Origin: Theristus sp. LFF4_11
Lineage: Eukaryota > Nematoda > Chromadorea > Monhysterida > Xyalidae
Length of the DNA stretch: 64,000 nucleotides
NCBI GenBank assembly: GCA_030248135.1
Contig: JASANC010002475.1
Span: 1 to 64,000, forward strand
Direction: 5' to 3'
The notes beneath the pieces were generated by a model. It worked only from the letters and a program-made list of their open reading frames with translations. It was not told where the DNA came from and made no database searches. Position numbers and translations under genes: made by a program. Positions 1 to 64,000 of the stretch are shown here, one piece after another (position 1 is the stretch's first letter; each line of letters opens with the position of its first letter).

Positions 1-1170
1 CCCGTTCATTTTGTGTCTCGTTCATATCATTGCATCTTTTGATTCCTTGGTTTAGTTTACTCAATATGGTTTGATTTGGCTGTCATTGAATCATTGTTTT
101 CTTGAGCAAGCCATATGAAGCGCGCACTCAATGAAGAACGCGGTGAAAACTTTTTATGAAACAAACCAATCATGGATAAGATCCTGAATTACCCAACTGT
201 GTCAATAATAAGACCAATCAACTGACAGAGTGGTGTAATTTGCCAGCGTGTGGCATAAAAATTCATGTCTTGCGTATCAAACCACTACAATGAGCACAAC
301 GGCTCCGTTCTTGAATTGTTTTGAAATTTCGTTTTTAAAAATTCGAAAACTGTTTGCAAAAACGTGTATTCTGAGCAACACTTTTGATATGAGGTTAAAA
401 AATCGGACAAATGTGTGCTTGTTTCTTGATTTACAATTACCAGTGCTCTTACTGCAAATCTACAAGCGCATTAGCTGTGTTTTGTTCTGCGAAACGGAAG
501 ACAAATTTTGAATAACACACTTGATTTATTGACTTTATTTTTAATGACGAAGTTTCTAAAAACAAGCATCACTGTTGCCGAACACGGGCTTTTCGATTTT
601 CAGTTTTTCTTGCTTACCTATAAAAGCTTCTTCAATAAATTTAGTTCTTTCTGACAGCCAAATAAAAAAGGTGAGCTTTTATCAAACTGAAAAGGCAAAG
701 ATCACTGCAAAGTTTTGTGAATCGGCATTGAACGTCAGCCCTGGAATGCGTCTGAGGCGGACGAAACCGTGCACTGGCAAAGGCTTGCTGTGGTCGGAAT
801 TTTCAAATGGCATTTTTTACACAATTATTGGCAAAGATCCTTGCTGCTAAAATTGTTCTGCCATTGAACTAAGCTCAATCAACCAGCTGGCTTGTTTTCC
901 CCAATGCAGTTCGTTTTTGTACACCGTGTAGCAATGCATATTGAGAGCGGCCTCTATTTGGGATTAGGCACACGCGAAATCGAAGGTTCCAGTTTGTCTG
1001 TTGCACTGTCAGTCACAGTGGTGTGGTGGATGACCATTTTAGCTGACGCAAATTTCTTCCACTGCTGCAACTTTCGTCTCAAAGTGTTGCCTCAGTGTTG
1101 AATACCAAGTACGGTATCTTATCTACTTTTCGACGGATTTCTGATCATTCGGAACACAAGACGCACAACA
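1..1170. other. Upstream region of Kelch gene A, no gene recognised
   Basis: Non-coding sequence matching 34,787-35,953 at a few percent divergence. The open frames here are short, start in AT-rich sequence, and are broken by indels between the copies, which argues against coding. The 50 bases before the ATG at 1171 are nearly identical in both copies and presumably hold the promoter or 5' UTR. I see no clear TATA box. Confidence 0.6.
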
Positions 1171-4100
1171 ATGCTGCTGGTGTCGTTCGCTCCATTTCTA
1201 TTGGCGCTTCTCCCGTGTGCTCTCGCATTCAAAGGGGTTCTACTGATTGCAGACGGTGGTAATGGCGGCCCCGACGGACAGGTCTACTCACCTGAGACAG
1301 GAAACTGCTCGATCAACAGTGGAAATTTCGGTACGACTGTTTTGTTTCTGTTTTTTTTTGCTGTTCGAATCGAATTAATTGTACGTACATCGAGTGCGTT
1401 TACAATGAACAAGAGAATGGCCAAAACGCAGCAGTGCATTCCACAATTGGTGGTACTGTTCTCGCCAAGTTCAGTCTTAAAAACAGTGTTTCTTTGAATA
1501 ATAACACAATTTTTAGGCAGGGTAATATAATCCAAGCTACGCTGTATCACATATGAAAATAACATGAATAATGCATCACAAAAACGGGAATATGTCAGAA
1601 TCAGTGACCAACACTGACCTTTTTTTAGTTTTTCAATGTACCGAATGGTATCGGGTTTGTCTGCAGTTTTGTGAATACTATGGTTGCCGCGAGACGTGTC
1701 TCGTCTCGTCATTTGTCTCGTCTCGAGCGATTTTTGGCTGTCTCGTGTCTCGTCTCGTCTCGAGACCCTCTGTCTCGTTGAACAGTCTCGTTAAGAATTG
1801 TTTCTTGTCTCGTGCGAATCAATTGTGCGTTTTTTATGAAACATGATGTTCATGAATTTCCAGCATTCCAACAGTGACCAGCATCCAGCACACCCAGCAC
1901 TGAAACCGTGTTTTTGTGGTTTGTTTTGTTGAATAAGAAATAAATGCTTTTTCGGCTTGTGCCCGGCCCCGGCGATTGGTGCTACTATTGACTGTCTGAT
2001 CTGATGGTTGGTGGATTGATCTGTCTTCTGTGGAAAAGGAAAAACGCAGAATTTTTTAGCATCATGCACTGCATCCTGCATTGCAAAACCTCCTGCACTG
2101 CATTCTGCACTGCACCGTTGAAAATGATTCTGAAACTGACGGTTTGTCTCGTTTCGTCTCGAGGATGTTGAAAAAAGGCTGTGACCCTCTGTCTCGTGTC
2201 TCGTCTCGTCTCTTCTCGTTTCGTGACCTTCTGTCTCGTGTCTCGTCTCGTCTCGCGACCCTCTGTCTCGTGTCTCGTCTCGTCTCGCGACCCTCTGTCT
2301 CGTGTCTCGTCTCGTCTCGTGGGTACCCTGTCTCGCGGCAACCCCAGTGAATACATATCCTGGATAAATATTCCGCAGTCACCTCTCCCTAAATTTTCAA
2401 TTAAAATGTTTAGTCCGTTTTCCAACAATTTTTTGACGATTGAATGTTTGGACGCATGTTTGGTTTATATCGCACCTCAGGCCGGCTGAGTGGCTCAGAG
2501 GATAGCACATGGGATTTCCAATCGGAAGGCCCGGGTTCGAATCCGCTCGTGACCACTCGGCTGCCCTGGGTTGCGTGGGGCTTAATGGTTCGGCAGCACA
2601 AACGTCGGCTTTCTTGATTCACAAGATTGCTGTTCCGGTGGCGAGGAACTTAGTTACATCGCGCCCATGCATACCAGCGCAGCTTGCCCAACGCCCACTT
2701 CTATGGTAGAAAAAACTGCTTCCAACGTCGCAGCCCATGTGGTGGACAATAAAAAATAGCGACACTGCCTTTCCCCAAGGGCGTTGCGTAAGGATAAAAA
2801 GGGGGCAACAAACAACAACATATCGCAGCTCAGATCTTCAGCTGTTTCCACAGTAAAAAATGAAGCAAAAGAAATTGGACATAACAACATGATACAATGT
2901 GTCCAGGCTTTATAAACGGATTTTTTTCTTTTTTTGACAATAAAAGAAAAACTTCCCACCCGTCAAAACTGCGCTCATTTTTTAAGAGATTTGAAATTGG
3001 TGTGTGTGAATGGCTCACTGGACTGCCAACCGATCCGAGCTGCTGTGTGTGATGACCGGTGGACGACGTTGGGTTTTTTACTTTTACTTTACTTTTACTC
3101 AATTAAAACGACTTCACTTTTATTAAAACGACGACGACAGACGATAGAAATAAAGAGGGACAAAAACGGCACGAACGGCACATGCTAAACTCATAAAACA
3201 CGGCACTTTTATAATCTACAAGAACGAATGAAAGAAAAATAGTTGAACAAAAATATAAGAAAAGTGTTGAGCATCTAGGAAAAAAGTAGATGAGCATTGG
3301 AAGTCAAGCGCTCTGTCAGAAACAGCTCACCGTAAACCCGGCTTTGTGTGAGAGTGCAGACACGAAGGCTAAAGTAGGACATTACAGTACCCTACTCCCC
3401 CATACGGAGCGCCCTCGCGACGTCACTCTCCCTACGCAGCCGAGTGTCTGGTGCACTGCCTGACCTGGGCACCTGCTTCCACTCATTTCAAAACTCCTAA
3501 ATGCTCCAACTCAAACGATAAAACCGAAATTGAATCACTTGAACTTTTGAGAAAATTCTAAAAAGTAAAACTTCAAAAGCTAGCAGCAAAAAAGAAAGCA
3601 AAGATCAACAACTGCCAAATTCGAAAACCTGAACTGCCAAAACTGAAAAACCTAAAAGCTATCCTGACAAACGAAAACAAAACCAAAACTAAACTGTCAC
3701 GATGATTGGAAATATGTGATCACGCACGGCAGTCGAATTGCGTCGAAAACCCCAAAGAAAAACCGCCAAAACTAAAAAAGAAGAAAAAACATTAAAACAG
3801 TTCACCCTCTCCCCACACTGAAAACGGGGGTAAAACAAAACAAATAAAACTATTACAAAACTGTTACAAATCAGCAGAAGAGTATGGCGCAACCTGCACT
3901 CTACGTCGCAGTAACTGAGACCTTAAATCAAATAACCGTGGCTAACAATAAAACTTCTACTGCGCTTCACTGCGCCACAACCAAACTTCTCCTCGCAGCC
4001 TTCTTCAGCAACGCCACCACAGCCAATCACGTTTTTGATCACGGAGGCCGTCCTCCGTTCGGTTTGAGTCTCGGAGACCGAAATAACTCCGTATCGGTTT

Positions 4101-7100
4101 GAGTCACGGAGACCGAAAATAACTCCGACCAACCAAATATCCGCTGCGGCGTTTCGGCTTTCTCGAAAGCTGCCCTTGGCGAAACCCGGCCGTGCCATAG
4201 ATCGACGCCGTCTCAACTCGCATGCCGCCACAACTCCAGCCACCGTGCCTCCGTTCCTTGCGACGTTTTGCCAGCCACTGGTGCGCCCGCCACTCCGCTG
4301 ATCTGCCTCGGCGACACTCGACGACACGCGAAGACGCGCAGCACGCCACCGCCTCTCGTCGACGCTGACCCTCCATGGCCTTTCTGCACTGACCCTCCAT
4401 GGTCTCGGTGCACGCGACGTCGCCACCCAGCATTGTCTCGGCGGGACCTCCACTGAGATGGACCTCCTTTGGTGTGTGTGAATGGCTCACTGGACTGCCA
4501 ACCGATCCGAGCTGCTGTGTGTGATGACCGGTGGACGACGTTGGGTTTTTTACTTTTACTTTACTTTTACTCAATTAAAACGACTTCACTTTTATTAAAA
4601 CGACGACGACAGACGATAGAAATAAAGAGGGACAAAAACGGCACGAACGGCACATGCTAAACTCATAAAACACGGCACTTTTATAATCTACAAGAACGAA
4701 TGAAAGAAAAATAGTTGAACAAAGATATAAGAAAAGTGTTGAGCATCTAGGAAAAAAGTAGATGAGCATTGGAAGTCAAGCGCTCTGTCAGAAACAGCTC
4801 ACCGTAAACCCGGCTTTGTGTGAGAGTGCAGACACGAAGGCTAAAGTAGGACATTACAGATTTTAAAAATCACTGTGTGTTTCAAACCAAACAAAACAAA
4901 GCCAACAAATGAACAAAGTGGACAGCCGAAAACTGACAACCTTTTCCAACACCAATAGTATAACAGGAATGCCGGCAACAAGCAAAATTATGCGATTCAG
5001 AAACATTATCCGTTGCCATAAAAAACGGATTTCGTTATCAGTTTCATGCTCCAACCGCACAATTTTCGGCATTCGTTTCTCTCAAAAAAAAACACAGTAA
5101 GCAACAGCTTGTCAACATACAGTGGCGGCCAAAAGTGTTGGAAAATTGGAAAAGTGTTGGAACGCTGCGCGCGTGTGCTGTGTGCTGTGTATTGCGCGTG
5201 TGTTGCATCAGCCGTACAAACGCTATAAAAGAATCCCATGCTATTTTTTGTTTTTAGACCACTGAGTGTATCTAGTACACTATTCGCAGGTTTTTTTCAC
5301 CGAACCGTACATTAATTTGACAAATACCGAACATTACAACACACCTCCATTGCATGTGACTGGCAGTAAAACTGATTCAAAATCATTAGCAGGAAAACTA
5401 TTCTACGAAGTATTAGCGTTTGTTTGTGTTTGAATTATCTAACAGACGTATATTGCGTTCATGTTTCGAGTTCCAGACGGGTTGTATTGTTTATTCCGCT
5501 GTGTTTTCTTGCCAAGTAATTTTGAAACAGTGTTACTGCCAAATGGAGGTGTGTTCGGTATTTGTCAAATCATGCGGATGCGCGAGCGAGCGTCAGCGAG
5601 CGGACAGCGCATCACGCATTATATGAGCCGTTATCCTCTCGCGCGCGTTTTTCAAATTTGCTCGCTTCCTCCAGCGAGCATAGTATAAGCCACAAACTTG
5701 GTTCTGTGCACACGAAACGAACACCCAAAGTTGTGCTTGGAGCCGCGAAAAAATTTTTATCCGACTACTTTTCATACGCTGTAGACACGAAAAACCTATT
5801 CTGAAAACAGTGTTACTTATTTTTCTATCTCTTTTTTTTTTTTCCGGTATGTCATCAACATGTGTTCGCGCTTTCAGTTTTTACCTGCGACACGTTCACA
5901 GTCTAGCAAGAATGTTTCCTGGGGTAATTTCATCCGTAGATTTGGAAAAATGGGTTAATTTTTTGCCCCGACCACTTTTTTGGGTAAAAATTTGGGCATT
6001 TTTAAAAGTTCGCAGCGTTTTCACCGGGTTTCAAGTGTTCGCCCTTTCAATTTTTAGCTGGGACACTTTCACAGTTGAAGAAAAATGTTTCTTAGGGTAA
6101 TTTCATCCGTAGATTTGGAAAAATGAGTTAATTTTTTGCCCCGACCCCTTTTTGGGGTAAAAATTGGGCTTTTTTGAAAGTTCGCAGGGTTGTTACCTGG
6201 TTTTAAGTGTTCGCCCTTTCAATTTTTAGCTGGGACACTTTCACAGTTGAACAAGAATTTTTCCTCGGGTAAATTCATCCGTAGAATCTGAAAATTTAGT
6301 TTATTTTTTGCCCGGGCATTTTTTGGGTCAAAATTGTGCATTTTTTGAAAATTCGTAGCATTTTGACTGGGTATCATTTTTTCAGTCTTACAAATTTTGT
6401 CTGAGCTACGAAAAATAGCAGAAATGTTTAGTCCGTAGGAATTCAATACGCTGATTACGGATTTTGGGATAGTTTTCTTACGTGAGCAACTCTAGATGCT
6501 GAATCGTGACGATTTCGGGCGAATCGGCCGTGGAAGTTGGCGAAATCGGTCCAGAAACGAAAAACAAGAAAAGGGTGTTTTCCAGGGTAATTCAATGCGC
6601 TGATCACGAATTTTGGGTTAGTTTTCTTACGTGAGCAACTCTAGATGCTGAATCGTGACGATTTCGGGCGAATCGGCCGTGGAAGTTGGCGAAATCGGTC
6701 CAGAAACGAAAAACAAGAAAAGGGTGTTTTCCAGGGTAATTCAATGCGCTGATCACGAATTTTGGGTTAGTTTTCTTACGTGAGCAACTCTAGATGCTGA
6801 ATCGTGACGATTTCGGGCGAATCGGCCGTGGAAGTTGGCGAAATCGGTCCAGAAACGAAAAACATGAAAAGGGTGTTTTCCAGGGTAATTCAATGCGCTG
6901 ATCACGAATTTTGGGTTAGTTTTCTTACGTGAGCAACTCTAGACGCTGAATCGTGACGATTTCGGGCGAATCGGGCGTGGAAGTTGGCGAAATCGGTCCA
7001 GAAACGAAAAACAAGAAAAGCGTGTTTTCCAGGGTAATTCAATGCGCTGATCACGGATTTTGGGTTAGTTTTCTTACGTGAGCAACTCTAGATGCTGAAT

Positions 7101-10100
7101 CGTGACGATTTCGGGCGAATCGGCCGTGGAAGTTGGCGAAATCGGTCCAGAAACGAAAAACAAGAAAAGGGTGTTTTCCAGGGTATTTCAATGCGCTTAT
7201 AACAAAATTTGGGTTAGTTTTCTTACGTGAGCAACTCTAGACGCTGAATCGTGACGATTTCGGGCGAATCGGGCGTGGAAGTTGGCGAAATCGGTCCAGA
7301 AACGAAAAACAAGAAAAGGGTGTTTTCCAGGGTAATTCAATGCGCTGATCACGGATTTTGGGTTAGTTTTCTTACGTGAGCAACTCTAGATGCTGAATCG
7401 TGACGATTTCGGGCGAATCGGCCGTGGAAGTTGGCGAAATCGGTTCAGAAACGAAAAACAAGAAAAGGGTGTTTTCCAGGGTAATTCAATGCGCTGATCA
7501 CGGATTTTGGGTTAGTTTTCTTGTATGAGCAACTCTAGATACTGAATCGTGACGATTTATGGTGAATCGGCCGTGGAATTTAGCGAAACCGGTCCAGAAA
7601 TGAAAAACAAGAAAACGGTGTTTTCCATGGTAATTCATTACGCCGATCACGGCTTTTGGGTCAGTTTTTCTTTTGTGAGCGATTCTAGGTACTGAATCGT
7701 GACGATTTTGGGGAATCGGCCGTAGAAATGGCATAGGAGAAATCGGCCTAAAAAACGAAAAATGAAAAACCTGAGTTGTCCGGGGTTTAGAAGAATATGT
7801 GACCAACGAATTGTGATTTTGGTTTGACCTTCGGGGCTTATGTAAAAGTCAGAATATTATCTAAAAATGCGTGAGACGCATATAAAAGGAGGAATATGGC
7901 CTTGTGTAAGCAGTGAAAGACTTGGCTCGACAACGCTTTTCAAGTCTCTGATGTGGTACACACGGATACTAGTACATAAGGGTCATATTTTTGCGCCGCG
8001 TTTGTTTGTTTTTTTTGAAGCACGCCCCCCACCGATTCCGGAAACCCGAAGGTACCAAACTCCGGTGGGATTGGGGAATGGACGGCTCACCATCCCGTGG
8101 AACCAATACCCTCGGCATGTGAGGGGGGCAGCCTCTAAGCCCCGCTCTGTCCTGGGGGCACCAGTGATCTTAGCCCGATTTCGGTTTCGGTGGCCTGCGG
8201 TCGCTATATCCCCGGAGGGCAGCGAATCCGAAAGTTTCGTTTTCGTTTTCGTTTTGCTGAAAAGCGTAAAACTTTAAAGTTATTTTTTAATTGTCCTCTT
8301 CGATTTAATCTAAAATCACGCCATGTGCAAAATTCTGTAAATTCTGTGCAAAGACAGAAAAATCAGAGATTGCAAAACATTGTTGCATGTAGCTTTTTCG
8401 TTGTTGTTAACGTACGCACCGCTGTGTACACACCAGCACCAGTGACAAAAAGGAGTTGTCTTCCGTTGATTTTCACCTTTTTTACCGGTGTCAACTTCAA
8501 CTAGTGTGGCAGGATAAACCGTCTGTCCCGTGAGTCATTGCCTTTGCCACAGGAGACCTTGCGTTCCGCAATGCTTCTGCGATACAATTTGTCCTGGACA
8601 AACCAGTGTCAGCGAGCTAAAGTCTGATTGTTATTTTAGTAGTTTTAGTGGTCGCTAAATGCCCGAAATCCGCAAATGTGAAAGTTTCATTTGTCTACAA
8701 TACAAAGTACGAGGGTTGCCATGTGCAACCGAAATCATAAATAAACGGCGCAAAAATATGACTCTTATGTACTAGTATCCGTGTGTACCACATCAGAGAC
8801 TTGAAAAGCGTTGTCGAGCCAAGTCTTTCACTGCTTACACAAGGCCATATTCCTCCTTTTATATGCGTCTCACGCATTTTTAGATAATAAATGTATGCTT
8901 CAGAAAAAAAGGTATAAAAAAAAAGTTTGGGGGGCAGCAGCCTTCTGCCGATGTGCCACGGGCGTGCCACCGGTGGTTTACGTCAGTGGCGGGTGGAGAG
9001 GCGGCAGTGAGGACACGGCGACCACGGAGATCCTTGCATACAATGTGCTGACGCAGCAGACAACGGTGTTTGGTCACATGATGGTGGCCAGATTCTCCCA
9101 CCGAATGACGTGCATTGGGCAGGATCTTTATATCTGTGGCGGTGTTGACAACAATGAGAATGTCCTGAGCAGCTGCGAAGTGTGCCATGTGCCGCTCGGC
9201 AACTGCTGGCAGATTGCGCCAATGCCAAGTGCTGGTATGTTTTTTTGTTGTTGGAGTTTAATGGCAGCCACACGTTTGTGTCCTGGCGCTTCTTTTTTAA
9301 AACGCACGCGCACGTGGCATCGACATGCTCATGCTCATGATCCACTAGCGCGCGTGCACACGCTCCGGCCCCAACAAAAACTTGTTCAAAACGCAATTGT
9401 TCTGACATCTACCTTCTTGAAAAGGCTTGGCTTAGGTTAGGATTAGGTTAGAAATAGTTTTGGCTTAAGATTAGGCTTTAGGATTAAGATTTGAATCAAG
9501 TCCGTTTTAGCAATGTCCGACAACGCGCGTGTTTTACCTGAAGCGGATTTTAGAAAAGAAGGGCAGCCCGTTTGTGTGCAGTTGGACAAAGAGCATATAA
9601 ACGAAACGAAGTGTTTATGTTGTGTTTGGCGACCACATGCAGTGTTTGTTCGATTACAAAGAATTGAAACAATTATACACGTCGTGGCATTTGCGGTTCC
9701 TATCCGAATCATATCATGGGGTAGACTGCGAACCACCGACACTTTTTCCAGATGTTCTCGAATCAAAGTTTTCACAGATGAAAAGAACACGCAAACATTG
9801 GTTTTTTCCAACCCTAATTTCATGCAAAGAACGTTGTCTAAAAACTCGTTGCATCATTTTTGAAAAAGGGCATTTTTCGGCCTCGCTCAAATTTGTTTGC
9901 AATAAGATCGCGCATCAGCCAGTCTTTGACAATGTACCCGAAAAGATATTCCATTTTTTACAGCGATAAGGCTTAATCATAACAACAATTTTAAATTTTG
10001 ATTCTGTTTCCGCATCGCGGCTTTCTATAAAACCGGAATATGTATGTACAATGTACACTTGGACTGAATGTTACAAATTGTTTCTAAAAATGGTTGAAAA

Positions 10101-11380
10101 GCACTAAAGTCGGCTCTTTCAAACTCAAATCTGCAGACGTAACCACGAATGCAATTCCACTGAAATTTTGTTTTGCAATAAAAACGCATGCTCAACAAAA
10201 TTAGCATTTTCACGATTTTGTGGTACATTTTGTAATTTTGTGGCTAGGAAAATGCTCACTGTGGGATTTTGTTGAACTTGTATGTACAACTGGTAACCCA
10301 GCTCAACACATTTGTGAATAACTTGTTGGCGATCTCAGATTGTATGATTATTGTTGACATGAGAAATCTTGTCATGAGCTTTTTTCAAAGGTTTTTATTT
10401 CTGAGTTCGTCAAAGTTAACAAATGATTTTTTCTCAAAATTTTCTGAATTGTAGGCAGTTGCATTTTGCAAAAGAGAAAAAACAAATTACATGCTTAAAA
10501 GTCTTTCATGCTTCATGTTCGTGCACCAAACCGTGAACTTACGTGATTCACTTCACTTTTCAGAAGCAGAAAAAGCTGCAGTGCAGAAGAAAAAATCCCT
10601 TCCCAGTACTATAGTCTGGTGCTCAGAGACGCTCAGATTTCAATGATACGCAGTTTGGTATCAATATTGATATCAATACCAATTTTAATATCAGGTTTTA
10701 ATAAGTTTGACCTTTTTTAGGTTAAAAGACAGCCACTCACTAATATTAGTTCTCGTCCGTCTTGATTTAGACTCGATTGTGTAAAAAAATTAGCAGCTTA
10801 ATAAACTCCTTAAATGTTTGAATATACGTTTGAACTATCCTTGTGCATTGCGATGGCAAGTTTTTGGTGGCACACAATCTCATAAACTCAATGTTCACTG
10901 TTGAATAATACCGATTAATTGCAAACTAATTTTATTTGCACAGCTGGTAGGCCATTCATGGTCGAGATGGACGGCATCGTGTACGTCGGTGCGGCGAGGG
11001 GCTGGCCCAAGTCGATGTACGCGTACGACACGCGCCACAACGAATGGAGCAAGAAGGCAGACATGGCCAATGAACACTATTTGGGTGGAGCCGTCGCCAT
11101 CAACGGCTACTTGCTCGTGTGTGGCGGTGCTGGGACGGCCGCCTGCGAGGCATACTACCCGCGCGAGAACGCCTGGTACCCACACCATCCGATGCTCACT
11201 GCTCGTTGGAGGCACTCGATGGTCGTCTATGACGGGCAAGTGTACGCGTTTGGTGGCTATCTGCTCAAGTCAGTCGAGAAATACTGGCCGGCCGAAGAGC
11301 AGTGGTCGCCAATGCCTGGCCTCATCGAAGTGTACTACAGCGGCATGGCAGTTGCTGTTGACACGGACTGCGCAAAGTGA
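1171..11380 (+). CDS. Secreted Kelch-repeat beta-propeller protein, copy A (3 exons)
   Basis: Model: exons 1171-1330, 8938-9234 and 10944-11380, 297 residues. Phases agree (1, then 1) and donors are GTACGA and GTATGT. Exon 1 encodes a signal peptide (MLLVSFAPFLLALLPCALA, cleavage likely after ALA) and a first strand ending in QVYSPETGNCS. Exons 2 and 3 give about five Kelch units with YVSGG, YICGG, YVGAA, LVCGG and YAFGG cores, each followed by a Tyr-containing strand and a Trp (NEW, NAW, EQW). The exon 1 strand probably closes a six-bladed propeller. There is no BTB or BACK domain, so this is not a KLHL ubiquitin adaptor; an extracellular binding role is inferred. Oddity: the copy B acceptor of exon 2 is deleted here, and the only candidate (AG at 8936-8937, or 8939-8940, both in frame) follows purines rather than a pyrimidine tract, so correct splicing is doubtful. 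Confidence 0.75.
1690..2340. repeat. TCTCG-rich minisatellite, copy A
   Basis: Pentanucleotide-based arrays (TCTCG, with GACCCTCTG spacers) occupy about 1,690-1,800 and 2,145-2,340 within intron 1 of Kelch gene A. The same arrays with different copy number lie at 36,470-36,570 and 36,925-37,050. The long open frames over them are products of the repeat. Confidence 0.85.
2484..2820 (+). mobile_element. tRNA-headed SINE, family 1, copy 1
   Basis: The head has tRNA-like A and B boxes (GGCTGAGTGGCTCAGAGG and GGTTCGAATCC), followed by an unrelated body of about 260 bp and an A-rich tail with CAACAACA units. The same element occurs at 37,186 and 61,295. It is shared by both Kelch duplicons, so this insertion predates the duplication. 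It is not a functional tRNA gene, because no full cloverleaf with a matching acceptor stem is visible. Confidence 0.85.
3001..4858. mobile_element. Non-autonomous LTR element (TRIM-like), copy A only
   Basis: Two 386-bp direct repeats (3001-3386 and 4473-4858) start TG and end CA, and I find one difference between them, which indicates a recent insertion. The internal 1.09 kb has no gag or pol; the 176-residue antisense frame there resembles nothing I know. The element is flanked by GATTT at 2988-2992 and 4859-4863. The paralogous site at about 37,690-37,705 is empty, with a single GATTT. Eight extra bases (2993-3000) separate the left GATTT from the LTR start. I cannot see a convincing primer-binding site, so strand is left open. 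Confidence 0.8.
5120..5563. mobile_element. Left part of a Tc1/mariner-type MITE, broken in copy A
   Basis: It starts with the same TIR (CAGTGGCGGCCAAAAGTG, TA before it) as the intact MITE at 37,954-38,577 of copy B. Homology stops at 5563, where the satellite and TIR block begins. The right TIR is missing in copy A, because the deletion that follows the insertion removed it together with the start of Kelch exon 2. Confidence 0.8.
5860..6340. repeat. 171-bp tandem repeat, about 3 units
   Basis: Units recur with a period of 171-172 bases (AGCTGGGACACTTTCACAG at about 6,056 and 6,228; a diverged unit near 5,885). The unit is unrelated to the adjoining 149-bp satellite except for the junction around 6,340-6,440. 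Open frames across it are by-products of the repeat. Confidence 0.8.
6445..7800. repeat. 149-bp satellite array, copy 1
   Basis: The period is 149 bases exactly over the central units (CGTGAGCAACTCTAG at 6481, 6630, 6779 and 6928). Central units are nearly identical, and both edges diverge, as expected of unequal exchange. Each unit contains GACGATTTCGGGCGAATCGG. It is followed by about 60 bp of linker and then the TIR element at 7861. Confidence 0.93.
7861..8883. mobile_element. TIR element with about 145-bp inverted ends
   Basis: The left arm (7861-8005) and right arm (about 8740-8883) are inverted copies starting CTAAAAATGCGTGAGACGC and ending with its complement; flanks TTAT and ATAA extend the palindrome. 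The interior (about 735 bp) holds a dispersed GC-rich segment (8,015-8,260) that reappears inverted at 29,085-29,190, and no transposase. The same ends bound 27,363-30,827. Confidence 0.85.
9282..9568. mobile_element. 287-bp MITE with 9-bp target duplication (MULE-like)
   Basis: Flanked by CGTTTGTGT at 9273-9281 and 9569-9577; copy B has a single CGTTTGTGT at this place with no insert. The ends are imperfect inverted repeats (CTTCTTTTTTAAAA inside the left end, TTTTAGAAAAGAAGGG inside the right). A 9-bp duplication suits Mutator-like elements. The middle contains TTAGG-type repeats (9,425-9,490), also seen near 18,075. Confidence 0.8.
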
Positions 11381-11988
11381 ACGGAATGTGGCAGTGATGG
11401 GGCAGTCGTGTGAGTAGTGTTGCAAACACACCAAGCGCATGGCGAAAACACACAGCGACAAACAGTGCCAATTTCTATTTGTGCCAGGTTTACAGGTGCA
11501 GTGTGTGTGTGTGCTGGTGCGGTTGCAAACTTCTTCATGCGTGCCTGTGCCAATCCGTGAAACAGAAGTGAATTTGTTTGTTTTTTATTTTCTAGCACAT
11601 CAAACTGTGTGATCGTTGTTAATGCCGCCCACTCCCACTTCTGTTTATGCAAACAGCCATTTTTCTTTGACAGTCTACCGCTGGTCAGCAGTGAAAACTT
11701 GGGACTAACGTTTTTTCACTTTGTTTTCTTTTACTAACCACATGACGAAAAAAGTGCCAAACGTGTGATGATTGGCAGATTTGATTATTGAACTTTTTTT
11801 GTTCTTTACTGCTTATCGTCATTCCAATGTCTTGTCAACAAGCACTGTGTTTTATGAAGCGCCGCGGTCAACAATATTCAATTTTTGTTGTCAGTTAATC
11901 AACAGCAAAAAGCAGTTTTGAATTGTTTTGTTGTTAAATTTTCTGCACACCGCCGCAACAAACCTACCGCAACAGCCGTAACCGCTTT
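11381..11988. other. Region between Kelch gene A and the minus-strand gene, no gene seen
   Basis: The first 130 bases are the Kelch 3' UTR and closely match 48,709-48,850. The rest aligns only loosely with 48,900-49,245. It also serves as the 3' flank of the convergent minus-strand gene ending at 11989. No coding sequence is recognised. Confidence 0.6.
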
Positions 11989-14900
11989 TCAGCAATTCTC
12001 TTGAATGTCCACGTGTTGCACGTGTCTGCTCAACGGGTATCCGTGAACATCAAGGTTCAGCATCGCAAACGCAGCGCTGTTCACTTGGTACACTTTGTCC
12101 ATGAATCGGAATTTATTGATCATCAGCAAGTTCAACGTGGAATCGGCGAACTGATGGCACGGAAACGTGCGTGTTCGCGCCGTTTGAAGAGACGGTGGCT
12201 TTCTTGCGTTTGCGGTTGAGTCCGTTTGCAAAGTGTCAGTGGTCGAATGCAGACAGTTTGCCAGTGGTGGCTCGAGCTGAGGGTGGATGCAGTCACGCTG
12301 AAGTGCGCATGCAGCCCACCTGCAGAAAAAAACGTCAGTTTGTGAAAGAATTAGCGTCATTCGGCAAACAAAGGACACCAACGTCCAGCATCGCCGCTGG
12401 TGTTTTCGGTGGCACGATGGTGAAATGTTTTTCTCAGATTACCGTATTATCTCTATTAAACCCCCCCCCAAAATTAAACCCCCCCCCAAAATAAACTCCC
12501 ACCCCCTCGACAAGTTTCCAAATAATCCCCCCCAACAAAAAAAGGGGGGTGGGGTAAGGTATTTGTTAAAACCAAAAACCAACAACGGAAATATCAACGG
12601 AATGGCCGAGTAAACATGGCAGCTTGTTTCAATGGTGGAAGGAGCGAGCGACTGAAAGAAAAAAGACCTTCAGACATCCTATTGTGTGTCACGTTTGACG
12701 TGTTTTTTAACTAATTGATTCTTCGTGCCATTCATTCAGTTCATTCCTTTTCCTTGCACACACGACTGCGAATTATCTTGGTGTTCCTTGAAAAGGACAA
12801 TTCCTCGATCGTGCGACTAATTCCGCCTTGATGGAGAATACAAGGACTGCCTCACTTATTCGGCCACACCGTCCGTGAAGTGCGTTGTTTGAAGACCCTG
12901 CTGCAACTGTGAATCCATGCCATTTCACGCACATACAGTGCACCCGCACACAGTTTTGCGTTATAATTGCCTCCCAGCCACTGCGTTTGTGCGTGCCACC
13001 GTGTGTAAGCTGACAATGCCGAGTGTGATGTGTGACGAAAAAACAAAAAAAAACCAATCCGTCTTCAGACTGTGACTTTTACCATCGAATGATGTCAGCG
13101 GTCGGCATTGAGTTGGCGACAAAAATCAACTTCGTCGACGCCAATTTGTGCTCTTTCAGTCGAACGTGGTCGCTCGGGAAATAATCAAGCACGCCTGGAA
13201 GACATGAGCGGCATTGATGAAGCAGTATTTAGTGACTGCGTTGCTATGTTTCAACACTGCTACGCGTCACTAAATACTGCTTCATGAATGCCGCTTTAGT
13301 TCTCTCATATAAATTGCAAACCAAACGTAAAAAAACCTGCTGTTCTTACAAAGAGCAAGAAACTGCGTGCCAGCGGCTGGCTCATTGGTTCTTCTGATGG
13401 AAATTCGGTTCCGGAAAAGAAGCTACGATAAGAAACAACAACAAAACCATTCAGCTGCGCTGCACTACTTTTCTTCAAGACCGTTTACTGTAAACAGTGT
13501 TGTTATCCACAACCACAAACCTATAGCTGGCACACTTGTGCTGCGCGCGCTGGTCTGGTGTTGTGTTGTACTGGTGTGCGTGTGCGTTTGCAGCTGCATC
13601 AACTTGTTCAGTTACAAAACGTGCACGGTCCTCAGATAAAGATCACCACAAAAGTTGACGATTTATCTTTTTTCGGAGTAAAATTTCTCAACCAAGACCA
13701 GTAAAATTTGTCACCCTCGTGGCCTGGTGGTAGTGCGTTAGACTACAGTCTGTGCGCTCGGGGGACCAAGACTTAATGACAGAGAAAACTCGATGGGCGC
13801 CCTACTCAATGGCGTTCTGTACGCTTCTCTGGGTTAGCCCTGGCTAAAAACATCGCCTAAAAATCCCAACAACAACAACAACAACCAGTGTCCGTGCAAG
13901 CGTTTTCACCTTCGCCAGTTGACTCAAAGATGCTGCATGGGTACACGCCAAACATCGTGACCGGAGAGCGCGCTTTGCGTGCGATGTTCTGGTGGAACCT
14001 GTCCAGCTTGTTGTCCAGCCACCGCACGTCAACGTCCGCCAACCAAAAACCGTCCGGAAAACGGTACAGAAGATCCTGAAAGATGCGGAGAGGCACTCGT
14101 TCAATGAACAACAAAAGAACGTGCAATCGTAATGATGACCCAAAAAGCAGATCACATTCACGATGGGAAATTCATTATATTTTTTTTGTTGGATAGGAAC
14201 TTTTTAACAGACTTTTTTCGGCTTTTGACTTTTTCAAACTAACCGCAGCAACAATTGGTTTCCAGCGTTGTTCGCTCAAATCTTTCATTATCGACGGTTC
14301 GAATGCGCTGAAGTTCAAATAGCCCACCACGTCCGCGGCACACCATGCTTTGATTTCGTCCAGAATCTCTTGGCCAAGACCCAAATCGTAAATGTAGAGT
14401 CTGCCCGATAGGACGAGTCAAATTGAAATTCATCAATTAAAAATCAAAGTCACGTGTGTTTGTCTTGTTCATCTAACATACGCACGCACGCACGCACGCA
14501 CGCACGTATGCACGAACGCACGCACGAACGCACGAACGCACGTACGCACGTTTGCACGAACGCACACACACACGCACCTATGCACGAACGCACGCACGCA
14601 CATATGCACGAACACACACACACACACGCACGCACGTATGCACGAACACACACACACACACACGCACGCACGCACGTATGCACGAACACACACACACACA
14701 CGCACGCACATATGCACGAACACACACACACACACACACGCACGCACGCACGTATGCACGAACGCATGCAGGCAACCACCATTCACACGGATGTGCGGAC
14801 ACAGACACACAGAGACGTACGCACTGAGGTACACACACGTATTCACGAATGCCAACCCGCACGCACGCACACAAGTACGCAAGAACGCGCACACGCACAA

Positions 14901-15774
14901 ACGCACGCAAGCACGCACCATTCACACGGACGTACGCACGCTTGGCATACACGTACTGTTCGAACGAACTCACGCACTTTTGTGTCATTATGATGCGGGT
15001 ATCCTGATGGACAAAACAACAAATAACCTGTTTGGCGCTTGGGGCGTAAAGAATCGCTGCTTGAATGAAAGATAGAGATGTTTTAAATTGTTGAAGTCGG
15101 CTTTCGCAGCGGCTGTCGCGAAAGCAACTGTCGTTATGGGACGGGGGCCACTGAGTCCGCTTAGATCGTGCAAATGGTAACGCTCCCAGAAGTGCAAGAT
15201 GCGGCAGTTCACGCGGCGACCCTGAACAAATGACTCCTGCACCAGCCAATCGGCATTATGCACACGGAGGTCTTGAGAAATAGATAACGACAAACAAATA
15301 AAACACAAAGTCCAAATCGTTTTTATTCACCGTTCGTATCTCGCCGTTGACATTATTCGAATAGCACATGTTCACGGTTCGTGCGTTGTCGGCCGACAGC
15401 GGACAGGCGCACGGGTCGAGCATGGCCAGGCCGTCTTTGACCGGGTCTTCCTTGCGCGCTGCGTCACGCTTGTGCTCGTTTTCTGACCGCTTGCTGATTG
15501 AAGTTTTCATTGTGGAACTGCCAATCGAATCGACTCGCTTCTTCGCCGTCGAATCCCAGTGCCGCCGAGAGTTGCTGTGCGTGTCTGCCATGTTGCCATC
15601 ATCAATCGAGTGCTCATTCGACCGCACACGATCCGACGTTGCCAGGACGTAAATGAACGTCACCGTGATCACCAACAGCGGCAGCCAGACGGCACGCAAC
15701 AAGAACGGCTGTTTGCGTCCGTGGTTGAGACGACGCCGCCGAACGATTGGCATTTTCGTTTTTTTATTCCACAT
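11989..15774 (-). CDS. Type II membrane DUF1647-type glycosyltransferase-like protein (6 exons)
   Basis: Minus-strand exons 15774-15331, 15236-15028, 14400-14244, 14075-13910, 13194-13083 and 12319-11989 join with phases 0, 2, 0, 1, 2 and give 472 residues. The N-terminus is basic and cytosolic ([16 protein letters not shown]), then one membrane segment (about residues 24-47), then a Ser/Lys-rich stem: Golgi type II topology. The lumenal domain shows [55 protein letters not shown] (DxD-like), [26 protein letters not shown] and [11 protein letters not shown], in the order I recall for DUF1647 proteins. Function inferred: sugar-nucleotide-dependent transferase of the Golgi; not proven. The start could also be the second Met at 15753. 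Introns contain a SINE, a hairpin and an ACGC microsatellite. A MITE lies 38 bases upstream of the ATG. Confidence 0.75.
12437..12560. repeat. C-rich end of an ACCGTATTA... MITE family
   Basis: ACCGTATTATCTCTATTAAA followed by C-runs resembles the left end of the MITE at 56,463-56,930, here apparently without its right half. It lies in the last intron of the DUF1647-type gene. No coding content. Confidence 0.5.
13207..13295. repeat. Long hairpin next to a 3' splice site
   Basis: AGCGGCATTGATGAAGCAGT and its near-complement (ACTGCTTCATGAATGCCGCT) form arms of about 30 bases around a 28-base loop. It sits in the intron before the 13194-13083 exon, beginning only about 13 bases from that exon on the transcribed (minus) strand. 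Probably a short foldback MITE. Confidence 0.85.
13714..13887 (+). mobile_element. SINE family 2, copy 1
   Basis: Starts with a tRNA-like box A (GTGGCCTGGTGGTAGTGCG) and ends with CCCAACAACAACAACAACAA; also present at 30,328-30,524. The usual box B is not evident in this copy. It lies antisense in an intron of the DUF1647-type gene, its AAC tail about 17 bases from the donor at 13,909. Confidence 0.8.
14470..14960. repeat. ACGC/ACAC microsatellite
   Basis: About 490 bases of CGCACGCA, CACACACA and interspersed GTATGCACGAA units, with a loose higher-order repeat. Long His/Thr-rich or Cys/Val-rich open frames on both strands are products of the repeat. It lies in the intron between the second and third exons of the DUF1647-type gene. 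Confidence 0.93.
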
Positions 15775-15811
15775 TCATCCGTGTCTTGCGGAATGCCACA
15801 CGTTACACATA

Positions 15812-15973
15812 CAGTCGGAACTCGTAAATTGTAGGGAATCAGCTGATATTACGGTATGCATGCTTTCTGTGCAGGCACATTGCTGTGGTGGAGGCAGAGT
15901 TCGGTTTGCACAGGATGCATGCATCACGATCACCAACCAATCAGCTGATTTCCTATAATTTAGAGTTCGACTG
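15812..15973. mobile_element. MITE (CAGTCG ends) just upstream of the DUF1647-type gene
   Basis: Imperfect 34-bp terminal inverted repeats (CAGTCGGAACTCGTAAATTG at the left, ending GAGTTCGACTG at the right), TA on the left side. Inner arms end in GAATCAGCTGAT and its complement; the CCAACCAATCAGCT module recurs at 18,262-18,345 and 19,870-20,019. It lies 38 bases before the start codon of the minus-strand gene. Confidence 0.75.
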
Positions 15974-15999
15974 TCGGTATAAGATTGACATTACAAATC

Positions 16000-16820
16000 A
16001 ACTTCAGTGTGTTCTAAGTTTGAAATGTTTTGCTGGGTGAGTGAACCGCGTGCTCATGAAATGATGCTATTGAAAAGTCTACAACGGGCAGTTTTGATGC
16101 GTCAATTTTCGCAGACGAGTTCAGTTCTCACTGATGTTTGTCAAGCGCGATTCACCACAGTTGACTGTTGTTACGACTTCTTGGGAACGTTTCGACATGT
16201 CTCTCGGGCATAGATCTTCTTCAGCCAATCCGAAAGAACAACGGAATTTGCTCAGTTCTGTACTGATGGACTCAAACGTGCCAAGCTGATTTTTTGTTTG
16301 TTTGAGATTCACCGGTCAAATTTCTAGAATCTGAGACACCAAAAGTGTCACGTTCAAATTATTAAAAAGTATCTTTGCAAGCGCATAGGATGCAATTTCA
16401 AACTTAACGTAACCAATAGCGAACGTTTCACGGTTTAGTCCAGTCCTGTGCAGCGAACATGGCTAGTTGCAGAAATGTGCGCATTGCTACAGTGTGTACC
16501 TGTCTGAAACAAAGTTGAAAATCAAGGGTTCATTATTTCAGATGATTAAAAATTTATGGTGCTGTTTTGTTGTTCTCGTGCATGCAAGCACCAGTTTGGG
16601 GTGAACGAAACCATTCAGATTTCAGCTGAGACGAAAAATGATATCGATTTCACATGATCACGAATTTTATGCAAAAACAGTGGTACACCCATACATGTAT
16701 GTTGAGAACATCCATGATGACATTTTGCGACCAAAAAATATCAATACGATATCAGAACAAAAAAAAACAATTTTCACGCAAACACGCCATGAATCAAACA
16801 ACAATGCCATTTTTTTCGTT
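16000..16820. other. Intergenic region, no gene seen
   Basis: Lies between the 5' end of the DUF1647-type gene and the 3' end of the next minus-strand gene. Short open frames only, with AT-rich composition and no recognisable motif. The 3' UTR of the 16,821 gene should lie in the right part. Confidence 0.5.
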
Positions 16821-19500
16821 TCAGTCAGTGTCAGTTTCTTCCTCTGAGCTGGAGCGTGCAGCTGGCGCTCGGGCGGGTGGGGCAACAGCGTCAGACTGAA
16901 ATTAGCCAACACAACAAGTAAAAAAGTAGAAAAAAAATATTAACGAGTAGAGAGCGGTAGAAAGTAAAACTCTTCAAAAAAGCAGAGAAGAGAGTGCAGA
17001 AGGAACACAGAAAACTGACTATATTTCCCAAGACCACTAAGCTTCGAGAATGAACCAAGGTACTTTTGGTCGAGAATAGACACAGACACTTCGGTACAAA
17101 CGTGAACGGCGCCCCAGCCTCACACCTGGTCGCCACCAGAGGCGGACGATTGCTGACGGCCAGCAACGGCTTGCAACGGCTGGTCAGAGTCGGACGACTC
17201 CGCCGAATTGGCCGAGTTTTGTTGGCGCTGCAGTTTCTGTCTCGGGATCGACATCTGCAATTGTGGACAACGTCAGCAAAGTGGAAGCATCGAAATTTGA
17301 AGCGCTGAGCTTGACGGATCATCACAATACCATACACGTGCGACGTTACAGGGCAAAGGCGAATGCACCTGCCAAGGCAATCTGCACAATGTTGTGGCAA
17401 CAGTGGACCATTTCACATCAACTTGCACCACGTCACAACAAACTGCACCGTGTTACAGCCACCTTCACCATATTCAATCCTCACAAGGTTGCAACGGCCG
17501 CATCACGTTACACCACAGTACTGTCGCACGAGCATGGTATACACTGTTTAGCAAACTCGAACTGCTTGCACGGATCACTTTGCAACAATCACTCGCGTTT
17601 CAAATCTCAGAATGTCTTGTTCTGTGCAGGAAAATTTTTCACATTTTGAAAAACGCTTTCTCTGGAAAAAATCGCGCAATGAAGAAAAAACCGTTTCTCG
17701 CGAATAAAAACTCGCGCACGTGCAACGGCCGATCGTCGTGTGACGTCGATTCGTCGCTGCTGTTTGCGCCCGGTGCGCCGCTGCGAGCGGTCGCCTTTTG
17801 AGCGTCGTTGCCGCTGGCGCTGCTTCCGTCGCCGCTGGCCACCTGAGCGGCACGTTTCCGTGGCGCCGTTCGCTTTCGCTCGCGTCTCGCTCTGCTCGGC
17901 GACGACGACGACGACGACGATGATGAGCTGGCGGTTGACGCCGCTGCCGGACGCTGCTTCGCCGGGGCGTCTGGTGTTGATTGGTTGTGTTCAAATTTAA
18001 AAAAAAGATTTTTGATTTTCGACCAGATGTTGCTTGCAATATAAAGTCGTTGTAGGTTCTACACCGTAACACTAATCCTAAGCCAAGCCTTTCTGACAAG
18101 GTGAAACAGGATCAAACTGGTTTTCGCATTTCTGTGTTAAAGAGGAAGAGAACCACCTCCACCGTACATGTACTTTTAAACAAGAAGCCGTGCGGTCTGC
18201 ACAGTTGACATGCACGAGAGAAGTGACCGCGACTACAGTCCATCTGGAAAATATGACGTCATGACCAACCAATCAGCGCTGAGAACTGGTCATGCCTAAC
18301 CAATCAGCGCCGAGAATTACTATGACCAACCAATCAGCTAGTTGCATCGTATTAGCAAGATATAGACTATTGTATTCAGCGGAAAACCACTGCGATCAAG
18401 CTGCTCATCAGTGTTTTTTTGTTTCTAACAACTTTTTTCAGACTGTGTATATTTTTTGGCCTTTGTGTTCAGACTCACTCGCCGCCGCACCGCTGCTCGC
18501 GTCTGACTGTGATTCCGCGTCGCTACTGCTGCTCACAGTGGCTCGTTTCTTTGTTGGACTGCTGAAAGGAAAGAAAAAAACAGATAAAACCAGATGGATA
18601 GTTGAAGAAAAGGTAAAAGAAAATCTTTCTGAACATCCCTTCAGAAATCGACAGTGCACTCCAAAAAAAGAGAAACTGACAAACGATCGAAATCAACAAC
18701 GAGCGAATGATACCGGCAACCAAAACCGGAGCGCGACCAACGCGCAACAGCACTTTTGGAGGGGATCACTGGTGTGAGGGGTGCACTCCGTGGTACACCA
18801 CCAGCACAGATTCCGACCGCAGCCACCAACCGTGCGTCCGAGTCACTGGTGCTGCGCCGTTGCCCGTTGTCTGCCTCCTGAACATTGTCGCTGCTCTCCG
18901 CCTGCGGCTGAGCGGCCCGATTCTTGGGCGCCTCATCAGAGCTGCCGGACGACGTCGACAGGTACTCTTTGCTTTTCACTGAAAAAAATCGGTCAACGAA
19001 ATATTTTTAATGTATTTGCGGGTGTGAGGGCGTTGTTTGGCCACTGCTGTGGCATAAAGTACGGAAAAGTTGCGAAACTAATAACATTCAAGCTGGCTGC
19101 CTGACCAGCTTGAAAACAAAGCACTAGCCATAAAGTGTGAGCGGGTTTTCAGTGTCCTTGGATTTCATGAAGGAATCTGTCGCGAACATTACCTATTTTC
19201 ACGCTGTTTATTGCGCCAGAATGCAATCGTTCTTTTGTTTTTCATATGGGATATTTGTACCGATTCGCCACGCCTATATTTACTGATCCAGTGATTAAAT
19301 CTATGCTCCACATCAAAAAAAAAATTAAAAAATTCAAACACAAAACCAACTGAACACCTTTCATCTTCTGTTTTGCGGACAGATCGGGCGAGTCGTCGCC
19401 GCGTCGTCGCTTCACGCGCGGTCGATCCTGCTCTTCCGAGTCTTCCTCCGGTTCGCTGTCGCTCAAAATCGCCGTGGTGCCCGCCTCAAGCGCCGCTTCG
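16821..19500 (-). CDS. Ser/Asp/Arg-rich disordered nuclear-type protein, 3' part (6 exons seen)
   Basis: Minus-strand exons 19500-19358, 18978-18831, 18561-18479, 17970-17720, 17254-17126 and 16895-16821 join without a stop; donor and acceptor phases match at every junction (1, 2, 1, 0, 0). The product is low-complexity: acidic SDSEPEEDSEEQD followed by basic RVKRRR, then KSKEYLSTSSGSSDE, SPTKKRATVSSSSDAESQSD, a run of nine Ser, RARRERKRTAPRKR, and a C-terminus SSSEEETDTD. Alternating acidic Ser tracts and basic patches suggest a nuclear or nucleolar disordered tail with many possible casein-kinase sites (inference). I do not recognise the family. The first exon here needs two bases from an upstream exon that I could not find, so the N-terminus is missing. 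The 18,831 donor was chosen by phase. Confidence 0.6.
18240..18345. repeat. Triple CCAATCAGC repeat (MITE remnant)
   Basis: ACCAACCAATCAGC-type modules occur three times in about 80 bases, within an intron of the disordered-protein gene. The same module forms the arms of the MITEs at 15,812 and 19,870. These look like CCAAT boxes but the transposon origin is the simpler explanation. Confidence 0.55.
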
Positions 19501-19869
19501 CTGGAAAAAAACACACACACACACGCTGTTTAGCATTGGACGCGCGCAGGATTGCAGGAGACAAGGACTGAGGAGGTGATGGAGTCAACGCGTGCACGGA
19601 ATGCATCGGCACATCACAGCACTCCACACTTTTGTCACACGTTTGCAAACCCATCAATCAGCGAACACTGCAAAAACGCCCAGTCTGACCATGCACAACG
19701 TCTGCCAGCTTCGTTCCGGCGAAACCGGCGTTGCGTACAGGCATTACCCATGAGTATCCAACTCGGCGTACCCAAAAAAACCCTTTGGTCACGGTTGCAG
19801 CACCTGAGGTGGCCCCAAAAAATTGGGGGTGGGAGGAAACACCCTGCCTGCCGGTGACACCGGCATTAT

Positions 19870-20019
19870 AGCTGATTGGTTGGTTGCACACACGTGCAGT
19901 TGATTCATACATTGTACGCTCTGTGCAGGCTGATGCGTGCAGTCTGTGCAGGCATCGCTGCTGAGGCGGAGTCTGCCTGCACAGAACGCATGCACGTGTG
20001 TGCAACCAACCAATCAGCT
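19870..20019. mobile_element. MITE with perfect 29-bp inverted arms
   Basis: AGCTGATTGGTTGGTTGCAC at 19,870 continues to form a perfect inverted match with the arm ending at 20,019. The loop contains repeated CTGTGCAGGC motifs. No coding content. It abuts the Kelch relic. Confidence 0.88.
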
Positions 20020-20065
20020 AGTTGTGTATGTATTAGCCAGATAGACTGTATGTGTCGATCAGACG

Positions 20066-20170
20066 CTCAACATTTGCGACGGTGAAACAGCGAACGGTGG
20101 CGACTTGAGCCGCTGCGAAGTGTGTCCCGTGTTGCTTGACAACTGCGTGCACATTACTGCTGCCAGACAG
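20066..20170 (+). pseudogene. Kelch exon 2 relic (third family member)
   Basis: Translates in one frame as NICDGETANGGDLSRCEVCP and onward to NCVHITAA. This aligns with the end of exon 2 in both Kelch genes (YICGG...LSSCEVCHVPLGNCWQIAP), including the three conserved cysteines. The GG core is lost (CDG) and the Trp is replaced. The surrounding exon is gone, so it is a decayed paralogue rather than a gene. Confidence 0.75.
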
Positions 20171-20298
20171 TGGTACGTTCGCTGTGTTGCTGTGCAACGA
20201 TGAGTGTGGTTTTGTGATTCAAAACATGCTGCAGAGCTTTGTGCTGCCCCAACTTGAGCACAGGAATAACCATGAAACTGGCGAGCTGTTCGTTATGC

Positions 20299-20635
20299 AA
20301 GGCGGCGCGCCGAAAACACACCGCCCGTCCAGTCATGGAGTTGCTGCGCGAACGATTCCCGGCAAAGCTGATTAGCCGACGCGGCGACATTGTCTGGCCG
20401 TCGAGGTCATCGGACTTGACGCCTATGGATTATTTTGTGTGGGGATATTTGAAAGACCAAGTGTAAGCACGGCCAATTGCTGATCTCGCTGAGCTGAAGT
20501 TGAGAATCGCCGAAGAGTTGTTCAACATTCCACTTGAGATGATTGTGAAGAGCGTGCTTGCGTTCCAGAAGCGTCTGCAGCGCTGCATCGACGCAAACGG
20601 TGGCCATGTTGAGCGAAATTACGACGCCGATTAGA
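20299..20635 (+). pseudogene. mariner/Tc1-type transposase C-terminal relic
   Basis: The frame HTARPVMELL, then VWPSRSSDLTPMDYFVWGYL, then after an in-frame stop at 20,464 LAELKLRIAEELFNIPLEMI and CIDANGGHVE, is the typical end of DDE transposases of the mariner group. The Asp of SSDLTPMDYF is the region of the last catalytic residue. The N-terminal part is missing, and it lies between the two Kelch relics. Confidence 0.85.
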
Positions 20636-21254
20636 ACTGATTCTGTGCTAATTCTTTTGATTGTTCTGTGCCATTTTAGTGTCTTTGCCAACGTTTCAAA
20701 TAGATCAAACAAGTGAAACCTGCAGTAAAAAGCTCGAAAACGACGTCTAAATTGGCCATTTTGAACAAATAGCAGCAACTGTAAAAATATAACATCATTT
20801 GACTTCAAGTTTTGCACAACAAAATTTCCACATTCTGAGAACAACGTGTACCAATTTTTGTTGAAAAATAGCCAAAACCTGCGGTCATGGTGGCCAATTC
20901 ATTTTGTGGACGTTCTCTTGCATTGTATATGCCTTGGACTGTGCGTGCACGCTGCAAAAGCGCGATTTCGGGAGTGTTAACTTCATTTCGCACACAGCTT
21001 TCGGAATGTTCATGTTGATGGTTGCGGTGGCCGGACTGGCGTACGACGCACAGAAGACTGTACGCGCCCGCACCGACCAACGGAGCAGTCAGACGTGCAG
21101 CACGAGCACGGACATGCACGGCACGCCGGTTCAGTGCAGGCCAGCCGAGTTTTATGCGGCTGTGCACGGCATGATACCAGAGAAGTGTCAGACACCATCA
21201 TGAGTAGGCGAGCCAACAATGGGTGTTACACACTCGACCGGTTACCGTGCTCGC

Positions 21255-21365
21255 GTGCAGCCCCGCCGCGCGCTGCGACGTGTACCGAGGCTATGCGTGG
21301 TACAATCGGCGACCGACGCTGACGGATTATATCACTCGATGGTCGTTGTGGATCGGTGTGTACAC
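21255..21365 (+). pseudogene. Kelch exon 3 relic
   Basis: One frame reads ARCDVYRGYAWYNRRPTLTD, parallel to ACEAYYPRENAWYPHHPMLT of Kelch exon 3; then a frameshift leads to YHSMVVVD, parallel to RHSMVVYD. Together with the exon 2 relic at 20,066 it marks a third, inactivated Kelch locus on the same strand. Confidence 0.65.
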
Positions 21366-21404
21366 AACACCATAAAGACGAAAATAAAAACGAACGGCAC
21401 AACA

Positions 21405-21556
21405 ACCAGCGCCAAACCAAACCAACAGAACTTTTGAAGGGGATCACTGGTTTGAGCGGTGCACTCCGTGGTACACCACCACAGATTTCGCCCGCCGCCA
21501 CCAACCGTGCATCCGAGTCACTGGCGCTGCGCCTTTGTCTGCCTCCTGAACATTGT
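21405..21556. repeat. Duplicated fragment of 18,735-18,885
   Basis: About 150 bases match the donor end of the 18978-18831 exon and following intron of the disordered-protein gene, with a few substitutions and two short deletions (shared GGGATCACTGGT, CTCCGTGGTACACCACCA, CTGCCTCCTGAACATTGTCG). The fragment carries no complete exon. Confidence 0.8.
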
Positions 21557-21999
21557 CGCCGAGGGATAATTACCATTGTCTGCAAAATTGTTGAATTAAT
21601 GACGTTTTCAAGTCACAACAAGGCTTTCTTAAACCAATAATGGCACACAGTACCAAAAAAGCGCCCAAAAATTTATTGATACGCCAGATTTTGCGCCCCA
21701 GAATTTTGCATGCTATGTACGTTGATATATGCTATGACCTGCCTGCACTATTGGCCGTTTGCAAAAAGAACCAACGTTCAAAGTTTTTGCTTGTTTTTGC
21801 AGCAACACGTCATGCGCATTCTGTTTATGGCAGTCTAAAAGAAAAAAACTGCAAGTGCAAAGCAACCAGTTGATTTGACAGATAAGCAAAAGGAGAATTC
21901 TTGCTTGCTCAACTCGCTCTGTTTATTAGAAAACAAGAGCTGACTACTTGATATCACAACTTTGGACACTAACGCTATTATTTGTTGTCGGTGGATCTA

Positions 22000-23891
22000 C
22001 AGGGTGGCGCAAAAATAGAGACCGAAATTTTGAAGCGTCGAACTACAACGGTTTGCGAAAAGCGGTGCAAAGCAGAACAGGGCGAGCGGAGGGGGCATGT
22101 CGGTTACTTGACTATAAACTGCCAATAAACATTTTACCCCACAATTTTGCTGTGCTGCCACTAACAAACTTTCACAACTGATAGTGGGCACTGGGCACAT
22201 GAAAATTTAAGATCGACTTTTTCAGAATACCGACCCCCCACCCTCAAGCACAGTTTTTGAAAAGTTTTCAAATTTTGACGAAATTAGCACCATTCAAACC
22301 GCCTCGATGCGCTGAGTTTAAAAATCATAATTGTTTTTAATTTGACCTTTCTTTGCTCAAAAAAGGAAAAACCGTTTTTTCGAGGGATCTTCGGAAAAAT
22401 AGCTCTAACTCGCCTCTGCGTTAAGCTATTAACAAAATTCAACAACCAATCAATTTCGCTTGTGCTCGCGCATTGTTTATGTTGACATTACGATGCAAAA
22501 AATGCTGTTTTGTGCTTTAAATTTAAGAAAAACTAAAAGAGTTTGTGGTTTTTGCTCGGTTTAAGCCTTTTAAAGCAAGAACGAGTAGGGTTGTAGCTCT
22601 AAAAAATGCTACAAGTATGCACAAACTAAAAAATCGACTGCTTATTAAGAAGTAACGAAGTATGATGCATGTTTGTTATTCATACAAATTACTCCGCGCC
22701 CTAAAAACGGCCTCTATAAAAATAAAAGAAAATAAAAATTAAAAAAATCTATTTCCCATAAAGACCGTTTTCAGGTACGGAGTATTCCGTACAAAAAATA
22801 ATCATATTCGAAGTCTGCAACATTGATTTGTGTTTGCAACAGGGTTTCAGATTTTTTATGACGTGTTTTTTTTAATTTCAAATTTATTGTTTAGAAATTT
22901 CCTTTCACATCCCCTTGGCCTACACGTTTAAGGCATGATAAAAACGTCGGGCAAAGTTTCAATCAACAGTTTTGAACTCAGCGTGCCCGAAAACCCATCT
23001 TTCGTTACGGTCTCAGCACCTGAGGTGGCCCCTAAAAGTTTGGGGTGGGAAGAAACACACTGGTAACGGTAGTCAAGCAAGGATCACGATATCTGAGTGA
23101 AAGTTGTTTGCCTAATCAAGGGGATCTAGTCGATTCATGCTAAATTTGACCAGATTCGTTCAAGTATAACACTGCATGGACCATAAAGCCAATTTCATGC
23201 CTGAAAATGGTGAAAACTTGGTAGAATACCGTGCTTCAAGGGGTACGGAAGTCAAGCTACGGTTACGGTATCTGAATGAAAGTTGTTTGCCTGACCAACA
23301 GTAATTGACTAATACAAGTTTGATTCAATTCGTACAACTAGAACACTACAGGGATCGTAAATGTTATTTTCAAGCCTAAAAATTGTTAAAAATGGTAAAA
23401 ATCGTGCACTGCGGGTTACGGTAACAAGGTAAAATCGAGCAACCCAACTTTGTTCTTGCTTTAAAATGGCTTAAACAGAGCAAAAACCACAAACTCTTTT
23501 AGTTTTTCTTAAACTTAAAGAATAAAACAGCATTTTTTGCACAATAATGCTGACAAAAAATAATGCGCGAGCACAAATCGAAATCGATTGGTTTTTGAAT
23601 TTTGTTAATAGCGTGACCCAGAGGTGAGTTAGAGCTATTTTTCTGAAGGTGCCTCGAAAAACGGTTTTTCCTCTCTTTTGAGCATAAAAAGGGTCAAATT
23701 TAAAAATAAATATGATTTTCGAACTTAGCACATCGAGGCGGTTCAATTGGTGCTAATTTCGTTAAACATTAATTTTTTTTTAAAACTGTGTTTGTGGGTG
23801 TGGAAACCGGGTCTCGGTCGACTCAAAAAGCGAGTCTTAAATGAAGCCGCTTCGCCTCAAATATGTCGCCATTCCTCTTTGCGCCACCCTG
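22000..23891. mobile_element. 1.9 kb non-autonomous TIR element with long inverted interior
   Basis: Ends CAGGGTGGCGCAAA and TTTGCGCCACCCTG, with TA on the left. Inside, about 22,230-22,620 and 23,440-23,790 are inverted copies of each other (GAGTTTGTGGTTTTTGCTC on the left, its complement on the right), so the element can fold back almost end to end. I see no transposase frame. The centre (22,980-23,400) has repeated GTTACGGTA-type segments. Confidence 0.8.
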
Positions 23892-24117
23892 TGAAGTTTT
23901 TGCAGTTGGATCTGCAACCGTAAAGATGACGACAGTGTAAACAATGTGCACAAGATTAAAGTTGAAAGCATGATAACAATCATTTTTGTGCTGACGTTCG
24001 TGGGACCAATGACATCTGGCCCGTCGCTTAACTAAACTGCTGATGACCGAACAGAGAAAACTCATTTCATTTGCAAAAAACTGTTTTCAAAACCGCTCGT
24101 GTGCCCCAGTCAGTAAA

Positions 24118-24366
24118 TTAATGCAAATGCAGACGCAGATTCAAATGCAAATGTGCGAAGTGTTCGCGTAGATGTTGATGCAGATGCAGGAACCATTCGG
24201 AAACAAAAAAAACTGCCGACTTACCTGTTTTTTTTCATTCACTTGTTTCGAAGTTTTCAGCACAAAATCAAATTGGATGAATTTTTTTCTGCACTGGATT
24301 TTCCATCTTAATCGATTACTACATCTACATGTGCATTTGGATCTGCACCTGCATGTTCATCATGTT
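24118..24366. repeat. TGCA-rich inverted repeat (MITE-like)
   Basis: ATGCAAATGCAGACGCAGAT at the left pairs loosely with ATCTGCACCTGCATG at the right. Related TGCATCTGCA-type repeats occur at 32,230-32,330 and 49,604-49,816. No coding content. Confidence 0.5.
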
Positions 24367-24369
24367 TCT

Positions 24370-25130
24370 GCGTGCTGATACAATTGTGCAATTCGTTGCC
24401 ATTCGTTCGGCGTGTTGCATGTGACCGCGAAGCAGCATCGGTGCAGGTGGTCGCCGGTGGCCTGTGGCTCCTATCAAGGTATTTCCAGTTTCGGTGCTAA
24501 AACTCTGCCAATGTGTATTTTCTCGTTTTTCCCGTTCTCGACCGAACGTCCTGGCCAGTGTACACTCTGTCATCACCTCATAACCCAGTAATGTTGCACG
24601 TGAACAAACGAACACGCAGCAGCACTCGGGACAACACGCGCGCTGCGGTGTGCGCATGCGTTTCTTGGTGGATGTGCAACATTGCGCTGTTATAAACATT
24701 CAGTTCACTGCCTTCAGACTGCGGTCTTCCAAACCATTTCACTGTTAAAGCACCGTTTGTGCACTGTGCTGCAAAGCAGTCGCACTGGTAAATTTCGGGC
24801 ATTTCCTGATGGGCTGGTCGCTTCAACCTGGTCAGGTTAAAACGGGCCATTCAAAATTTGTACAGGGTGAACCAAAAAAGGTTCCAATTTCGAAAGCGCT
24901 CACTGGCGTGTGCTGAGGTAATTCGAGCTGAAAATTGGAACACTATTGAAAAACTTTTGGAAGTTTTTCTGATTAATTTTTTTTCACGGTATGTTGCCCC
25001 TATCACTCACTACAGCAGAATAGCTGGAAAACATGAAAAATCGATAAATGTTGTGAAATGCAGAGGGTTGATTTAGCTGTAATAATAATCAAATAATCAA
25101 GACAACCCGAGTGTTCATAACTGGAAAATT
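24370..25130. other. Gene-free stretch
   Basis: No recognisable gene. A Tc1/mariner-like end (ACAGGGTGAACCAAAAAAGG) begins at about 24,863 without a matching right end nearby. The open frames on both strands are short. Confidence 0.45.
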
Positions 25131-25199
25131 TCCTCCGCACACGAGCACAGCAACGTTTTTTTTGTAAAATTGTGATTTTTTAAGTTCGTAGATTTCGAC

Positions 25200-27300
25200 T
25201 GGGTATAGTTTTATTAAATTTTGTGAGTAGAAAAATAATAGGAAAAAGGTTAGTCGTAGGATTAATGGGATGGATTTTGGGTTAGTTTTTTAGTGAGAAT
25301 TAGATGTGATGTGACGATTTCGAGCGAATCGGCCGTGGAATTGGCGAATGGTTAGAAAGAAAAAAAGAAAAGGGTGTTTTAGGGTAATTAATGCGTGATA
25401 GGATTTTGGGTTAGTTTTTTAGTGAGAATTTAGATGTGATGTGACGATTTGGGCGAATGGCCGTGGAAATTGGCGAAATGGTTAGAAACGAAAAAAAGAA
25501 AATGGTGTTTTCAGGGTAATTATGCGCTGATACGGATTTTGGGTTAGTTTTTTACGTGAGCAATTGTAGATGCTGAATCGTGACGATTTCGGGCGAATCG
25601 GCCGTGGAAATTGGCGAAATCGGTCCAGAAACGAAAAACAAGAAAAATGTGTTTTCCAGGGTAATTCAATGCGCTGATCACGGATTTTGGGTTAGTTTTC
25701 TTACGTGAGCAACTTTAGATGCTGAATCGTGACGATTTCGGGCGAATCGGCCGTGTAAATTGGCGAAATCGGTCTAGAAACGAAAAACAAGAAAATGGTG
25801 TTTTCCAGGGTAATTCAATGCGCTGATCACGGATTTTGGGTTAGTTTTCTTACGTGAGCAACTTTACATGCTGAATCGTGACGATTTCGGGCGAATCGGC
25901 CGTGGAAATTGGCGAAATCGGTCTAGAAACGAAAAACAAGAAAATAGTGTTTTCCAGGGTAATTCAATGCGCTGATCACGGATTTTGGGTTAGTTTTCTT
26001 ACGTGAGCAACTTTAGATGCTGAATCGTGACGATTTCAGGCGATTCGGCCGTGTAAATTGGCGAAATCGGTCTAGAAACGAAAAACAAGAAAATGGTGTT
26101 TTCCAGGGTAATTCAATGCGCTGATCACGGATTTTGGGTTAGTTTTCTTACGTGAGCAACTTTAGATGCTGATTCGTGACGATTTCAAGCGAATCGGTCG
26201 TTGAAATTGGCGAAATCGGTCTAGAAACGAAAAACAAGAAAATGGTGTTTTCAGGGTAATTCAATGCGCTGATCACGGATTTTGAGTTAGTTTTTTAAGT
26301 GAGCAACTCTAGATACTGAATCGTGACGATTTCGGGCAAATCGGCCGTGGAAATTGGCGAAATCGGTCCAGAAATGAAAAACCAAAACAACGGTGTTTTC
26401 CATGGTAATTCAATGCGCTGATCACGGATTCTGGGTTAGTTTTCTTATGTGAGCAATTCTAGGTACTGAATCGTGACGATTTCGGACGAATCGGCCGTGG
26501 AAATTGGCGAAATCGGTCCAAAAATGAAAAACCAAAACAACGGTGTTTTCCATGGTAATTCAATGCGCTGATAACAGATGTTGGGTTAGTTTTTTACGTG
26601 AGCAACTTTAGGTGCTGAATCGTGACGATTTCGGGCGAATCGGCAGTGGAAATTGGCGAAAACGGCCCAGAAAAGAAAAACAATAAAAGGGTGTTTTTCA
26701 GGGTAATTCAATGCGCTGATCACGGATTTTGGGTTAGTTTTTTATGTGAGCAACTCTAGATACTGAATCGTGACGATTTCGGGCGAATCGGCCGTGGAAA
26801 TTGGCGAAATCGGTCCAGAAATGAAAAACAAAAAACGGTGTTTTCCTTGGTAATTCAATGCGCTGATCACGGATTCTGGGTTAGTTTTCTTATGTGAGCA
26901 ATTCTAGGTACTGAATCGTGACGATTTCGGGCGAATCGGCCGTGGAAATTGGCGAAATCGGTCCAAAAATGAAAAACAAGAAAACTGTGTTTTCCGGGGT
27001 AATTCAATGCGCTGATAACAGATTTTGGGTTAGTTTTCTTACGTGAGCAACTTTAGATTCCGAATCGTGACGATTTCGGGCGAATCGGCCGTGGAATTTA
27101 GTGAAACCGGTCCAGAAATGAAAAACAAGAAAACTGTGTTTTCCAGGGTAATTCAACCGCCGATCACTGCTTTTGGGTCAGTTTTCTTATGTGAGCAATT
27201 CTAGGTACTGAATCGTGACGATTTTGGGCGAATCGGCCGTAGAAATTGGCCTAAAAACGAAAAGTAAAAAACCTGAGTTGTCCGGGGTTTAGAAGAATGT
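25200..27300. repeat. 149-bp satellite array, copy 2
   Basis: Same satellite as 6,445-7,800, about 14 units. Units from 25,560 rightward are regular; the first units (25,200-25,560) are shortened by many missing single bases, mostly C. It leads through the same linker into the TIR element at 27,363. Confidence 0.9.
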
Positions 27301-27689
27301 GTGACCAACGTATTGTGATTTTGGTCCGACCTTCGGGGCTTATGTAAAAGTCAGAATATTATCTAAAAATGCGGGAGACGCATATAAAAGGAGGAATATG
27401 GCCTTGTGTAAGCAGTGAAAGACTTGGCTCGACAACGCTTTTCAAGTCTCTGATGTGGTACACACGGATACAAGTACATAAGAGTCATATTTTTGCGCCG
27501 TTTATTTTTTATTTCGGTTGGAAGTGGCAACCCTCGTACATTGTAGACAAATGAAACTTTCACATTTGCTTTTTTCTAGCATTTAGCGACCACTAAAACC
27601 ACTAAAATAACGATCAGATTTAGATCGCTGACATGGTTTGCCAAAGTGTTCGCAGAGGCGTTGGGGAAGGGTGGTTAGATCGGGTTGAT

Positions 27690-30170
27690 GGGCGAAGATC
27701 GCGGCGAAGTTCGCGGCTGAAAGATCGGGGGCGATGCGGTGAGATCGCGGCTGGAGATTGGCTGGGAGATCGCGGCTGGGACGATCGCGGCTGGGATGAT
27801 TGCGGCTGGGATGATCGCGGGGGATGATTGCGGCGGGATGATCGCGGGGGACGATCGCGGCTGGGACGATGTGGTTAGGCTTAGGTTAGTTTTTAGCACG
27901 CTCTGTTTTTAGCAGAGGCACTCATGCATTTTTGTTTTATTTGATAATAAGCACGCAGATCAAGAAACTCAAATGCGTGCAAATTCATTTTCAGATTTAT
28001 TGCCAAAACAAATTACGTCGCCAAGTATGGCGTGAAGATGAAACGACCATATTCTCTTCATTCTGCCTTGCAGGTACTCGGTTCGTTTAAGGGTGTTTAG
28101 AAGTAGTGGGTAGGTGTATGAGGTTATTTTGAGTTGTGTTGACTATTGATGAAATATTGTTCAGGAAGGCTCAATAAGATTTGTGTAAATTTAAGAAATT
28201 ATTATGCGCACGAATGACAGAGAAAAAAAAGTTTCAAAAATGGACCAGAAAATACCAGATCAGCGATACACGGGAAACAAATGACAAATTCAAAAGAAAA
28301 CTTCGAAATGTGTATGGCGATAACAGAAACATAACAACAAGGAACAGTGTCAATCAATAAATTGTCAAAGTGAGCCTCAATGATGTTGCACCTATGTAAG
28401 CCAAAAGTTTAGTAAAAGGTTTAGTTCCAAAACCGGCAAATATAAAAAATACAAAAACAAATGGATTAAAAAGATTCGTATTTTATGAGATTGGGATAAA
28501 GGTATGTTTAACCGGTGCTAAAAAGAAAGTTGGTGTGAAATAATGTTTTTTGTGTTTTGTATGTATTGCGGGAGGGAATGAATTTTTTAAAATTTTGACA
28601 AATTAAGGTGATTTCTTGAAATGACTAAAATTTATTAATATGGTTTAACAAGTCGAGAAATAACGCGTCAAAACTACCATATCTGAAAACTGTAGTATTA
28701 ATGGGAGCTGTCGGGTCGGGTTGAGTCATAACGTAGGATTGTTAAACAAAAATTGAAATTAAAAAATTAAATAAAAAACAAAATGTCGATTTAAAAAATC
28801 GAAAGATTTTTTAATACATTGAAAACTATTTTTGGAATTTTTTAAAGTTTAAAAATTGTTTTTTGATATTACTTGTAAACCGCAGAGTGATTTTGGAGTT
28901 TTAAATTGATTTTAGGTTTAAAATTTTGTACAGAAGTTTTTGGGCGTCGAAAGTTGTTTACATTTGATGAGATAAGGTGACATTCGTAAATTGATTTGAG
29001 CGTGAGTGATTGTTTGAGGTATTTGTTGTTGTGTTGTGTCGTGTTGTGGAGTTATATAATTGATCGAATTTAAGCCGGTAATTTCATGTCCCCTACGTGG
29101 CGAGGGTATTGGTTCCACGGGATGGTGAGCGTCCGTTTCCCAATCCCACGGAGTTTGGTACTTGGGTTTTCGGAATCGGTGGGGGGCGTGCTTCAAATAT
29201 TAAAAAAAGGTAAGTTTTTTTCATTTGAACTGGGGATAATTAGTTGCGTTTTGAGAGTCAAAACACTAGAAGAGGCATGATGGTAACGGTTTGAAAAATG
29301 AGTACATTTGTAAATGAGGTCACCAAAACAAAATCTGATAAGTTCCGCCTTACAGGAGTCATTCGGGAGGCGCTTGCTCGTCAGATGTGATTCTTCGGAC
29401 TCCTGATTGATTTAGACCAACTTTGATTTTCATGTTTTCATATTTGACGATTTTTATTTTTAACAACTCTATTCGCACGGGTCACTCACATGGGAGATGA
29501 TTGTCGTTGGGGGCGATATTGATAGCTGGAGCAAATTTTCCACAAAGACAGCTGCAAATTTTTAAGATGGGAGGCGCGGGTGTGCATGTGACTTTGGGGG
29601 AGGGCGGTCAAAATGTTGAAATAAAATAGATAGATGGGTAACCCGTCAAACTTGCTACAAACAACAACAAACCGAACATGAGCAACAAATAATATTAACA
29701 ATAATTTAGTTTTAAAATAAATGCGAATAGCTTTCTTTGAGTAGCACAGTTTCATATACATCGCAATGCACGGTGACTGCCACATGTAAATTGCCAGTCT
29801 GATCTGGATATATGACAAGGTTATGAAAACGCTGCGATCGTCCCAGGACGCGATCGTCCCGGGCCGCGATCATCCCGGGCCGCGATCATCCCAGGCCGTG
29901 ATCGTCCCAGGCCGCGATCATCCCAGGCCGTGATCGTCCCAGGCCGCAATCGTCCCAGGCCGCGATCGTCCAGGCCGCGATCATCCCATGCCGCGATCGT
30001 CCCAGGCCGCGATCGTCCCGGGCCGCGATCATCCCAGGCCGCGATCGTCCCAGGCCGCGATCGTCCGGGCCGCGATCGTTCAGGCCGCGATCGTCCAGGC
30101 CGCGATCTTTCAGGCCGCGATGCTTCGGCCGCGATACTCCGGGCCGCGATCTCCTGGGCCGCGATAGTAC
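27690..30170. mobile_element. Foldback-like element with GATCGCGGC minisatellite arms, copy 1
   Basis: The left arm (27,690-27,880) has GATCGCGGCTGGGA-type units; the right arm (29,830-30,170) has the same motif inverted (CCCAGGCCGCGATC). The interior (27,885-29,830) matches 54,000-57,120 but is shortened. It holds a worn copy of the TGTTTCAG MITE (28,090-28,700) and an inserted GC-rich fragment (29,085-29,190). No protein-coding gene is evident; Gly/Arg-rich frames in the arms are by-products of the repeat. Confidence 0.7.
29505..29640. repeat. GATAGCTGGAGCAAATTTTC repeat
   Basis: Dispersed segment (GGGCGATATTGATAGCTGGA, then GTGACTTTGGGGGAGGGCGG) also at 56,337-56,455, at 52,105-52,230, and inverted at 63,260-63,400. 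In the last two places the G or C runs have expanded. Confidence 0.75.
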
Positions 30171-30327
30171 ATTTGCCGTTGGGGAACGCAAGGTCTCCTT
30201 CTGTGGCAATGACTCACCGGTTTATCCTGTCACAAGAGTTTGGTAAAAAGGGTGAAAATCAACGAAAGACAACACTTTTTGCATGGTGTGTGTAGCAAGG
30301 GTGCGTAGTTAGCAACAACAACAATTG

Positions 30328-30524
30328 TCACCCTCGTGGCCTGGTGGTAGTGCGTTAGATAAGTCTGTGCGCTGGGGGATGAGCCCCGCCGAGGGGTATG
30401 TAGGCACTTAATGACAGAGAAAACTCAATGGGCGCCCTACTCAATGGCGTTCTGTACGCTTCTCTGGGTTAGCCCTGGCTAAAAACATCGCCTAAAAATC
30501 CCAACAAAACAACAACAACAACAA
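30328..30524 (+). mobile_element. SINE family 2, copy 2
   Basis: Same element as 13,714-13,887 with extra sequence after the head (GGGATGAGCCCCGCCGAGG) and an AAC tail. It is inserted inside the TIR element that spans 27,363-30,827. Confidence 0.8.
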
Positions 30525-30839
30525 CGATAAAGCTACATGCAGCAATATTTTGCAATTTCTGATGTTTCTGTTTTTGCACAGAATTTACAGAATTTCGCAC
30601 ATGGTGTGATTTTAGACTAAACTGAAGAGGACAATTGAAAAATAACTTCAAAGTTTTTACGCTTTTCAGCAAGCTTTTAAACAGCAAACGCGGCGCAAAA
30701 ATATAACTCTTATGTACTTGTATCCGTGTGTACCACATCAGAGACTTGAAAAGCGTTGTCGAGCAAGTCTTTCACTGCTTACACAAGGCCATATTCCTCC
30801 TTTTATATGCGTCTCCCGCATTTTTAGATAATTGAACTT

Positions 30840-32780
30840 TCAGGTTGCAAGTCAAAGTCAGCTTTAGACCCAGAAACAAGCACGAATTTGCCGTTTTTTT
30901 ACTGCGAATCAAAAATTGTTGCGGTGCACCTTATTTTTAGAAATTCCAAATTAAATTTTTAGACAATCAATGGCAAATACATTAAACAGTGTTCATAATT
31001 TTAGGCTTAAATGTTAGACCAAACTCGAAAACGAGCCGTTTTGCCCATTGTAGTTTTTTGAGACATGCTGTGACCTGTACTGTGTCAATTTCTGATGCAA
31101 TCAGTTATTATGAAGGTTTTGGAAGCACAAAAAATGGGTTCAAAACATACTCAAACTTGCTGTGCGTCAAAGGCTGTTGCTGTTATCTTTTCACCCGAAG
31201 GAGGTGGAGTTGGAGTAATGTTGAATGATGTGTGGAAAAGCCGCACAGCTGAAAAGCCGAACGCGCTGATTCGCGGCAGAGCGTAGTCGGAACACATGAA
31301 TTGAGGTGTAACAATAGTTGAGGCACTGCGATTTGCCCGTCACTGTGCCCCATCCGTGGCGAGTGGCCGATTCGCCGCTTTGCACAGAATCGCCGCTTCG
31401 CTCCATCTCCATCGTGGTTTTTATTCTTTGCTTACGCGAACAGCAAGTTTGAGCAAAGTTTGTAAAACGCACGTGCCACAATGATGGGCAGAATGCACAT
31501 CAACATGCTTTGCACAATGCACTGCCAGTGGATGACGCAGTGCATGACGCGTGTTTTTTTCTGCGTTCGTTTCAAATCTGAAATTTATCGATCTTGATGT
31601 TTTTGATAGACGCAAAAAAACTCGTTTCAGCTTCGTCGCAAACGATCGTTCGCCCGTGGCTGGTTTGAGCGCGATAGTCAAAGTGGAGCCGTGTTGGCCA
31701 CCATCTGAGCCACTTGCACCGATGCTGTGCCGCTCTCAATGGAACACAAAACGCGTTGCAAATAAGAAGCTAAACGGTTAGTGGCCTGCAGTGCGTGACC
31801 TGGGCCACAGGACACCAAACTGCAAACTGCTGAATCTCGCATCTGGCTACGAAGCTGAAATTTGCGGGTTCAACAGATGTTCGCATTGTTCACCTTTTTT
31901 AGCTTTTGTTGATTTTTTAAAATTTTCAAATGATGAAAAATTCAATGTTTGAAACTTTTGTCATGATATTTTGGATCTGCAAAAAATTGTCGTGCTCATT
32001 GCATCAAGTAGTACATGTAATGTCATTATTTATTATTTCTGATGCAATTAGTTTTCAAGTTTTGTAGAAAAGCCAAAAAGTTGGCAGAAATTGGCGGTTC
32101 GTTCAGTTTCTCACGTGTTTTTTGGCAAGCAATCGACTCATGTGTTTTCGTCAAACTCGATCGAATCTGTGGTGTGCTAGAAGTCTATTCTTTCTGCCAT
32201 CAAAAGAGATGGCTAAAATGACGAAAGTGCACGCAGATAAATAATGCACGTGTGAGGTGCACGGGATTGTGCATCTGCACCAATAAGTGCTCGAACATGT
32301 GCATCTGCACGTGCATTACTTCTCTGCCTCTGTTTTGTGCCCTGAACACGACGAAATGTCATGTCCAAACCACCATCCAAGATAAGTCCATCTGCATTTC
32401 CAACTGATTGGATGCAATGGGTTCACCAATGTGTTACTTGTTTGGTCAGTTGCTCAACGTGAGAATCGTCGTGGTTTTCAATGACAGCAATGTTTTCCAT
32501 ACGATGTCGAAAGCTGAACTGCACTTTCTTGAGGCGTTCAGTGTCTGTGTTTATCTGGCACATGGCGTCTCGAATGTTTTCAAATCCTCAGCATATCGTT
32601 CCTTACATTTCGAAAGAAAACATTTTACGATGAAACATGATACCTGCTGCTTTTGTTTTTCTGCAACCTGATCACGAATCACAAGCCAGTTCTATAAAAA
32701 AATCCCATCACCCATCGACACAAATCTCCTGAAGTCGTGAAGTTAAAAATGAATTTTGAATTTTCAGCTTATTGAACCAG
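30840..32780. other. Gene-free stretch
   Basis: AT-rich sequence with short open frames on both strands. I see no recognisable domain, splice pattern or repeat except TGCATCTGCA-type repeats at 32,230-32,330. Confidence 0.45.
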
Positions 32781-32787
32781 AAATTTA

Positions 32788-33480
32788 CAGGGTGGCCCAG
32801 CTAGAACTTCCATATTTGTTGACTGAGTTGACCGTTTTCGACAATTTTCTCAGGGTTTGTAATTAGCGCTATGAAAATTTGATGGCCGCAAAAATTATTG
32901 AATTTGATGCAATAATGACACGAGTTATAAATATTTTTCAAAATATCACATTTTCACAAGAAAACTGACCAATTGAGAACGACAAAATGATAATTGACCC
33001 GACGAACACATCACAACAACATAAAGAACGACTTTCTCCATCCCTAATATGCTCGCTCTCTCGTTCGATCAGTTTATCAACGCGTCGATCAAAGTCCATG
33101 ACGGCTGCCATGCGCTCGTGATCACTGATCTCACCGATTGTTCCACCGACACGCACGATCATCGATGCTGGCTGGTTGAGTGCGATGCACGCGACGCTTG
33201 ACCAGTCCCGTCCAGTGGTCACTTGCTGCAATGCCGGCCGATCTTGCAGGCCAAACAAGCCGGCCACCACGCCCGATCGATCGTTGATCGAACTGAGTGT
33301 CCAGCCAGGTGCGCGTGGCGGTGCAACAGTCCTGCTGGAAATGCAGCTCGCCATCGACGAACGCACGGACCTGCTGCCGTTGGAGCAGTAGCCAATCAGT
33401 GAGCATGCGCACCAGTTGTTACTTGTGCAGGCTGCGCCGATGTGTTTCAGAATCAGGCGCTCGTACGTGAGCGCGCGGCA
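32788..33480 (-). pseudogene. mariner-type transposon remnant
   Basis: CAGGGTGGCCCAGCTAGAAC at 32,788 (after TA) looks like a terminal repeat. On the minus strand, disrupted frames at 33,480-33,060 contain LVWPARSAGIAASDHWTGLV, a worn version of the WP-x-RSPDLxPxDFFxWG region, then FDRRVDKLIERESEHI near the C-terminus. Frames shift and the opposite terminal repeat is not seen. Confidence 0.7.
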
Positions 33481-33489
33481 GTTCAAAAC

Positions 33490-34400
33490 GCGTTGTTTAT
33501 TTTCTCAAAATCGTTTATTATTCTTGTTGGCAAAAATGAAAACTCCACGTTTTTCGTGTCAAACAAATTCTCACAGCGTCTACTACAAACCCTGGAAAAA
33601 TTATCGAAAACTGTCAACATAATCACCCGTTCTCCGCCACCCGTTACTACACATCTCCTCCTCGTTTGTACCAAACCAAACGGCGCAGTTTACACAGCAC
33701 ACTTGCAATGCAATGCAACAGTTTTATTTGCAACGCGTTTGAAGGCACCAGTACACACCAATGTCAGTTCCACGAGCATACCCGTGCCTGCGTTTGCAAA
33801 CTTCTGATCACCAGTGGATTTTTATTTCGATTTTTTTTGTTATTGGTGTGTTGTTTTAAACGGATACTTTTGAACATTTCTCAAAACTCAACATTTCTCT
33901 AATGTTTCAGTTCTCCGAAAGCTCGATTCGATTGCAAACTTTCTGCCAGTGAATTATACAGCGTGTCTAACGTCAGAAAAGTAGATACACGATGAATAAA
34001 AATGTCCAAAGTTGTGTCCGTGGTTGTGTCCTCCGTAGTGCCCGGGGCGGTGTCCTGTGCCTGACATAAAAGTGCAGCTGCATGAAAAAGCCGGAGGGTG
34101 GTTTCGCCACTCACAGCTGATGAAAGGCTTTCAGTTCGGGACAGAGCCCGTGGCACGCTGCGGCGGACAGGACCCCGGACACCACTTGGAACATTGTTAT
34201 TTAGCGTGACATCTGGTATATTCAACACGCAGAAAAACAGTGCGCATGCATAGAGGCACATGTTCGTGCACTTATCGATTCACATGCACAATAAAAACAA
34301 TAAACAATTTTTTGTTAATCAATAAAAACAGGTTTTTCTTCTGAAAACAATGCAGACGCGGCCGTTCATTGCTTTCGAAAATTGAAGTGAAAATGAATGG
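33490..34400. other. Gene-free stretch
   Basis: No recognisable gene or repeat family. Open frames up to about 120 codons overlap on both strands without recognisable motifs. Confidence 0.4.
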
Positions 34401-34403
34401 ATT

Positions 34404-34596
34404 ACCGTAAAGTCTTGCATATAAGGTTCATCCCACTTATAAGACCCCCACCCAAAAGTGGGCGGAGTGTCACACGGCGGGATACCAAAAAATTCAAATT
34501 TTTGATTTGGTCAAAATCCCATCCCGTTTATTAGGTCCGGAATTCCTTATATTTTCAAATTTATACAAGGAGACCTTATATGCAAGACTTTACGGT
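34404..34596. mobile_element. 193-bp MITE with perfect 24-bp TIRs
   Basis: ACCGTAAAGTCTTGCATATA at the left and its exact complement at the right (34,573-34,596). Internal CATCCCACTTATAAGACC-type sequence, no coding content. It lies about 190 bases left of duplication copy B. Confidence 0.9.
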
Positions 34597-35953
34597 GTTC
34601 GTTGTTATTTTTTCTGCGTGAAAGAATATCAAATAACATTTTGAGCTGAAAGTTTAAGCAATCAGAAAAAACTTGTGCCCCGATTTGTTGTGTTTCGATC
34701 GAAATGTGGAACCTTCGATTTCCGAGCGTCTGCCAACGGACTCAAATTGCCGCTGTGTGTGCCATTTGCAAAAGCATCCGTTGTCACCCGTTCATTTTGT
34801 GTCTCGTTCATATCATTGCAACTTTTGATTCCTTGGTTTAGTTTACTCAATATGGTTTGGTTTGGCTGTCATTGAATCATTGTTTTCTTGAACAAGCCAT
34901 ACGAAGCGCGCACCCAATGAAGAACGCGGTGAAAACTTTTTTAAACAAATCAATCATGGATAAGATCCTGAATTACCCAACTGTGTCAATAATAAGACCA
35001 ATGAACTGACACAGTGGTGTAATTTAGAAGCGTGTGACATAAAAATTCATGTCTTGCGTATCAAACCACTACAATGAGCACAACGGCTTCGTTCTTGAAA
35101 TTGTTTTGAAATTTCGTTTTTAAAAATTCGAAAACTGTTTGCAAAAACGTATTCTGAGCAACACTTTTGATATGAGGTCAAAAAAATCGGACAAATGTGT
35201 GCTTGTTTCTTGATTTACAATTACCAGTGCTCTTACTGCAAATCTACAAGCGCATTAGCTGTGTTTTGTTCTGCGAAACGGAAGACAAATTTTGAATAAC
35301 ACACTTGATTTATTGACTTTATTTTTAATGAAGAAGTTTCTAAAAACAAGCATCACTGTTGCCGAACACGGGCTTTTCGATTTTCAGTTTTTCTTGCTTA
35401 CCTATAAAAGCTTCTTCAATAAATTTAGTTCTTTCTGACAGCCAAAAGAAAAAAGATGAACTTTTATCAAACTGAAAAGGCAAAGATCACTGCAAAGTTT
35501 TGTGAATCGGCATTGAACGTCAGCCCTGGAATGCGTCTGAGACGGACGAAACCGTGCACTGCCAAAGGCTTGCTGTGGTCGGAATTTTCAAATGACATTT
35601 TTAACACAATTATTGGCAAAGATCCTTGCTGTTAAAATTGTTCTGCCATTGAACTAAGCTCAATCACCAACTGGTTTTTTCCCCATTGCAGCTCGTTTTT
35701 GTACACCGTGTAGCAATGCACAATGAGAGGGGCCTCTAATTGGGATTGTGGCGCACGCGAAATCGAAGGTTCCAGTTCGTCTGCTGCACTGTCAGTCACA
35801 GTGGTGTGGTGGCTGACCATTTTAGCTGACGCAAATTTGTTCCACTGCTGCAACTTTCGTCTCAAAGTGTTGCCTCAGTGTTGAATACCAAGTACGGTAT
35901 CTTATCTACTTTTCGACGGATTTCTGATCATTCGGAACACAAGACGCACAACA

Positions 35954-38900
35954 ATGCTGCTGGTGTCGTTCGCTCCATTTCTATTGGCGCTTCTCCCGTG
36001 TGCTCTCGCATTCCAAGGGGTTCTACTGATTGCAGACGGACTTAACGGTGGCCCCGACGGACAGGTCTACTCACCTGAGACGGGAAACTGCTCGATCAAC
36101 AGTGGAAATTTCGGTACGACTGTTTTTCTTCTGTTTTTTTGCTGTTCGAATTGAATTAATTGTACGTACATCGAGTGCGTTTACAATGAACAAGAGAATG
36201 GCCAAAACGCAGCAGTGCATTCCACAATTGGTGGTACTGTTCTCGCCAAGTTCTGTCTTAAAAACAGCGTTTCTTTAAATAATAACACAATGTTTAGGCA
36301 GGGTAATATAATCCAAGCTATCACATATGAAAATAACATGAATAATGCATCACAAAAACGGGAATATATCAGAATCAGTGACCAACACTGACATTTTTTT
36401 AGTTTTTCAATGTGCCGAATGGTATCGGGTTTGTCTGCAGTTTTGTGAATACTAGGGTTGCGCGAGTCGTGTCTCGTCTTGTCATTTGTCTCGTCTCGAG
36501 CGATTTTTGGCTGTCTCGTGTCTCGTCTCGTCTCGAGACCCCTCTGTCTCGTTGAACAGTCTCTTTGGGATTTTTTTCTGGTCTCGTGCGAATCAATCGT
36601 GCGTTTTTTATGAAACATGATGTTCATGAATTTCCAGCAGTCCAACAGTGACCAGCATCCAGCACACCCAGCACTGAAACCGTTTTTTTGTGGTTTGTTT
36701 TGTTGAATAAGAAATAAATGCTTTTTCGGCTTGTGCCCGGCCCCGGCGATTGGTGCTACTATTGACTGTCTGGTCTGATGGTTGGTGGATTGATCTGTCT
36801 TCTGTGGAAAAGGAAAAACGCAGAATTTTTTTAGCATCATGCACTGCATCCTGCATTGCAAAACCTCCTGCACTGCATTCTGCACTGCACCGTTGAAAAT
36901 GATTCTGAAACTGACGGTTTGTCTCGTTTCGTCTCGAGGATTTTGAAAAAAGGCTGTGACCCTCTGTCTCGTGTCTCGTCTCGTCTCGTCTCGTGACCCT
37001 CTGTCTCGTGTCTCGTCTCGTCTCGCGGGTACCCTGTCTCGCGGCAACCCTAGTGAATACCTATCCTGGATGAATATTCCGCAGTCACCTCTCCCTAAAT
37101 TTTCAATTAAAATGTTTAGTCCGTTTTCCAACAATTTTTTGACGATTGAATGTTTGGACGCATGTTTGGTTTATATCGCACCTCAGGCCGGCTGAGTGGC
37201 TCAGAGGATAGCACATGGGACTTCCAATCGGAAGGCCCGGGTTGGCCGGGTTCGAATCCGCTCGTGACCACTCGGCTGCCCCGGGTTGCGTGGGGCTTAA
37301 TGGTTCGGCAGCACAAACGTCGGCTTTCTTGATTCACAAGTTCCGGTGGCGAGGAACTTAGTGACATCGCGCCCATGCATACCAGCGCAGCTTGCCCAAC
37401 GCCCACTTCTATGGTAGAAAAAACTGCTTCCAACGTCGCAGCCCGTGTGGTGGACAATAAAAAATAGCGACACTGCCTTTCCCCAAGGGCGTTGCGTAAG
37501 GATAAAAAGGGGGCAACAAACAACAACATATCGCAGCTCAGATCTTCAGCTGTTTCCACAGTAAAAAATGAAGCAAAAGAAATTGGACATAACAACATGA
37601 TACAATGTGTCCAGGCTTTATAAACGGATTTTTTCTTTTTTTGACAATAAAAGAAAAACTTCCCACCCGTCAAAACTGCGCTCATTTTTAAGAGATTTTA
37701 AAAATCACTGTGTATTTCAAACCAAACAAAACAAAGCCAACAAATGAACAAAGTGGACAACCGAAAACTGACAACCTTTTCCAACATCAATAGTATAACA
37801 AGAATGCCGGCAACAAGCAAAATTATGCGATTCAGAAACATTATCCGTTGCCATAAAAAACGGATTTCTTTATCAGTTTCATGCTCCAACCGCACAATTT
37901 TCGGCATTCGTTTCTCTCAAAAAAAAAACAGTTAGCAACAGCTTGTCAACAAACAGTGGCGGCCAAAAGTGTTGGAAAAGTGTTGGAACGCTGCGCGCGT
38001 GTGTGCTGTGTACTGTGTATTGCGCGTGTGTTGCATCAGCCGTACAAACACTATAAAAGAATCCCATGCTATTTTTTGTTTTTTAGACCACTGAGTGTAT
38101 TTAGTATACTATTCGCAGGTTTTTTTCACTGAACCGTGCATTTATTTGACAAATACCGAACATTACAACAACACACCTCCATTGCATGTGACTGGCAGTA
38201 AAACTGATTCAAAATCATTAGCAAGAAAACTATTCTCGAAGTATTAGCGTTTCTTGTTGTTTGAATTATCTCACAGATGTGTATTGCGTTCATGTTTCGG
38301 GTTCCAGACGGGTTGTATTGTTCATTCCGCTATATTCTCTTGCCAAAAAAATTTGAAACAGTTTTACTGCCAAATGGAGGTGTGTTCGGTATTTATTAAA
38401 TAAATGTATACTTCAGCGAAAAAAATCCTTCGGATAGTGTATTAGATACACTCAGTAATCACAAAAACAAAAAATTAGCATGGGATTCTTATAATACCGT
38501 TTGTAAGGCTGATGATACACACGCGCAACACACGCGCACACATGCGCGCAGCGTTCCAACATTTTTGGCCGCCACTGTAGGTGTCGAGGTCGACAAAACC
38601 TCTGATTTCTGTTGATTGCCCACGTTCACCCAAGTGCACCATTTGGCTGCTCACTGCAGGAATCCCTCAAGCCGCCTACGCCGCAGCAGCCTTCTGCCGA
38701 TGTGCCACGGGCGTGCCCCCGGTGGTTTACGTCAGTGGCGGCTGGAGAGGCGACGGTGAGGACACCACGACCACGGAGATCCTTGCATACAATGTGCTGA
38801 CGCAGCAGACAACGGTGTTTGGTCACATGATGGTGGCCAGATACGGCCACGGAATGACGTGCATCGCACAGGATCTTTACATCTGCGGGGGTTGGGACAG

Positions 38901-41900
38901 CCATAATAATGTCCTCAGCAGCTGCGAAGTGTGCCATGTGCCGCTCGGCAACTGCTGGCAGATTGCGCCAATGCCAGATGGTGGTATGTTTTTTGTTGTT
39001 GGAGTTTAATGGCAGCCACACGTTTGTGTGCGGTTGGACAAAGAGCATATAAACGAAACGAAATTAAACAAGTGTTTATGTTTTAAGTGTTTGGCGATCA
39101 CACGCTGTTTTTGTTCGGTTTACAAAGAATTGAAACAATTATACACGTCGTGGCATTTGCGGTTCCGATCCGAATCATATCATGGGGTAGACTGAGAACC
39201 ACTGACACTTTTTCCAGATGTTCTCGAATCAAAGTTTTAACAGATGAAAAGAACACGCAAAACATTGGTTTTTTCCAACCCTAATTTCATGCAAAGAACG
39301 TTGTCTAAAAGCTCGTTGCATCATTTTTGAAAAAGGGTATTTTTCGGCCTCGCTCAAATTTGTTTGCAATAAAGTCGCGCACCAGCCAGTCTCTGACAAT
39401 GTACCGGAAATGATATTCCATTTTTTACAGCGATAAGGCTTAATCATAACAACAATTTTAAATTTTGATTCTGTTTCCGCATCGCGGCTTTCTATAAAAC
39501 CGGAATATGTATGTACAATGTACACTTGGACTGAATGTTACAAATTGTTTCTAAAAATGGTTGAAAAGCACTAAAGTCGGCTCTTTCAAACTCAAATCTG
39601 CGGACGTAACCACGGATGCAATTCCACTGAAATTTTGTTTTGCAATAAAAACGCATGCTCAACAAAATTAGCATTTTCACGATTTTGTGGTACATTTTGT
39701 AATTTTGTGGCTAGGAAAATGCTCACTGTGCGATTTTGTTGAACTTGTATGTACAACTGGTAACCCTGCTCAACACATTTGTGAGTAACTTGTTGGCGAT
39801 CTCAGATTGTATGATTATTGTTGACATGAGAAATCTTCTCATGAGCTTTTTTCAAAGGTTTTTATTTCTGAGTTCGTCAAAGTTAAAGATAATGTGATCT
39901 AATTATGCGTATTTATCATTTATAATTAGGTAATTTACTCACTAATTATGTTAGTTCTCGCCTATATAACTGTGATGTTTCTTGTACATGGGGAGTCAGT
40001 TCTGAAATCGACATTAAAGTTATCTCTCTACATCGGCTCATCGTTTGTGGTGAGCCCGACGTCTACAACACGCAGCCTTCGCTATTGAGATGGATCGTCG
40101 TCAAAGATGTTCGTTTCGTTCGTTTCGTCGTAAGCCACTGTTATCGTCCAGTCATCATGACCGCACGTCGTCGTCATCCGCAGAGAACACAGAGCTCGCA
40201 AGCAGGGACAGTGACCGTGGTGATGATGCCGATACAAGCATGGTGAAGTTGAAAGGGTGGGATGTTACGCAGTTGATCAAGCGGTGCTGTGAGCGCAAAG
40301 ACAGGAAGCGTCTCAACCTGCTATGTGCTGTGTTTAAGCAAAAGAAGGAGTTGAGTGAGACGTTACGTTGTAAAATGAGGGCGACCATTTCACCGTCTGA
40401 GACTTTGCCGTTACGTGAGCTCGCTGACAGAGTGAGGGACTTTTCGTCGCAGTATTTTGATTATAAGCGTCACCTGAAAATCAGCAGATCGAATGATCTA
40501 GATGAGTCTGAGTTGTACAGTTCATTTCAAGATGACACAGAGACAGATGACGCTGGGTGCAGTTTCCAAGATGAACCAGAGACGGATGACGTTGAGAGCA
40601 GTACTCTGATAGCGACAGCAATCAGTGCTACAGTGACGGATCGGGATGAGACGCCAATCGTGACTGCCTGTGAATCAGATGATACGGTTTCCGGTCCGAA
40701 CCAGTGCTGTGCGTGCATTTCGCGTACTTCGAGGAGAGGCCAAAAAGCACAGAGGTATCCCCCACCGGCCCTGAAAAAGGGTGTGCCTCTGCTTAAGAGT
40801 GTACGTGGTGGCAAATCTGTTTCAACTGTACCGGCCTTGAAAAAAGGTGTGCCTCTGAATAAGAGCGCACTGGGTACCACTGCACCGGCCTTGAAAAAAG
40901 GTATGCCTCTGAATAAGAGTGCATCAGGTGTGACCCAGCAGAACGCCAGTGACGCAGCGGGATCGGCACAAAGTGCTACCACAAATGATCTGATTCTGCA
41001 AATGCTGATGCAGCAACAACAAATTCTGGCTGCACTGACTAATCGTGATGAAAAACAAAATGGTGGCAATAATAAGTGTGATCCAAACAGTGATTCTGAA
41101 TGTTGTCACAATAACCACAGTCAAAACGCCCGTACGCTGTTAACGGCACAATTTGAAACGTTTGATATCGACGGCAAACTGAGTTTCAAGGTGTGGAGTG
41201 AAAATGTTCGAAGCCGTCTGGAAACATTCCCGGTTGATGAAAAAACGGCTATCGCTCATGTGCGTTTGTGTCTGGGTCAAAATGCACGTAATGCGCTTGA
41301 TACACAACCAGTTCACGTGCGAACGAGTTTGAATAAAATGTTCGAGTATCTGAATCGTTGCTACGGTTCTCGTAACGTGCGTATTAGTGCAACATCACAG
41401 TTCATAAGAGCGCGCCGTGAAAGTAACGAATCAGTACGTGCGTTTGCCATGCGGTTGGAGAATTTGTACTTGGAAATGGGAGGTCAAGCGTGTGATGAGA
41501 ATGGTCGATACGAAGATCCAATCGATGCAATACTTGCAGACCTATTTTCGGCCAGGTTGAGCAATGCAGCTTTTGAGTCAAAGGCAACGGAAATGGCATG
41601 CGAACAATACACGTTCCGCCAAATCGTTAACAAGATCGATCAAATGGAAGAGAATCAAAAGTTCAAAGCCAATGAACGTACGTTTGAACGTCGTGAAAAC
41701 CGTGACAGTCAGTACGGCTATCGTCAGAACGGTCGTCGTGATTATCATGACAATCGGCGTAGTGGTTATCAGACCTTCATGCAACCTCGGCAGTTGAACA
41801 ACGGAAATCAGTTTGTCAGCCAAAACAACTGGCAAAATCGACAGCCGAACTATGGCTATAAGTCTAACGGCCATCAGTGGAACATGGGTTATCATGCGTT

Positions 41901-44900
41901 CAACGGTAATCGTAATGTGCAGAATGGAAATTTCCAAAACGGACAGCATGATCATTGGAACAGACCGTTTGAAAATCAGCAAAATTTCAACAACAACCTC
42001 ACAAACGTGCCACAGCCAAATGCTATTGAGTTCCAAACAGACAGGAATGGCTACGCGAATTTCCAAACAAAGAAAGTTGGCATAATGACAGATCAGAATG
42101 CGAACACGACAGATTGTGAATGTGACGGTGAAGACAAGTTTGAATCGCCATTGTTGAATGGACAGCAGGTCAACTACTACTGTGTGGACACTGGATCCGA
42201 CGAGACATTGTTGTCGAGCAACTGTGCAAAGGAACATGGATTAAGAATTTTTCGGACGAGAAAAACGCTCAAAGCGGTGAATGGATCGTCTGTAGGCGTA
42301 GAAGGAATGTGTCACGCCAGACTTTCAGTAGACGGTAAAACTGTGAAAAACTGTGGATTCCTTGTGTCACCAACCTTGAATGGTGATGTAGACATGATTA
42401 TTGGAAGGAATAAATTGCGTGAACTTGCAGTAAAAGTGATCACAAAAAGCGGCAAACCGTTCCGATTGATGAAATGCTATCCCGCAGATGGCAAGGGTAG
42501 TGATGTGTCTTTCGTTAAAATGGCTCGTGAATGTTGCCCTGTTACTGACGACGATGAAGTGCGTTTGATGCCAACAAAGGATTCCTCCAATGCTGGATTT
42601 CAACATGACATTCCGAAAAGAAACCGCCGACAGCGTCGAGCACAGAAGCAGCAACGAAGCGAAAAAATGTCGTCGAAGGGCGATGATGATTTGTCTTCTG
42701 AATCGAAAATTGGAGACGCGATGGATACGCAAAGAGGCGAAATTTGGAACATACCAAAAGCGCAAAAGGATGCATCCATCTCATCGTATATACCCGGAAA
42801 ATCTACTACTACTAAATTTACAATTTGTCTGTCTGTGTGTGGCACTTTTTTGCAATTTGAATTGGCGCCCATTTTTGCTACTTAAGAAAACTCCATCTCA
42901 ATTTCCTTAACCTATTTTTTTTATTAATGCCAGTTGAGATTGTTTTCTCAAAACGTCGCTCTTCATAGCTGGAGTCATCATGATACTCTTTGGTCAACAG
43001 AGACAGTTCAGCGCAGCATAGGCAAATGGAAGCGTGGCTGATCAAAACTTGATGATCGACTGGGAAAGATGTAAAAAAACCGTCTTTGAAAAAAGTTTGA
43101 ACTTTTTTGTTTTTAAACATCGGGTTGCAAAACGCACATCGACATCGGCATTGCAAGTTGCACTTTGGATTCAAAACAAGTAAATTTCATTGAAATTGAT
43201 ACTCCATGTTTCATTTTCAAATTGATACGTATACTCCATGGTTATGAGCGATAATTTCAACGTAACGCACGATGAGCAACTGGCAATTGTTGCTGCTCAA
43301 AACTTGACGAGCGACTGCGAAAGATGTAACAAAACCGTCTTTGAAAAAAGTTAGTTTTTTAATTGGGTCGCAATGGTATTTACCATTCATTTCCACTTTG
43401 CAAAATGCTTGGGTTATGCTGGGGTAAACGGGTAAAAAGAAGCAATGACTGCAAAACGAAATTAAAAACGTCACTTTTTTGTTTCTTCTATTCATTTTCA
43501 CTTTACAAAAAAGGCTTATGTTAGGGTAACCGGGTAAAAGAAGCATTACCTTTTTAAAATGGGTAATTAAAAAACGTTAATTTTTATATTTTTTATTCAA
43601 TCTTACTTAACTTGCAAAAAAGGCTTGGCTTAGGTAAACGGGTAAAAGAAGCATTAGCTTTTTAAAACGGGTAAGTGAAAAAAAACGTTAATTTTTATGT
43701 TTTTATTCAATCTTACTTCACATACAAAAAGGATTGACTTAGGTTAGGGTTAACGGGGAAAAAATAGCAAAATCATAAACTTCGCATTTTCACTTTACAA
43801 AAAAGGCTTGGCTTCGGTAAACGGGTAAAAAAGCATTAGCTTTTTAAAACGGGTAAATGAAAAAAAACGTTAGTTTTATATTTTTTATTCAATTTTACTT
43901 CACTTACAAAAAGGCTTGCCTTCGGTTAGAGTAAACGGGTAAAAATAGCAAAATCATAAACTTCGCATTTTTTATTAATTTAAATACATTAAAAAATATT
44001 GTATTGTAGGCGACTTCACGGCAGCACAAGGTAAATTTTCTTCAGGGTTATTATTCAGTAAACGTTACTGTTTTTTTCTTTCTAAGTCAATGCCACTTCA
44101 CCAAAAAGGCTTGGCATTGATTAAGCCACATACGCTCGGGTCAATTGGCTAGTCATCATCTACTACTACTAAATTTACAATTTGTCTGTCTGTCTGTCTG
44201 TCTGTCCGTCACACTTTTGAATTGGCGCCCATTTTTTGTTATTTTTGCCATTTTTGCCATTTAAGAAAGCTTCATCCCAATCTCAATCTTTATCTATTTT
44301 TAATATCATCACTTGAAATTGTTTAAACAAAGCGCCGCTCTTCATAACTGAAAGTCATCATGATACTCTTTTCAAGTTGATACTCTACGGTTATGCCTGT
44401 GAGCGACAGTTTTAACGTAATGCACGGTGGGCAAATGGCATATGTTGCTGCTCAAAACCTGACGAGTGACTGCGAAAGATGTAACAAAACCGTCTTTGAC
44501 AAAAATTAGTTATTTTTAATTGGGTCGCAATGGTATTTCCCTATTATTTTCACTTTGCAAATGGCTTGGGTTATGTTAGAGTAAACGGGTAAAAAGAACA
44601 AGGACTGTATAACGAGACTTAAAAACGTCACTTTTTTGTTTCTGCTATTCATTTTCACTTTACAAGAAAGGCTTGGCTTATGTTAGGGTAAACGGGTAAA
44701 AGAAGCATTAGCTTTTTGAAACGGGTAATTGAAAAAACGTTGTTTTTATATTTTTAATTTTACTTCACTTACAAAAAGGCTCGACTTAAGTTAGGGTGAA
44801 CGGGTAAAAATAGCAAAATCATAAACTTCGCATTTTCACTTTGCAAAAAAGGCCTGACTTATGTTAAGGTAAACGGGCAAAAAAGCATTCGCTTTTTTAA

Positions 44901-47900
44901 AACGGGTAATTGAAAAAAACGGTAATTTTTATACTTTTTATTCGATCTTACTTCACTTACAAAAAGGCTTGACTTAGGTTAGGGTGAACGGGTAAAAATA
45001 GCAAATCATAAACTTAGCATTTTCACTTTACAAAAAGGCTTGGCTTAGGTAAACGGGTAAAATCAATCTTACTTCACTTACAAAAAGGCTTGACTTAGGT
45101 TAGGGTGAACGGGTAAAAATAGCAAAATCATAAACTTCGCATTTTCACTTTACAAAAAAGGCTTCGCTTATGTCAGGGTAAACGGGTAAAAGAAGCTTTA
45201 GCTTTTTAAAACGGGTAATTGAAAAAACGTTAATTTTTATACTTTTTATTCGATCTTACTTCACTTACAAAAAGGCTTGACTTAGGTTGGGGTGAACGGG
45301 TAAAAATAGCAAAATCATAAACTTCGCATTTTCACTTTACAAAAAAGGCTTCGCTTATGTTAGGATAAACGGGTAATTGAAACATTAGCTTTTTAAAACG
45401 GGTAATTGAAAAAACGTACATTTTTATACTTTTTATTCAGCTTTACTTCACTAACAAAAAGGCTTGACTTAGGTTAGGGTGAAAGGGTAAAAATAGCAAA
45501 ATCATAAACTTCGAATTTTCACTTTACAGAAAAGGCTTCGCTTATGTTACGGTAAACGGGTAAAAGAAGCATTAGCTTTTTAAACCGAGTAATTGAAAAA
45601 ACGTTAATTTTTACATTTTTTATTCAATTTTACTTCACCTACAAAAAGGCTTGCCTTAGGTTACGGTGAACGGGTAAAAATAGCAAAATCATAAACTTCG
45701 CATTTTTTATTTATTTAAATACATTAAAAAATATTGTATTGTAGGCGGCTTCATGGCAGCACAAGGTAAATTTTCTTCAGATTGGTTATTCAGTAAACGT
45801 TACTGTTTTTTCTTTTAAATTCAATGCCACTTCACCAAAAAGCTTGGCATTGATTAAGCTCGGGTCCATTGGCTAGTTCCAAAACTACAAAATTACCGGC
45901 AACGTAGCGGTGAAGCACACGATTGCTACTGTGAACAATCTACCGCTTCGAAACAGACCTCGCCGAATCGACGACATCAATACTCGAACTCTGCAATCGC
46001 AAGAAAAAACGGCGGATAAAGCGTGGTTCAACGTGGAACCCGGAAGTTACCAAGTCGGAGATTCAGTTTGGGTCGCGGATACGGTTGCGCAAACAACAAG
46101 GAAAAAGAAGTTGAATCCCCCGCATCCGCTACGTGGCAAAATTGATAAGATTGTTCCACCTAAATCAGCGCAGATTTTGCTGGATAGTGGGAAAATTATT
46201 GAGAGGCCACTTGAAGAATTGAGACACGGCTCAAAGGAATGCGAACAGGAGTGCAATATCAGGAGGATGAGTATCGCGGGAAGGACAACGACGACGGAGG
46301 ACGAAATGGAGTGATACTTTTGGCGTTGTGATTTTTTGTGAATTTTTTGGTATTTGCGCTAATAGTAGGTAATTATTGGTGATTACTGTGATAATTATTG
46401 TGTTAATTAGAGTTCTGTTTCTATATAACCATACTAATCCAGTATTCTGGGTCTCTCGATAAACGACTGAACGAGGACAACAAGATCGTTTGTGGTGAGT
46501 CGACAAGCACGATCATCGTCACCTTCTGTGGAGTCAGATACGCTACTGTCCGTCTGTTCTTAGTCGCTTTATGCCCCGTGAGGTGCGACTATTCGTCAGC
46601 AATGGCTCGCCGTCCAGATCAACAAAAAAGGCAAATCGTCTACCGGCAGCAAGAGTTCGACAGATACGACCTGTTTTACTTCTCCGACTACTTCCAAAGT
46701 CCGGAGCCCGTCCACAGAGCCGCCGACCGCTACATGACGCATTATTTTTACGGACCGACGGTGTCAAAGGAGCAAAGGCGTCGTCTGCTGAACATTCCGT
46801 TGCCGCAGCTCGTCGTGTGGCTTTTACCGAAGATGATGACAGCTGAAGAACCACATGAGAAACATCAGGCAGTTGGGATCCCCGTCGAAGCGGCTGAGAA
46901 ACGCAAAGTTGAACGAATCAAAGCGGCCCGATGCAAGGAAGTGCGCAAGAGAAGAATAAAAAGAGCAACCCAGGCGAACGTCGAAAAGTTGACAAACGTC
47001 GACAAGAAAGCGACCAAAAGTGTGCCGATCATTCACGGAGAAAAGCACGTGATTCGTTTGAAGACGGAAGACGCGATGCACAACTGTGACGTGAAAGCAA
47101 CGGCAGAATCGATTGGAGAGGTTGTGTCAATCAAAACAGCCGCGACATCAAGTGCCATCGAGTTCAAGGCGTGCGTCGTTGACAAAGTCGCACCAACACG
47201 TCGCGTGTTCTACCGAGTTGGGTTCGTGCCGATGACGCCGATGGACCAGCAGCACCAGCAGCAACCGTCCTGCCGGTCAATTGTGTTGTGCTGTCGTGAT
47301 GTTCGTCTAACCAAGGCGTCGCAACATGTTGAAGCGCGCGGTGATCCGAAGCGTCTACGTCAACAATTGCTCGGTCGTCATGTGCGCTGTTCCGGCGTCC
47401 GCTCTCCCTCAGTGTCGTCCATCGTGTGCCACTCACAATGCTGGCTCGACATGATGATGTTTGGTCGACGTGTGCGTTCGTCAGCATTTCGATCACCAAG
47501 TGATAAAATTTATGCCAAGAATGATCTTTTACCACCGTGATGTGATACGCTTTCCACTACTTTTTCTTCTGTTTATAGGGGGAAGACTAATAGTAGGTAA
47601 TTATTGGTGATTACTGTGATAATTATTGTGTTAATTGGAGTTCTGTTTCTATATAACCATACTAATCCAGTATTCTGGGTCTCTCGATAAACGACTGAAC
47701 GAGGACAACAAGATCGTTTGTTTAACAAATGATTTTTTTCTCAAAATTTTCTGAATTGTAGGCAGTTGCATTTTGCAATAATGAAAAAAACAAATTACAT
47801 GCTTAAAAGTCTTTCATGCTTCATGTTCGTGCACAAAACCGTGAACTTACGTGATTCACTTCACTTTTCAGAAGTAGAAAAAAGCAGCAGTGCAGAAGAA

Positions 47901-48708
47901 AAAATCCCTTCCCAGTGCTGTAGTCTGGTGCTCAGAGACACTCAGATTTCAATGATACGCAGTTTGGTATCAGTTTTATATCAATACCAATTTTAATATC
48001 ACGTTTTAATAAGTTTGACCTTTTTTAGGTTAAAAGACAGCCACTCACTAATATTATTTCTCGTCCGTCTTGATTTAGACTCGATTGTGTTTAAAATTAG
48101 CAGCTTAATAAACTCCTTAAACGTTTGAATATACGTTTGAACTATCCTTGTGCATTGTGATAGCAAGTTTTTGGTGGCACACAAGCTCATAAACTCAATG
48201 TTCACTGTTGAATAATACCGATTAATTGCAAACTAATTTTATTTGCACAGCTGTATACCCATTCATGGTCGAGATGGACGGCTTCGTGTACGTCGGTGCG
48301 GCGGGTGACTGGCAGAAGTCGATGTTCGCGTACGACACGCGCACCAACGAATGGAGCAAGAAGGCAGACATGGCCAATGAACACTGGCTGAGTGGAGTCG
48401 TCGCCATCAACGGCTACTTGCTCGTGTGTGGCGGTTATGCTGGGGGCACGGGGACGGCCGCCTGCGAGGCATACTACCCGCGCGAGAACGCCTGGCGCAC
48501 ACAACATTCGATGCTCACTGCTCGTTTTGATCACTCGATGGTCGTCTATGACGGGCAAGTGTACGCGTTTGGTGGCTATGTTGGCGCTGGGCAAAAGTCA
48601 GTCGAGAAATACTGGCCGGCCGGAGATCAGTGGTCGCCAATGCCTGGCCTCATCGAAGTGTACTGCAGCCGCATGGGAGTTGCTGTTGACACGGACTGCG
48701 CAAAGTGA
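35954..48708 (+). CDS. Secreted Kelch-repeat beta-propeller protein, copy B (3 exons)
   Basis: Model: exons 35954-36113, 38660-38983 and 48251-48708, 313 residues, with consistent phases and ordinary acceptors (CACTGCAG, TTTGCACAG). Same architecture as copy A: signal peptide, then Kelch units with YVSGGW, YICGGW, YVGAAG, LVCGGY and YAFGGY cores, and a C-terminus ending DTDCAK. It retains eight codons at the start of exon 2 that copy A has lost. Relative to A there are about 39 replacements, and exon 3 has a four-codon and a three-codon insertion just after the GG of two units. Intron 2 is about 9.3 kb because a retrotransposon sits in it. This is the copy more likely to be functional. Role inferred: secreted binding protein; the ligand is unknown. 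Confidence 0.85.
36470..37050. repeat. TCTCG-rich minisatellite, copy B
   Basis: Counterpart of the array at 1,690-2,340, with fewer repeat units in the second block. It lies in intron 1 of Kelch gene B. The length difference between the two copies shows ordinary slippage since duplication. Confidence 0.85.
37186..37533 (+). mobile_element. tRNA-headed SINE, family 1, copy 2
   Basis: Orthologous to the SINE at 2484, in intron 1 of Kelch gene B, with a small duplication in the head (a second GGCCGGGTT) and a short deletion in the body. A and B boxes and the CAACAACA tail are present. Confidence 0.85.
37954..38577. mobile_element. Tc1/mariner-type MITE, intact in copy B
   Basis: About 624 bp with terminal inverted repeats (CAGTGGCGGCCAAAA at the left, TTTTTGGCCGCCACTG at the right), followed by TA. 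Inner inverted segments also pair (CATGCTATTTTTTG near 38,060 with its complement near 38,475). There is no transposase. It ends 82 bases before the start of Kelch exon 2. Confidence 0.85.
39887..40047 (+). repeat. Left LTR of composite retrotransposon
   Basis: The inserted sequence begins after the host TTAA (39,883-39,886) and ends TCGTTTG at 40,047, directly before the PBS-like TGGTGAGCCCGACGTC. It contains TATATAAC, a likely TATA element. It shares only short blocks (TAGGTAATT, GTTAGTTCT-like, TATATAAC, terminal TCGTTTG) with the right-hand LTRs, so it belongs to a related but diverged LTR type. Confidence 0.65.
40090..42801 (+). CDS. Ty3/gypsy-type Gag and aspartic protease, interrupted by Helitron
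   Basis: Open from 40,090 with an ATG 43 bases after the PBS. About 904 native codons precede the Helitron junction; the frame continues by chance to 42,885. An Arg/Ser-rich N-terminus is followed by three tandem ALKKG(V/M)PL(N/L)KS repeats (about residues 225-280), a capsid-like helical domain (FETFDIDGKLSFKVWSENV to about residue 520), an Asn/Gln-rich nucleocapsid-like part without a CCHC knuckle, and a retropepsin with catalytic DTGS (about residue 700) and the flap-distal DMIIGRN motif. Reverse transcriptase, RNase H and the integrase core are absent. The frame is undamaged despite the diverged LTRs. The downstream remainder is at 45,877-46,314. Confidence 0.85.
42802..44152 (+). mobile_element. 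Non-autonomous Helitron 1
   Basis: Starts TCTACTACTACTAAATTTAC after A and ends CTAG before T, the Helitron A-to-T insertion rule. A short stem (GCTT...AAGC) lies about 20 bases before the CTAG end. A GTCTGTCTGT motif follows the 5' end. The interior carries GGCTTGACTTAGG-type tandem units and no Rep/helicase. It interrupts the gag-protease frame. Confidence 0.88.
44159..45876 (+). mobile_element. Non-autonomous Helitron 2
   Basis: Same 5' end (TCTACTACTACT) and 3' end (GGCTAG, preceded by the AGCTT...AAGCT stem) as Helitron 1, which ends only 6 bases upstream. The intervening TCATCA is retrotransposon sequence, so these are two insertions in the same orientation. It carries a longer tandem array (about 187-bp units). 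Confidence 0.88.
44770..45690. repeat. 187-bp tandem repeat inside Helitron 2
   Basis: The segment CTTCGCATTTTCACTTTAC recurs at about 45,138, 45,325 and 45,512 (period 187), with less regular units to the left. Each unit has AAAAGGCTTGACTTAGGTTA and GTGAACGGGTAAAAATAGC. Shorter homologous units occur in Helitron 1 at 43,500-43,960. Confidence 0.85.
45877..46314 (+). pseudogene. Integrase C-terminal end of the interrupted retrotransposon frame
   Basis: Open in the same phase as the upstream gag-protease frame once the two Helitrons are discounted. The core PGSYQVGDSVWVADTV, then HPLRGKIDKIVPPKSAQILL, then REL-like EELRHG, fits the SH3-like C-terminal part of Ty3/gypsy integrases. It ends with a stop about 45 bases before LTR B1. 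Without the rest of pol it cannot act as an integrase. Confidence 0.7.
46359..46492 (+). repeat. LTR B1 (134 bp)
   Basis: 134 bases, matching 47,587-47,720 with one difference that I can see. TATATAACC is inside; it ends TCGTTTG followed by TGGTGAGTCGAC (PBS-like). It is the right end of the gag element and the left LTR of the small element. Confidence 0.85.
46578..47540 (+). CDS. 320-residue ORF of the small LTR element, unknown
   Basis: Starts 85 bases after the PBS, possibly at the second Met (46,602). The N-terminal half has an ordered look (RYDLFYFSDYFQSPEPVHRA, then LLNIPLPQLVVWLLPKM), followed by a Lys/Arg-rich stretch (KRKVERIKAARCKEVRKRRI) that could bind nucleic acid. No protease, RT or zinc knuckle. 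By position it is Gag-like, but I cannot show homology. Possibly a protein that co-opts the machinery of a fuller relative. Confidence 0.6.
   Translation: MRCDYSSAMARRPDQQKRQIVYRQQEFDRYDLFYFSDYFQSPEPVHRAADRYMTHYFYGPTVSKEQRRRLLNIPLPQLVVWLLPKMMTAEEPHEKHQAVGIPVEAAEKRKVERIKAARCKEVRKRRIKRATQANVEKLTNVDKKATKSVPIIHGEKHVIRLKTEDAMHNCDVKATAESIGEVVSIKTAATSSAIEFKACVVDKVAPTRRVFYRVGFVPMTPMDQQHQQQPSCRSIVLCCRDVRLTKASQHVEARGDPKRLRQQLLGRHVRCSGVRSPSVSSIVCHSQCWLDMMMFGRRVRSSAFRSPSDKIYAKNDLLPP
47587..47720 (+). repeat. LTR B2 (134 bp), right end of the composite
   Basis: Follows the purine tract and is followed by TTTAA (47,721-47,725). The left flank of the whole insertion is GTTAA (39,882-39,886). Copy A has the uninterrupted AAAGTTAACAAATG at about 10,414. 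This defines one 7.8 kb insertion with a 4-5 bp target duplication. Confidence 0.85.
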
Positions 48709-51179
48709 ACGGAATGTGGCAGTGATGGTGCAGTCGTGTGAGTGGTGTTGCAAACACACCAAGCGCATGGTGAAAACACACAGCGACAAACAGTGCCCAT
48801 TTCTATTTGTGCCAGGTGCAGTGTATGAGCTGGTGCGTTTGCAAAGTTCTTCATGCGCGTGTGCGCCAATCAGTAAAAATAAATTTATTTATTTTTATTC
48901 CTCAGCAGACTAACATTGTGATCTTTGTTGGTGCCCGTTCCTGACTCTTTTTTGTAAACGACCATCACTCACTTGTTCACCTGGTCAGCAGTAAAAAATG
49001 TGGGAAACAAGTTTTTTTTCACTGTTCTTCTCGCTTCGTTTTTTTAACTAAACTGTTTTTTAACACGACAAAAAAAATGTCAAACGTGTGATGATTGACA
49101 GATTTGTTTATTGGGCAAATTTTTTTACTGCTTCTCGTTATTTCAAAATTTGGTCAATTGTCAGCAGCACTGTGTTTTTATGAAACGCTGTCACATTTTT
49201 TTCAATTTCGTTCCTTGGATAATGAACGGCAAAAAGCAGTTTTTTTAATTGTTTTGACATGGTGGGATTTTCTTTGACGATGAGACGATGACGCCAATTG
49301 CAGGGAATGTTCAGACTTTCGAGTGTCCGAAAAGCGGAGTGTTGGCTTGGTCGTCAAAGAAAGTCATCGTGCACTTAGAAAACAGTCATACCAAGAAGCT
49401 CACCAATAATCTCACCAAGATGGCAGGCTATAACCGACGGGACAGTCCAGCATACAATCTTGGTTCAGCTTCTTTTGATGTGACTTTTTTTCTCAGTGTG
49501 CGTTGAGAAATCTTGCTGTATCTGCATATGGTTCTTTGCTTTTGGTTCAGCACGAGGACAATACAATATTTTTTCGCAAATTATTGGTGGAACACAGAAA
49601 GAACAAAAAATGCACATGTAGATGGACATGACGGTGCACACTCATCCATTCAGATGCGTACACTTGATTTTTGGTTAACAAACAACGAATGGATGAAAAT
49701 AGCAAATTGAGGTGCACCCCGTGCACCGACCGTTTCTTGGTTCTAAAAACTGATGTGAATCTGAATCGATAAGTGATTGGGTTTGTGCATCTGCATGTGC
49801 ATTTCTGCGTACGCACGTTTAGTGTATGTATGTGTGTTTGTGTTGAACACTGAGAATTGCTATTCACGAGGTTACTCGCAAAATTTATGGTTTCTGGTGG
49901 TCCACCGTAGTCTTGAAAACGTGTTCGTGAGCTATACGGGTGCTAATAGTGGACTACTGGTGCTATTAGTGGGCCACTGGTGCTAATAGCAACAATTCAC
50001 GAATCCTCAGTGGCAATTCTCATCCATTGGTGAACCGCAATCATAAAAACGCATGTTTAATATGAATCGAGTTCACAGTTGTGCTTGTTGTGTATGACTT
50101 CCGGTTATGCGGATAAGCTGAAAACATTATTTGTGAAGCTTTGTAGCTTTTTCAAAATCATTGTCTTTTGTCAAACAATTTGTCGAACAGCAATGTAAAG
50201 TTACAATCTGAGCGTTTCTGTGAACCAGACCGGACGTAAAAACAAGACCAGACCGGAGTTTAAGAAAAACAAGTATTTTAACAACAGACAAAGCGTTTGA
50301 CAAAAAGTTTGACTTTGTAACGTGCACTGAACGTTCAGTTGGATCATTATTTTCACTCCCGAAAATAAAATTATTCAAGCATACAACTGCGGCCGGTATG
50401 TGTTTGTTGGAATCTACAATGGAGTTGTGCGATATAATGTTAAACAATTGGAGCGGAGGTGTTGGTCAATACCACACCACACGACCGTTTTTTAGATACC
50501 CGATAACTTCATATGGCCACATGTTAAAACTTGCGTGCTAAGCTAAACTAACGTGTTAAACTTGCGTCTGTCAGTTGCCTGCAACGTAATCGCGAAATCT
50601 GGTACTATGCATTTTTTCGAACGTGTCCCACTGAAATGACGTCATGTGCCGCAAAACATGCGCGTGTCGTTCACAGCAAACCAGACTGTCTGTTTAGCCG
50701 ATTTCTTCCCATAAACAAATGGTGAGTGTCGAATCAGTCATACCAAACTGACATTTTAGTGCCTGTACTTTGACAAACGGGCGTTTTTAAAGCAAATGAC
50801 GTCATTTTAGTCTGGACACGTTTGAATAAATCCACAATACGTGTTTTCAATACGATAACTTGAAGAGCGGGCTCTCGCCATGTGGCAGATAGCATAGCTG
50901 GTTGAACCTGAAAGTAAGTGTCTTGGTGGGGGGGGGGGGGGCGACCGGGTCGACAGGGGTTACCGACTTAGCTACAGCAAACAAGAATTTTAGAATTTTT
51001 GAACACAGCCAAATTTTGGTAATTTTCTGAAGAGGAACAGCTAGGAACGGTTCAATATTCAAGTACACGTCAAAAATTGCCCTGTTTTTCAGTTTTTTCT
51101 TCATTTTTACTGTTGAACATGCAACTTTCCCTATATGAAATGGACAAAATATCAATAAAACACGATTTTCCCTCTTATA
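48709..51179. other. Kelch B 3' flank and gene-free stretch
   Basis: 48,709-48,850 is the 3' UTR shared with copy A; homology fades by about 49,245. Beyond that I see only a TGCA-type MITE-like repeat (49,604-49,816) and a run of 15 G at 50,928-50,942. Short open frames without known motifs. Confidence 0.5.
49604..49816. repeat. TGCA-rich MITE-like inverted repeat
   Basis: AAATGCACATGTAGATG at the left pairs loosely with CATCTGCATGTGCATTT at the right; GGTGCACCCCGTGCACC forms a small palindrome in the centre. Related to 24,118-24,366 and 32,230-32,330. Confidence 0.6.
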
Positions 51180-51792
51180 CAGTGGCGATCAAAAGTTTGA
51201 AAACCCCTGTGCGCCCGCTGCATATCGCGCGTGTAGGATAAGTAATTTTTGCGTTATTGCTATGCACATAAGCAAATAGGTATTTTTTTGTTTTTGGAAA
51301 TGCATCACACAAAAATAAAAGTAACACACGCCGTGTTTTTTTTATACACACCATCGTACGCGGTGCTTTGAATGGCATGCGAAACATCAGCGACAGATGT
51401 GAACATTATGATAACGTGCGTTTGGCTAACGCCTGTTCACTTCTTTCGTCACAAATACACTATGGCGAGAATGCAGACGCCACTGGAGTCCCTCCAGGAA
51501 GCAGTTTGCCAAAAAAACAACCACCGGACTGCAATTCAATCACTTTCATTTCATTTGGGAAGCAATCGGTAAGCAAAAGTAAAGAAACACAGTTTTAGCA
51601 GTGAGCAAATTGTCAGGCTATTGCAATGTCAAAAGCAAAAATAAATGAAAAGGCACTGTAGAGTGTGTCATGTGTTTTGTTGTGTTCATAAAAAAAGCTA
51701 GCATGTGTTGGGGTTCAGACACATATGCCACACGCATATGCCACCACACACCCACGGGCGCACAGGGGTTTCCAAACTTTTGCTCGCTACTG
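51180..51792. mobile_element. Tc1/mariner-type MITE (613 bp)
   Basis: Left end CAGTGGCGATCAAAAGTTTG after TA; right end CAAACTTTTGCTCGCTACTG. The arms continue with CCCCTGTGCGCCCG and its complement. No transposase. The first bases resemble those of the MITE at 37,954. Confidence 0.85.
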
Positions 51793-51839
51793 AAGTTCTC
51801 CGGTTGTCACTGTACCATGATTGACACCTAGGGTTGTTA

Positions 51840-52440
51840 AACAAAAATCGATTTTTTTAAAAGTGATAGAAAAAAATGCCGATTTAAAAAAAAATTCAAA
51901 AAATTTTCTTCTATATGCTATGCTTTATAGTTTATAATATGCTTTGAAAACCTCAATTTTGACACAATTTTTTGAAAGTTCAACAAAAATTTTCTTTGAT
52001 ATTACCTCGTAAAACCGTCAGCAGTCAATTTTGGACCGTTTTACCGACTGATTTTAGCTTCGACAACATCTGCGATCATAGCTGTTCCAGAGCCGAGGGG
52101 TTGGGGGGGGACGATATAGATAGCTGGAGCAAATTTTCCAGATAGATAGATAGCTGGAAAATTTGGGGGGGGGGCGGAGGGGGGCATGTGACTTTGGGGG
52201 GGGGCGGTCAAAATTTTGAAATTTGATAGATAGATAAGTAGCTAAAACGCTAAAATACTATAAAAACAGCAAAATAATGCTAATACACAAAAAATTAAGT
52301 ATAAACGCATATTTTACTTAAAAGTAGCAAAATTTTTAAGAATTACAAGCAAAAATAGTCAATTTTGGTCAAAAATTGACTCATTTTATGTCTTCGAAGA
52401 CAAAATTTTTTAGGTAGATACAGTCTATCTCGCTAATATA
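51840..52440. repeat. Dispersed repeat with G-rich tracts
   Basis: 51,840-52,080 matches 54,970-55,200, 28,740-28,960 and 63,660-63,860 (TTTGATATTACCT, then GATTTTGGACCGTTTTACC). 52,105-52,230 carries the GATAGCTGGAGCAAATTTTC module with runs of 8-10 G. 52,230-52,400 is the inverse of 63,070-63,260. Confidence 0.7.
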
Positions 52441-52446
52441 TGCAAC

Positions 52447-53158
52447 TCGCTGATTGGTCGGCTCCTCACGCTCCGCACCCTTGGGAACGGGATTCAGAAA
52501 AAATCATGTTTTTCATTGTTCAACGGTTTGTTTTTGTTTATTTCATGCCGAAAAAAACATTCTAAATAAAAAACTACCAAAATCCAAAAAATTGCATTGG
52601 TCACAATGTCAAAAAAAATGTCTTTTTTGGTTGATTGACTGCGACGACGTCGTCTATGGTTTTTGGTTTAGTTTTTGCCTTTAGGCATGAAAAGAGCGTG
52701 CCGCCGCTGGCCGCTACTGTATGTCCGAAGCACAGAGAAGAAGAACGCAGCAGGTGACGGTATTTATTGACCATGTGAACAATCTTTGAACAACAATGAA
52801 TGGACATGGCGCACCCAATGAATCAATTGTTAAAAGCGGGATGAAAACCGTCGAAATCGTTGGAAGCAAGTTTTGTTATTTTGTTTGTTTGTTTTAAATT
52901 TGTTTTGAACACGCAGCAGCGGCCAGCGGTACGTTTGAAAGCAAAAATTCTCGACGACGTCGTCGCCGTCAATCAACCAAAAAAACTTCAGTTTACTAAT
53001 TTTTTACCAATTCAAACGTTTGGAATTTTGTAGTTTTTGATTTAGAATTTTTTCGGCATGAAAAAAAAAGAAAACAAACCGCTGAACAACAAAAAAACAT
53101 GATATTTTCTGAATCCCGTTCCCAGGGGTGCGGAGCGTGAGGAGCCGACCAATCAAAA
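52447..53158. mobile_element. Foldback element with about 200-bp arms
   Basis: The left arm (52,447-52,650: CTGATTGGTCGGCTCCTCAC through GACGACGTCGTC) pairs with the right arm (about 52,955-53,158). The unique centre is about 300 bp. No coding content. Confidence 0.85.
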
Positions 53159-53374
53159 CCAAAGTAATTTACTGCTTTTTAGTCCATTAACGAGCTCATG
53201 AAACCAATTGCACAAGCTTCTATTGGTATCTGGACTTTGCTCGTCGATATTTGACCTGAAAGTAGAAATTGTCACAAAAAAATCTGCCAAAAACAAAGTC
53301 CACACAAAACTCTGGGCAAAAAAGCATAATGACATTTTCTGTGAAAAGTGTCTTTAACGCATTTTCAGTACCGA

Positions 53375-53585
53375 AGACGAGGGGGGGTGGGAGGGGGGTA
53401 CACCCCCCCAGAGCACCCGAGACCTCCGCGTGGGGGGGGGGGGGGGGGGGGGGGGGCCACGCGACACCCACCCCCCAAAACCTGACACTGGACCAACCAC
53501 ACCCCCCCCCCCCCTCGAAATTTGCTAGACACCCCACCCACCCCCCCCCCTACATGGACCTAAGTAACAGTGACACCCCCCAAAA
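53375..53585. repeat. Long G/C homopolymer tracts
   Basis: Runs of G and C of up to about 25 bases (GAGGGGGGGTGGGAGGGGGG, then a G-run at 53,433-53,455, then C-runs to 53,580). Similar tracts at 57,335-57,515 share GACACCCCC and AAATTTTTCTACA-type context. Strong potential for G-quadruplexes and for assembly error. Confidence 0.7.
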
Positions 53586-54218
53586 ATTTTCTCGGACCAC
53601 CCAAAAATCATGATATTTTGTCTTTAAAGTCCATAATTGAAGCTAAATAAATGATAACTTGACATTCTTCATTGTAATTTCAAAGATTTTGCAGCAAAAT
53701 TTAGCGTTTTTCCTTCAAAATTTAAGCGAAAAAATCGGCGTGCGTTAGATCGCGGCCCATTAGATCGCGGCCGAAGCATCGCGGCCGAAGTATCGCGGCC
53801 TGAAAGATCGCGGCCTGGACGATCGCGGCCTGAACGATCGCGGCCTGGACGATCGCGGCCTGGGATGATCGCGGCCTGGGATGATCGCGGCCTGGGATGA
53901 TCGCGGCCTGGGATGATCGCGGCCTGGGACGATCGCGGCCTGGGACGATCGCGGCCTGGGATGATCGCGGCCTGGGATGATCGCGGCCTGGCTTAGGCTT
54001 AGTTTTTAGCACGCTCTGTTTTTAGCAGAGCAGCACCCATGCAATTTTTGTTTTATTTAATAATAAGCACGCAGATCAAGAAAATCAAATGCGCTGCAAA
54101 TTCCATTTTCAGATTTATTGCCAAAACAAATTACGTCGCCAAGCTATGGCGTGAAGATTGAAACGACCCATCATTCTCATTCATTCCTGCCTTGTCAGGT
54201 ACCTCCGGTTCGTCTCTA

Positions 54219-54919
54219 CAAGGTGTTTCAGAAGTAGTGGGTAGGTGTTTGACGCGTTATTTCTCGAGTTGTGTTGAACCCTATTGAATGAAATATTGTT
54301 CAGGGAGGCTCAACTAAGATTTGTGCTAAATTTCAAAGAAATTTATTCACCTGCGCACGAATGACAGAGCAAAACAAAAGTTTAAAAAAGAAAATACCAA
54401 ATCACGCGATACCACCGGTCAACAAAGGACAGCATTCAAAAGAAGACTTCGAAATGTGTATGGCGATAACAGCAAACATCAACAACAACGGCAACAGTGT
54501 CAACTCAATCAAATTGCTCAAATTGAGCCTCAATGCATCGCTTGCACCTATCCGTCACAGCCAAAACCGCCTTCTCTAGCATAAAAAAGGTCTACCACGT
54601 TCCAAAAACCGGCAAATATAAAAAAACTACAACAAACAAATCGGATTAAATAAGATCTCGTATTCATTCATGCAACACGATTCGGCCGCATACAAGGTAA
54701 TGTTTAACCCGGTGCCAAACCCCCAGTTGCGTGCTGAAATCAATGTTTTTTTGTGTTTTGCTATGTCATTCGCGGGCAGGTGAATGAATTTTTCTTAAAT
54801 TTTGCACAAATCTAAGGTGAACTTTCTTGATCAACTGACTAAAATTTCATTCAATATGGGTGTACACAAGTCGAGAAATAACGCGTCAAACACCTACCCA
54901 CTACTTCTGAAACACCCTG
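54219..54919. mobile_element. 701-bp TIR element
   Basis: After TA the left end reads CAAGGTGTTTCAGAAGTAGT and the right end is its complement (ACTACTTCTGAAACACCCTG). The arms match for at least 50 bases through GACGCGTTATTTCTCGA. No transposase frame. A worn copy lies at about 28,090-28,700. Confidence 0.88.
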
Positions 54920-55344
54920 TTGTCATTCACATGGGAGCTGTCGGATCGGGTTGAGTCACTCACACGTAGGATTGTTAAACAAAAATTGAAATTAAAAAAA
55001 AAATTAAATAAAAAACAAAAATGTCGATTTAAAAAATCGAAAGATTTTTCTCCAATACACTCTGAAAACCTCATTTTTGGCACAATTTTTCAAAAGTTTA
55101 ACAAATTGTTTTATGATATTACCTTGTAAACCACCAGCAGTCGATTTTGGACCGTTTTACCAATTGATTTTAGGCTTGAACAACTTTTGTACAGAAGTTT
55201 TTGAGCGTCGCAAAGCTTGTCTTAAAGCCCGTTTAGCCGTCCGTATTTGCATCCGGCACGGCACGTCACGTCACGTCAAACCTTGTTTATGCTGCAAAAA
55301 AGAGCAATCCGGCACGTCACGGCACGTCACGTCTTGTTTTAGAA

Positions 55345-55790
55345 CTCGCGCTCGTTTATGCCCCTGTACGGCGACGTACGTCGACGTTCAGACAGATACG
55401 GACGCATAAACGATGACGTGACGTGCCGTGACGTGCCGTGACGTGCCGGATGGTTTTAGAACACGCGCTCGTTTATGCTCCTGTACGGCGACGTGCGTCG
55501 ACGTTCAGACAGATACGGACGCATAAACGATGACGTGACGTGCCGTGACGTGCCGGATGGTTTTAGAACACGCGCTCGTTTATGCTCCTGTACGGCGACG
55601 TGCGTCGACGTTCAGACAGATACGGACGCATAAACGATGACGTGACGTGCCGTGACGTGCCGGATGGTTTTAGAACACGCGCTCGTTTATGCTCCTGTAC
55701 GGCGACGTGCGTCGACGTTCAGACAGATACGGACGCATAATCGATGACGTGACGTGCCGTGACGTGCCGTGACGTGCCGGATGGTTACCA
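55345..55790. repeat. 107-bp minisatellite rich in TGACGTG
   Basis: CGGATGGTTTTAGAACACGC recurs at 55,447, 55,554 and 55,661, and a final CGGATGG at 55,777. Within units GTGACGTGCC repeats two or three times and the ACGT core is frequent. Absent from the other copy of the host element. Confidence 0.9.
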
Positions 55791-56462
55791 TTTCCGATGC
55801 AGATAAGGTGACAATTCGCCTCACAATCTGAATTCTGAGCGTCCGAGCTGCACTGTTTGCAAGCGCTACAGCTGTACTTTGTCTGCTTGCTATTTCGTGT
55901 CGTGTTGTGGCGTCGTCATCATAATTGATCGAATTTCAAGCCGGTAAGATTTCTTTCATTTGAACTGGGGATAATCAGTTGCGTTTTGAGGGTCAAAACA
56001 CTAGAAGAGGCATGATGGTAACGGTTTGGAAAATGGGTACATTTGTAAATGAGGTCACCAAAACAAAATCTGATAAGTTCCGCCTTACAGGAGTCATTCG
56101 AAAGGCGCTTGCTCGTCAGATGTGATTCTTCGGACTCCCTGATTGATAAAGACCAACTTTGATTTTCATGTTTTTATATTTTTCTTTAAGAAAACAAAAA
56201 TGACGACAGCCAACTATGCTCATGGTCATGAATCTTTCGACCCGCATTCATGTGATGCACAGATTTTATTTTTTAACAACTCTATTTACACGGGTCACTC
56301 ACATCATGTGAGAGTCACATGGGAGATGATTGTCGTTGGGGGCGATATTGATAGCTGGAGCAAGTTTTCCACATAGACAGCTGCAAATTTTTAAGAGGGG
56401 AGGCGCGGGTGTGCATGTGACTTTGGGGGAGGGCGGTCAAAATGTTGAAAATATAAATAGAT

Positions 56463-56930
56463 ACCGTATTACCCCCAATAAACCCCCATGGGGGATTAAT
56501 ACGTCAGAGAATTTTAGGGGTGGGGGTTTATTGGTGGGGGGAGGGGATTATTGGTGGGGGGGGGGGGGTTTATTTACAAAAAAATTCTAGGGGTGGGGGT
56601 TTGTTGAAAAATGGCAAAAATACCTTGCATGGCAGGCAAGAAAGTCGCAGAAACTTCTACTCTACATAGAAATTTCCTTTTATAACAGCCTTTTGTAATG
56701 AAATTACTATAAACTCACCCATTTGGGGCCTTTGGTAGCACAATTTCATCATTTTCACTGCAACCAGCCACTGAATTCGCTGGGTATGTGTTTCAAACAG
56801 GTCTCCAATAATCCCCCATGGGGGATTATTTGTGGGGGGGGGGATTATTTGGAAACTGGTTGGGGGGTGGGGGTTTATTGGTGGGGGGGATTAATGGTGG
56901 GGGGGGTTTAATGGGGGTAATACGGTAGAT
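56463..56930. mobile_element. G-rich MITE with ACCGTATTACCCCC ends
   Basis: Left end ACCGTATTACCCCCAATAAA and right end TTTAATGGGGGTAATACGGT are inverted copies. Inside, GGGGGTTTATTGGTGGGGGG-type units repeat. Only the C-rich half seems present at 12,437. Confidence 0.82.
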
Positions 56931-57334
56931 GGGTAACCCGTCAAACTTGCTACAAACAACAACCGAACATGAGCAACAAATAATATTAACAATAATTTAG
57001 TTTTAAAATAAATGCGAATTGCTTTGTTTGAGTAGCACAGTTTCATATACATACGCAATGCACGGTGACTGCCACATGTAAATTGCCAGTCTGATCTGGA
57101 TATATGACAAGGTTATGAAAACGCCGCGATCGTCCAGGCCGCGATCGTCCCAGGCCGCGATCGTCCCAGGCCGCGATCGTCCCAGGCCGCGATCGTCCCA
57201 GGCCGCGATCGTCCCAGGCCGCGATCGTCCCAGGCCGCGATCGTCCCGGGCCGCGATCATCCCGGGCCGCGATCATCCCAGGCCGCGATCGTCCCAGGCC
57301 GCGATCGTCCGGGCCGCGATCGTTCAGGTGGGTG

Positions 57335-58205
57335 GGATGGGGGGGTGTGCACCCCCCCCCCCAGAAATTTTTCTACAATAGTGCACCCCCCCCATGGCCC
57401 ACGCCTGGGGGGTGTCACTGTACCATGACTGACACTCCCCCACTGAAAAATTTTCGGCACCCCCCCCCACGTGACGAAGGGGGGGGGGAGATGGGGGGGG
57501 GGGGGGCCCCCCCCCACAAATTTTTTTTTCGAATCTATCTTTATCTGAGAAAGTTTTTCGGCTCAGCTATTATCTAAAAAATGTTCATTGTTCAACGTTT
57601 ATTTCCACACGCAGCACCAACAGCTAAAAATTTTTTGAACACGCGACTCCGCCGGCGCTGCGCTCAACCGATTTCTCTATGTGAAAATGTATGGAACTAA
57701 TGGAAGCCAAACTCCGTCGCCGGCTTTCTGACTTTTCATCCAAACCACGTGCAGAAAAAAACAGTTAACCAGTTCTTCGATGCCCATATGCATAGCTCTT
57801 AAAAAACCAAAAAAGAAAGTGTCATTCGCTTTTCTGGAGTTGACGATCATAAATCAATGTCGTTTTTTTTTTATTTTAATGCTAAATCTCACTGTTGGCA
57901 GCCTTTAAAAACGTCGAATACAGCTATTTTCAAAAAAAACCATGGTGTTTTTTACACCATGGTTTATTTAGCTTTTCAGGTGACGACACCCCCCCCCCCT
58001 CGAAAATTTGCTTTCGCCTTCGGTACTGCGCATTTTCAGATGAAAGTACAATTTTGATGGTCAAATTCGTTTTTAATTAATTAAAAAAATTAATTTAAAA
58101 AATCCCGATTAAAAAAAAGGATTTTTATAAAAAAAGTTTAAAATTTTTTGAACCCTTTCTTTACCCTCCTACCACGACCATAAGAGGTCATTCGCGGTTT
58201 TCGAA
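57335..58205. other. G/C tracts and gene-free stretch before the DCAF4-like gene
   Basis: 57,335-57,515 contains G and C runs up to 14 bases. The remainder is AT-rich with a run of C (57,988-57,998) and no recognised feature. A promoter for the gene starting at 58,210 is expected in the right part, but I see no distinct motif. Confidence 0.5.
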
Positions 58206-58209
58206 CTCG

Positions 58210-61200
58210 ATGCCGACGTCTCGGAATCGTCGCCGCGATCGACCGAACGTTTTTGAGGATCAAGTCGCCGTCGCCGTCGTCGTCGTACCGCCGCAGCTGC
58301 AGCAGCAGCCTCAGTTCGGCCGAGTAGAACAACGAAACGCCGCTTTCTCCGCGTCTGTCGTCTGCACATCGGCGACTGTCGCCGCCAACAACTCAGCGTT
58401 GTTTGACGGACGCCGTCATCAGCACTCATTCGCTGGGTTCGGACAGTCGCATCAACACCACCACCAACGACGACGACGACGGACACAGCATCGATCCAAC
58501 GGTGATGATGATTGGGCGAGTTTTCGAGACGACGACCACCACAGAACGAACGCCTATTCGCGCTCGGAAATACAGCGTCAGCGTCAGCTTCAGCAAACGC
58601 AGCTCGAGTTGCCGTCCTCGTCGGGGTCGGGCGATGCGAGAACCGTGAACGAATGCGACACAGACGCTGAAGACGCGCGACACAAACGCGCCACGATTCC
58701 CGGTTTCACGTGGGATCCGGAGCGGCGACGCTACTTTCGACGGCTTCCGGATCAATTGTGCTGTCCTGCGGCGGTGCCGTATTCGATTGGCGCAAGGACG
58801 AATGGAAACGTTTGGGTTTTTGATTTCACTTCGGTTTTTTGTTTGTGCTTTTGTATTTGAAATGAGTCTTCTTTCATTCATTACGTTTTCGTTTACCATA
58901 CTCCACCCACACCCCACCCACGCGCAGTATTGTAATCAAATGAAATGACAAAGATTGAATTGTCGTCACAAATTGATTGAAACGTTCATCCTCGTTGACC
59001 AATGTGAAATCGAGAAGAGAGTCTGTCAAGCAGGAAACCTTTTGGAGTTGCAGCTTTGTTACGTTGAAGAAAAACATGCTTTGTAATAATGCCCGCCTGT
59101 TTACAAAATCACGTAATTAATATCAAGCCGTTGTTCAACCAGTCACCAGCTGTAAAACTTAGCAGAGCAGTCCAACAGTGCTATACCACGGAGCGCCTGA
59201 ATGAATTCATGAGACAACTCGATTCAGTTTACTCACGCCTTGTTGAAGAGCAGACATTGATGAAGCAGTTTTCGTGAGAGAAAAAACAACTGTGATTATT
59301 CAGTGGCACAGTGGTGTATCTTCTATTGAACTGCTAAGTTTTTTAAACCTGGCCCGGACGTGCTGTTTTATTTCTCTGAGCACTCCGGGTTTTTTCAAAA
59401 CACCCTAGGATTCTTATTCAGGTGTTGAAATAACCTTGAAGCACAAGTTTGTAAAGTAACCAAGAAACGCTGCACCAGTGTCAAAATTGATCGTCATTCA
59501 TAATTTATTTCCTATTCCAGCGTATTTCACCAACTAAGGGCATCTCAAACATCAAGAAAAATCAGCCAATCACTGCTCAGTCTCCGTTTCGACCAAGCCT
59601 TCAAACACCACCCCCGTTGGCGCACACGCTGCTGCTACGCGAATTAGGTATGGTTTTTGTTCTTTTTCTTATTCGTGATTGGGGTTGGCAAAATACCGTT
59701 TTTTTCAAATCGTGGTAAAAAAACCTGTATTTTTACCGGTAAAATTACGGTAATTTTACCGGAAAAAAACGAAAGCCAAAAAGTTGTAAAAACCCACATA
59801 TTTTTCGCAGCCGACTTTCAACTTGAACCAGGACTTGTGAAAACAACTTTCAGAATGCTTTGTTCAAAATATCGTGCACCAACAAAGAAAATAAATTATG
59901 TTTGGGCTTGAAAACCCAAAAGGTCAGCAATAAATCGAACATTATCTGCTCAATAATTTATATTCCACCAATTACATAGGAAAAAAACCACAGCGTTTTC
60001 ACCGGACAGTCTTTGGTCACAATAGACGAACACAATTTGCTGCAATAACGCAGTTAAACCGAATCAGTTTAGTCAGTTCAGATCAAAAAGAAAACAAATC
60101 AGTAATTGTGTAAGAAAGACAATGTTGAGCGACATTTGGAATTTTTGAAATTTTCAGCTCAGCTCGGCAGCTCCAGCCGAGTCTTGCACATCGCTTAACA
60201 GTTCTTTCAAACATCGGTGTCAATTTCGTCCTCATATTTTTCTTGGTCACAGATTTTCTCATTTTCTCATCAAAAATGATATAAAAACTCAGGGTCCGAA
60301 ATTGAAAAAAACCGGAAAAATACGAAAAAAACCGGAAAAATACAGAAACGGTCTTTTCCTGTTTTTTTCAAGGCACCAATTTTTGCCCTGGTAAGAAAAC
60401 GCGTATAAACACATGTTTTTTTTACCGGTAAAAAACCGGTATTTTTACCATGCCAACCCTATTCGTGATGCAATGTTTCATCGTCACAAATAAACAAATT
60501 CTTCACACATGAAAGCAATAACCGTTATTATCTATATTTCGGTTTTTAGGTTCAAGGATTTTTTTCGCGGGCGTTGAAAGAAGTCCGCGCAGAAGGCCAT
60601 GCACTGTGCTTTTGTTTTGAGCACAGAATTTTGAGAAGGGAACAAACAAAAACGCCGACAATCGTTGAAAAACCGCTCCACTAACCACTTTCCAATAGGG
60701 ATGGCATAACACGGAACTCGAACCGGTTTTTTGCTTCGGCCAAAACTATTCACCTGGTTGTTTTCGTTCTCCCTTGGGTTTTGGTACCTTCAGGCCCATT
60801 CATGCACTCTAGCGTCCAGCGCGTGAAGCTGCGACGTCTTTCGGTGGCGTGAAGGACGCCGCGTGTGAAGTGACGCGCGCGCTTCAACCGCCATGAATAG
60901 GCGCGGCACTTATCGGGTTTGCGGCACCAGTGCAATGGGAAAAAAAGAACAAAAAAACCTGAAAAACCAAGCTCGCAAGCACTGTGCGCTCGCAGGCCGC
61001 GTGCGGCGGAGTCGCGCGACACGGCACGTCGTCGAGCGCCGCGTCATGGCGACGCCGTCGCGGTGGAGCGCGCGCGTCGACGCGTTGCCCGACCACCCGG
61101 ACGAACCGATCGACGGCTGTCAGTTTGTCGACCGTAGCGCCGACGGTCGCACCCTGATTGGCGCGTGGCGCATCGACGCGCCGTGGGCGCGTGCCGCGTG

Positions 61201-63550
61201 CGCGCGCATCATGTGTCTCGCGGTGGACGGGCGTGCTGGCGGTGCGTCGACCGACGACGACGACGAGCGCTGTGGTCAGTGGCAGGGGGGGCAGGCCGGC
61301 TGAGTGGATAGCACTTGCGACTTCCAATCGGAAGGCCCGGGTTCGAATCCGCTCGTGACCACTCGGCTGCCCCGGGTTGCGGTGGGGCTTAATGGTTCTT
61401 GGCAGCATAAACGTCGGCTTTCTTGATTCACAAGATTGCTGTTTCGGCGGCGAGGAACTTGATGGACATCGCGCCCATGCATACCAGCGCAGCTTGCCCA
61501 ACGTCCACTTCTATAGCAGAAAAAAACTGCTTCCAACGTCGCAGCCCATGTGGTGGACAATAAAAAATTGCGACACTGCCTTTCCCCAAGGGCGTTGGGT
61601 AAGGATAAAAAGGGGGCAACAACAACAGGCGGTTGGTGGTGGTGTGCGTTTCCGTGTGGCTTTTTTTTCGTATGTGTGGTCATGTTTCGACTACACGCGC
61701 GTCGCAAACGCGAACCGGACTCGTTTGGCTAAACACTTTCGCCTTGTGTGTTCGTGGTGTGCAGGGACAGGGTGGACAACAAGGTTTTGTTGCTTCTCTT
61801 TTCTCCAAGTATCACTCAAAAATCGACCAATTTGCATGGATGGCCTGGCCAACATCGTATGCAGAAGAGTGCAGTGGCCTGTCACTGATGCTCTGGTAGG
61901 TCCAGTAGTTCGCGACGAAGCGCATCTGCCATCCATCACTGCCTGCACGCGCGTCTGTTGCATTCCGGAGCACACGCTCGGTTTTTCCGTTGTTCTGTTT
62001 GCATTGCAGCGCTCTCGTTCACGCCGACGCCGAACTACATCTACGCGTTCGACCCGTCCGTCGTCGACTGCTGCACGGCGCCGGTGGACAGCGGCGTCAC
62101 GTGCGTGCTCTACGTCACCGATCCGCCGTTGCCGGCCTACGGTAGTCGCGTGTTCCTGCAGCCGGTGCCGGAGTTGAGCGCCGATCGCGACCGCGAGTTG
62201 TTCCACTCGCCCATCTACAACGTGCACTGGATGCTGCGACAGGTGTACTTCGTTTGTTGTTGTTGTCTTTTGTTTTTGTTTTTTGTCGTCCGGCTTTTCG
62301 TTTATTGCGCTCTGGTCGGTTGTTTTGTTTTCGTGCATAGTATTATTTCTAGTCACGGGGGTGGGGGTGGTTGTCGTCGCTGATTGAATCGTACGTTAGG
62401 TAGTCTTGTCTATTCTGTAGATGGTACTATTATCAATTTTTTTAAGTTCTGCGACTCGATGGGTTTGCAGACGTGAAAGGAAGCCATTTCCATTGTTGTT
62501 TTGCGGCTGGCGAGTGTGGTAATCCATATGAGCTGTGCGTTGCGTTTGAGAGCTGCATCCGAGTCATATATGATCGTTGCTTTTGTTCCCGAGACTCAGT
62601 GCGCGCATAGATAGGTGAATATCTAGTTTCGTGCACGACGCTGGGATTCAAAATGGGCAAAATGATCTGAATGCCCTAAATAGGGCCGAGTCACTCAGAA
62701 GACTTTGAATTGCCACGGAAAGGCTGAAACTCGTTTCCGTTCACGTATGCAAACCCACTGAGTCGCAGAACCTCAAAAATTGATATCAGCTGCTTTTCCT
62801 GCGTGCTCCGCGACAAATCGTACGCGTTTAGCGGCCCGCTGTGAGGCGGATGCCAGGGACGCAGCACCTATGTGTTTTTTTGCATCCAAATTGGTGCAAT
62901 TTGCATCTTGTTTTGGCCACTTGCGAGCAGTTGAGGTTTCGATGGACGCGCGCACACCCCTATCCCCACCCCCCACCCCACCCCCTCCCACCCCAACCAA
63001 CCCCCCCCATAGTTGTTCTAGGGGGGGGGGGGGGGGGGGGGGGGGGGCCGGCCCCCCCCCCCCAAAAAATTATCTATCTAAAAATTTTTGTCTTCGAAGA
63101 CATGAAATGAGTCAATTTTTAACCCAACTTGACGACTTTTGCTCGTACTTCTTGAAAAATACGCTAATTTTAGGTAAAATACGCGTTTATACTAGATTTT
63201 TAGTGTATTTTTAGCATTATTTTGCTGTTTTTACAGCTTTTTAGCGTTTTAGATCAAATTTCAAAATTTTGACCGGCCCCCCCCCCCCCAAGTCACATGC
63301 CCCCCCCGCCCCCCCCCCCCAAAATTTTCCCGCTATCAATCTAAAAAGAAAATTTGCTCCAGCTATCTATATCGCCCCCCCCCCCCCCCCAACCCCTCGG
63401 CTCTGGAACAACTATGCCCCCCCCCAATGTCCATTCGCAGGGTGTCACATCGTGCGCGTGGAATTCGGCGCAAGTGCGCGTCGCGCTCGGCCTCGACACC
63501 GGCTGCCTGATCGTGGACGTCGTCTCGGAGAAGGACTTCAAACTAGAGAT
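58210..63550 (+). CDS. DCAF4: DCAF4-like WD40 protein, 5' part; continues past the last exon seen
   Basis: Exons: 58210 to about 58,780-58,815 (donor unresolved), 59521-59647, 60996-61274, 62010-62242 and 63441-63550; phases from 59,521 on agree (1, 1, 0, 2). The first exon has a His/Arg/Ser-rich disordered start and then IPGFTWDPERRRYFRRLP, the N-terminal signature of DCAF4 (PGF-x-x-DPE-x-x-RYF-x-LLP). LAHTLLLREL, the VVERRV segment and VTSCAWN...ALGLDTG at the expected spacing also fit. DCAF4 family members are substrate receptors of CUL4-DDB1 ubiquitin ligases. A possible extra exon at about 59,165-59,273 (CYTTERLNEFMRQLDSVYSR, donor GTGAGA) does not fit the phase of the next exon. Exons from 60,996 on are GC-rich, unlike the flanking DNA. 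Confidence 0.68.
59680..60460. mobile_element. hAT-type non-autonomous element
   Basis: Flanked by ATTCGTGAT at 59,671-59,679 and 60,461-60,469 (8-9 bp duplication). Ends GGGGTTGGCAAAATACCG and GGTATTTTTACCATGCCAAC are inverted. The interior repeats TTACCGGTAAAA. It lies in an intron of the DCAF4-like gene, 33 bases after a donor. Confidence 0.85.
61295..61628 (+). mobile_element. tRNA-headed SINE, family 1, copy 3
   Basis: Third family member, with a 6-base gap in box A and the tail AACAACAAC. It lies about 20 bases after the donor of the 60,996-61,274 exon of the DCAF4-like gene, i.e. in the intron, same strand as the gene. Confidence 0.85.
62950..63425. repeat. C/G homopolymer repeat next to a splice acceptor
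   Basis: Runs of C and G up to about 27 bases (63,020-63,047), then the inverse of the 52,105-52,400 repeat (TTGCTCCAGCTATC, then CCCCCCCAAGTCACATGCCC). It ends about 15 bases before the acceptor of the 63,441 exon. Confidence 0.75.
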
Positions 63551-63554
63551 GTAA

Positions 63555-64000
63555 GGGTCAAAAAAAAAAATTTTTTTTTTAATTTTTTTTTTAAAAAAAA
63601 AAGTAAAAAAAAATGAGCATTTTTTTTTTTATTTTTTTTATTAAAAATTTTTGAAATTTTTTCTTTAATGTGCCCTGAAAATGCCGTTTTTGGCATAATT
63701 TTTCGAAAGTTCAACAAAAATTTTCTTTGACTTTACCTTGTCACTTAGTCTTCAACGCTGCAGGTGGTATTCTGGATTGATTTATCGACTGTTTTCAGCC
63801 TTGGTGAGTGATGATCGACTCGCGCATTGAAGTACTTGAGCGTCGCAAAGGCTAGTTCAACAAATTCCGATGTCGCTAAGGTGAGATAGAAGCAGAGAAC
63901 TCACATTTACGCATCGTTTTTCAGGATCTCGAAAGGTGGAAATTGCACTGTCTGCCACTGCAAGCGTAACTTCGTTGGTTGCTCGTTGCTGTTTCGCCTC
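63555..64000. repeat. Intron with AT tracts and dispersed repeat
   Basis: 63,555-63,665 is poly-A/poly-T. 63,660-63,860 matches 51,920-52,080 and 55,060-55,210 (CTTTGACTTTACCTTGT, then GAGCGTCGCAAAG). 63,925-64,000 resembles 55,840-55,910 (GCACTGTCTGCCACTGCAAG versus GCACTGTTTGCAAGCG). No further exon of the DCAF4-like gene is recognisable before the window ends. Confidence 0.6.

Follow-up and report, generated by a model that had tools for sequence, protein, structure and literature searches.

The binding face of a secreted Kelch beta-propeller has probably been under recurrent diversifying selection in this nematode, a reading to which we give a probability of about 0.7. We take this selection as the main cause of the pattern described here, with exchange and homogenisation coming second. 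The analysed window covers bases 1-64,000 of contig C1595, which is 108,440 bases long, in an assembly of 159 Mb. It contains two three-exon genes on the forward strand, copy A (1171-11380) and copy B (35954-48708). As judged from their sequence, both encode a Kelch propeller with a putative signal peptide in open frames, the exon 2 acceptor of copy A being doubtful.

Gene structure and copies in the assembly

Exon 1 of copy A (1171..1330) is an open frame running to a GT donor. It carries the start codon, the signal peptide and, by an assignment made by eye, strand B and the BC loop of blade 1; MLLVSFAPFLLALLPCALA was likewise judged by eye to be the signal peptide. Exon 2 (8938..9234) covers blades 2-3 and its acceptor was inferred: the usual acceptor and the first ~9 codons are absent next to a MITE-like insert, and ggggcag is a possible in-frame acceptor. 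Since the usual acceptor is missing and an in-frame alternative is present, copy A may be altered or silent. Intron 2 (9235..10943) differs from that of copy C at 8 of 1705 aligned bases, and exon 3 (10944..11380) encodes blades 4-6, the closing strand and the stop.

Several repeats lie around these exons. Two inverted arms (7855-8012 and 8732-8889, 96% complementary) end ~50 bases 5' of copy A exon 2 and adjoin the site of the missing acceptor. Intron 1 of copy A contains two identical 300-base direct repeats (2997-3296 and 4469-4768, 100%, ~1.5 kb apart) resembling the ends of LTR-type inserts, in a region where B and C are not alignable. Arrays of a 149-base tandem repeat are found at 6314-7805 and ~25156-27250, one of them in the same intron, and related arrays occur on the contigs of copies F and D. 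Arrays of a 16-base repeat are found at 29783-30125 and 57074-57369, plus an inverted one at 53.8 kb. An Rfam scan of the 64,000-base window gave no match.

Copy B has the same organisation, with exon 1 at 35954..36113, exon 2 (blades 2-3) at 38660..38983 and exon 3 (blades 4-6, closing strand and stop) at 48251..48708. Exon 2 scores over the Kelch_1 cut-off and exon 3 matches Kelch_1 with E 3.7e-25. Intron 2 (38984..48250) is expanded by repeats and a retroelement-like ORF, an open frame of 943 residues with gag-type aspartyl protease matches at 40054-42882, and its length is partly explained by this insert. The spliced protein has 313 residues, with a hydrophobic start (a signal peptide by eye) followed by Kelch repeats. 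It matches Kelch_1 with E 3.1e-33 and 113.4 bits (cut-off 20.1), three stretches pass individually, and six blades were counted by eye. At E 0.001, the Pfam scan of spliced B returned Kelch-type families alone, with no BTB domain and no WD-repeat family; no SPRY family appeared in the scan either.

Searched at the DNA and protein level, the assembly yielded six close copies or partial copies, A to F, which are paralogues and may in part be alleles. Copies A, B and C are three-exon genes with open frames. Copy C lies on the same contig in inverted orientation; the partial copies are D (C2946, exons 2 and 3), E (C2033, exon 3 alone) and F (C1964, exons 1 and 2). The splice acceptor of copy C exon 3 is duplicated across ~14 bases; the second alone is in frame and leaves about one codon fewer. 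E and F carry complementary exons, and they were counted as separate copies because 211 aligned bases of intron 2 differ by 12.8% between them. F is collinear with B over ~8.5 kb in two blocks and E is collinear with the arms of A and C, so part of the six copies may be alleles. The ends of C1595 are inverted copies of each other (1-19,082 versus 91,307-104,828), making the contig partly palindromic, with aligned blocks ~95-97% alike and 250-base patches ranging from 0% to ~10% divergence. Remoter family members are located on C1365, C1809, C2365 (two), C65 and C1930, with weaker matches elsewhere. In a set of 5.8 billion proteins, three relatives were found, 22-31% identical (best E 5.7e-14).

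Divergence between copies and tests for selection

Divergence by region was compared for 15 pairs of copies, the fifteenth (E-F) having no shared exon. The labels of copy A exons 2 and 3 begin two bases early in this comparison, without effect on the outcome. In all ten pairs formed without E, each exon that the two copies share differs more than both introns, intron counts being restricted to blastn-aligned stretches and hence biased toward low divergence. The first-pass annotation of this window had claimed that the exons diverged faster than the introns, and this holds for every pair without E. Between A and C, introns differ at 20 of 4073 bases (0.5%) and exons at 39 of 893 (3.8, 2.0 and 6.2% for the three exons; p 3e-16). 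Between A and B the counts are 71/896 for exons and 109/3678 for introns (odds ratio 2.8, p 2.6e-10), and between B and F they are 36/483 and 59/3825 (p 6e-12), with 3.8 and 9.3% in the exons and 1.0 and 2.6% in the introns. In B-D, the introns differ by 1.6 and 2.3% and the exons by 9.6 and 8.0%. Fisher's test, applied to 4 of the 15 pairs, gave odds ratios from 2.8 to 9.3 with p from 2.6e-10 to 2e-17. None of the four pairs of E with A-D shows an exon excess: exon 3 differs by 6.9-9.9%, and the introns, over 296-344 aligned bases, by 8.2-12.5%.

The edge of exon 3 was analyzed in a five-copy alignment. The 50 columns before the exon contain no mismatch, copy C having its duplicated acceptor at that place, and bins within the exon differ by 2-14%. 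This agrees with the near-identity of the bases near the acceptor reported in the first-pass annotation. The intron stretch 10,021-10,420, said there to differ from copy B at about 6 in 400 bases, was recounted at 6 mismatches in 399 aligned bases. Farther upstream, the five-copy alignment reaches 12-59%, because E has a different intron, part of which is misaligned. Between lineages, divergence of the downstream flank is 14.8-18.1% over 515-533 aligned bases, which is more than in the exons. Thus, "faster than introns" is correct, and "fastest part of the locus" would be wrong.

Four other Kelch pairs were taken as controls, of which one was interpretable. This diverged, secreted tandem pair on C2365 shows the usual order, with exons more alike: two exon blocks are ~90% identical, one inter-exon block 72% and one mixed block 80%. 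The C2758 arms, C491 and C1749 were compared without exon assignment and have no bearing either way.

Among the aligned codons of A and B, 40 carry a replacement and 13 a silent change, of which 25 and 1 fall in exon 3, close to the earlier figures of about 39 and 13 (24 and 1 in exon 3). The four-codon and three-codon indels described for exon 3 are both present. However, the argument for selection drawn from these counts does not stand, since 686 nonsynonymous and 199 synonymous sites make 40:13 approximately the neutral expectation. Indeed, the pairwise NG86 dN/dS of A-B is 0.89. Across 14 testable pairs, gene-wide dN/dS ranges from 0.71 to 1.62 and exceeds 1 in nine, with no pair tested for significance. 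Gene-wide dN/dS was therefore rejected as proof of selection, its values being near 1. Family-wide values not above 1 had been named beforehand as evidence against diversifying selection, and the gene-wide values come close to this; what speaks for selection is a class of codons with omega above 1, together with the position of the variable sites on one structural face.

The codon class was detected with a self-coded GY94 model (F3x4), comparing M2a with M1a on few copies from one assembly. In exon 3, M2a is favoured with 2dlnL 76.7 and places 13% of codons at omega ~21. The corresponding 2dlnL values are 21.4 for exon 2, 41.7 for exons 1+2 and 58.7 for exons 2+3; on a star tree, they are 82.3 for exon 3 and 28.3 for exon 2. 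M2a can be inflated by recombination and by multi-base mutations. When codons with any pair differing at two or more bases were removed, exon 3 retained a 2dlnL of 8.9 (tree) or 11.7 (star), and exon 2 fell to 4.6, with loss of significance. Support for selection is thus good in exon 3 and weaker in exon 2.

Location of the variable residues

The variable residues were placed on the Kelch blades from the alignment, from M2a and, for exon 3, from a structural model; all positions are given on copy B, forward strand. By eye, most variable blade codons follow either the final GG of strand B (BC loop) or an AR-type motif before strand A (DA loop). Codons 30-31 of exon 1 (36041..36046), in the BC loop of blade 1, are hypervariable: M2a gives P 1.00 at codon 30, which reads G/L/Y/S in A, B, C and F. 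In exon 2, alignment and M2a identify as hypervariable codons 5-6 in the DA loop of blade 2 (38674..38679) and codons 78-82 in the BC loop of blade 3, directly past GG (38893..38907). Codons 61-64, in the DA loop of blade 3 directly past AR (38842..38853), are variable on the same evidence, and codons 28-33, in the BC loop of blade 2 directly past GG (38743..38760), on the alignment.

In exon 3, alignment, M2a and model were combined for every region. Residues 18-21 (48304..48315), spanning the BC loop of blade 4 and the start of strand C, are hypervariable, with R/G/W/Y/D at residue 18 across the copies. Residues 43-47 (48379..48393) form a variable DA loop in blade 5, and the BC loop of the same blade (residues 60-68, 48430..48456) varies in sequence and length. 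The DA loop of blade 6 includes residues 92-93 (48526..48531), which read WR/FD/AY/TW/YE, five distinct pairs in five copies. The BC loop of that blade (residues 109-114, 48577..48594) again varies in sequence and length. Finally, residues 136-142 (48658..48678) correspond to the loop before the closing strand of blade 1 and to its first residue.

The model was obtained for exon 3 alone with AlphaFold2 from a five-row alignment (mean pLDDT 88). The best 50 PDB chains listed for it (TMq 0.77-0.90) are all Kelch domains or designed Kelch proteins, which for exon 3 supports four-stranded blades, and six of them are KLHL12 with a peptide (6ttk, three chains; 8oio; 8rbh; 6v7o). With DA and BC loop limits that we set from the DSSP string of the model and the Kelch motifs, 23 of 28 hypervariable residues fall in loops making up 58 of the 151 residues (hypergeometric p 2e-7). 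As a rotation control, one of 150 rotations reaches 23 hypervariable residues in the loops. The residues outside are 21, 31, 73, 82 and 83. Variable positions number 26 of 58 in the loops versus 15 of 93 elsewhere in the exon, and among 14 M2a sites with P >0.9, 12 are in loops; of the other two, one lies where strand C begins and the other within strand A. In the loops, pN is 19.3% and pS 10.7%; elsewhere in the exon they are 4.1% and 5.0%. This near equality outside the loops indicates that constraint on the remainder of the exon is weak or at most moderate, and pN there falls below intron divergence in B-D only (0.9%). Aromatics came to 23% versus 10% in the comparison made for hypervariable residues, whose list was hand-picked and differs from the rule used for the loop counts.

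In KEAP1, the corresponding loop positions presumably contact NRF2. Altogether, the model supports a location of the variable residues on one predicted binding face, the surface that Kelch domains use for peptide binding. In the available text on the KLHL20 Kelch structure, BC and DA loops shape the substrate surface (PMC6720452). The idea of diversifying selection on a recognition-type secreted protein, already put forward in the first-pass annotation, is thus upheld by the site classes and by this single structural face.

Possible causes and related systems

Selection on the loops would operate if they bind a variable outside partner, which might be a host, microbial or mating molecule, so that new loop variants would be favoured. 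Contact with a host or a microbe is more likely than gamete recognition. Recent copying, or gene conversion from copy to copy, would keep the introns of a lineage similar, and some exon patches might be exchanged between lineages. Divergence at predicted partner-contact residues has the appearance of an arms race in the evolution of recognition.

The strongest rival, a real possibility that may be part of the truth, is that the exons are old and the introns young. Balancing selection would keep exon lineages and gene conversion would homogenise introns, so that the exon excess would mostly be retained age rather than fast new change. Long-kept exon lineages under balancing selection have been argued for MHC exons. 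In favour of this explanation, silent sites are raised in the exons as well. NG86 silent divergence is 9.1% in A-B and 11.1% in B-D, and silent single-change codons exceed introns in all four pairs tested (A-B p 0.006, A-C p 0.005, B-D p 0.0001, B-F p 0.03). This raised silent divergence is not predicted by selection on amino acids alone. Moreover, the A-C introns, at 0.5%, are below their own flanks (5.5% upstream, 3.7% downstream), and divergence along the A-C arms is uneven, with 5-10% in some 250-base windows of non-coding sequence. Exon patches also cross the intron lineage split, for example the VGAG loop common to B and C. However, the silent excess is local: silent divergence amounts to 7.9% at up to three codons from a hypervariable one, chiefly in exons 1 and 2, and to 3.3% farther away (2.0% in exon 3), similar to most introns.

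The distribution of splits also speaks against a purely old origin of the exons. The introns show a nearly conflict-free division: all 21 informative sites of intron 1 give AC|BF, the start of intron 2 gives 30 AC|BDF and 4 ACD|BF, and its last 460 bases give 7 AC|BD and 1 AD|BC. Copy F is alone in 55 differences at the beginning of intron 2; these probably stem from faulty alignment around an insertion. In the 250 bases downstream of the gene, 21 sites give ACE|BD and 6 give others. Exon 1 agrees with the introns (3/3), whereas seven different splits are found in exon 2 and eight in exon 3, a number of which are mutually incompatible. Such conflicts fit codons that changed repeatedly, exon patches passed between copies, or a combination of the two. 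Age by itself, moreover, would not place the changes on one face.

Targeted hypermutation or programmed editing of loop codons would be an improbable explanation, and so would exon exchange with spliced transcripts as the template. Whole codons are replaced between A and C (24, 5 and 2 codons with one, two and three base changes) against an intron divergence of 0.5%, and the divergence excess ends near the exon edges. Programmed variation has a nematode precedent in the HYP locus, as described in the available part of that work (PMC11228951). Such a process, however, would have to target about twelve short loops that are spread over three exons and line up with the protein structure. As to templated exchange, single-exon queries gave no adjoining exon 2 and exon 3 matches, of the kind an intronless copy would give, among the matches listed. 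It is a long shot that the nematode makes a repertoire of secreted Kelch "paratopes" by exon-limited replacement of loop codons, through programmed editing or spliced-transcript-templated exchange. If it did, a six-bladed propeller with variable loops on all blades would amount to an antibody-like recognition system.

Ordinary recent duplication with relaxed constraint or pseudogene decay is very unlikely. Gene-wide dN/dS near 1, pN close to pS outside the exon 3 loops and the loss of the usual exon 2 acceptor of copy A next to an insert are in its favour. On the other hand, the exons present retain open frames with frame-preserving indels, variable positions crowd the loops, and exons more diverged than introns are impossible by decay alone. 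As the whole cause, relaxed constraint was ruled out by the open frames and the location of the variable sites; it could apply to copy A if the transcript of that copy is not spliced. Least probable of all is an assembly artefact, with loop differences arising as consensus errors or haplotype chimeras: haplotig-like contigs were kept (F resembling B over ~8.5 kb, E the A/C arms) and C1595 is partly palindromic, but sequencing errors would strike introns equally and break frames, whereas the copies, on four contigs, keep open frames and differ in frame-preserving ways centred on loops.

The preferred reading, diversifying selection on the propeller face, can be compared with several known systems, here as they are presented in the available text of each source. 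The first-pass annotation knew of no described family with this combination. Its exon/intron pattern has, in fact, been published for the SSSGP genes of the Hessian fly, whose coding regions are more diverged than introns and flanks, which the authors explained by positive selection and a proposed homogenisation of the non-coding parts (PMC2955719). Both families have clustered tandem or inverted copies, secreted products and inverted exon/intron conservation; SSSGPs, unlike the Kelch copies, have 50-200 residues and mature parts that can hardly be aligned (PMC2955719). In contrast to these gall-midge salivary proteins, the 313-residue protein studied here retains its Kelch scaffold, and change is centred on loops.

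The HNWD genes have reportedly been described as NLRs. In the Podospora genes het-d and het-e, which belong to this group, a WD-repeat beta-propeller has four residues per repeat under diversifying selection (PMC1805685). A propeller, a selected protein-binding face and exchange between family members are thus shared with the Kelch copies (PMC1805685). HNWD genes, however, serve allorecognition and swap WD repeats as units, whereas the present protein is a secreted Kelch protein. Cyst nematodes have a comparable secreted binding scaffold in their SPRYSEC effectors, in which the sites under selection lie in extended loops on a single surface; the scaffold there is a SPRY domain delivered to plants, and here it is Kelch (PMC5071358). 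A search of the assembly for pectate lyase gave no match, and its control was equally silent.

Nematode HYP genes resemble the Kelch copies in that extreme variation is confined to a single part of a gene for a secreted protein, and they vary by motif rearrangement at single-gene loci (PMC11228951). The Kelch family, unlike HYP, has several gene copies, which vary by codon replacement and short loop indels, and no HYP-type tandem motif domain was seen in their aligned exons. The fold and the partner-binding loops are those of KLHL/KEAP1 Kelch domains (PMC6720452). KLHL/KEAP1 proteins differ in being BTB-Kelch ubiquitin ligase adaptors, whereas here a signal peptide was recognised by eye, with no BTB match. 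Tachylectin-2 has a propeller fold and belongs to a different protein family. In corals, this putative immune lectin shows, like the Kelch copies, high amino-acid variation and positive selection (PMC2880987). No secreted hypervariable or expanded Kelch family was recognised in the open-licence PMC literature, among the matches listed. Thus, as far as the available text of these sources extends, the inverted exon/intron pattern, a selected propeller face and selected nematode loops are already known, and a secreted Kelch family combining them did not appear among the papers listed.

The present reading would add a secreted Kelch propeller to the scaffolds evolving a hypervariable binding face (SPRY, WD40, Ig and MHC). 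With introns as a neutral yardstick in the same genes, the family offers a natural case for separating diversifying selection from retained age or conversion. Its near-constant scaffold should make ligand screens with the natural copies straightforward.

Some further observations concern the assembly. COX1 gave no match in it. In a search for SL1, 50 of 43,697 candidates were scored and the controls were silent. The TTAGGC unit is that of nematode telomeres; a four-unit TTAGGC pattern has 8,669 overlapping matches, with many internal-looking arrays among the matches listed, against 0 for the reversed control and 0 for TTAGGG. TTR-52-type proteins are a nematode family, and TTR-52 has 8 matches in the assembly versus none in 14 control genomes (prokaryotes as far as named). 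Together, these two results point to a nematode. Finally, a TPR-repeat exon is located on C1595 at 78.5-78.9 kb (L046:4526-4948); Pfam gives TPR only, and the exon presumably resembles the transcription factor Ctr9.
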